Shown here piece by piece: positions 1 to 35,604 of a stretch of 35,604 bases of DNA. The DNA is from an uncultured Microbacteriaceae bacterium (GTDB taxonomy: Bacteria; Actinomycetota; Actinomycetes; Actinomycetales; Microbacteriaceae). The number at the start of each line of letters is the position of its first letter. The stretch's first letter is position 1. The stretch spans positions 1 through 35,604 of the forward strand of contig CALMSL010000138.1 in assembly GCA_937872445.1 (NCBI GenBank), given 5' to 3'. Below the pieces are notes generated by a model. That model saw nothing but the letters and a program-made list of their open reading frames with translations, had not been told where the DNA came from and did not search any database. Both the position numbers and the translations under genes were made by a program.

Positions 1-1691
1 ACGTCGGCGACGATGCCGTCCTTGTGGGCGGTGAGCGGCTGCTCCATCTTCATGGCCTCCAGCACGAGCACGAGATCGCCCTTGACGACGCGGTCGCCAT
101 CCGCGACGGCGAGCTTCACGATGGTCGCCTGCATGGGTGCCTTGACGGAGTCGCCGGTCGCCGTCGCCGCCACGCTGCCGGCGTTTCGCCGGGGAGGCAC
201 AACGGCGGTCGAATCCGCGGCCGTCCCGAGCAGCCTGGCCGGCAGGGACACTTCGATCCGCTTTCCGGCGACCTCGACGACGACGTTCTGCCGGGCCGGG
301 TTCGGTGCGGCATCCGGCAGCGAACCGGTCCACTGCTCGATGTCGTTGTCGAAATCCGTCTCGATCCAGCGCGTGTACACGGAGAATGGCTCAGACGTGA
401 ACGCCGGATCCCGCACGATCCTTCGGTGGAACGGCAGGACGGTCGGCAGCCCGGCCACCTCGAACTCGTCGAGCGCGCGGCGCGAGCGCTCCAGCGCATC
501 CTCGCGGCTCGACCCCGTCACGATGAGTTTCGCAAGCAGCGAGTCGAACGCGCCGCCGATCACATCCCCGGTCGTCACGCCGCTGTCCACGCGAACCCCC
601 GGCCCGCCGGGGAACCGCAGCACGTTCACCGGGCCGGGCATCGGCATGAAGTTCAGGCCGGGGTCCTCGCCGTTGATGCGGAACTCGAACGAGTGGCCCT
701 GCGGTTCGGGGTCCGGGTAGTCGAGGGTGCCGCCTTCGGCGATGCGGAACTGCTCGCGAACGAGGTCGATCCCGGTGACCTCCTCCGACACCGGATGCTC
801 CACCTGCAGCCGCGTGTTCACCTCAAGGAACGAGATGGTCCCGTCGGAGGCGACCAGAAACTCGCACGTTCCGGCCCCGACGTATCCAACCTCGCGCAGA
901 ATCGCCTTCGACGACGTGTATAGCTGCTCGTTCTGGGCGTCGGTGAGGAACGGGGCGGGCGCCTCCTCCACGAGTTTCTGGTGGCGGCGCTGCAGCGAGC
1001 AGTCGCGCGTGGAGATCACGACGACGTTGCCGGCCGCATCCGCGAGGCACTGCGTCTCCACGTGCCGCGGTTTGTCGAGGTACTTCTCCACGAAGCATTC
1101 GCCGCGGCCGAACGCCGCGATCGCCTCGCGCGTCGCCGACTCGAAGAGTTCGGGGATCTCCTCCCGGGTTCGGGCAACCTTGAGGCCGCGTCCGCCGCCG
1201 CCGAACGCCGCCTTGATGGCGACCGGCAGGCCGTGCTCGTCCACGAACGCAAGAACCTCGGCGGCGTCGGCAACCGGGTTGAGCGTGCCAGGTGCGAGCG
1301 GGGCGCCAACCTTTTCGGCAATGTGGCGGGCCGAAACCTTGTCGCCGAGCTGTTCGATCGCCTCGGGGGATGGCCCGATCCAGATGAGCCCCGCGTCGAT
1401 CACGGCACGCGCGAATTCGGCGTTCTCGGCGAGGAATCCGTAACCGGGGTGCACGGCATCCGCCTCGGACCGGCGCGCGATCGAGAGCAGCTTGTCGATG
1501 ACGAGGTACGTTTCGGCGCTTGTCGTCCCCTCGAGCGCATACGCTTCGTCGGCGAGTTTCACGTGCCGGGCGTCGCGGTCCTGGTCCGCGTAGACGGCCA
1601 CCGAGGCGATGCCGCTGTCCTTCGCGGCCCGGATCACGCGAACGGCGATCTCACCGCGGTTGGCGATGAGGACTTTGGAGATACGGGGCAT
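1..1691 (-). CDS. accA3: Acyl-CoA carboxylase alpha subunit (biotin carboxylase + biotin carrier), 3' end cut by window edge
   Basis: This is the biotin-carrying alpha subunit of an acetyl-/propionyl-CoA carboxylase. It carboxylates biotin with ATP and bicarbonate and hands the carboxyl group to the beta subunit. Reading from ATG at 1691 the protein starts [18 protein letters not shown], the usual biotin carboxylase N-terminus. The ATP-grasp lysine and glycine loop ([14 protein letters not shown], about residues 158-171) and CPSase-type [14 protein letters not shown] motif are present. The carrier motif EAMKM places the biotinylated lysine at residue 548. About 563 codons lie in the window and only the last residues of the carrier domain are missing. 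A TAGGCT box sits 8 nt before the ATG. The matching beta and epsilon subunits are at 9.3-11.1 kb and the biotin ligase at 19.5 kb. Function is secure; the acyl-CoA preference is not readable here. Confidence 0.96.
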
Positions 1692-1699
1692 AGTTGTTT

Positions 1700-1705
1700 A
1701 GCCTA
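1700..1705 (-). promoter_or_regulatory. Candidate -10 box of accA3
   Basis: TAGGCT on the minus strand lies 8 nt before the accA3 ATG. This would start the mRNA at or very near the start codon. No clear -35 or Shine-Dalgarno is visible. It belongs to a set of similar boxes in this window. Confidence 0.4.
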
Positions 1706-1794
1706 TTGCGGTTCCGGCGCGGAACATTGGTTGTAGTCGACAATTAAGGTTGGATGTCCTTGTATTTGAGGTGACAAACCGGTCACAGCCGCGT

Positions 1795-1867
1795 GCCGGG
1801 ACGGCGCTCGGCGCTGGCGTCGCGGTGACGATCAGAAATGATCGTCACTCATAGCTCCAGCGCGCCA
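1795..1867 (+). repeat. AGAAAT-hairpin repeat, copy 1
   Basis: A 30-nt GC-rich left flank (1795-1824) is followed by a perfect 9-bp hairpin. The left arm is GTGACGATC (1825-1833), the loop AGAAAT (1834-1839) and the right arm its complement (1840-1848). A right flank containing AGCTCCAGCGCGCCA ends at 1867. The left flank matches the inverted copy near 8.8 kb at 29 of 30 positions. The repeat contains the maf stop codon and encodes the last residues of Maf. It could act as a terminator between maf and accA3, but there is no T-run. Confidence 0.85.
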
Positions 1868-2470
1868 GTGAACGCCGAACTCGCGCAGCAGCCCGCGCAG
1901 CGTCGAAAGCGACAGCCCGACGACGGTGTGCGGGTCGCCATGCACGGACGTGATGAACGGTGCCCCGAGCGAGTCGATCGTAAACGCGCCGGCCACGTGG
2001 AGCGGTTCGCCCGTCGCAATGTAGGCGTCGATTTCGGCATCCGTGATGTCCGCCGCGAAGCTCACGCTCGCGCTGGAGACGGCCCCCGCCGAGCCCTGCA
2101 CTCCGCCGCCGCGATGGTCGATGAGCCAGTGCCCGGAGTGCAGGGTCCCGGTTTTGCCGCGCTGCAGCATCCACCGTTCGCGCGCCACGGATGCCGTAAG
2201 CGGTTTGCCGTAGATCGTCCCGTCGAGCTCGAACACGGAGTCGCCGCCGAGGATGAAGCCGTCGATCGCCGGTCCGACGACCGCCTCCGCCTTCAGTCGT
2301 GCGAGCAAGTGCACCATCTCCTGCGCGGAGATCGACCCGGCGGCGGCCACCGCCGCATCCTCGTCCACTCCGGACGGCATGACCACGGGCTCAATCCCGG
2401 CCGAGCGCAGCGTCGCGAGCCTCGCCGGCGAAGTCGAGGCGAGGTACAGCCGCACCGCGGGTTCTGGCAC
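1832..2470 (-). CDS. maf: Maf family nucleotide pyrophosphatase
   Basis: Maf proteins are nucleoside-triphosphate pyrophosphatases that hydrolyse non-canonical or modified nucleotides; some are linked to division arrest. The N-terminal signature LYLASTSPARLATLRSAGI, a VDEDA segment and the ILGGDSVF and GKP motifs are visible. The GTG at 2470 is chosen because GGAG stands 8 nt upstream (TTTAGGAGCGGCAGTG) and the conserved domain begins right after it; the frame stays open further upstream but would overlap the divergent methyltransferase. This gives 212 aa, normal for the family. The tail (RAGAMSDDHF) is encoded by the hairpin repeat and is unlikely to be part of the fold. It lies upstream of accA3 on the same strand, a neighbourhood also seen in mycobacteria. 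Confidence 0.93.
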   Translation of the reverse strand: MPEPAVRLYLASTSPARLATLRSAGIEPVVMPSGVDEDAAVAAAGSISAQEMVHLLARLKAEAVVGPAIDGFILGGDSVFELDGTIYGKPLTASVARERWMLQRGKTGTLHSGHWLIDHRGGGVQGSAGAVSSASVSFAADITDAEIDAYIATGEPLHVAGAFTIDSLGAPFITSVHGDPHTVVGLSLSTLRGLLREFGVHWRAGAMSDDHF

Positions 2471-2479
2471 TGCCGCTCC

Positions 2480-2485
2480 TAAACT
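2480..2485 (+). promoter_or_regulatory. Candidate -10 box for leaderless methyltransferase mRNA
   Basis: TAAACT is followed by 6 nt and the ATG at 2492. A transcript starting about 7 nt after the box would begin at the ATG itself. It lies in the 21-bp gap between the divergent maf and methyltransferase starts. Confidence 0.5.
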
Positions 2486-2491
2486 GTGGGG

Positions 2492-3772
2492 ATGGGCGAT
2501 CATCTGGGCCAACTCATCGAGTTGGAGATTTCCAACGTAGCCCACGGCGGGGTGATGGTCGCCCGTCACGATGGTCGCGTCGTCTTCGTCTCGGATGCGA
2601 TCCCGGGTGAGACGGTGCGCGCCGTCGTCTCGGATGACTCAAAGGCGAAATTTTGGCGGGCGGACACGGTGGAGGTGCTCGCAGCATCCGAACATCGGCA
2701 GGAGCACGTCTGGTCTGCGGCGTCCATCGATCGGCGACCCGAGGACCGGGCGGGCGGTGCCGAGTTCGGCCACATCATCCCCGAACATCAGCGTGAATTG
2801 AAACGGCGCGTGCTTGCGGATGCGCTCGCCAGGATGGCAGGAATCGACTCGCCCGTGCACGTTGAGGCGATCCAGGGCCGTGTGGACGGCACCGGATGGC
2901 GCACGCGCGTCCGCCTGCACGCCGCGGAGGACGGCGCGCTCGGCCCGTATGCTGCGCGCTCGCACCGGGTCATCCCCGTGCGAGATTTGCCCCTCGCGAC
3001 CGATGCCGTGGCCGATGCCGCACCTCTGGGCGGGCGATTTAGCGGGCCGGTTGACCTCGTGTCTCCGTCGATCGGACCCGTCCTCGTGATCGACGATGAT
3101 CGGGAGCTGCCGCCCATCACCGAGCGGGTCGGCGAGCGCGAGTTCCGACTGGATGCGCGTGGATTCTGGCAGGTTCACGAAGCGGCGGCGCACACGCTCA
3201 GCCGGGCGGTGCAGGAGGCGATCCTGCCGGACCTGTTCGACCCGGATGCCCCGAACCTTGACCTGTATGGCGGCGTCGGGCTTCTTGCCGCGGCAGTGGG
3301 CGACCGTTTCGGCAGTGGACGTGGCAGCGGACGTGGCAGCGGCGGCAGTGGTGGCAGCGGCGGCGCGGGCGGTGCGGGCGGTGCGGGAGGCGGCATCCGC
3401 ATCACCACCGTGGAAAGTGACGCCCGTGCGACGGAGTTCGCGCGGGAGAACCTCGCGGACTGGCCTCGCGCACGTGCGGTGACCTCCCGCGTGGACCGAT
3501 ACCTCACTCGGCTTCGCGTCGACGGCCAGCGCCTGGATCGGGCCACCGTGGTCCTTGACCCGCCGAGATCGGGTGCGGGGAGGGGCGTGGTCAACGAACT
3601 GGCCGGATTGTCTCCCGCGCACATCATTTACGTAGCGTGCGACCCGGTCGCACTGGCGAGGGACATCGACCTCTTTGCGCAACAGGGTTACCTGCTGGAG
3701 GGGATCCGAGCGTTCGACCTGTTCCCGAACACGCACCACGTCGAAGCTGTTGCGAGCATCATGCGCGCCTAG
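2492..3772 (+). CDS. TRAM-domain RNA (uracil-5-)methyltransferase, RumA/TrmA type
   Basis: A SAM-dependent enzyme of the class that makes 5-methyluridine in tRNA or rRNA. An N-terminal TRAM-like beta-barrel (about residues 1-60) precedes the Rossmann methyltransferase. Visible motifs are FWQVHEAAA, the SAM loop LDLYGGVGLL, LDPPRSGAGRG, the catalytic-cysteine segment YVACDPVALARDI and the C-terminal FDLFPNTHHVEAVA. The [4Fe-4S] cysteine cluster of RumA is absent; the equivalent stretch reads ERAGGAEFGHI-like sequence (DRAGGAEFGHI), as in cluster-less relatives. A 28-residue tract of only Gly, Ser, Ala and Arg (residues 274-301) is inserted after the SAM loop. ATG 2492 is preferred over the in-frame GTG at 2486 because the TAAACT box is exactly 6 nt away. 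Which RNA position it modifies cannot be told from sequence. Confidence 0.9.
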   Translation: MGDHLGQLIELEISNVAHGGVMVARHDGRVVFVSDAIPGETVRAVVSDDSKAKFWRADTVEVLAASEHRQEHVWSAASIDRRPEDRAGGAEFGHIIPEHQRELKRRVLADALARMAGIDSPVHVEAIQGRVDGTGWRTRVRLHAAEDGALGPYAARSHRVIPVRDLPLATDAVADAAPLGGRFSGPVDLVSPSIGPVLVIDDDRELPPITERVGEREFRLDARGFWQVHEAAAHTLSRAVQEAILPDLFDPDAPNLDLYGGVGLLAAAVGDRFGSGRGSGRGSGGSGGSGGAGGAGGAGGGIRITTVESDARATEFARENLADWPRARAVTSRVDRYLTRLRVDGQRLDRATVVLDPPRSGAGRGVVNELAGLSPAHIIYVACDPVALARDIDLFAQQGYLLEGIRAFDLFPNTHHVEAVASIMRA

Positions 3773-3793
3773 CTGCGAGCTCCCAACTGGCAG

Positions 3794-5716
3794 TTACCAG
3801 CTACCGCCGCCGCCACCACCGCCGCCTCCGCCCCCGCCTCCGCCGCCGCCACCCGAGCCTCCGCTCGACGCAGGCGTGGACGAGAAGGACGACGTGGCCA
3901 TGCTCGTGAAACTGTTCACCGCGGAACCGATGGAGGAGATGGAGGCCACGGTGCCGGACAGATACCCGGCGTGGAATCCGGCGCTGCCCACATACCAGTC
4001 GGGGGCCGGCTGGGCCTTGCCCTGGGCCACAAGCTCGGCAAACACCCTCGACCAACGCTCCGCTTCACCGAACACCATCGCCCACGGCATGTAGCGGCTG
4101 AAAACGTCCTCATCCTCGTCGAAGCGGATGCGGTCGGCTTCCGCGGTCGCGATGTACTCCTTGAAACCGGCGAGTTGAACATAGACGGCGTGCCCGAGCG
4201 CGCTGCGCCGTGCGGCCTTCGAGGCGCGTCCGAGTGTCAGGAAGGATCCGGCCGCGAGACCGATCGGGATGAGCGCGAAAGTACCGCCGAACATGGACGC
4301 CAGCACGAACCCGCCAAAGCCGAGAAGCAAACCCCAGGAAATGAGCGGGTGCGTGGAGTTGATTTTGTCGATGAAGTAGCCTCGATGCTCAATCCAGGTG
4401 TCCAGTGTTTTCACGATCGCGCGCATGTCCGAGGCGAACTTGTTGGTCAGGGACGAGAGGGTGACGCTCGTGCGGTTGCCCCGAAACAACTTGCCGAGCA
4501 ACAGGGCCTCGTGCGGGAGAAGCTCTGCGGCATCCGGTCCGCCCGGGCGGGAGGCTGCCTTCTTCTGCGCCGCGCGCTCCGGGGTGGCGACGAGGGTGTA
4601 GTCCTTTGCCTTGCGCCGGTTCCCACCCTCGACCTCCTCGATGCGCAAGTGCCCGCGCACGGCCAAATCGATGAGGGTCGCCGTAATGTCGGCGTTCTTG
4701 CGCTTCTTCTCCAGTACGGTCCGTCCCGCTCCGACGGGAAGACCTTTCGGAGGCTGGTACTGCACGACGATCGTTTCGCCGCGGTCGGCGGGGCCGACTT
4801 CGGCGCTGCCGGGATCGTCGGGGATGCCGCCGGGTGTGACCCCGACGAACTTGCGGTCGCGCCGTCGCGCCACCACGAGCAGTTGGAACGCGGCGGGAAT
4901 GCCGAACAGCAGCGCGAGGCCGGTTCCCCAGTTCCACGGGCTCCAGAACGGGTCCGGACCGTCATTGGAGCCGCTCACGATCGGCGTGTAGTTGTAGGGC
5001 AGGCTCGGCTCGACGATGGGCGCGGTGCCGGTGAACGTTCCCTCCGGCCAGGCGACGTCGATCGTGAGTCCCTGTCGGCTGGACAGTCGGGTCGCCTGAA
5101 ACTGTGCGGACACGCCGTCCGTGCTGGCCAGTGCGCACGGATCCTTGGTCCCGTCGAATCCTGCGTAACATGCGACGGAGCGCGGTGGCGTCGGCCCCGT
5201 CACGGTGACGGTCGTACGTTCGATGGCCGGATCCCAGTAGCTGCCGGTCGCATTCCAGTAGAACTCGTCCAGGAAGGTCCCGTCCGGCTGTTGCGCCCGG
5301 TTGAGCGCGCCGTCGATGTCGTAGCGGATCACGTAGGTCTGCTTGCCGCTCACGTTGGCGTTCTTGTTGCCAATTCTGATCTGCAGGGCATTGCCGAGCC
5401 TCGTCGAGTACAGCGCGCTCGCCTCGGTCGGGCTGGACACGTCGGTGACCGTGTAGCGGTACACCCGGTCCTGTCCTGCGGTTGCGGTGGCGAAGCGGGA
5501 GGCCAGGTACCGGTCGATGCCGTGGCGATCCTCGGCTCCGGCGAAGTCGTAGTCGATGGTTTCGACAACATGAACGGTTCCGTCTGTCTCGACGGTGTAC
5601 TGGATGTCGAAGTTTCGGATGGTTTCCACCCCGGAACCGGATCCGCCGGTGCATCCGGCGAGGGCAAGAGCGGCGACCCCGGCGATGACGGCTATTTTCG
5701 CGATCCGTGGCGACAT
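3794..5716 (-). CDS. DUF2207 family membrane lipoprotein with poly-glycine tail
   Basis: A 640-residue membrane protein of the DUF2207 family; its role is unknown. The N-terminus is a lipoprotein signal peptide with lipobox LAGC (Cys22). A beta-rich extracytoplasmic domain (about residues 30-230) follows, including YTVETDGTVHVVETIDYDF. Then come a membrane segment near 255-280, a basic cytoplasmic region, two adjacent membrane helices near 460-495 and a cytoplasmic remainder. The C-terminus is a run of about 20 glycines closed by Ser-Trp, an ending also seen in other DUF2207 and TPM-domain proteins. The gene faces the methyltransferase tail-to-tail with 21 bp between stops. It is divergent from the response regulator operon, with a TAGAGT box 6 nt before its ATG. 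Confidence 0.88.
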   Translation of the reverse strand: MSPRIAKIAVIAGVAALALAGCTGGSGSGVETIRNFDIQYTVETDGTVHVVETIDYDFAGAEDRHGIDRYLASRFATATAGQDRVYRYTVTDVSSPTEASALYSTRLGNALQIRIGNKNANVSGKQTYVIRYDIDGALNRAQQPDGTFLDEFYWNATGSYWDPAIERTTVTVTGPTPPRSVACYAGFDGTKDPCALASTDGVSAQFQATRLSSRQGLTIDVAWPEGTFTGTAPIVEPSLPYNYTPIVSGSNDGPDPFWSPWNWGTGLALLFGIPAAFQLLVVARRRDRKFVGVTPGGIPDDPGSAEVGPADRGETIVVQYQPPKGLPVGAGRTVLEKKRKNADITATLIDLAVRGHLRIEEVEGGNRRKAKDYTLVATPERAAQKKAASRPGGPDAAELLPHEALLLGKLFRGNRTSVTLSSLTNKFASDMRAIVKTLDTWIEHRGYFIDKINSTHPLISWGLLLGFGGFVLASMFGGTFALIPIGLAAGSFLTLGRASKAARRSALGHAVYVQLAGFKEYIATAEADRIRFDEDEDVFSRYMPWAMVFGEAERWSRVFAELVAQGKAQPAPDWYVGSAGFHAGYLSGTVASISSIGSAVNSFTSMATSSFSSTPASSGGSGGGGGGGGGGGGGGGGGSW

Positions 5717-5722
5717 GTGCAG

Positions 5723-5728
5723 ACTCTA
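5723..5728 (-). promoter_or_regulatory. Candidate -10 box for leaderless DUF2207 mRNA
   Basis: TAGAGT on the minus strand, then 6 nt, then the ATG at 5716. No Shine-Dalgarno is visible in those 6 nt, so leaderless initiation is the simplest reading. Confidence 0.5.
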
Positions 5729-5789
5729 TCGGCTGTGGCGCGCACCGTGCCATTAAGCTGTTGGTGACACAGGGAACAGGATCGCTACC

Positions 5790-6494
5790 ATGCAACTCAC
5801 GGCAGAAAACGTAACCTCCGCCGAGGCGACGCATCAGGGTGTGAGGGTTGGTGTCGTCGACGATCACGAATCGGTGAGGCTCGGGCTGAAAGCCGCGTTC
5901 ATTGATGCCGGCTTCGATTTCATTCTCGCTGCGGCGTCGGTCGGGGAATTCGTCTCGAATCTTGACGGCAGGGAATGCGATGTGGTCGTTCTGGATCTGT
6001 CCCTGGGGGATGGTTCAACGGTTACGGAGAATGTGAAGTCCATTCAGGCCAGCGGGTGCGCTGTTCTCGTCCACAGCATCGCGGATCGCGTCGCGCTCGT
6101 GCGAGAAGCTCTCGCGGCGGGCGCCGCGGGTGTCATCCCCAAGTCCTCCGCGACGAAGACCGTGCTGTCCGCTGCGGCGACAGTTGCCAGAGGCGAAGTG
6201 TTGAACAACCTCGAATGGGCGAGCGCGATCGACGCGGACCGCGACTTTTCGAAGGCGCAGCTGGGGCGGCGGGAACGCGAAATCCTGCACCTGTATGCGT
6301 CGGGTTTGCCGTTGAAGCTTGCGGCGGAGAAGCTCGGCATCGGCTACGCGACGGCGCGCGAGTACCTCGACCGAATCCGGTTGAAGTACATCGAGGTGGG
6401 GCGGCCCGCCCCCACCAAGGTTGATCTTCTGCGTCGTGCGGTGGAGGACGGAATTCTTCCCGGACTCGATCCTGACGGCGGAGATGACGACTAA
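5790..6494 (+). CDS. Two-component response regulator, receiver + LuxR-type HTH
   Basis: A 234-residue DNA-binding response regulator. The receiver domain (about residues 18-130) has the acidic pair D24-D25 in VGVVDDHESVR, the phospho-acceptor D69 in VVVLDLSLGDGS and the conserved lysine K118 in GVIPKSS. The output domain (about 157-215) is a LuxR/NarL-like helix-turn-helix, with LGRREREILHLYASGLPLKLAAEKL cut short here: the helix pair is LAAEKLGIGYATAREYL. ATG 5790 has AGGA about 9 nt upstream. The kinase start overlaps its last 11 bp and a kinase-like membrane protein follows, so the three are surely co-transcribed. The operon is divergent from the DUF2207 gene, which is a candidate target. 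The inducing signal is unknown. Confidence 0.92.
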   Translation: MQLTAENVTSAEATHQGVRVGVVDDHESVRLGLKAAFIDAGFDFILAAASVGEFVSNLDGRECDVVVLDLSLGDGSTVTENVKSIQASGCAVLVHSIADRVALVREALAAGAAGVIPKSSATKTVLSAAATVARGEVLNNLEWASAIDADRDFSKAQLGRREREILHLYASGLPLKLAAEKLGIGYATAREYLDRIRLKYIEVGRPAPTKVDLLRRAVEDGILPGLDPDGGDDD

Positions 6495-7719
6495 CACCAC
6501 GACGTCGGTTCCGCCGAGTCTTCCACTGAGGCCGATCAGCCGTCCGCGGATGGAGGTGGTTGCCTCCCGGTCGGTCGCATTTTTTGGCCTGTTGTTCGGT
6601 GCGCAAACGTTTCCCGTCATGCTCGGCCAGGTGGGGCAACTCCAACCGGCCTGGTTCTGGGGTTACAACATCACCATTTTCGGCGGGCTGCTGCTGAGCG
6701 TTGTCGCTTCCCTGTCTCGACGGTTCGTCCGCATCGTGAATATTTGGATCGCGGCCGCCTATCTGGTGGCGATTGCGTCGTGGCCGCTGGCCGTTGTCGA
6801 TCCGTCGGCGATCGCGACCGGCCGCCCCTGGTTGTGGTTCCTGTGCACTGTGGCGACCGCGGCGGCGGCCATCGCCCTGTCGACGTGGGCCGCGACGGCA
6901 TACCTCGTGCTCGCGCCGTCGATTTACGGAATTGTTCGGCTCACACCGTCCGGCGGGGGTGCGTCGGCGGACCTTGCGGCTCTGGATGCGGTGTACGCGA
7001 TGCTGCTCGGCGGCGCCGTACTCATGATCATCACTCTCCTGCGCGGTGCCGCCGCTACCGTGGACGCCGCCCAGTCCGCCGCCCTTGCGCGCTACTCGGA
7101 TGCGGTTCGTCATCACGCGACGGAAGTCGAACGCGTTCAGGTTGATTCGATTGTCCACGACAGCGTGCTCACCACCCTGATTTCCGCTGCGCGGGCGTAT
7201 TCGCCGGAAGCGATGGTGTTGTCGGCGAAAATGGCCAGCAATGCGATCGGGCACCTCCGGGAGGCTGCCGCCGTTTCCCCTGACGATGAATCGATGGTGG
7301 CCGTCGATCAGGTGGCGGGAGGGATAGCGGCGGCCGCCGGGACGCTGTCGGCCCCTTTCGCGACGCGCGTCGTGGACGTGGGCGCTGGAACGATTCCCGT
7401 GCAGGTTGCCGAGGCGCTCTACTCCGCGTCAATCCAGGCGATGGTCAATAGCCTTCAGCACGCGGGCAGCGCGGATGGCGTGGAGCGCTGGCTGCGCATC
7501 ACCGGTTCCGGTGCCGAGGGCCTGGAGATTGAAATCGGCGACGATGGCGTCGGTTTCGATTCGAGTGACGTGCCGGCGGAACGGCTCGGGCTTCGAGTAT
7601 CCATCATGGAGCGGGTGGCAAATGCTGGCGGGCGCGTGTATGTCGCTTCCCGGCCGGGCGAGGGAACGGTGATCAGCATTGTCTGGCCCGATCCGGACAG
7701 TGAGGAGGATGACGACTGA
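6484..7719 (+). CDS. Membrane sensor histidine kinase
   Basis: The cognate kinase of the response regulator, 411 aa from ATG 6484. This start overlaps the regulator stop by 11 bp and removes an unlikely N-terminal extension encoded in the regulator gene. Roughly five to six membrane segments lie between residues 29 and 187. The dimerisation/phosphorylation helix reads VDSIVHDSVLTTLISAARA, giving H225 as the likely phospho-acceptor. A HATPase_c domain follows: N-box QAMVNSLQHA, G1 box DDGVGFD and GLRVSI near the end. There is no extracellular sensor domain of note, so sensing probably occurs in the membrane region. The stop overlaps the next start (TGATG). Confidence 0.9.
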   Translation: MTTNTTTSVPPSLPLRPISRPRMEVVASRSVAFFGLLFGAQTFPVMLGQVGQLQPAWFWGYNITIFGGLLLSVVASLSRRFVRIVNIWIAAAYLVAIASWPLAVVDPSAIATGRPWLWFLCTVATAAAAIALSTWAATAYLVLAPSIYGIVRLTPSGGGASADLAALDAVYAMLLGGAVLMIITLLRGAAATVDAAQSAALARYSDAVRHHATEVERVQVDSIVHDSVLTTLISAARAYSPEAMVLSAKMASNAIGHLREAAAVSPDDESMVAVDQVAGGIAAAAGTLSAPFATRVVDVGAGTIPVQVAEALYSASIQAMVNSLQHAGSADGVERWLRITGSGAEGLEIEIGDDGVGFDSSDVPAERLGLRVSIMERVANAGGRVYVASRPGEGTVISIVWPDPDSEEDDD

Positions 7720-8768
7720 TGGTCATCTCAATCCGGCGGTACATCATTGTCGCTCTTGCCGCGGTTTTTTCCGGCTACCACCTCCTGCTCGCGACCTACT
7801 CGTTCGATGTCCCTCGCGACAAGCTTCCGTATCTGGCGGCGATGGTGCTGTACGCCATCGCAACAGCGATAAGCCTGTGGCCGTCGAAGAACATTGCCAT
7901 GCCGATGTGGATGGCCAGTTTCAACGTGGCGGTGTGCATCGCGCTTCCGCTGCTCGTGACAGCGCAGCTTGACGTCCACGGGAGTGTGGGTTCGGATTAT
8001 TCGACCTGGTACCCCGCGGCGGTCGGGACGCTTATGGTCATCACGTCCACCCGCCGCCGGCACTTCTTCGCGTGGCTCGGGGTGGGGTTCCTGGCGGTTC
8101 AGACTGCGGTCTGGGCAGGATTCGGCGCTCTCGCAACTCTCGGCGTTGTGGGCAGCCTGGTCTGGGTTGCGGTGTCGCACGTCCTGTCCGTTTCGCTTGC
8201 GAGGATCGCCAGCGATGCACGGAAGTACGTGGAGGCGGAGCGGGAGGCCACCGCGTGGCAGGCCGCCCAGGAGGCGCACTTGTTCGAGCGCCAGTTCCGT
8301 CTGCGCCAAACCAATCGGATGGCCTTGCCGATGCTGCGTCAGATTGTTTCCAGTGAGGGGGATCTGACCGATGCGCAGCGCCGGGAGTGCGTGTACCTTG
8401 AGGCGGCGATCCGCGATGAGATCCGCGGGCGAAAGCTTCTGAACAGTCGAGTGCGGAACCAGGTGATGCGGGCGCGCCGTCGCGGCGCGATTGTGACGCT
8501 GCTCGACGAGGGTGGCCTTGACGACCTTTCCGATGCCGAACTTGACCGCGTGCTGGGCAGCCTGGCCGAAGCGTTGAAAAGTTCCACATCGGATCGGCTG
8601 ATCGCCCGCACGGTTCCGGAGGGTTCGGATGTCGCCGTGACGGTCGTGGGGCTCACCTCATCGGACGGCGGGAGCGCCAGTGCGCTCGGCCACGAGGGAG
8701 ACGATGACGACGATGATCAGGTCGAGTTGTGGCTGGAGATCCCGCGCGCTGGCGCGCTAGAGCTGTAA
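7719..8768 (+). CDS. Kinase-like polytopic membrane protein lacking catalytic motifs
   Basis: Function unknown. The 349-residue protein has about six membrane segments (roughly 9-27, 37-53, 62-81, 98-110, 117-135, 138-158). A helical linker (165-200) then leads into a cytoplasmic region of about 150 residues. The layout mirrors the kinase just upstream, but I see no phospho-acceptor HDxV/HExx motif, no N-box and no DxGxG ATP-binding motif. It may be a degenerate histidine kinase that partners or restrains the active one; that is inference. An acidic run (GHEGDDDDDDQVELWLEIP) precedes the tail, and the final residues come from the hairpin repeat. ATG 7719 overlaps the kinase stop by one base, with AGGAGG about 11 nt upstream, indicating translational coupling. 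Confidence 0.8.
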   Translation: MVISIRRYIIVALAAVFSGYHLLLATYSFDVPRDKLPYLAAMVLYAIATAISLWPSKNIAMPMWMASFNVAVCIALPLLVTAQLDVHGSVGSDYSTWYPAAVGTLMVITSTRRRHFFAWLGVGFLAVQTAVWAGFGALATLGVVGSLVWVAVSHVLSVSLARIASDARKYVEAEREATAWQAAQEAHLFERQFRLRQTNRMALPMLRQIVSSEGDLTDAQRRECVYLEAAIRDEIRGRKLLNSRVRNQVMRARRRGAIVTLLDEGGLDDLSDAELDRVLGSLAEALKSSTSDRLIARTVPEGSDVAVTVVGLTSSDGGSASALGHEGDDDDDDQVELWLEIPRAGALEL

Positions 8769-8854
8769 GCGACGGTCATTTCTGCGCGCTGGAGCTTTAA
8801 GCGACGGTCATTTCTGACCGTCGCTGCGACGCCAGCGCCGAGCGCCGTCCCGGC
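8753..8854 (-). repeat. AGAAAT-hairpin repeat, copy 2, with a 32-bp partial tandem duplication
   Basis: Inverted relative to copy 1. The perfect hairpin has arms 8801-8809 (GCGACGGTC on the plus strand) and 8816-8824, with loop 8810-8815 (AGAAAT on the minus strand). The flank 8825-8854 matches the copy 1 flank at 29 of 30 positions. The part holding the right flank and one hairpin arm is tandemly duplicated as 32-bp units, 8753-8784 and 8785-8816, which differ at two positions. The stop codon of the upstream gene lies in the first unit. Confidence 0.85.
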
Positions 8855-8891
8855 GTTCGGATCTTGCCCACCACGTCCGGGTGACAAAAGC

Positions 8892-8921
8892 GAAGGGCCG
8901 GAGAGTGTTCTCCGGCCCTTC
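8892..8921. terminator. Probable bidirectional terminator after the two-component operon
   Basis: A perfect 13-bp GC-rich stem has left arm GAAGGGCCGGAGA (8892-8904), loop GTGT and the complementary arm 8909-8921. CTTTAAG follows on the plus strand, and CGCTTTTG follows on the minus strand, which has a short T-run. It sits between the plus-strand kinase operon and the minus-strand acc genes. Confidence 0.7.
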
Positions 8922-8932
8922 CTTTAAGATTC

Positions 8933-8967
8933 GAGTCAGGGCGATAACCCGAATATCGCCCTGACTC
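8933..8967. other. Second strong hairpin, role unclear
   Basis: Perfect 13-bp arms GAGTCAGGGCGAT (8933-8945) and complement (8955-8967) enclose a 9-nt loop. It begins 11 bp after the preceding terminator stem and has no T-run. It could be a second terminator, a small-RNA stem or a recombination-site relic. Confidence 0.5.
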
Positions 8968-9280
8968 GCCCCCAAGTCATTAGCCCGCTTACCCTAGTCG
9001 GCCAATGATTGGTGTGTTGCTCTTAGAGAGGAACACCTAGCACTATCAATTGTGCGGGGCGTTCCCGCCAGGGCATAGTCGTCATTTTGGGGGACAGGTG
9101 GGGGACAATTCGGGAGTCGCATCCCCTGTTTCGCCCGGTATATCAACCGTGAGTGTATCAAAAACCTCCGCGCGCGGGGTACAGACTGGGCTTTTCGAGT
9201 GCCAATGTGCGTTTTCGCTGCGATTCCGTGCGAAATCGGGGGGAAACGCCACGGAACCACATCTGGCCGCGATCGGCGGC

Positions 9281-9315
9281 GCGGGTCGGTGAACCCGCGC
9301 CCCCAAAACGGGGGC
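9281..9315 (-). terminator. Tandem hairpins just after accE
   Basis: Two stems abut: GCGGGT with ACCCGC (9281-9286/9293-9298), and GCCCCC with GGGGGC (9299-9304/9310-9315). They begin 4 bp beyond the accE stop on the minus strand. There is no long T-run, so this is a candidate terminator only. Confidence 0.45.
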
Positions 9316-9318
9316 TGT

Positions 9319-9531
9319 TCAGGAGATGCTGCGCCAGCGAGTCAGTCCTCGAATCAACGGGGTACGAATCGGACGCTGGCTGAGCCGCCAGGCACTGGCC
9401 GCGCGCGCCTGCGCTCTGGCTTTTGTGCCCTCGATTTCCGCGGTCATCGCCTCGATCACGGACACGATGGCGGCGAGTTCGTCCGGCGTCGGGTTTCCCC
9501 TGACGACCCTGATCTCCTCGGCGCCGGTCAC
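9319..9531 (-). CDS. accE: Acyl-CoA carboxylase epsilon subunit
   Basis: A 70-residue protein with the epsilon-subunit pattern: [19 protein letters not shown] at residues 7-25, then a basic stretch ending in [14 protein letters not shown] and a Trp-rich C-terminus. In actinobacteria these small proteins stabilise and activate the alpha-beta carboxylase complex. The GTG at 9531 overlaps the beta-subunit stop (GTGA), so translation is probably coupled. It is the last gene of its transcript; candidate terminators follow. Confidence 0.88.
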
Positions 9532-11129
9532 AGCGGGATGTTTCCGTGTTTTTTCGGCGGCAGGGATGCCCGCTTCGTGGACAGGGCCCTCAACGCTTTG
9601 ATGACGGCGACGCGAGTCGCGGCCGGTTCGATCACGCCGTCAAGCTCGCCGCGCTCGGCGGCGAGGAACGGGCTCGCGACGTTGTAGGTGTACTCGTTCG
9701 CGAGGCGTGTACGCACGGCCGCGACATCCTCGCCAGCCTCCTCCGCGGCCTTGATTTCGCCGCGGAACAGGATGTTCACGGCACCCTGGCCGCCCATGAC
9801 CGCGATTTCCGCGGTGGGCCAGGCGTAGTTGAGGTCCGCGCCGAGCTGCTTCGAGCCCATCACGATGTAGGCGCCGCCGTACGCTTTGCGCGTGATGACG
9901 GTCACGAGCGGCACGGTCGCCTCCGCGTACGCGTACAGGAGCTTTGCCCCACGGCGGATCACGCCGGTCCACTCCTGGTCGGTGCCCGGCAGGTAGCCCG
10001 GCACGTCGACGAGGGTGAGGATCGGGATGGAGAACGCGTCACAGAAGCGCACGAAACGGCTCGCCTTCTCGCCTGCCTCGATGTTGAGCGTTCCGGCCAT
10101 CGCGTTCGGCTGGTTCGCGATCACGCCGACGGAGCGGCCTTCGACCCGGCCGAATCCGACCACGATGTTGGGGGCGAACAGCGGCTGGGTCTCCAGGAAC
10201 TCGCCGTTGTCGACGACGTGTTCGATCACGGTTTTCACGTCGTACGGCTGGTTCGGCGAATCCGGGATGAGCGTGTTGAGCTTGCGGTCCTCGTCGGTGA
10301 TCTCGAGTTCGACCTCGCTTTCGTACACGGGAAGGTCGGCGAGGTTGTTGTCGGGCAGGTAGGACAGAAGCGTGCGCGCGTAGTCGAGCGCGTCATCCTC
10401 GTCCGCCGCGAGGTAGTGGGCGACGCCGGACTTCTGGTTGTGGGTGAGGGCGCCGCCGAGTTCCTCCATGCCGACGTCTTCGCCCGTGACGGTCTTGATC
10501 ACGTCGGGGCCGGTGACGAACATTTGGCTCGTCTTGTCGACCATGATCACGAAGTCGGTGAGGGCGGGGGAATACACGGCGCCGCCCGCTGCCGGACCCA
10601 TGATGATCGAGATCTGCGGGATGACGCCGGACGCCTGGGTGTTGAGGCGGAAAATCTCGCCGTACTTGCCGAGCGCGACGACGCCTTCCTGGATGCGAGC
10701 GCCGCCCGAGTCGAGCATCCCGATGATCGGCACTCCCGTCTTCATCGCGAGTTCCATGACCTTGATGATCTTCTCGCCGGCGACCTCGCCGAGGCTCCCG
10801 CCGAAGATCGTGAAGTCCTGCGCGTAGACGGCGACCTGCCGGCCGTGGATCGTGCCGGTGCCGGTGACGACGGAGTCGCCGTACGGGCGCGACTTGTCCA
10901 TGCCGAACGCGTGGGTGCGGTGGCGGACGAACTCGTCGAGTTCCACGAAGGAGCCGTGGTCGAGGAGCTGCTCGATTCGTTCGCGGGCGGTTTTCTTGCC
11001 ACGCTGGTGCTGTTTCTCGATCGCGGCCTCGCCGCTGGCCGTCACGGCTTCGTGATAGCGGCGCTTGAGGTCAGCGAGCTTGCCCGCTGTCGTATAGATG
11101 TCGGGCTCTGTGGTGTCGTCGGCGGTCAC
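9528..11129 (-). CDS. accD: Acyl-CoA carboxylase beta subunit (carboxyltransferase)
   Basis: Transfers the carboxyl group from biotin to acetyl- or propionyl-CoA, giving malonyl- or methylmalonyl-CoA. The 533-residue protein has the two crotonase-like halves. The N-half oxyanion motif is SGGARIQEG (about residues 141-149), and the C-half motif is [15 protein letters not shown]. Lines such as [29 protein letters not shown] and [12 protein letters not shown] are typical of AccD5/PccB. GTG 11129 is chosen because the family N-terminus begins here and a TAAAGT box lies 7 nt upstream; the frame is open to 11189 but that part is inside the EamA gene. Only 16 bp separate it from the EamA stop, so it may also be read from upstream. 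Confidence 0.95.
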
Positions 11130-11136
11130 GCCTGTC

Positions 11137-11142
11137 ACTTTA
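11137..11142 (-). promoter_or_regulatory. Candidate internal -10 box for accD
   Basis: TAAAGT on the minus strand lies 7 nt before the GTG at 11129, in the short gap after the EamA gene. There is no good Shine-Dalgarno. This could give accD-accE a transcript independent of the transporter genes. Confidence 0.4.
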
Positions 11143-11145
11143 CCG

Positions 11146-11991
11146 TCAGGAGGCCGCGGCGATGGTGGCGACGCCGAGGAATACGGCAATCACCCCGACG
11201 AGCTGCATGCGTTTTAAATGCTCACCGAGGATCCGCCAGCCGAGCAGAACCGTGATCACCGGGTAGAGGGAAGCGAGCACGGCGACGATGGTCAGGGGCG
11301 CTACCGTGCTGGCCAGTGCGAAGCACAGGTTCGCCGAGATGCCCAGAATTCCGATCGCGGCGATGCCGATGAGGCTGCGGCGGTCGGCGTGGGGGACCTG
11401 CTTCAGGATGAGTGCACCAACCGCGTAGATCACGAGCACGGTGAGCGCATTCGACACGAGGGTGGTCGTGAGGTTCGCTGCGCTGCCGAGTGCGACGGAA
11501 AGGTTTGCAACGCCGAAGCCCAGCGCCGCGAGGATCGCGAGGATGATCGGCTTCGGACCGTGGCCGGCGGTGCGGGTTCGCACCTCCGGCCCGCTCGCGA
11601 GCACCGTGCCGACAATGGCGATCATCAGTCCGGCCCCCAGAAGCCAGGAGAGCGTATCCCCCGTCGCGAGCCCCACGCCGACCGGCACGAGCACGCTGAG
11701 CGACGTGATCGGCGCGACGATGCCCATGGTGCCGATGGCGAGTGCCTTGAACAGGCTTGCGACCGCGATTGCGGTGGCGACGCCGCCGATGACGCCCCAG
11801 AACAATGCCGGGCCGGCATTGTCCAGCGGGGATTCCCACAGCATCCGCGGCAGGATTGCGACGGTGGCGACGAGCTGCGACAGGAGCAGCACCGTGACGA
11901 GCGCGACTTTGCGCGACAGGAGTCCGCCGAGGAAGTCGGAGACTCCGAGGAATGCGCTGGCCAGCAGCGCGAGGATTGCCCCGCCGATCAT
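11146..11991 (-). CDS. EamA/DMT family transporter
   Basis: A 281-residue protein with about ten hydrophobic helices in two similar halves, the EamA (drug/metabolite transporter) plan. Halves start near [20 protein letters not shown] and near [17 protein letters not shown]. The second half ends with [20 protein letters not shown], a typical DMT helix 9-10 passage (GE.L). The ATG overlaps the stop of the ECF ATPase gene by 4 bp (ATGA), so it belongs to the ECF/nucleoside-hydrolase operon. It could export or import a metabolite related to that pathway, but the substrate is not visible. Length is normal. Confidence 0.85.
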
Positions 11992-12794
11992 TGACGGTGA
12001 GCCGGAAGCGCATCCACGAACGAGTCGACGGTGAGCGGTCGATTCGTCCAGCCGAGAGCGTCGGCGAGGCGGGCAAGCTGGGGGGCCTCGACTCGGGCGG
12101 TATCGAGAACCGCGTCCTGGGCGAACACGTCGGCCGGGGTGCCGTCGGCGAGGATTTCGCCCTGCGCCATGGCGACGACGCGTTCGAAGTTTTCAGCGCA
12201 GAAGTCCATGTCGTGCGTGATCGCGATGACGGTGCGGCCTTGAAACTCGAGGCTCTGCACAATGCTGGCGATCATGCGGACGCCGTGCTCATCCTGCCCG
12301 GTCGTCGGTTCGTCCAGCACGACGACCGGGGTGTCCATGGCGAGCACCGCGGCGAGAGCCACGCGCTTGCGCTCGGAGAGGGAGAGGTGGTGCGGATGCG
12401 TCTGGGCTTCGGCGGTCAACCCGGTTCGTTCGAGAGCGGCGGCGACGAGGGCTTCGGCACGATCCGGTTCGAATCCGAGGTTCTTCGGCCCGAACGCCAC
12501 GTCGTCGATTACTTTTCGGGCGAAAAGCTGCTCATCCGGATTCTGGAAAACGTAACCGACCCGGGCGGACAGTTCGGCGATGGTGTGCCCGGTGGTCGTC
12601 CAGTCGCCGACATGCACCGTGCCGCTCGTCGGCTGGAAGATTCCGTTCAGGTGCCGCACGAGCGTGGTCTTCCCTGCGCCGTTCTGGCCGACAATGGCGA
12701 ACCGCTGGCCGCTCGGGATGTCCAGGCTCACCCGTTTGACGGCCTCAACGCCGCTCGGATAGGTGAAGCTCACCTCGTCAAAGCTCACGTCCAT
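11988..12794 (-). CDS. ECF transporter ATPase, second subunit (EcfA type)
   Basis: One of two ATPases powering an energy-coupling-factor importer, 268 aa. Walker A is GQNGAGKTT, the Q-loop is YVFQNPDEQLFA, and Walker B is VVVLDEPTTGQD followed by the switch His in AITHDMDF. The ABC signature reads LSLSERKR rather than LSGGQ, a departure that is uneven between the two ATPases. ATG 12794 starts just after the stop of the other ATPase and has AGAGAGG 8 nt upstream; a GTG at 12803 is an alternative. The extra C-terminal segment after residue 210 is usual for EcfA. Confidence 0.88.
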   Translation of the reverse strand: MDVSFDEVSFTYPSGVEAVKRVSLDIPSGQRFAIVGQNGAGKTTLVRHLNGIFQPTSGTVHVGDWTTTGHTIAELSARVGYVFQNPDEQLFARKVIDDVAFGPKNLGFEPDRAEALVAAALERTGLTAEAQTHPHHLSLSERKRVALAAVLAMDTPVVVLDEPTTGQDEHGVRMIASIVQSLEFQGRTVIAITHDMDFCAENFERVVAMAQGEILADGTPADVFAQDAVLDTARVEAPQLARLADALGWTNRPLTVDSFVDALPAHRQ

Positions 12795-12795
12795 G

Positions 12796-13653
12796 TCAGG
12801 CACCTCTCTTCGCGTCGAACTCTTCGAACAGTGGCACCGCATCCTGAAGCGAGACGGGCAGTTCAACGTTCTTCGCGAGCAGGCCCCTGTCGCGAGCAGC
12901 ACGGGCGGCAGTGGTGAACCGGGTTGAACCGATACCCCATTCCTCGAGGCGCGGGTCCGCGAGCATGGAGCGTGCCGGCCCCGAAGCGATGAGCTGGTGG
13001 TCGGCGAGGACGTGGATCACATCGGCGTGTTCTCGCAGGTGCTCGAGTTTGTGCTCGAAAATCACGAGCGTGATCCCGGTGTCGCGCAGACTCGACATGA
13101 CATCGAACACCATCCGGGTTCCACCGGGATCCAGTTGCGAGGTCGGCTCGTCCATGACGAGGACCGGAGTTCTCATGATGATCATGGAGGCGATGGCGAC
13201 GAGTTGCTGCTGGCCGCCGGACAGGGCGTAGGGGGAGCGTTCGAGGAGCGAGGTGATCCCGAGCAACTCGGCGACCTCGGCAACCCGTTCGGCCATTTCC
13301 TCGCGCGCAACCCCCAAGTTCTCCAGTCCGAATGCCAGCTCTTCGCGCACCGTGAACTTGGCCCCGGAGATCTGGTTGAACGGGCTCTGGATGACGAGCC
13401 CCACGTGCGAGACGGCTTCCGCGAGCGTGACGTCGGCGACCGTCGCACCGTCGACGACGACGGTGCCCTCCAACTGGCCGCCGTCGACGTGGGGAACAAA
13501 GCCGGAGATGATCTTCGCGAGCGTGGTTTTCCCTGAGCCGGAAGCTCCGACGATGCCGGCGACGGTTCCGGCCGGCACGTTCAGGTTGATGTGGGACAGC
13601 ACGAAGCGATCGGTGTCCGGGTAGGCATACGAAACGTCGGTGAGGTCGATCAC
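12796..13653 (-). CDS. ECF transporter ATPase, first subunit (EcfA type)
   Basis: The partner ATPase, 285 aa. It has Walker A GASGSGKTT, Q-loop LVIQSPFNQISG, a canonical signature LSGGQQQL, Walker B VLVMDEPTSQLDPGG and switch His in IFEHKLEHL. GTG 13653 overlaps the EcfT stop (GTGA) and has AGGA 5 nt upstream. The longer frame up to 13713 lies in EcfT and was rejected. About 60 residues after the ATPase core end in LFEEFDAKRGA; they look like an EcfA C-terminal extension. It forms a heterodimer with the next gene product, as in group II ECF systems. Confidence 0.88.
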   Translation of the reverse strand: MIDLTDVSYAYPDTDRFVLSHINLNVPAGTVAGIVGASGSGKTTLAKIISGFVPHVDGGQLEGTVVVDGATVADVTLAEAVSHVGLVIQSPFNQISGAKFTVREELAFGLENLGVAREEMAERVAEVAELLGITSLLERSPYALSGGQQQLVAIASMIIMRTPVLVMDEPTSQLDPGGTRMVFDVMSSLRDTGITLVIFEHKLEHLREHADVIHVLADHQLIASGPARSMLADPRLEEWGIGSTRFTTAARAARDRGLLAKNVELPVSLQDAVPLFEEFDAKRGA

Positions 13654-14429
13654 AGCAGTCCTAACGCAATCGGGGTGGCAACGGCCGCGAGGGCCAGAAC
13701 AACGAACAGCCACCGCGCGATGCGCTGGACCAGGGTGTCGGGAACCGGGATGAGCGATGTGCGTTTCGCCGTGGAACCGAACGCGCGCGCCTCCATGGCG
13801 GTCGAGCGCTCCTCCACGTCGGTGAACATTCCGAGCACGAGAGGACTGAGCAGGGGAAGCATGACTTTCACCCTGCGCACCGGACTGCCCTTGAGGCTGA
13901 GCCCGCGCGCCTGCTGCGCGAGGAGGATGCTGTCGGCGCGCTCCCGGAATGCGGGGATGAGTTGCAGGGTCGACGAGATGATGTAGGCGAACTTCGGTGA
14001 CATTCCGCGTTCGGTGAGCGCGCTCATGAGGTCGCCGGGATGGGTGGTGAGCACGAGCAGGATGGACGCGAGCACGAGCACGATGATCCGCGAACCGATG
14101 CCGAGGGCGAACATCAACCCCTCGGTGGTGATGTCAATGATTCCCCACTCCCAAATGACCGTTTTTCCGCCGGGGAAGGTGAGTCCCTGGACGATGAACA
14201 GCACAAGAATGATGGGGATCAGGATTTTGAGGCTCAGGCTCAGGAGCCTGCCGCCGGATCCGGAGATCACGGCGGCAGGCGCGACGACGAGCACGACAAT
14301 GAGGCCGGCCACCCACCACAGGGGTATCGCGAACACGGTGACGATGATCGCGAGCAGCGCGATGAGTTTCGTCACCGGGTTCAGTCGGTGTATCGCCGAC
14401 TTCCGGACGTCAAAGAGCGTCGTCGCCAT
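13650..14429 (-). CDS. ecfT: ECF transporter transmembrane subunit EcfT
   Basis: The scaffold membrane subunit that couples the ATPases to the substrate-binding S component, 259 aa. Early hydrophobic helices (residues 20-125) are followed by the cytoplasmic coupling helices. The two characteristic motifs are visible as AQQARGLSLKG and ARAFGST. The N-terminus SAIHRLNPVTKLIAL is typical. It starts 6 nt after the S component stop and ends in a 4-bp overlap with the ATPase, giving tight stoichiometric coupling. Confidence 0.92.
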   Translation of the reverse strand: MATTLFDVRKSAIHRLNPVTKLIALLAIIVTVFAIPLWWVAGLIVVLVVAPAAVISGSGGRLLSLSLKILIPIILVLFIVQGLTFPGGKTVIWEWGIIDITTEGLMFALGIGSRIIVLVLASILLVLTTHPGDLMSALTERGMSPKFAYIISSTLQLIPAFRERADSILLAQQARGLSLKGSPVRRVKVMLPLLSPLVLGMFTDVEERSTAMEARAFGSTAKRTSLIPVPDTLVQRIARWLFVVLALAAVATPIALGLL

Positions 14430-14435
14430 GTGTTT

Positions 14436-15269
14436 CTACGCCTCAGTCGTCGAGGTCTGGTGCTGGACGACCTGAGTCTTGCGCCCGAACACGTTGTGTT
14501 CGCGCACGAACGGGAAACGCTGGCGGAACCTGCTCGGAAGCGCGGCAAGGATGAGCACGACGACCGTAAACGTGATCGCCTTATCCAGTGGGTCGGACAA
14601 CAGACCCTGCAGCGTTGTCGAGGCCAGGAGCGAATTTCCCATCGCCTGGAAGGCCCCGACTATCGCGCCCGTGCCGCCGCCGGTCGCGCCGCCGAATACG
14701 AACGCCGAGATCGGCGCCGAAACCATCGCGGCGACGAAACCGGTGACCGCGCCGGCAACCGGTGCGAGGTAGAACAGGCGGAACATGCCCAGCCGCGCCG
14801 CGTATCCGGCCATGACTCCGATGATGACCTGCACGACCGCATAGGGTAGGGCGATTGGGCTCAGGGTGAGCCCCCAGATCACGTTCGTGAGAATACCGGT
14901 CACAACACCTGCTGCAGGGCCAGCGAGCGCGGAGACGAGCACCGTGCCGATGGAGTCCAGGTACAGCGGGAGGCCGATCACGGAGACGAGCTGCCCAACG
15001 ACGATATTGAGCGCGATCGCCACCGGGACCATGGCGACGGTCGCCGTGGGGAGGCGGTGTATGGCACCCATTGCGAGAAGGATGGCGCCGATCACGTATC
15101 CGGCGATTGCGATGAGGCCGGACTGGCTGAACGAGCTCTGCGCAATCTCCGTCGGCTGCCCGACAACCAGATACAGGTAGGTGGCGACGATGATGACGGT
15201 GCCGGCTGCAACCAGAATTCGGTTTCTGGTCTTGTTTGTCGCGGCCGGAGTTGTTGTGGTGCTACTCAT
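14436..15269 (-). CDS. ECF transporter substrate-binding (S) component
   Basis: A 277-residue membrane protein with about six helices. It reads LYLDSIGTVLVSALAGPAAG near residue 95, a passage recurring in one group of ECF S components. ATG 15269 has GGAG about 8 nt upstream (AAGGAGAAAGTCAATG); the frame open further upstream is not needed. S components give the importer its specificity. The neighbour upstream is a nucleoside hydrolase, so a nucleoside, nucleobase or ribose-containing ligand is the likeliest cargo, by context only. The first 25 residues are a polar Thr-rich tail. Confidence 0.85.
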   Translation of the reverse strand: MSSTTTTPAATNKTRNRILVAAGTVIIVATYLYLVVGQPTEIAQSSFSQSGLIAIAGYVIGAILLAMGAIHRLPTATVAMVPVAIALNIVVGQLVSVIGLPLYLDSIGTVLVSALAGPAAGVVTGILTNVIWGLTLSPIALPYAVVQVIIGVMAGYAARLGMFRLFYLAPVAGAVTGFVAAMVSAPISAFVFGGATGGGTGAIVGAFQAMGNSLLASTTLQGLLSDPLDKAITFTVVVLILAALPSRFRQRFPFVREHNVFGRKTQVVQHQTSTTEA

Positions 15270-15324
15270 TGACTTTCTCCTTCGTTGGATTTGGAATTTC
15301 TGAGCATCGTGCGGGTGGTGCCGG

Positions 15325-16353
15325 TCATCCGACTCGACGGGCGAAGTCGCTGACCCTTTCGACGAGGTGGTCGAAGAATGCGGGGGGATCGACCGCGACG
15401 ACGATGTCGGCATTGGGTTCCCTGCCCCACATGCCGCGCCAGTCCGCGACGGTTTGACCCCGGGTGAGAGATCCGGCGAGTTCCACGTCGACGGTCGCCG
15501 CCCGGGTGACGCCTAGTTCGGGATGCAGGGCGATCGCGGCCGCGAACGGGTCGTGCATGTGCGCGAGGAATCCCTGATCGTGGGCGATGTGAAACTCCAT
15601 GTAGAAACGCACGGCATCGGTGAGGTAGCGCACGACCTGGTTGGACGCCTGCGACAGCGTTCCGTCGACATCCGCTTCGGCCATGATCTCGTCGGGCGTG
15701 CTGCCGGCGCGGCGGCCGATCTCGGCGATGTGCTCCGGCTTCATCTCGATCTGCTCCGTGACGTCGAGGGCGCACACCACCGGCCGTCGGTCTGCGGGAA
15801 GTCCGGAGAATGCATCAAACACCATCTTGGCCGACTCCGGGTCTACCGCGATGTTCCACTCCGTCGTGGGGAGGGTGTTTCCCGCATGGTTGAATGCGCC
15901 GCCCATGACGACGAGGCGTTTGAGCAGGCGGGGCAGTTCAGGTTCGATGCGCATCGCGAGGGCGAGGTTCGTGAGCGGGCCGGTGACGAGCCCGATGATT
16001 TCGCCGGGTCGGCTGCGGGCGAGCTCGATCCACACTTCGGTGGCGTGCCGCGCAGACAGCGGCCGGCTCGGCACCGGGAGTTCCGCGTACCCGATACCCT
16101 GCGGCCCGTGGGTTTCCTCCGTGGTCATGAGGGGCGCGAGCACTGGAACTTCGGAACCGAGCGCGACCTCGATGTCGGGGGCTCCGCACAGTTCGAGCCA
16201 GGCAAGGTTGTTGGTCGCCACTTGCCTGGCCGGCACATTACCGGACGTGCAGGTGATGGCGAGGATTTCGGCTTCGGGGCTGGCCAGCAGGTAGAGGAGG
16301 GCGAGCGAGTCATCGATGCCGGTGTCGACATCCATGATGATCGGTTGGGTCAT
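15325..16353 (-). CDS. Inosine-uridine-preferring nucleoside hydrolase family protein
   Basis: Hydrolyses the N-glycosidic bond of ribonucleosides to give base and ribose. The 342-residue protein has the calcium-binding DVDTGIDDSLALL motif at the N-terminus, VMGGAFNHAGNTLPTTEWNI in the middle and the metal-binding HDPFAAAIAL near the C-terminus, so all active-site landmarks are present. ATG 16353 has AAGGA 7 nt upstream; the open frame beyond it to 16512 shows no family sequence. It is the first gene of the ECF operon, with 55 bp before the S component. This suggests import followed by cleavage of a nucleoside. It lacks a signal peptide, so it acts in the cytoplasm. Confidence 0.92.
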   Translation of the reverse strand: MTQPIIMDVDTGIDDSLALLYLLASPEAEILAITCTSGNVPARQVATNNLAWLELCGAPDIEVALGSEVPVLAPLMTTEETHGPQGIGYAELPVPSRPLSARHATEVWIELARSRPGEIIGLVTGPLTNLALAMRIEPELPRLLKRLVVMGGAFNHAGNTLPTTEWNIAVDPESAKMVFDAFSGLPADRRPVVCALDVTEQIEMKPEHIAEIGRRAGSTPDEIMAEADVDGTLSQASNQVVRYLTDAVRFYMEFHIAHDQGFLAHMHDPFAAAIALHPELGVTRAATVDVELAGSLTRGQTVADWRGMWGREPNADIVVAVDPPAFFDHLVERVSDFARRVG

Positions 16354-16718
16354 GAAGGATTCCTTGTCAGTGGCGGCGGGTCGAACAACGTCACTGACCG
16401 TGAACGGGCTGCTCAGCTCCACCGGGGGTCGACCGCGAAAAGGCGTCGGTCTGGCGGGGTTAAGGGTCTCGGCCACAGAGTCGCGCGGTGCAGTCTGCCG
16501 TGGGCAGGGCACCGCTCGCGCGGCGTCGACCTATCCAGACAATCCGTCTCCATCTCGTCATGACAACGAACGCGGTGAGGCACCCGCTGGCTCACAGGGT
16601 AGCGGGAAATGCGGCCGCTCGTCTATGGGTCGCACCGACTCGAACGAATCCGACGCGAGGACGGGGACGAGACCGGCTCGCGGGCAGGGCGCAACCGCTG
16701 TGCAATCAGAATTGGGCT
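16354..16718. other. 365-bp gene-free stretch upstream of the nucleoside hydrolase operon
   Basis: This must hold the promoter of the nucleoside hydrolase/ECF operon, but I see no convincing TANNNT box at a good distance from the start. One hairpin stands out: GCA-CCCGCT (16580-16588) pairs with AGCGGG-AAA-TGC (16601-16612), leaving a 12-nt loop. A weak stem CAGAAT/ATTCTG (16707-16726) spans the end of the preceding ABC transporter gene. No riboswitch class was recognised. Confidence 0.5.
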
Positions 16719-17462
16719 TTATTCTGCCGTGCCGGCAAGGCCATGAAAGGTCCGGAGTCCGGTCGCCGTTTCGCCGTCGAAAATCATTGATCCGTGGTGC
16801 AGCACGGCGACGCGATCGCACAGCTGCGAAACGAGCTGCGATGCATGACTGACGAAAATGATCGTTCGGCCCTCGCGCTGGAATTCGCGAATCTTGTCGA
16901 TGCATTTGAGCTGAAAGGCTTCGTCCCCGACAGCGAGAACTTCATCCACCAGCAACAGGTCGGGGTCGACGTGAACGGCGACAGCGAACCCGAGGCGCAC
17001 CGCCATCCCCGAGCTGTAGAACTTCACGGCGGTGTCGATGAAATCCCCAATGCCGGAGAAGTCGACGATTCGGTCGAACGCAGCGCGGGTCTCGCGTCGG
17101 CTCAAGCCGAGCAACGCTGCGTTGAGGAACACGTTCTCTCGGCCGGTCAGGTCAGGGTGGAAGCCCGCCCCGAGCTCCAGAAGTGCGGCCAGCCGGCCGC
17201 GACGGGATACCGACCCCGATGTCGGGCGCAGGATGCCGCCGATGAGCTTGAGCAGCGTGCTTTTGCCGGATCCGTTGTGTCCGACCAGACCGATGGTGGT
17301 CCCAGCGGAGATGGTCAGATCGATGTCGCGCAGCGCCCAAAAGTCCTCACGATGCGCCCGGGATGTCGAAACGTTCAACAGACGTTCCTTCACAGACTTG
17401 TCGCGGAGAACCGTGAACCGCTTGGAGACTCCGTCGAGGCGGACAACGTCGGGCGAACCCAT
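16719..17462 (-). CDS. Polysaccharide/teichoic acid export ABC ATPase (Wzt/TagH-like)
   Basis: ATPase of a cell-envelope polymer exporter, 247 aa. It has Walker A GHNGSGKST, the Wzt-type signature YSSGMAVRLGFAVAV and Walker B LLLVDEVLAVGDEAFQ. Family markers LGAGFHPDLTGRENVFLN and FWALRDIDLTISAG are clear. The protein ends soon after the nucleotide-binding domain, so it lacks the C-terminal carbohydrate-binding domain of Wzt proteins that recognise a capped chain. ATG 17462 overlaps the permease stop by one base (TGATG). Its substrate is presumably the product of the glycosyltransferases in this window, but that is inference. Confidence 0.92.
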   Translation of the reverse strand: MGSPDVVRLDGVSKRFTVLRDKSVKERLLNVSTSRAHREDFWALRDIDLTISAGTTIGLVGHNGSGKSTLLKLIGGILRPTSGSVSRRGRLAALLELGAGFHPDLTGRENVFLNAALLGLSRRETRAAFDRIVDFSGIGDFIDTAVKFYSSGMAVRLGFAVAVHVDPDLLLVDEVLAVGDEAFQLKCIDKIREFQREGRTIIFVSHASQLVSQLCDRVAVLHHGSMIFDGETATGLRTFHGLAGTAE

Positions 17463-18382
17463 CACAGTTCCTGTGCAAAGTTCCCCTGCAATTTCTGAAA
17501 TGCCCGAAGGCTTATCCAGAGCAGGATCAAGCTGACTGCGAATGCGATAAGAATGCCCAGACCCAGTTGAGGAGGGAACATGCCGGCAAGGTCGGCGCCA
17601 GCCGTCCACAGTGCCCGCTGCATTCCCAGCACGCCAAGGGTGATGGGGTTGAGCAGATACACCTGGAGCCACCCACCAAGCGGCAGCGAGGAGACGAAGG
17701 AAAACGCGTACACAATCGGTGACGCCCAGAAGGCGACGATGAGCACGACCTCAACAAGATGCTGGATGTCGCGGAAATACACGTTCAGTGCGGCGAGGAG
17801 AATTGCAATCGCGGAACAAAACGTGACAACCAGCAACAGCGAAGGGAACACCCACAGGATCTCCCAGGTGACGGGGAACTCGCCGATTGCGAGCATGGCG
17901 GCGAGCAGCACAATGAACTGGATCCCCAAATTCACAACAGCGCCGCCGATCGCTGCCAGCGGGAAGATCTCGCGAGGCACGGCGACTTTCCTGACAAGTC
18001 CCGCATTGTCAAGGATCGAGCGGGTGCCGCTCGTGATGATCTCGGTCGCAAACGTCCACACGGTGAGGCCGATGAAGACGAAAATCGCATAGCTCGGAAT
18101 CAACCTCGCTGCCCCGAGTACGTGTCCAATTGCAAAATAGAAGACAAGCAATTGAACGAGCGGCTTAATCAGGCTCCAGACGATGCCCAGTGAACTTCCC
18201 TTGTACCGCGCTCGGAGCTCGCGCCGCACCAGGAGGCCGACCAGTTCCCGGCGCATCCAGATTTTTCGGACCTCGGGGAGGTTGCTGGAAAGGAACGGAA
18301 TCGTCGCGCCTACGGATTCCATCGGGAGTGATTCGAGCCGGGCGAAACGTTCCCGCGACGAACGATCGTCTGAATCCTTCAT
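17462..18382 (-). CDS. Polysaccharide export ABC permease (Wzm/TagG-like, ABC-2 type)
   Basis: Membrane subunit of the exporter, 306 aa. After a polar N-terminus and the amphipathic segment RELVGLLVRRELRARYKGS, about six helices follow. The ABC-2 signature region YFRDIQHLVEVVLIVAFWASP is present near residue 220. ATG 18382 is chosen as the first plausible start after the glycosyltransferase stop at 18390; its ribosome site is poor, so initiation may depend on coupling. A later ATG (MESVGATIPF) is possible. It pairs with the ATPase gene immediately downstream. Confidence 0.9.
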   Translation of the reverse strand: MKDSDDRSSRERFARLESLPMESVGATIPFLSSNLPEVRKIWMRRELVGLLVRRELRARYKGSSLGIVWSLIKPLVQLLVFYFAIGHVLGAARLIPSYAIFVFIGLTVWTFATEIITSGTRSILDNAGLVRKVAVPREIFPLAAIGGAVVNLGIQFIVLLAAMLAIGEFPVTWEILWVFPSLLLVVTFCSAIAILLAALNVYFRDIQHLVEVVLIVAFWASPIVYAFSFVSSLPLGGWLQVYLLNPITLGVLGMQRALWTAGADLAGMFPPQLGLGILIAFAVSLILLWISLRAFQKLQGNFAQEL

Positions 18383-18389
18383 ATGCCGA

Positions 18390-19439
18390 TCACAGACCCA
18401 TCGCCCGGCGGCCCAGGGTTCCCAGCTTCGTGTGCCGCGCCGTATCACCGGACCCGACCCACAATTGGATGAACAAGGGTTGCCGCAAAAGGAAAAGTCC
18501 GATCGACAACATGATCCGAGGGCGCGGACGCAAATATCGAAGCAAACTTCGTGCCTCGCGCACGTACAGTCGCATTTTCGCCCTGTTCTTGTACCGGCCG
18601 GCGCGGACGTACATCTGAAGCCAGGTGCGGATGAACCGTGGTGCGATGAGGTCGCTTCGGTAGAACACCCCGCGCCACTTGTCGTTGGGGAATGCCTCGA
18701 TGAGCTTGCGGGAGTAAATCCTCAGCGACTCCTCCATCCGGTCTGAACCGCCCGAGGAGGTGGAGTGAATCCGCCACTGGGAGGTGGGTCTCTCGAGGAA
18801 GGCGTTATCGTAATTGGCGAGGAAAATCCGCAGAAAAAGATCGTCGTCCTCATAGCCGGACAGGCGCTCGTCAAAACCTCCAACATCCAGAATCGCCGCC
18901 CTGCTGATGAGCGTCGCGGACGGCTGGATGATGAATCCCTGGCGCAGCACTCTCTGCAAATCCCGCTTCGGGTTGTCAACGTCCATGTGCTCGATGAAAT
19001 TTCGAGCAACCATTCGGCCCTCGAGATCGATGTCGTCGAAATCGCTGTATACCCAGCCGAGCCGGAGACCGCGGTGGCCCTGAATCAGGTTGATCAGGTC
19101 TTCGATGTGGTTCGGGTACCAGATGTCGTCCTGGTCGATGAGTGCGATCCACTCGCTGGTGCAGAGTGAAATCGCGTGGTTTCGCGCTGCCGACTGGCCC
19201 GCATTGGGTTGACGGACGAGACGGATCTGCGGGTGTTCACTCGCAAATTCCTGAACAATCCCGACGCCATCATCAGTGGAGCCGTCGTCGATGACGATGA
19301 GCTCGTCGGGAGGGACGGTTTGCTCGAGAATGCTGCGGATGCTCTGCTCTATCCATGGCCGCCCGTTATATAGCGGGAGTATGGCGGCGACGGTGACTTT
19401 CACGGCGGAGGGTCTTGCCGGGTCGGGTTCGCCAGCCAT
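18390..19439 (-). CDS. Family 2 glycosyltransferase
   Basis: A GT-A fold sugar transferase, 349 aa. It opens with VAAILPLYNGRPWIEQSI, has the nucleotide-sugar aspartates in VIDDGSTDDG, the donor site QDDIW and an acceptor-side acidic motif YEDDDLFLRIF. ATG 19439 is preferred over 19448 because AAAGG is 9 nt upstream of the former but abuts the latter. The C-terminal 60 residues are basic and hydrophobic and may touch the membrane. It is the first gene of the exporter operon. Sugar specificity is unknown; cytoplasmic assembly of an exported polymer is the likely role. Base composition of this operon seems lower in GC than its neighbours. Confidence 0.88.
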   Translation of the reverse strand: MAGEPDPARPSAVKVTVAAILPLYNGRPWIEQSIRSILEQTVPPDELIVIDDGSTDDGVGIVQEFASEHPQIRLVRQPNAGQSAARNHAISLCTSEWIALIDQDDIWYPNHIEDLINLIQGHRGLRLGWVYSDFDDIDLEGRMVARNFIEHMDVDNPKRDLQRVLRQGFIIQPSATLISRAAILDVGGFDERLSGYEDDDLFLRIFLANYDNAFLERPTSQWRIHSTSSGGSDRMEESLRIYSRKLIEAFPNDKWRGVFYRSDLIAPRFIRTWLQMYVRAGRYKNRAKMRLYVREARSLLRYLRPRPRIMLSIGLFLLRQPLFIQLWVGSGDTARHTKLGTLGRRAMGL

Positions 19440-19488
19440 GGAGGTCATCCTTTGAGGGGTACCGGGCGGTCCGCCGGGTGAGGTCAGA

Positions 19489-19515
19489 AGTGTAGCGCAC
19501 CGGCAATTTGGTCAA
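19489..19515 (-). promoter_or_regulatory. Candidate promoter of the glycosyltransferase-Wzm-Wzt operon
   Basis: On the minus strand TTGACC (19510-19515) and TACACT (19489-19494) are separated by 15 bp, which is short but usable. It lies about 50 nt upstream of the glycosyltransferase start. Confidence 0.4.
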
Positions 19516-19540
19516 CAAGTGACTCAACGGGGAAACACCG

Positions 19541-19546
19541 TAACCT
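19541..19546 (+). promoter_or_regulatory. Candidate -10 box for leaderless birA mRNA
   Basis: TAACCT is followed by exactly 6 nt and the birA ATG at 19553. There is no Shine-Dalgarno. Confidence 0.5.
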
Positions 19547-19552
19547 TGGGCC

Positions 19553-20347
19553 ATGGAGTTTCCGCTCTCCGCAGAGCTGGCCGCGCGCGTCGTCGCGCTC
19601 GACGAAACAGACTCGACGAATGACGACCTGGTGGCGCTCGCAGCCGCCGGGCCGGTGGCGGAATTCACTGCCGTCGTGACGACGCGTCAGACGGCGGGAC
19701 GGGGCCGGCTGGGACGGGCGTGGGTTGCGCCGCCGGGCACGTCGCTCGCGGCGTCCGTGCTGCTGCGCCCTCAGGATGCGGACGTGCCGCTGGAGCGGTA
19801 CGGCTGGATTCCCCTCATCGCGGGGCTCGCAATGACGCGCGCGGTGCGCCAGCTGGTGCCAGACCGGCGGGTCGAGCTGAAGTGGCCCAACGATGTGCAG
19901 ATCGATGGGCGGAAGGTGTGCGGGGTTCTTTCCGAACTGCTTCCGGATGGTCGGGGCGTGGTGGTCGGGGCAGGGCTCAACCTCACGATTCCCGCCCAGG
20001 AGCTCCCGGTGCCCACCGCGACCTCCCTGTCGTTGAACGGTGCAACCGGATCGGCCGAGGTGCTCGCGGATCGCGCGCTCGCGGGCTACCTCGGCGAACT
20101 GCGGCGTCTGTGGGTCGCGTTCACAGCGGCGGGCTCCCGGGAGGCGACCGGCGGCATCCGCACCGAAGTGTCCGAGGCGTGCAGCACGCTCGGCCAGGTG
20201 GTGCGCGTCGACCTTCCGGACGGAACACGGCACCGCGGCACCGCCATCGACCTCGACGAGGCCGGCCGGTTGCGTATCAGTATCGGACCGAACGGCTCCC
20301 TGCAGACTGTCGCCGCCGGCGACATCACGCATCTGCGGTATGAATGA
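19553..20347 (+). CDS. birA: Biotin-[acetyl-CoA-carboxylase] ligase
   Basis: Activates biotin with ATP and attaches it to the carrier lysine of the carboxylase alpha subunit (K548 of the accA3 product here). The 264-residue protein has DETDSTNDDL, the biotin/AMP loop GRGRLGRAW (about 50-58) and KWPNDVQIDGRKVCGVL with the catalytic lysine. The small C-terminal domain is present. It lacks the N-terminal helix-turn-helix of E. coli BirA, so it is an enzyme only, not a repressor. It stands divergent from the polysaccharide exporter operon and 3 nt upstream of the PH-domain gene. Confidence 0.96.
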   Translation: MEFPLSAELAARVVALDETDSTNDDLVALAAAGPVAEFTAVVTTRQTAGRGRLGRAWVAPPGTSLAASVLLRPQDADVPLERYGWIPLIAGLAMTRAVRQLVPDRRVELKWPNDVQIDGRKVCGVLSELLPDGRGVVVGAGLNLTIPAQELPVPTATSLSLNGATGSAEVLADRALAGYLGELRRLWVAFTAAGSREATGGIRTEVSEACSTLGQVVRVDLPDGTRHRGTAIDLDEAGRLRISIGPNGSLQTVAAGDITHLRYE

Positions 20348-20350
20348 TGC

Positions 20351-20902
20351 ATGGCTCACCCGGTTCCCACTGGCGCGGCGCAGGAAGCTGAGCACCTCGT
20401 CGCCAGCCTGCACTCGCACGGACGAGCCCTGTTCTGGCCCACCATCGTTCTCGTCGGCTCCATCGGGGCCATGACGTACCTGTACGGCAATTTCCCGCTC
20501 GCGTGGCAGAACGTGGCGGTACTGGTCGCGGGCGGGTTGTTCATTCTGCTGTTGTGGCTGTTCCCCCTGCTCAGTTGGCTCGGTCGGCGCTACACGATCA
20601 CGACGCGCAGAATCGTCCTGCGCCGCGGATTCATCGTCCGCGTGCGTCAGGAACTCCTGCACAGTCGCGGGTACGACATCACGGTGCGCAAGAACGCGCT
20701 CCAAAGCATGTTCGGCAGCGGCGACGTTCGCATCAACACGGGCCTTGATCACCCGGTCGTTTTGAAGGATGTCCCAAACGCGGATCTCATCCAGAGCGCA
20801 CTGCATGACCTCATGGAGCGAAGCATCAACCCCATCGCTGCGCGCCGTCAGGCGGCGGAATCAAGCGCGCCGGACGAAGCGATCGTCTGGGAGGACGACT
20901 GA
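20351..20902 (+). CDS. Bacterial PH-domain membrane protein
   Basis: A 183-residue protein with two membrane helices (about residues 27-45 and 53-75). A bacterial pleckstrin-like domain of the DUF304/YdbS type follows; it starts RRYTITTRRIVLRRGFI and runs to about residue 155. The C-terminus is acidic. It starts 3 nt after birA and so shares its transcript. In M. tuberculosis a membrane protein of this kind also sits beside birA. The role is not known. It is convergent with the GtrA gene, 18 bp between stops. Confidence 0.88.
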   Translation: MAHPVPTGAAQEAEHLVASLHSHGRALFWPTIVLVGSIGAMTYLYGNFPLAWQNVAVLVAGGLFILLLWLFPLLSWLGRRYTITTRRIVLRRGFIVRVRQELLHSRGYDITVRKNALQSMFGSGDVRINTGLDHPVVLKDVPNADLIQSALHDLMERSINPIAARRQAAESSAPDEAIVWEDD

Positions 20903-20920
20903 GTTGCGTTTCGCCGCGAG

Positions 20921-21430
20921 TCAGTCGGCGGTGGGGACCGTGAGAATCGGCCCGGTCGACGTGCGGGGCGGGACCTTAACGTCGTCGGCTCTCGCCTCCG
21001 TCGGGACGGCGCGCGGACGGAACACCCACGACCGGTAAAGCCAGAAACGGAACACCGTGCCGAGTGCGAGCCCGATGATGTTCGAGGACACGTTGTCGGC
21101 AAGAATCGACGTGAAACCGAGGACGTAGTGGGAAATCCACAGGCAGGCCAGGCCGATTCCCATTCCGCCGACGCTCACGATCGCGAATTCGATTCCTTCC
21201 CGAATCGCCTGGGGTCGGCGATGCGACCCGAACGTCCAGTACCGGTTGCCGATCCAGTTCACGATGATCGCGATCGACGTCGAGACCACCTTCGCCCACA
21301 CCGGGCCGGCATGCATGTTCTCCGGGGAGAACAGCGTCACGCGCAGCAGGTTGAACACCGCGACATCCACGACGAAGCCCACGGCGCCGACCGCGCCGAA
21401 TCGCGCGAGTTGGGCGAAGAGGGCTTTCAC
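20921..21430 (-). CDS. GtrA family membrane protein (copy 1)
   Basis: A four-helix GtrA/DPMS-type protein, 169 aa, implicated in moving polyprenyl-phosphate-linked sugars across the membrane. Family sequence includes FGAVGAVGFVVDVAVFNLL, IVNWIGNRYWTF and ISHYVLGFTSILADN. GTG 21430 is chosen for its GGAG 6 nt upstream and because the family N-terminus begins there. It is divergent from purK. A second, related GtrA is at 29998-30522. The C-terminal 30 residues are polar and variable. Confidence 0.92.
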   Translation of the reverse strand: MKALFAQLARFGAVGAVGFVVDVAVFNLLRVTLFSPENMHAGPVWAKVVSTSIAIIVNWIGNRYWTFGSHRRPQAIREGIEFAIVSVGGMGIGLACLWISHYVLGFTSILADNVSSNIIGLALGTVFRFWLYRSWVFRPRAVPTEARADDVKVPPRTSTGPILTVPTAD

Positions 21431-21599
21431 GGTTTCTCCAGTTGCGGGGTTCGAAATGCGGTAGCCGTCAACCAGGCGGCGCCCGGGTGCGCGAAGATGG
21501 ACACGGGCGGTTCGCAGTCTAATCGTGCAAAGTCCGCAGGTAGCTGTGAACTCGGCAACGCGAACACAGTGCGGTGAACACGACGACGGGAGTGGAGTC

Positions 21600-22730
21600 A
21601 TGAGGGTAGGCGTCATCGGCGGCGGACAGCTTGCCCGCATGATGATCCCCGCCGCGATCAACCTCGGCATTGACCTGCGCGTTCTGGCGGAAAGCGAGGG
21701 GATGGCCGCTGACCTCGCGGCGACCGGCGTCGGCGATTACCGCGCGCTCGACGACGTTCTTCCGTTCGCCTCCGCGGTCGACGTGGTGACCTTCGACCAT
21801 GAGCACGTTCCGCAGTCGGTCCTTGGGGCACTCGTGGATGCCGGGGTTGCCGTGCGCCCCGGGCCGGATGCGCTGCAGTACGCGCAGGACAAGATTCTGA
21901 TGCGCCGGAAGCTCAGCGAACTGGGGATGCCGGTTCCGCGCTGGGCTGCCGTCTCCGACGCGTCGGAGTTGGCGGACTTCCTGGCCCAGAACGGCGGAGT
22001 GGCGGTCGTCAAGACGGCGCGGGGCGGCTACGACGGAAAGGGCGTTCGCGTGGTGCGTGCCGCGCACGAAGCGGACGACTGGTTCATGGCGCTCGCCGAG
22101 GACGCCAATGGCGGTTCGTTGCTCGCGGAGGAACTCGTGGACTTCCGTCGCGAGCTCGCCCAGTCCGTCGCCCGTCGCCCGTCTGGCGACGTCACAGCGT
22201 GGCCGGTCGTGGAGAGCATCCAGCGCGATGGGGTGTGCGCCGAGGTGATCGCCCCGGCGCCGTCCTCCGCGGGAAAACTCGCGCAGGTCGCCGCGGATGT
22301 CGCCACGGGAATCGCGGAGGGCCTCGGGGTCACCGGGGTGCTCGCGGTCGAATTGTTCGAGACGGTGGACGACCGTATCCTCGTGAACGAGCTCGCCATG
22401 CGGCCGCACAACTCGGGGCACTGGAGCATCGAAGGTTCGACCACGAGCCAGTTCGAGCAGCACTTGCGTGCCATCCTCGACCTGCCGCTCGGGGCCACCG
22501 GGTGCGTGTACCCGTGGACGGTCATGGTGAACATCCTCGGCGGCCCGACCCGTGGCACGCTGGCCGACCGCTACCGTCGCGTATTCGAGGACCATCCGAC
22601 GGCGAAGGTGCACAACTACGGGAAGGCGCCGCGGCCCGGCCGCAAGATCGGACACGTCACGGTATCCGGCGAAGACCTGGACGAGGTCGCCTACGACGCG
22701 CGCGCCGCAGCCGTGCAGCTGACCGACTGA
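21600..22730 (+). CDS. purK: N5-carboxyaminoimidazole ribonucleotide synthase
   Basis: Purine biosynthesis: ATP- and bicarbonate-dependent conversion of AIR to N5-CAIR. The 376-residue ATP-grasp protein opens with [15 protein letters not shown]. It has [32 protein letters not shown] (the ATP-binding loop) and [17 protein letters not shown], all strong PurK markers. ATG 21600 has GGGAG about 7 nt upstream; the open frame further upstream has no family sequence. purE follows 8 nt after the stop, so the two successive steps are made together. A 169-bp gap separates it from the divergent GtrA gene. Confidence 0.97.
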
Positions 22731-22738
22731 CGAATACC

Positions 22739-23242
22739 ATGGGTCACATGCCAAAACCGGTCGTCGCGGTCGTCATGGGCTCGGACTCCGACTGGAGCAT
22801 CATGAGCGAAGCGGCCGCAGTGCTCACGGAGTTCGGCGTGCCGCACGAAGTGGAGGTGCTCTCTGCGCACCGCACCCCGGACAAGATGATCGCGTGGGGC
22901 AAAGCCGCAGCCGGCCGTGGATTGCGCAGCATCATCGCGGGCGCGGGGGGTGCCGCCCACCTCCCAGGCATGCTCGCCTCGGTCACCACCCTCCCGGTGA
23001 TCGGCGTTCCGGTGCCGCTGGCCCGGCTCGACGGCCTGGACTCCCTGCTCTCCATCGTTCAGATGCCTGCGGGCGTCCCCGTGGCGACCGTTTCCATTGG
23101 CGGGGCACGAAATGCCGGGCTTCTGGCGATCCGGATGCTCGCCGCATCCGACCCGAAGCTGTCGGCCAGCCTCGAAGACTTTGCGAAGAGCCTTGAGGAT
23201 TCGGTCGCTGCGAAAAACGTCGCACTCAAGTCGACACTGTGA
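22739..23242 (+). CDS. purE: N5-carboxyaminoimidazole ribonucleotide mutase
   Basis: Converts N5-CAIR to CAIR, directly following PurK in the purine pathway. The 167-residue protein has [10 protein letters not shown], the active-site SAHRTPDKM and the PurE loop [12 protein letters not shown]. Length fits class I PurE. The ATG at 22739 is taken; a second ATG at 22748 is equally possible as neither has a good ribosome site. Its stop overlaps the LCP start (GTGA), so a wall-assembly gene is translationally joined to purine synthesis genes. Confidence 0.96.
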
Positions 23243-24582
23243 GCGCCGCCAGTTCCATCCGAGTGCCCGACGCCTCCTCGCCCGAGGCGATGCGCAGGCG
23301 CGCCTGGTGGCTCGTGGCACTCAACCTGCTGATTCCGGGTTCCGCGCAGCTTCTGGCCGGAAACCGTCGATTGGGTAAGTTCGGGGTTGTCACCACGTTC
23401 GTGCTGTGGGGGCTGGCGCTGGTGCTGCTGTTGCTGTACCTGGTCTGGCCGGTGGCCGTGTATTCGATCGCCGCCAACCCGTTGGTGCTCGGCGTGGCGC
23501 AAGTCGCGCTCGTGGTCTATGCGGTGCTGTGGGTGGTGTTCACCCTGGACACGCTGAGGCTCGTGCGGCTGATCCGGGTCCGGCCGATTGCACGAGGGTT
23601 CGTGGCGGGGATCGCGATCGCCGGTCTCGTACTCACGGCAGGGCTGTCCAGCTACGGTGCGATGATGGCCGGGTCGGCGCGTTCCGCCATCACCACAATT
23701 TTCGACAGCAGCGAATACACTCCGCCGGTGAACGGCCGCTACAACATCCTGCTGCTGGGCGGGGATGCGGGGCCCGACCGCGAGGGGTTGCGGCCGGACA
23801 GCCTGTCCCTGGCCAGTGTCGATGCCCAGACCGGAGCCACCGTGCTCGTAGGTATCCCGCGCAACCTGGAGCAAGTGCGTTTCTCGGCCGGGTCGCCGTT
23901 GTACGGCCCATTTCCGAACGGCTACGACTGCGGGGATAACTGCCTCATCGACTACCTGTACACCTACGGTCAGGAGCATCCGGACCTGTACCCGGACGCC
24001 GCGAAGCACGGGTCGAGCCCCGGCATTGAGGCGATGCGGGACTCCGTCGAGGGTGTTCTCGGGATCACGATCCAATACTTTGTGCTCATCGACATGCAGG
24101 GTTTCTCGGATCTCGTCAACGCGCTCGGCGGTATCACGCTCAACGTCCCGGAGCGGACACCGCTTGCGGCGGCGATTCCGGGCGCGGAACCGTTTGCCTG
24201 GGTCGAAGCCGGAAAGCAGCACCTGGACGGGAACACGGCGCTCTGGTACGCGCGGTCACGCTACGAGAGCACCGATTTCGCCCGGATGTCCCGCCAGCGC
24301 GACGTGCAGGAAGCGATCCTGCGCGAATTCACTCCCGCCAATGTGCTGCTCAAGTTCCAGCAGGTTGCCGAGGCGGGAAAGGAAGTGGTGAAGACGAACA
24401 TTCCGTCCGTCATGCTTGGGCTCTTCGTCGATCTGGGCTCGAAGGCCAAAAAACTTCCCGTGACCCGGCTCGAACTCGTGCCACCGGAGTTCCCGCCCGG
24501 CAACCCTGATTACGACAAGATTGCCGCCGCGTTCGCGAAGACGATTGCCGCGGAAACGCCGTCGCCCACCCCCGCTCCCTGA
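23239..24582 (+). CDS. LytR-CpsA-Psr (LCP) family cell-wall glycopolymer ligase
   Basis: LCP enzymes transfer lipid-linked glycopolymers onto peptidoglycan outside the membrane. The 447-residue protein has four hydrophobic helices (about 22-40, 49-70, 81-102, 120-138), more than the single anchor of simple LCP proteins. The LCP domain spans about 165-360. Key residues are seen in [29 protein letters not shown] and the C-terminal arginine motif [20 protein letters not shown] Cys pair in [11 protein letters not shown] may form a disulphide. GTG 23239 overlaps the purE stop. Its own stop codon lies in the first base pairs of a repeat array. Partners are likely the rhamnose and glycosyltransferase genes downstream. 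Confidence 0.93.
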
Positions 24583-24587
24583 GTGCC

Positions 24588-24820
24588 GTTCCCTGAGGTG
24601 CGAGTGAAGTGAATCGTTCCCGTTCCCTGAGGTGCGAGTGCAGCGAGCCGTACCCGTTCCCTGAGGTGCGAGCGGAGCGAGCCTCGAAGGGAACCGACCA
24701 GTGACTGCGTTGCTCCCTTCGAGACGGCCGCTGGCCGGCGAGACGCCGGCCAGCGCTGGCGGCGCGTGAAGGCCAGAAATGGCCTTCACCCCTATGCGCC
24801 GCGCGCTCCTCAGGGAGCGG
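24588..24820. repeat. 34-bp tandem array I plus palindromic block, with hairpin insert
   Basis: Three units starting GTTCCCTGAGGTGCGAG begin at 24588, 24622 and 24656, a strict 34-bp period. The third continues into an inverted block (CCTCGAAGGGAA, later CTCCCTTCGAGACG, then GCGCTCCTCAGGGAGCGG at 24803-24820). The region 24656-24726 matches 24899-24969 in array II at 70 of 71 positions. Between 24727 and 24802 it carries an AGAAAT hairpin that array II lacks. The same core, CTCCCTGAG, already overlaps the LCP stop codon at 24580-24582. Confidence 0.85.
24766..24789 (+). repeat. AGAAAT-hairpin repeat, copy 3
   Basis: A perfect 9-bp hairpin: left arm GTGAAGGCC (24766-24774), loop AGAAAT (24775-24780) and complementary right arm (24781-24789). 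The flank GCTGGCGGCGC resembles the GCTGGCGTCGC of copies 1 and 2. The long left flank is not otherwise conserved. It sits inside array I. Confidence 0.8.
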
Positions 24821-24830
24821 GACAGAATCC

Positions 24831-24998
24831 GTTCCCTGAGGTGCGAGTGCAGTGAATCGTTCCCGTTCCCTGAGGTGCGAGCGGAGCGAATCGTTCCCGT
24901 TCCCTGAGGTGCGAGCGCAGCGAGCCTCGAAGGGAACCGACCAGTGACTGCGTTGCTCCCTTCGAGACGCCGCCGTTGGCGCGCTCCTCAGGGAGCGG
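24831..24998. repeat. 34-bp tandem array II plus palindromic block
   Basis: Three units begin at 24831, 24865 and 24899, again with a 34-bp period. The last runs through the same inverted block, ending GCGCTCCTCAGGGAGCGG at 24981-24998. Only 11 bp separate the two halves of the inverted block here, against 76 bp in array I. It ends 5 bp before the stop of the GT4 gene, so the arrays fill the whole convergent gap from 24583 to 25003; no gene is credible in it. Confidence 0.85.
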
Positions 24999-25003
24999 CA
25001 TTA

Positions 25004-26143
25004 CTACAGGTCGGCGTGGAGTTGCCACACCTTGAGCGCCGAGTCCTGCCAACTGAACGCTCCGGCCCGGTCCAAACCCTGAAAGTGCAACTGATCGGCG
25101 AGCTCCGGCCGGGTGACGACCTCGGCGATGGCCGCGGCGAGGCGCGCCGGATATCCGTCGGCATCCGCCAGCGGCACAGCGATTCCCGCCCCCGCCGACA
25201 CTTCGAGCGCGGCCGGGTCGTCCGAGTGAATGACCGGCGCACCGAACTGGAACGCTTCGATGAGCGGAAGGCCGAAACCTTCGACCATGCTGGGGAAGAC
25301 AAACACGGTCGCCCGGTGGAACGCAACGGCGAGGTCGGCATCGGCGAGGAACCCGAGAGTTCGCACCCGGTCCGGTGCGAGTCCGGCTTCGGCCGCGAGA
25401 GCCGCGACGTCAATGTCCGAGGAACCCCGCGGGCCGACGAGGAGAAGCGGAAGATCCACGGCATCCGGATGCGCAAGGGACGCAATGAGTGCTGCGATCC
25501 CCTTCCGCGGCTCCAAAGCGCCAACGCTCAGGAGGTACCGCGGCGGCAGGTCGAGTCGGCGCGCACGGTCGTCGGCGTCGATGGGGAGCTGCAGTTTGGA
25601 ACTCACCGCGCCGCCGATTACCCGGATCCGGTCGCCGAAATCCAGAATGTCGCCGAGTTGGGATGCCACTGAATGGGTTGGCACGACGACGGCGTCCGCG
25701 TACCGCCGCGCGCGCTTCGCCATGGCTTTCTGCCAGGCCACCTGCCGCGGGTCGAGCAGTTCGGGGTGCGTCCATGCGGCCACGTCGTGAATTGTGACGA
25801 CGACCTGGTCGGCTTCATTGTTGAGCCGATCATGCTTGCCGAGCGGGGCGAGCAGGCTCGTGGCGTGGACCATTCCTTTGCCGCGGACGCTGCCAACACC
25901 GAGCCGCCAGGCCGCTGACTGCTCCCTGTGGTGCAGCCGACCCTTGCTGAGGTGCCCGAGGCCGGGAAGCAGCATCTCGATCCGCGCATAGTCTCCGTCG
26001 CTCGAGGCGGAGACGATCCCCGTGACATCGCAATCGGGGGGCGCGACCCGGATGAGTTCGCGGGTCAGTTCCTCCGTGTACCTGCCAATTCCGGCGGAGG
26101 CGTGGGACAGCATCGGGTCGACGATGACGTTCAGCGTGGTCAT
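25004..26143 (-). CDS. Family 4 glycosyltransferase
   Basis: A GT-B fold, retaining sugar transferase of 379 aa. The N-terminal domain opens NVIVDPMLSHASAGIGRYTEE. The C-terminal donor domain has LLSVGALEPRKG, the loop GLPLIEAFQFGAPVIHSD and a nearby EVSAGAG, which are the GT4 E-x7-E surroundings. ATG 26143 overlaps the rmlD stop (ATGA), so it is co-translated with the last rhamnose-synthesis step. Use of dTDP-rhamnose or a mannose donor is possible but not shown. It ends 5 bp from the repeat arrays. Confidence 0.9.
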   Translation of the reverse strand: MTTLNVIVDPMLSHASAGIGRYTEELTRELIRVAPPDCDVTGIVSASSDGDYARIEMLLPGLGHLSKGRLHHREQSAAWRLGVGSVRGKGMVHATSLLAPLGKHDRLNNEADQVVVTIHDVAAWTHPELLDPRQVAWQKAMAKRARRYADAVVVPTHSVASQLGDILDFGDRIRVIGGAVSSKLQLPIDADDRARRLDLPPRYLLSVGALEPRKGIAALIASLAHPDAVDLPLLLVGPRGSSDIDVAALAAEAGLAPDRVRTLGFLADADLAVAFHRATVFVFPSMVEGFGLPLIEAFQFGAPVIHSDDPAALEVSAGAGIAVPLADADGYPARLAAAIAEVVTRPELADQLHFQGLDRAGAFSWQDSALKVWQLHADL

Positions 26144-26991
26144 GGTGGATCGAGCACCCCCTGCGTGGCGGCATCGGATAGCGCGTCTACCCAGTTTCTC
26201 ATCGGGGCGAGCCCCACCGCACCCCACGCGTCGTGCCCGAGAACCGAGTAGGCGGGTCTCGGGGCTGGCCGCGGGAACTGCGCGCTCGGAATAGGAAGGA
26301 TGCGCTCGGGGTCAAGTCCGGCGTGCCGGAATATTTCGCGCGCGAACTCGAACCAGGTCGTGTGCCCGGCGTTGGTGGCGTGGTAAATGCCGGGCGGGAT
26401 ATTTGCATCCAGCATGGCCGCGATCTGCCCGGCGACATCGCGGGTCCAGGTTGGCTGGCCCTGCTGGTCGTCGACGACGTTCACGGTGTTGTTCGTGGCA
26501 GCCAGGCGCACCATGGTTTTCGCGAAGTTCGGACCGTGCGCCCCGTACAGCCAGGCCGTGCGCAGAATGCACGTTCCGTCGGGGTTCAGTTCGAGCGCAA
26601 GACGTTCCCCTTCCGCTTTCGTGCGGCCGTATGCCGACACCGGATGTCGCTGGGCGTTCTCCGGATACGGTGTCGTCGCCGTGCCGTCGAACACGTAGTC
26701 GGTGGACAGCTGGATGAGTTTCGCGCCGTGCAGTGCGGCCGCCTCCGCGAGGTAGCCCGCTCCCGTCGCGTTCACCGCAAACGCTGCGCGTTCGTTGGTT
26801 TCGGCATCGTCGACCCGCGTGTACGCCGCGCAGTTGATGACGACGTTGTGCCCGGCGACGGCCGCCTCCACGGCGTTGCGGTCGGTCACATCGAGGTCGT
26901 CGCGCGCGAGCGCGGTGACAGCCCGGTCGGCGAGCACCGATTGCAGGTCGCGGCCCAGCATGCCGTTGGCGCCGGTGATGAGAATGGTCAA
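26140..26991 (-). CDS. rmlD: dTDP-4-dehydrorhamnose reductase (TTG start)
   Basis: Last step of dTDP-L-rhamnose synthesis: NAD(P)H reduction of dTDP-4-keto-L-rhamnose. The 283-residue protein has TILITGANGMLGRDL, STDYVFDG, the catalytic tyrosine-lysine pair in YGRTKAEGE, and RTAWLYG. The TTG at 26991 is chosen because a strong AGGAG (26998-27002) sits 6 nt upstream and the Rossmann strand begins at once; an upstream GTG abuts its GGA and is not usable. The gap to the epimerase gene is 26 bp and the GT4 gene overlaps its stop. Confidence 0.94.
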   Translation of the reverse strand: MTILITGANGMLGRDLQSVLADRAVTALARDDLDVTDRNAVEAAVAGHNVVINCAAYTRVDDAETNERAAFAVNATGAGYLAEAAALHGAKLIQLSTDYVFDGTATTPYPENAQRHPVSAYGRTKAEGERLALELNPDGTCILRTAWLYGAHGPNFAKTMVRLAATNNTVNVVDDQQGQPTWTRDVAGQIAAMLDANIPPGIYHATNAGHTTWFEFAREIFRHAGLDPERILPIPSAQFPRPAPRPAYSVLGHDAWGAVGLAPMRNWVDALSDAATQGVLDPP

Positions 26992-27017
26992 CGTGTTCTC
27001 CTGGTCAACGATCACTC

Positions 27018-28043
27018 CTAAATTGTGCCGTCCTCGACGGCGGCGGTGATCCACGGGATCACTTCGTCGAGCATGTCCTCAAGCGTCGTCGTTGCTTCGA
27101 AGCCGAGCACGTCTTTCGCCTTCGTGACGTCGGGGATGCGCTTCTGGACATCGTGCTCGAACCCTTCGTCGTGGACGAGCCGGAGCGGCACATCCGGGCC
27201 CTTGATCTTGCGCCAGATCACCTCGGCGAGCTCCGCCACCGTGTGGCCGTGCGGCGTGGACATGTTGAAGTCGTTGTTGCGCGCGTCTGGGTGGTCGAGC
27301 GAGAGCACGATGCCGCGGGCCAGATCGCCGCCATAGGTGTAGTGGCGAATCTGCTCGCCGGAGCCCAGAATGTGCAGTGGATCCTGACCTTTGACGATCT
27401 TCTGCACCAGATCGGGCACGACGTGGCTCATCGCGAGCTTGACGTTCCCCGAGTCGATGTCGACATCGCCGAGCGCCCGGCTTTCGCCGATCCCGACGCA
27501 GTTGAACGGCCGCAGGATGGTGAACGGCAGCGTGTACTGGTCCCACGCGGCATGGGCGAAGTATTCGACGGCGAGCTTTTGGAAACCGTATGACGACAAC
27601 GGCGGCGGGATGAGGCGCTCGTCGCCTTCCTTGCTCGGCCAGCGGTCCGCGGATTCGAAGACCATCGAGCTCGACATGTAGGTGACCTTCTCCAGCCGGC
27701 CGGCCTTGTGCGCGGCGATGGCGGCGTCGACGGAGGAGGCGATGATGCGTTCGTTTTGGGCAAGCAGGTCGTAGGCGTACGTGTGGAAGTAGGAGATGCC
27801 GCCGATGAGCGCGGCGCCGGCGATGAAGTGGTCGGCATCCGACAGCACCCGAGTCATGAGTTCCACGTCCTGGACGTCGCCGACGATGAGCTCGTAGTTC
27901 GGGTTGTCGTCGTAGGATTTCGCGACCTTGCCGTACTTCGAATAGTTGTCGATTCCGACGACCTGGTGACCCTGGCGAAGCAATTCTTCGACGATGTAGC
28001 CGCCGATGAATCCCGCCGACCCGGTAACGACAACTCTCTTCAT
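27018..28043 (-). CDS. NAD-dependent sugar epimerase/dehydratase (extended SDR)
   Basis: A nucleotide-sugar modifying enzyme of 341 aa. The NAD loop is VVVTGSAGFIGGYIVEE, the active site has SSSMVFES and the catalytic pair in YGFQKLAVEY, and ILRPFNCVG is typical of UDP-sugar epimerases. ATG 28043 overlaps the stop of the preceding transferase (ATGA), with AGGAAA about 9 nt upstream. With the dehydrogenase two genes before, it could act on a uronic acid or amino-sugar nucleotide (4-epimerisation or decarboxylation). The precise substrate cannot be read from sequence. Confidence 0.9.
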   Translation of the reverse strand: MKRVVVTGSAGFIGGYIVEELLRQGHQVVGIDNYSKYGKVAKSYDDNPNYELIVGDVQDVELMTRVLSDADHFIAGAALIGGISYFHTYAYDLLAQNERIIASSVDAAIAAHKAGRLEKVTYMSSSMVFESADRWPSKEGDERLIPPPLSSYGFQKLAVEYFAHAAWDQYTLPFTILRPFNCVGIGESRALGDVDIDSGNVKLAMSHVVPDLVQKIVKGQDPLHILGSGEQIRHYTYGGDLARGIVLSLDHPDARNNDFNMSTPHGHTVAELAEVIWRKIKGPDVPLRLVHDEGFEHDVQKRIPDVTKAKDVLGFEATTTLEDMLDEVIPWITAAVEDGTI

Positions 28044-28786
28044 GACGTGGCTTTCCTGTTCATTTTCGCGGTCAGTTCCTCGACGGTCAGTTTGGGGCCG
28101 AACGCGAAGCGGTACCAGTGGAGGTATTTCGGAATCCACCGGGTGAGCTTGAAGTTCGATTCTCCCGCCGTGCGGTCCAGCCAGATCGTGGGGATCTCCG
28201 CGATCGGGAGCCGCAAACGCCGGGCTTTCGCGGTGAGCTCGAGCCCGATCTCGAATCCGTCGCGGCTGTCGATTCCGACCGATCGGACGAAATCCACATC
28301 GTATGCCTTGTAGGAGTTCGTCGCGTCGCGGGTGCCCGCGTTCGCGAACGTGTGCAGTGTGCGCCCGGCGAACCGGGAGAGGAAGGACTTGAACCGGGGG
28401 GCGCCGACCTGCTGCCCGCCCGCCATGTAGCGGGACGCCGCGGCCACGACGACCCCCCGTTCCACGAGGAGCACGAGGTCGTCGATCTGGCGCGGGTCGT
28501 CGCACCCGTCTGCCATTGTGACGACGACGGTCGGGGCCTGTGCCGCATCGATGCCGTAGCGGATGGCGTTCGCCGGCCCGCGGCCGTAGTCGTTGATCGC
28601 CACCCGCAGCGTGGGGTGCTTTGTCGCGAGCCGGTTGACCGCCGGGATCGTCGTGTCATCCGCCGAGTCGACGACGACCAGAAATTCGGCCTCCGATTTC
28701 ACGGCGCCGAGAATGCGCCGCAGCCCGGGGATGATGTTGTCCCCTTCGTTGTAGGCGGGGATGACGATGGTCGCGCGAGGCGTCAT
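28040..28786 (-). CDS. DPM1-like family 2 glycosyltransferase (polyprenyl-phosphate sugar synthase type)
   Basis: A soluble GT2 protein of 248 aa resembling dolichol/polyprenyl-phosphate sugar transferases. It opens ATIVIPAYNEGDNIIPGL. Where DPM1 has a DAD motif this reads VTMADGCDDPRQI. It also has the NDYGRGPANAIRYG and TIWLDRTAGESNFKL passages of this group. It has no C-terminal membrane helices, unlike GtrB of phages. ATG 28786 and the stop both overlap the neighbours by 4 bp. With the GtrA at 29998 and the GT-C-like protein at 30571, it would make the lipid-linked sugar donor. Confidence 0.88.
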   Translation of the reverse strand: MTPRATIVIPAYNEGDNIIPGLRRILGAVKSEAEFLVVVDSADDTTIPAVNRLATKHPTLRVAINDYGRGPANAIRYGIDAAQAPTVVVTMADGCDDPRQIDDLVLLVERGVVVAAASRYMAGGQQVGAPRFKSFLSRFAGRTLHTFANAGTRDATNSYKAYDVDFVRSVGIDSRDGFEIGLELTAKARRLRLPIAEIPTIWLDRTAGESNFKLTRWIPKYLHWYRFAFGPKLTVEELTAKMNRKATS

Positions 28787-29988
28787 ACGACGACCCCGTT
28801 GCCGAGAATGTTCCACACGTCGGCTACCGGCTTGTCGGTGTGGAGGTGGCGGTATTCGGCGTGCGGAGTTGCGATCACGAGCACATCGGCTTTCGCCAGT
28901 ACGGCATCCAGCGGCAGAAGAGTGTCGTCGACATCCTCGCCCACGTAGGGGTCGGTTGAGAGCACGGCCTTCGCCTTGAATTTCAGAACGCGCCGCAACT
29001 TGTACGACAGGCTGGCTCGGATGTCATCCGACTCCGCCTTGAATGCCATCCCGAGAATGCCGACGGTGAGGTTGGCCAGGTCGAAGCGCTTCTCCAACTG
29101 GCTGACGACGTACAACGGCAGCCCCTCGTTGACCAGCATCGCGGAGTGGCCGAGGCTGAACGTGTTGTCGCTGAACGCGGCGAGCTGCATGGTGTCCTTG
29201 AACAGGCACGGTCCCGCGGCGAACCCGGCCCCCGGCAGGTCCCGTGCGCGCGGATAGTTCGTCGTAAGCCCCTGGCGGATGCGTTCGAAATCGAGTCCTC
29301 GATCGTTGGCGATCATGTAGAACTGGTTGGCGGCAGCGAACTTGATGTACCGCCACGCGTTGGTGAAAAGCTTCGCGAGCTCGGCCTCTTCCGGCTCCAG
29401 ATGGACGATGGAGTCGGTGAGGAGACCGAAAAGTTCCGCCGCCCGCGTGCGTCCGGCATCCGTGCGGGCGGACACGATCTGCGGAAGGCTGAACAGTTCG
29501 GTCATGGCGCGGTGCTCGGCGATGCGTTCGGGGCAGAACGCGACCGGGATATCCACGCCCATCCCCGCGATCATCCGTTCGACGAGCGCCGTCACGCCCG
29601 GGTACACGGTGCTGCGAAGAACGAGGAGCTGGCCGTCGCGAAAGTGGGAGCTGCACGCGGCGAGAGCTGTCGGGATGGCGGTCGGGTCGGGGTTGAGGTG
29701 GCCGTCGACGGGAGTTCCGATCACGACCACGATATTTCGGGCCTGCCCGACGATCGCGGCATCGGTCGTGGCGCTCAGCATGCCGGCAGCGAGCGCCTTT
29801 CTGAGCATCGGCTCAGCGCCGGGCTCGAGGAAGGGCATGACCCCGCTGTTCACGAGGTCGACCGCGGATGCGCTCACGTCGTAAATCTGAACGTTTGCGC
29901 CGCGATCAGCGAGGGCGATCGCGAGGGGCAGCCCAACGTGACCGGCGCCGCCGACGACCACGACATCGTGGGCAAAGTGTGCAGGCAT
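28783..29988 (-). CDS. Nucleotide-sugar dehydrogenase (UDP-Glc/UDP-ManNAc dehydrogenase family)
   Basis: Oxidises a UDP-sugar to its uronic acid with two NAD. The 401-residue protein has the NAD loop VVVVGGAGHVGLPLA, FLEPGAEPML, RSTVYPGVT, CPERIAEHRAM, the substrate segment TNAWRYIKFAAANQF and catalytic C261 in AAGPCLFKDT. The C-terminal domain shows the usual GMAFKAESDDIRASLS. The AGPCLFKD form differs from the common GGxCxPKD. It supplies the sugar acid for the epimerase and transferase encoded next. A TAGGAT box 6 nt before the ATG could start it separately from the GtrA gene. Confidence 0.92.
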   Translation of the reverse strand: MPAHFAHDVVVVGGAGHVGLPLAIALADRGANVQIYDVSASAVDLVNSGVMPFLEPGAEPMLRKALAAGMLSATTDAAIVGQARNIVVVIGTPVDGHLNPDPTAIPTALAACSSHFRDGQLLVLRSTVYPGVTALVERMIAGMGVDIPVAFCPERIAEHRAMTELFSLPQIVSARTDAGRTRAAELFGLLTDSIVHLEPEEAELAKLFTNAWRYIKFAAANQFYMIANDRGLDFERIRQGLTTNYPRARDLPGAGFAAGPCLFKDTMQLAAFSDNTFSLGHSAMLVNEGLPLYVVSQLEKRFDLANLTVGILGMAFKAESDDIRASLSYKLRRVLKFKAKAVLSTDPYVGEDVDDTLLPLDAVLAKADVLVIATPHAEYRHLHTDKPVADVWNILGNGVVV

Positions 29989-29994
29989 GCGGCA

Positions 29995-30000
29995 ATCCTA
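29995..30000 (-). promoter_or_regulatory. Candidate -10 box for leaderless dehydrogenase mRNA, sharing bases with the gtrA stop
   Basis: TAGGAT on the minus strand, then TGCCGC, then the ATG at 29988. The first three bases are the TAG stop of the GtrA gene. Confidence 0.5.
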
Positions 30001-30522
30001 GAGGCCGTGCGGTGCGGTGGTGTTGGCCTGAGCGGCAGCCGTGCGCGCGGCGAGGCCGTCTGGGCGGTGGTCACCGTACACCCAAAACCGGTACATGAGG
30101 AACCGGAACGAGGTGGCGAGCACAAGTCCGATGACGTTCGTGGAGATGTTGTCGGCGAGCAGGCTCGTGAACCCCAGAACGTAGTGGGAGATGTAGAGGC
30201 ATGCCAGCGCGATGCCCATTCCCACGAGGGCGATGGTGCAGAACTCCAGCAATTCGAGCATGAAATTTTTGCGGCGATTGGCGCGGAACGTCCAGTACCG
30301 GTTGCCGAACCAGGTGGCGAGCGTCGACACCGTCACCGAGACGATTTTCGCGCCGATCGGCCCCTGGAAGAAGTGGTCGTCACCGAGTACACCGAGTCGG
30401 AGTGCGTTGAATATTCCCACGTCGATCGCGTAGCCGGTGAGGCCGACGATGCCGAATTTGATGGCGTAGCCGAGGATCAGGTCGACGAGTCCCGCGACTG
30501 CGGCGCGCATTCGTGTTGCCAA
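29998..30522 (-). CDS. GtrA family membrane protein (copy 2, TTG start)
   Basis: A 174-residue four-helix GtrA protein, a likely flippase or helper for lipid-linked sugars. Family sequence includes FGIVGLTGYAIDVGIFNAL, WFGNRYWTF and ISHYVLGFTSLLADN. Start: TTG 30522 has GGAGGA (30528-30533) 5 nt upstream, while the ATG at 30510 is too far from it. It resembles copy 1 closely from the second helix on. It heads the dehydrogenase/transferase/epimerase/rmlD/GT4 string and is divergent from the GT-C-like gene, a natural partner. Confidence 0.9.
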   Translation of the reverse strand: MATRMRAAVAGLVDLILGYAIKFGIVGLTGYAIDVGIFNALRLGVLGDDHFFQGPIGAKIVSVTVSTLATWFGNRYWTFRANRRKNFMLELLEFCTIALVGMGIALACLYISHYVLGFTSLLADNISTNVIGLVLATSFRFLMYRFWVYGDHRPDGLAARTAAAQANTTAPHGL

Positions 30523-30570
30523 CGGCGTCCTCCGGTGATTGTGTCGTGCCCCCGATATGCTATTCGGGAA

Positions 30571-31854
30571 ATGCCAACAGACTTGCATGCTCGCAGGCTC
30601 ACGGGCGCGGCTGGCGTGCACTATGCGGCCCTCGCCGTGAGTTTCGTCGTGATCCTGTGGATCGGGCGGGACCAGTGGTTTTTCGGCGACGACTGGGCGA
30701 TTCTGGTGCCTCGAAATGATGGCGCGATCATGGTCCCGCACGTCGGCCACTGGAATCTCGTGCCGGCCGTCGTGTTCCCGCTCGTGCGCAACTGGCTGGG
30801 TTTGGGGAGCTATCTTCCGTTCCTCGCCCTTGCCGTTCTGGTGCATCTGCTCGTGGCGCACCTGGTGTGGAGGGTTCTGCGCAGGATAGGCACCAACGAC
30901 TGGGTCGCGGCGGGTTTGAGCGTGTTCGTCATGCTGCTCGGTGCGGCATCCGAGAACCTGCTGTGGGCGTTTCAGTTCGGCTTCATGGGCGCGATCGCGC
31001 TGGGGCTCGCTGTCGTGTTGTTGTTGGACCGGCCCCGCCTCGCGGTCGCCACTGTCGTCGCGATTGTCGGATGTTCCCTGCTCGCTCCAATGTTTTCCGG
31101 GACCGCGATTCCCGTGCTCGCTGCGGCGGCGGTAGTCGGGTGGATTCGCCACGGCTTCCTGCGGACGGCGGCACTCCTGGCACCGGCTGCGCTGACCTAC
31201 CTTTTGTGGTTCTTTCTCGTGGCCAGGAACTACCCGACTCCGCACGCGGGAATTGCGAGTCTCACCGATCTGGGAATGGTGATGCTTTTCGCCGCCGCCA
31301 TGTACGCGGGAGGGCTGGGGCGCGCTTTCCCGTTCATCGCGATCGGGGTCATTCCGGCGGCGATCGCCGGCGTGTGGTTTTTCGCGACCATCCGCAAGGG
31401 GATTCGCACGGCGGCTGCGCCCGCGTACGCGCTCGTCATCGGGTCGGTGGTTTTCGCCCTGTTGACGGCGTACTCTCGGTCCACCTTCGGGCTGTCGGTC
31501 GCCGCGTCTGAGCGCTACGCCTACGTGACGATTGTGCTCCTCGTTCCGGCTTTCGGGCTGCTCCTGACCAAACTCGCGCGACGCGGCCGACCCTATTTCG
31601 TCTCGGCCATGGTGTTCCTCGCCCTGCTGGCAGGATTCAATGCGTTTCTGCTCGTTCCTGATGCTGGCGCCCAGGCGAGTCGGGAGGCGGCCAGCCAGGT
31701 GCGGATTGAGGATGCGCTGGCCCGGGTGATCCAGAATCCGACCGATCCGTCGTTGCTCGCGTCGGTGCCGGATCCGCAGTGGGCACCGGACGTGACCGGT
31801 TCCGACCTGCTCGAGCTTTACCGGTCAGGTCAGTTGGCGCAAGCCCATCGCTGA
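30571..31854 (+). CDS. Polytopic GT-C-like membrane glycosyltransferase (putative)
   Basis: A 427-residue protein with about ten hydrophobic helices. After the first helix the external loop reads WFFGDDWAIL (D40-D41), placed as the catalytic aspartates of GT-C enzymes that use polyprenyl-phosphate sugars. No family-level match was made by eye, so the call rests on topology, the DD motif and context. The last 70 residues are soluble. ATG 30571 follows TATGCT by 9 nt; the frame stays open 1.4 kb upstream but only as antisense of the dehydrogenase and GtrA genes. It is divergent from GtrA copy 2 and convergent with rmlB, 11 bp apart. Confidence 0.75.
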   Translation: MPTDLHARRLTGAAGVHYAALAVSFVVILWIGRDQWFFGDDWAILVPRNDGAIMVPHVGHWNLVPAVVFPLVRNWLGLGSYLPFLALAVLVHLLVAHLVWRVLRRIGTNDWVAAGLSVFVMLLGAASENLLWAFQFGFMGAIALGLAVVLLLDRPRLAVATVVAIVGCSLLAPMFSGTAIPVLAAAAVVGWIRHGFLRTAALLAPAALTYLLWFFLVARNYPTPHAGIASLTDLGMVMLFAAAMYAGGLGRAFPFIAIGVIPAAIAGVWFFATIRKGIRTAAAPAYALVIGSVVFALLTAYSRSTFGLSVAASERYAYVTIVLLVPAFGLLLTKLARRGRPYFVSAMVFLALLAGFNAFLLVPDAGAQASREAASQVRIEDALARVIQNPTDPSLLASVPDPQWAPDVTGSDLLELYRSGQLAQAHR

Positions 31855-31865
31855 GCCTCGGCCGG

Positions 31866-32849
31866 TCAGAGGGCGGCGCGGTGTTTGAGCGGTTCCCACC
31901 AAGAACGGTTGTCGCGGTACCACTGCACGACATCCGCGAGGCCCTGGTCGAACGGGACCTGCGGCGCGTAACCGAGTTCGGTGGAGATCTTCGTGATGTC
32001 CACCGAATACCGCAGGTCGTGGCCTTTGCGGTCGTCGACGTGGTCGACGTACGACCAGTCCCTGCCGGTCGCCTCGATCAGGAGGCGCGTGAGCTCCTTG
32101 TTCGTGAGTTCGGTGCCGCCTCCGATGTTGTACACCTCGCCAGCGCGGCCGCGATCAAGGACGAGGGCGATGCCGCGGCAGTGGTCGTCGACGTGCAGCC
32201 AGTCCCGGATGTTGTTCCCCTCGCCATACAGCGGCACATGCTTATCGTCGATGAGGTTGGTCACGAACAGGGGGATGACCTTCTCGGGGAAATGATACGG
32301 GCCGTAGTTGTTCGAGCAGCGGGTGATGGAGGCGTTCAGCCCGTGGGTTTTCACGTAGCTGCGCACCAGAAGGTCGCTTCCTGCCTTCGATGCGGAGTAC
32401 GGGGAGTTCGGCTCGAGGGCGCGGTTTTCATCCCAGGAGCCCTTGGCGATGGAGCCGTACACCTCGTCGGTGGATACGTGCACGAACCGTGCGACGCCGG
32501 CCCGAAGGGACGCGTCGAGCAGGCGCTGGGTGCCGAGCACGTTCGTCTCCACGAAAATGGAGGCATCGCGCACCGAGCGGTCGACGTGCGATTCGGCGGC
32601 GAAATGAACGACGGCGTCGACGCCCGGAAGAATCCGATCGAGCAGTTCGGAGTCCCGGATGTCGCCGTGCACGAAGGAGTAGCGGGAGGATTCCGCGACG
32701 GGGCTGAGATTCTCCAGGTTTCCGGAGTAGGTGAGGGCATCCAGGACGACGACTTCCGCTCCATCGAGGCTCGGGTAGGCGTTGTCGATGGTGCGCCGCA
32801 CGAAGTTCGATCCGATGAAGCCGGCGCCGCCGGTGACGAGGATTTTCAT
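31866..32849 (-). CDS. rmlB: dTDP-glucose 4,6-dehydratase
   Basis: Second step of dTDP-L-rhamnose synthesis, 327 aa. It has MKILVTGGAGFIGSNFVRR, HFAAESHVDRSV, STDEVYGS, the catalytic pair in YSASKAGSDLLVRSY, NNYGPYHFPEKVIPLF and RDWLHVDDHCRGI, all diagnostic. The ATG at 32849 lies 4 nt after the rhamnosyltransferase stop, so the two form one transcript. It lies apart from rmlC and rmlA, which are on the other strand. Confidence 0.97.
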   Translation of the reverse strand: MKILVTGGAGFIGSNFVRRTIDNAYPSLDGAEVVVLDALTYSGNLENLSPVAESSRYSFVHGDIRDSELLDRILPGVDAVVHFAAESHVDRSVRDASIFVETNVLGTQRLLDASLRAGVARFVHVSTDEVYGSIAKGSWDENRALEPNSPYSASKAGSDLLVRSYVKTHGLNASITRCSNNYGPYHFPEKVIPLFVTNLIDDKHVPLYGEGNNIRDWLHVDDHCRGIALVLDRGRAGEVYNIGGGTELTNKELTRLLIEATGRDWSYVDHVDDRKGHDLRYSVDITKISTELGYAPQVPFDQGLADVVQWYRDNRSWWEPLKHRAAL

Positions 32850-32853
32850 ATGT

Positions 32854-33744
32854 TCAGTTTCCCTGCTTTCTGACCCGCCGGGTGACGAGCGCCGATCGAA
32901 TGGCGAGACCAGCAGTGAGTGTGGCGCGGACGGGCCAGAGGAGCGGTCCCGCGTATTTCTTGGCGAGGAACAGTTTCGCGCTCGTGTGGTGTGCAGCGAT
33001 CATGGTCACGGACTCGGTCGTGGTGGAGTGTGCTCCGGTGTGCGTGACCTTCACCGAGGGCTCGTACACGTTGCGGTACCCGTCCTTGCCGAGGCGAAAG
33101 CCCAGGTCGACGTCCTCGAAATACATGAAGAAGCGCGGATCGAATCCGCCGAGCCCGGTGAACACGTCGCGTCGCACGAGAAGGCACGCTCCGGAAAGCC
33201 AGCCGGCGTCGCGTTGCTCCGTGGGGATCTCCGAATCCTTGCGGTAGCGGCGACTCCACGGGTTGGTCGGCCAGAGGTTGGAGAACATCGCGTGGCCGAC
33301 GCCGGTGCGCAGTGACGGCACTTCCCGCGCGGACGGATAGAGGGTCCCGTCGGAGTTCAACAGTGCAGGTCCGATGGAACCGATGTGCGAGTCGGCCTGG
33401 GCGGCGTCGACGAGCCGATCCACCGCGCCGTCGCTGAGCACGACATCCGGGTTGCTGAGGAGCACCCAGGTAACGGATTCGGGCAGGGCCGCCACCGCCG
33501 CGTTCATGGCTGCACCGTATCCGACGTTCACCGGCAGCGGGACGTAGATGGCGTTGGATGCCACAGCGAGCCGCGTGACCGCCGAGTCTTCGGTGGGCAG
33601 GTTGTCCGCGATGGCAATCGCGAGCGGCGCCGCCGATGCGCGCCTCACGGAGGCGAGGAACGGCCCCAAAACCTCCTCTGAGCCGTAGCTGACCGTGGCG
33701 ATGCCGTACGCGGGATGCGTGGTACTGCCGCTTGAGGTCGCCAT
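32854..33744 (-). CDS. WbbL-like rhamnosyltransferase, family 2
   Basis: A 296-residue GT2 enzyme of the dTDP-rhamnosyl transferase type. It reads IATVSYGSEEVLGPFL, PVNVGYGAAMNAAV, the DXD-like LLSNPDVVL, WLSGACLLVRRDVF and FFMYFEDVDLGFRLGKDGY. In mycobacteria WbbL adds rhamnose to the GlcNAc-lipid that starts the wall linker; a comparable role here is inference. ATG 33744 has GGAG within 9 nt, and a TAGGAT box 10 nt upstream. It is operonic with rmlB, which supplies its donor, and divergent from another GT2 gene. Confidence 0.9.
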   Translation of the reverse strand: MATSSGSTTHPAYGIATVSYGSEEVLGPFLASVRRASAAPLAIAIADNLPTEDSAVTRLAVASNAIYVPLPVNVGYGAAMNAAVAALPESVTWVLLSNPDVVLSDGAVDRLVDAAQADSHIGSIGPALLNSDGTLYPSAREVPSLRTGVGHAMFSNLWPTNPWSRRYRKDSEIPTEQRDAGWLSGACLLVRRDVFTGLGGFDPRFFMYFEDVDLGFRLGKDGYRNVYEPSVKVTHTGAHSTTTESVTMIAAHHTSAKLFLAKKYAGPLLWPVRATLTAGLAIRSALVTRRVRKQGN

Positions 33745-33754
33745 GATGGCTCCA

Positions 33755-33760
33755 ATCCTA
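33755..33760 (-). promoter_or_regulatory. Candidate -10 box of the rhamnosyltransferase-rmlB operon
   Basis: TAGGAT followed by TG on the minus strand, 10 nt before the ATG at 33744. The same TAGGATTG octamer is found before the dehydrogenase and rmlC. Confidence 0.4.
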
Positions 33761-33793
33761 GTTCCGGCTCGCCGCTTGCTCTTCGGTGTTGCT

Positions 33794-33799
33794 TAGACT
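33794..33799 (+). promoter_or_regulatory. Candidate -10 box for leaderless GT2 mRNA
   Basis: TAGACT, 6 nt (CTCACC), then GTG at 33806. It decides the GTG over the ATG at 33815. Confidence 0.45.
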
Positions 33800-33805
33800 C
33801 TCACC

Positions 33806-34837
33806 GTGAGTCAAATGGGAAGCAATGCGTCTCAATCCGTGGCGACGCAGCCCACGGTGTCGGTGGCGTTATGCACCCACAACGGCGTGCCTTTCGTTGT
33901 CGAGCAGGTGCAGAGCATCCTGAATCAGACGGTTTCCGCCAGGGAGATCGTTCTTTCCGATGACGCATCCGCCGATGACACGGTGGCGGAAGTGCGCAGA
34001 TTGGTGCGCGGACATCACACCGATCACGGCGTCGCAGCACCCAGACTCGTCGTCCTGCAGAACGATCCGGCTCTGGGGGTGACGGCAAATTTCGAGCAGG
34101 CAGTCCGTGCTGCGACAGGGGATCTCGTCGCGCTGTGCGACCAGGATGATCTCTGGCAGGCCGATCGTCTTGCCCTGATCGCTGCAGAATTCCAGGCTCG
34201 GCCAGAACTCACGCTGCTCCACCACGACGCGAGGCTCGTCAACGATCGGGGTGCTCCGCTCGGAACGACGCTGGCCCAGGCGATTGGATTCACGGCTGCG
34301 GAGCGCCGACGGGAGCACGAGGGAAATGCCTTCGCGGTGCTGCTGCGACGCAATACCGTGACCGGTGCCACGACCGTGTTCCGCAGGGACCTGGTGGCTG
34401 CCGCAGTTCCGTTCCCGGCGACCTGGGTGCATGACGAGTGGCTTGCGATGATCGCGTCCATGGTCGGGCAGGTGGATTACCTGCCCGCGACGCTCATCGA
34501 CTACCGACAGCACGCCTCGAATCAGATTGGCGCATCGAAACCTTCTCTCTCCGAGAAAGTCTCGCGGGTCACGGAGCCGCGAACGGCAAGGAATGACCGT
34601 CTGGCCGCCCGGGCGAACTCGCTCGCCGAGCGCGCCGGGGCACTGGATGGAGTTCCGGGCCGAATGCGTGCCGCTGTGGAACGCAAGGCGGCGCACGAGC
34701 GGTGGCGAAGCGGCCTGCCCGCGTCACGCATTAGGCGTGTTTTCCCCATCCTCGGTGCGGCCCTGCGCGGCCGCTACCACCTGTTCGGCAGGGCGAGGTA
34801 CGACATTGTGCGCGACGTGCTCCAACCGGCCGACTGA
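33806..34837 (+). CDS. Family 2 glycosyltransferase
   Basis: A GT-A transferase of 343 aa. It opens VSVALCTHNGVPFVVEQV, then SDDASADDT, the donor motif CDQDDLWQADRL and WVHDEWLAMIA. This pattern is common in rhamnosyl- and other wall-polymer transferases. GTG 33806 lies 6 nt from TAGACT; an ATG at 33815 is the alternative. The last 90 residues are basic and without membrane helices. It is followed 22 nt later by rmlC with its own candidate promoter. Sugar and acceptor are unknown. Confidence 0.88.
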   Translation: MSQMGSNASQSVATQPTVSVALCTHNGVPFVVEQVQSILNQTVSAREIVLSDDASADDTVAEVRRLVRGHHTDHGVAAPRLVVLQNDPALGVTANFEQAVRAATGDLVALCDQDDLWQADRLALIAAEFQARPELTLLHHDARLVNDRGAPLGTTLAQAIGFTAAERRREHEGNAFAVLLRRNTVTGATTVFRRDLVAAAVPFPATWVHDEWLAMIASMVGQVDYLPATLIDYRQHASNQIGASKPSLSEKVSRVTEPRTARNDRLAARANSLAERAGALDGVPGRMRAAVERKAAHERWRSGLPASRIRRVFPILGAALRGRYHLFGRARYDIVRDVLQPAD

Positions 34838-34847
34838 CCTCGGCGGT

Positions 34848-34853
34848 TAGGAT
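34848..34853 (+). promoter_or_regulatory. Candidate -10 box for leaderless rmlC-rmlA mRNA
   Basis: TAGGAT, then TGCGGC, then GTG at 34860. The 15-mer differs from that of the dehydrogenase at only two positions. Confidence 0.5.
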
Positions 34854-34859
34854 TGCGGC

Positions 34860-35471
34860 GTGCAGATTCGCGAACTCGACATCCCCGATGCCTTTGAGAT
34901 CACCCCGGTGCAGCACGAGGATGACCGCGGCGTATTTCTGGAGTGGTATCGGTTCGATGACCTCGAGGAGGCGGTCGGCCATCCGTTCACCCTCAGGCAG
35001 GCGAATATTTCCGTGTCGCGCAAGGGAGTGGTCAGAGGTATCCATTTCGCCGAGATCCCGCTCGGCCAGGCCAAATACGTCACGGTCACAAGCGGCGCGG
35101 TGCTGGATTTCGTCATCGATATCAGGGTGGGTTCGCCCACGTTCGGAATGTGGGATTCCGTGCTCCTCGACACCAGGGATCGCCGCGCGGTGTACGTTGC
35201 GGAGGGGCTCGGCCACCTTGCCCTGTCGCTCACCGATGACGCCACCTTCACTTACCTGGTTTCCGACATCTATCAACCCCAGCGCGAACACGGAATCAAT
35301 CCGCTCGACCCTGAAGTTGGACTGGTATTCCCGAACGATGCCCCGGAGCTTGTGTTGTCGAGCAAGGACACGGATGCGCCCGGCCTGCTGGAGGCCCAGG
35401 AACTGGGAATCCTGCCGTCGTGGGACCAGGCGAAGGCCTTTTACCGGTCGCTGTCGACGAAAGGAAGTTGA
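34860..35471 (+). CDS. rmlC: dTDP-4-dehydrorhamnose 3,5-epimerase
   Basis: Third step of dTDP-L-rhamnose synthesis, 203 aa, a cupin fold. It has [12 protein letters not shown], the catalytic histidine in [31 protein letters not shown] and [11 protein letters not shown] in the place of the usual [20 protein letters not shown] follows and supports the assignment. The start is GTG 34860 because of the TAGGAT-N6 box and the family N-terminus ([12 protein letters not shown]). rmlA begins 2 nt after its stop. Confidence 0.95.
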
Positions 35472-35473
35472 GC

Positions 35474-35604
35474 ATGCGAGGGATTGTGCTCGCTGGCGGG
35501 TCTGGCACGAGGCTGTGGCCGATCACCAAAGGCATTTCGAAGCAGCTCATGCCGGTCTACGACAAGCCGATGATCTACTACCCGCTCTCCACGCTCATGC
35601 GCGC
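35474..35604 (+). CDS. rmlA: Glucose-1-phosphate thymidylyltransferase, 5' part only
   Basis: First step of dTDP-L-rhamnose synthesis: glucose-1-phosphate plus dTTP to dTDP-glucose. Only 43 codons lie in the window, but they contain the nucleotide-binding signature [18 protein letters not shown] and the conserved [18 protein letters not shown], which are unmistakable. ATG 35474 has AAGGAAG about 6 nt upstream, inside the end of rmlC, so both are one operon. With rmlB, rmlC and rmlD it completes the pathway. Confidence 0.96.

What the first reader, a model, noticed from the sequence alone, without database searches (positions are those of the whole stretch)
1795..24789. Dispersed hairpin family with constant AGAAAT loop and compensated stem changes
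Three perfect 9-bp hairpins share loop AGAAAT but have different arms: GTGACGATC (1825), GCGACGGTC (8816-8824, minus strand) and GTGAAGGCC (24766). Differences at arm positions 2, 5, 7 and 8 are each matched on the opposite arm. Flanks GCTGGCGTCGC or GCTGGCGGCGC recur. All lie at or beyond the 3' ends of genes. Pairing kept through base change suggests the structure itself is maintained, as in REP-type elements or terminators. I do not recognise this family.
Basis: seen in the sequence. Interest (0 to 1): 0.7.

Follow-up and report, generated by a model that had tools for sequence, protein, structure and literature searches.

The report
Mobile two-hairpin repeats, paired stems vary
The three hairpins are copies of an 80-base folding DNA repeat that has inserted itself at many places in genomes of one bacterial family, keeping its fold while its stem letters change in matched pairs, although almost none of the genomes checked carry the enzyme known to move such repeats elsewhere.

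Summary
The three hairpins have 10- or 11-bp arms around a GAAA loop. Each is half of an ~80-bp element: hairpin A (9-bp arms, loop GRGAC), then a short outer stem around the GAAA hairpin. The genome has 14 covariance-model matches; 66 of 299 sampled genomes of its family have one or more, and a class-wide sample gave 2 of 296, both of that family. Pairing is kept through change: 13 of 25 pairs changed on both sides, 107 cells against 22 in shuffles. Sites without the element in relatives show insertion. No target duplication, no replication-strand bias, no G-T excess over A-C mismatches and even orientation to genes speak against a strand-specific RNA or terminator. The RAYT-type transposase is absent from the host and found in 3 of 299 family genomes. 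Best reading: a RAYT-less, REP-like non-autonomous palindromic element, a new variant of a known kind, moved by an unidentified activity. The genome also carries a second palindrome family with highly variable, self-paired cores.

The parts
1786..1869 (+). element copy 1 (whole model match, 94.7 bits)
   Evidence: no copy at this site in seven relatives
1789..1811 (+). copy 1 hairpin A: arms 1789-1797 / 1803-1811, loop GGGAC 1798-1802 (one mismatch, one G-T)
1812..1864 (+). copy 1 outer stem: 1812-1817 with 1857-1859 and 1862-1864, bulge GC 1860-1861
1825..1848 (+). copy 1 inner hairpin: 10-bp arms, loop GAAA; contains the stop codon (1832-1834) of the Maf gene on the minus strand
8780..8863 (-). 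element copy 2 (99.5 bits)
   Evidence: present in G075 and G190, absent in G299
8800..8825 (-). copy 2 inner hairpin: 11-bp arms, loop GAAA
8838..8860 (-). copy 2 hairpin A: arms 8860-8852 / 8846-8838, loop GGGAC
8752..8783 (-). truncated direct duplicate of the right part of copy 2 (32-bp unit); holds the TAA (8766-8768) that ends gene 7719-8768
24728..24810 (+). element copy 3 (66.3 bits), variant with GCTGGCGGCGC left strand
24729..24755 (+). copy 3 hairpin A: up to 12 bp around GAGAC/AGA
24766..24789 (+). copy 3 inner hairpin: 10-bp arms, loop GAAA
24715..24727 (+). left half of a second palindrome family (CCCTTCGAGACGG) that encloses copy 3
   Evidence: read; family counted
24806..24821 (+). 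right half of the enclosing second family (CTCCTCAGGGAGCGGG)
   Evidence: read; family counted

Best explanation
The hairpins are copies of a non-autonomous, REP-like palindromic insertion element of about 80 bp. Shown: it has two adjacent hairpins with nearly fixed loops (GRGAC, GAAA) and stems whose letters vary in matched pairs; it occurs in 1 to 56 model matches per positive genome, in a patchy way across one family; sites without it exist in close relatives; it has no target duplication, lies in either orientation, is enriched next to gene 3' ends, sits in some cases inside other palindromes and in a few cases in frame inside genes. Inferred: an enzyme supplied in trans recognises the folded DNA by its loops, bulge and fixed base pairs, so that only well-paired copies spread; after insertion copies decay. 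The enzyme is not a Y1 (RAYT/IS200) transposase of the host and was not identified. A side effect as an mRNA 3'-end or intercistronic hairpin is possible but not shown.
For: Covariation: 97.4% of 1124 cells paired, 13 of 25 pairs with two-sided change, 107 such cells against 22.3 (sd 3.7) in shuffles (45 rows, given out of 77 references prepared). 138 distinct copies of 70 bases or more (from 168 model matches): loop GAAA in 129 of 135 parsed, loop GAGAC or GGGAC in 124 of 136 parsed; GAAA is kept in all 9 copies whose closing pair is C-G. Model matches 14, 17, 10, 7, 13, 1, 0 in seven genomes of the genus and 14 to 56 in ten others, one of them of the genus (three of the 31 in G009 are repeats at contig ends). 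Sites without the element: copy 1 in seven relatives, with flanks matching up to the edges in G075 and G190; copy 2 in G299, flanks side by side; the G075 copy L202 in G000, G190 and G236, though G299 has a decayed copy there. One weak direct-repeat signal among all k-mer and offset tests in 95 canonical copies. 38 convergent, 61 tandem, 9 divergent of 108 placed copies, against intergenic bases of 17%, 56% and 27% in the same loci. A gene 3' end lies within -25 to +6 nt of an edge in 35 of 95 canonical copies against 17% of 5340 random placements. Nested in other palindromes: window copy 3, L039, L218 and third-family sequence at an edge in 11 of 16 fetched G282 copies.
Against: No mobilising gene was found: 557 predicted proteins within 3 kb of copies at 120 loci show no recurrent transposase among the 25 largest clusters (read by eye). 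Transposition was not observed; some absences may be deletions, and the G299 site keeps a GCGCGCTGG like the element's end. At two shared sites of more distant relatives compensated changes occurred with no one-sided ones in the two hairpin stems (L049/L075, L022/L205), which fits in-place maintenance of pairing as well. Pairs that share both flanks have 122 one-sided and 234 two-sided differences in 67 pairs, but many of these are separate insertions in one gene gap. Enrichment at gene 3' ends may only reflect where insertions are harmless.
Confidence: 0.72

Rival explanations
1. A functional RNA: a transcribed 3'-end or intercistronic hairpin (terminator, processing or stability element) kept by selection at each site.
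For: Strong covariation; GAAA is a GNRA loop and GRGAC could be a GNRA-like pentaloop (recalled); positions after stop codons; copies in the rpsG-fusA and rpsK-rpoA gaps of several genera (genes named by eye, S12 beside them by Pfam); L049/L075 share a site and differ in their hairpin stems by two two-sided transitions only.
Against: G-T mismatches 19 against A-C 29 among 2574 stem cells, so no wobble excess on the element strand; tandem-gene orientation 32 same to 29 opposite; no T run in 45 aligned copies; junctions at rpsG differ between genera, so those are separate insertions; the close pairs L188/L207 and L211/L219 have 5 one-sided and 0 two-sided changes; no Rfam match at gathering scores, only six below them at E 0.5 to 8.8.
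Confidence: 0.13
2. A GTAG-type REP moved by a RAYT (Y1 tyrosine transposase).
For: Same genomic habits: extragenic, near stop codons, stop codons supplied by the element, palindromic, paired stem variation, no target duplication.
Against: PF01797 absent from the host and in 3 of 299 family genomes, of which only G011 is among the 66 with the element; no GTAG/GTGG at the hairpin foot (flank table); no replication-strand bias, 68 to 66.
Confidence: 0.05
3. Stems are rewritten in pairs by hairpin-templated copying (template switching or foldback repair), and covariation reflects this mutational process rather than selection.
For: Within one genome copies differ by several paired changes in hairpin A while much of the rest is identical (G282, for example L259 and L263); 40 different four-base stem segments among 90 copies of one strict form; the second palindrome family has 32 different inner sequences in 51 copies with 191 of 204 scored positions paired; swaps such as GC to CG, which no wobble can bridge, are common.
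Against: Close orthologous copies keep uncorrected one-sided mutations (alignments); the same pattern arises if only well-paired copies spread.
Confidence: 0.1

Closest known systems
CGTC-tagged REPs (Di Nocera et al. 2013, PMC3733652; opening part and passages read)
   Same: Short palindromic repeats without a dedicated transposase; 4-base loops in one family; mostly downstream of genes; sometimes inside genes, including DNA repair genes; sometimes inserted inside other palindromes; here too an unpaired CGTC often stands near the inner hairpin and a CCA follows it.
   Different: Two hairpins instead of one; CGTC not fixed and three bases away from the stem; stem does not start with two A-T pairs; the paper names five phyla for CGTC repeats, none of them Actinobacteria (word not found in its main text).
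GTAG REPs / REPINs with RAYT (PMC3116915 and PMC6006769, passages read)
   Same: Dispersed palindromes with compensated stem changes; REP ends that give stop codons to neighbouring genes (passage of PMC3733652).
   Different: RAYT almost absent from the hosts, no GT[AG]G foot, two unlike hairpins in fixed order rather than inverted doublets of one REP.
Rickettsia palindromic elements (mentioned in PMC3733652)
   Same: Palindromic repeats that can insert in frame inside genes.
   Different: Other sequence and host; here mostly outside genes.
MITEs such as RUP, NEMIS, ERIC (as described in PMC3733652)
   Same: Small, non-coding, able to fold.
   Different: No terminal inverted repeats or target duplication seen here.

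Membership tests
GTAG REP / REPIN-RAYT | dispersed extragenic palindrome with paired stem changes | tested here: met
GTAG REP / REPIN-RAYT | GT[AG]G tetranucleotide at the 5' foot of the hairpin | tested here: not met
   left flank of 95 canonical copies has no such motif; only position -2 avoids C, 1 of 95
GTAG REP / REPIN-RAYT | RAYT (Y1_Tnp) gene in the host, flanked by the repeats | tested here: not met
   0 in own genome, 3 of 299 family genomes
GTAG REP / REPIN-RAYT | two REPs in inverted orientation form the mobile unit | not tested
   tandem direct copies seen in some loci (L057, L082, L205); inverted pairs not counted
CGTC REP | unpaired CGTC at one end, next to the stem | tested here: inconclusive
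   CGTC after TGG in 25 of 54 copies not chosen by a CGTC pattern; the model was built from CGTC copies and some rows did not parse; it stands three bases from the inner stem
CGTC REP | 8-9 bp stem that begins with two A-T pairs | tested here: not met
   10-bp stem, outermost pairs G-C 127 of 135 and C-G 115 of 135
CGTC REP | no dedicated transposase beside the repeats | tested here: met
   (25 largest clusters read by eye); Y1 also absent
MITE | target-site duplication | tested here: not met
   one weak signal (3 of 95 copies) among all k-mer and offset tests
MITE | terminal inverted repeats | tested here: not met
   consensus ends CCG.. and ..CCAGCGCGC are not inverted copies of each other; no inverted signal in the flanks
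intrinsic terminator | hairpin followed by a T run, in the sense of the upstream gene | tested here: not met
   no T run in 45 aligned copies; orientation 32 to 29
known structured RNA (Rfam) | match to a family at its gathering score | tested here: not met
   0 matches in the window

The most novel reading that the evidence does not exclude
Microbacteriaceae carry a set of mobile palindromes (this element and at least one more family in the same genome) in which an activity other than a Y1 transposase recognises loops, bulges and fixed pairs of folded DNA, while the stems between them are re-drawn as self-complementary sequence as copies arise. That would be a mode of spread that I do not know from REPs or MITEs.
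Probability: 0.2. Interest if true: 0.7.

Novelty: new variant of a known kind. Interest (0 to 1): 0.47.

Why it matters
GTAG-type REPs are thought to be moved by RAYT transposases; here a bacterial family carries mobile, structure-conserved palindromes almost without such genes. The empty sites, the range from 0 to 56 copies within one genus and the paired variation of stems make the question of how RAYT-less REPs move open to direct test.

Tried and rejected
Rejected: RAYT linkage; insertion into one replication strand as for IS200-like elements (68 to 66 in ten genomes; tandem neighbours merged; the chromosome length was rounded or guessed for six of the ten, and taken from the repeated contig ends for G009; the terminus was taken as opposite dnaA; G016 and G074 were left out because split in contigs); target duplication; a linked transposase; strand-specific RNA by wobble excess; phage or plasmid carriage (exact pattern in viral contigs 0; blastn with copy 1 in plasmids and phages no match). 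Class-wide scan: 2 of 296 genomes, the window's own and one more of its family; the listing does not say how many of the 296 are from other families. Literature: nine searches; none listed a paper that by title or abstract describes such repeats in Microbacteriaceae; only the held open library was searched.

The reading that same-site copies always decay without compensation was dropped: (67 pairs sharing both flanks, 122 one-sided and 234 two-sided differences, against 1.3 and 4.6 per unrelated pair; separate insertions in the same gap; 11 same-junction rows, some of them repeats of one locus, mixed result). Of nine G000/G075 pairs the script aligned six; three had no AGAAAT core. The first flank script parsed 5 of 138 copies (only its intergenic table is used) and was redone (95 of 138; the other 43 lacked the canonical ends).

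Full report
What is there. The three hairpins exist as described. With the A-T pair at the loop ends the arms are 10 bp (11 in copy 2) and the loop is GAAA. The window is one whole contig of a 3.06-Mb draft genome; CAGAAATG occurs 39 times in that genome. Eight of these sites have 8 or more paired arm bases, and they and a ninth (L012, mismatched) share a longer layout. The layout, 5' to 3': hairpin A with 9-bp arms and loop GRGAC; directly after it an outer stem (NNC-TGG ... CCA-GC-GNN, with a two-base bulge) that encloses, across an internal loop, the 10-bp inner hairpin with loop GAAA. A few copies have quite different outer stems that still pair, for example L011, L022, L065.

Is it more than chance? 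In 45 aligned copies (of 77 references prepared) 97.4% of 1124 cells pair; 13 of 25 pairs show a change on both sides; such cells number 107 against 22.3 (sd 3.7) when the 3' letters are shuffled, and sliding the partner by one to three columns drops pairing to 32-47%. Forty of the rows came from hits to a pattern that fixed TGGCGTCGC and part of the inner stem, so conservation of those letters is biased; hairpin A was not in the pattern and has 6 of 9 pairs with two-sided change.

Distribution. The pattern scan of named genomes gave 73 stretches. Titles that name a genus name Microbacteriaceae as far as I know; I looked up Terrimesophilobacter, Ruicaihuangia, Protaetiibacter, Amnibacterium, Subtercola and Galbitalea and all six are in that family. 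Other titles are unplaced Actinomycetota, Actinomycetales or Micrococcales bins, and one contig is titled Parvibaculum, which I suspect is misplaced. The covariance model R1 hits 66 of 299 genomes and 30 of 85 genera of the window's family (at most 15 candidates scored per genome) and 2 of 296 across the class, both of that family. With 150 candidates scored per genome the counts are, in the genus, 14 (own), 17, 10, 7, 13, 1, 0 and 56 (G276). One genus member, G190, has a contig of the same length (2,413,888) as the Terrimesophilobacter mesophilus DSM 19267 record, so the genus is probably that one.

It inserts. Copy 1 is missing in the aligned regions of all seven relatives compared, and the model finds nothing at that place in them; in G075 and G190 the flanks match up to window 1777 or 1767 and again from 1861, in the others the gap itself is diverged. 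Copy 2 is present in G075 and G190 and missing in G299, where the flanks match window 8754 and 8878 side by side. A G075 copy (L202) is missing in G000, G190 and G236; G299 has a decayed copy there. At other G075 sites the own genome holds members of a different palindrome family instead (L239, L241, L246). At copy 2 the repeat ends a reading frame: by eye, G299 reads on to another stop. In 95 canonical copies there is no clear direct repeat at the edges; position -2 is C in 1 of 95.

Where it sits. With a home-made gene caller, 138 distinct copies gave 38 convergent, 61 tandem, 9 divergent, 13 inside predicted genes, 10 far from genes, 7 at contig edges; tandem orientations were 32 and 29. 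A gene 3' end lies at the edge in 35 of 95 canonical copies against 17% of random placements; 18 of the 95 had no gene end in range. Recurrent sites include the rpsG-fusA and rpsK-rpoA gaps; at the first, junctions differ between genera, so the gap was hit more than once.

What moves it. The REP transposase family PF01797 is absent here and found in 3 of 299 family genomes, one of them element-positive. Neighbouring proteins show no common transposase. Orientation to replication is even, 68 to 66 in ten genomes. So the shape and habits are those of REPs, but the known enzyme and its foot motif are missing.

RNA or DNA? An RNA kept by selection should show more G-U than A-C mismatches on its own strand; here there are 19 and 29. 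Orientation to genes is even. The GAAA loop is kept in all 9 copies whose closing pair is C-G instead of A-T, so the loop itself seems to matter. Single-stranded DNA folding energies of the window copies are 3.3 to 8.1 standard deviations below shuffles. Same-junction pairs are too few to decide whether pairing is also kept in place: L188/L207 and L211/L219 have five one-sided and no two-sided changes, four other close rows have none in the stems, L049/L075 has two two-sided and no one-sided, L022/L205 three two-sided of which one leaves a mismatch.

Comparison with the known. The nearest described group is the CGTC-tagged REPs, which also lack a transposase (PMC3733652, opening part and passages read). 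That paper reports frequent G-T pairing in stems, GTAG REP ends that give stop codons, REPs in DNA repair genes, and REPs inside other palindromes; the last three have likenesses here (stop codons; mfd; nesting), the first does not. The stem start and the position of CGTC do not fit, so I do not file it there. GTAG REPs/REPINs fail on RAYT and foot motif. I therefore call it a new variant of REP-like palindromes. Nine literature searches in the held library listed no earlier description in this bacterial family.

Noticed in passing
window 24959-24993; 64 pattern matches in the genome: A second palindrome family, CCTTCGAGACG..CTCAGGG: 64 exact pattern matches in G000, 23 in G075, 14 in G282, 1 in G190, 0 in G138 and G276; reversed control 0 in all six. 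Its inner hairpin is highly variable but self-paired: 32 distinct inner sequences among 51 typed G000 copies, 191 of 204 scored positions paired.
   Followed up: partly
L248-L263 (G282): A third palindrome family, GAGGTTTCGATAACGCC..CTACTCAACC; its sequence lies at one or both edges of 11 of 16 fetched G282 copies of the element, five of them (L253-L257) with the same junctions by eye, as if the composite had spread.
   Followed up: partly
L195, L198, L200 (298-380), L222; L246: The element lies inside a gene clustered as mfd in four congeners (L222 confirmed by Pfam domains), and in G000 a member of the second family sits at the same place.
   Followed up: partly
L091 6442-7605: Element read in frame between a TsaD-family domain and a GNAT domain, as if it joined tsaB and rimI; the antisense frame of the element is open (ALELGAKAISGLRRDASADGRLGRR).
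   Followed up: partly
L073, L104, L096, L124, L056: In 5 of 8 loci scanned a tRNA gene (Gly, Ala or Leu) begins or ends within 6 bases of the element's model end.
   Followed up: no
L011 and L224: At one site of two close relatives with 92-99% identical flanks a tandem array of hairpins is rearranged and carries different, again self-paired arms.
   Followed up: no
window 8892-8921 and 8932-8968: A 13-bp hairpin scored as terminator-like on the minus strand, followed by a 15-bp inverted repeat, just beyond copy 2.
   Followed up: no
L045: A contig titled Parvibaculum carries a typical copy; probably a misplaced contig.
   Followed up: no
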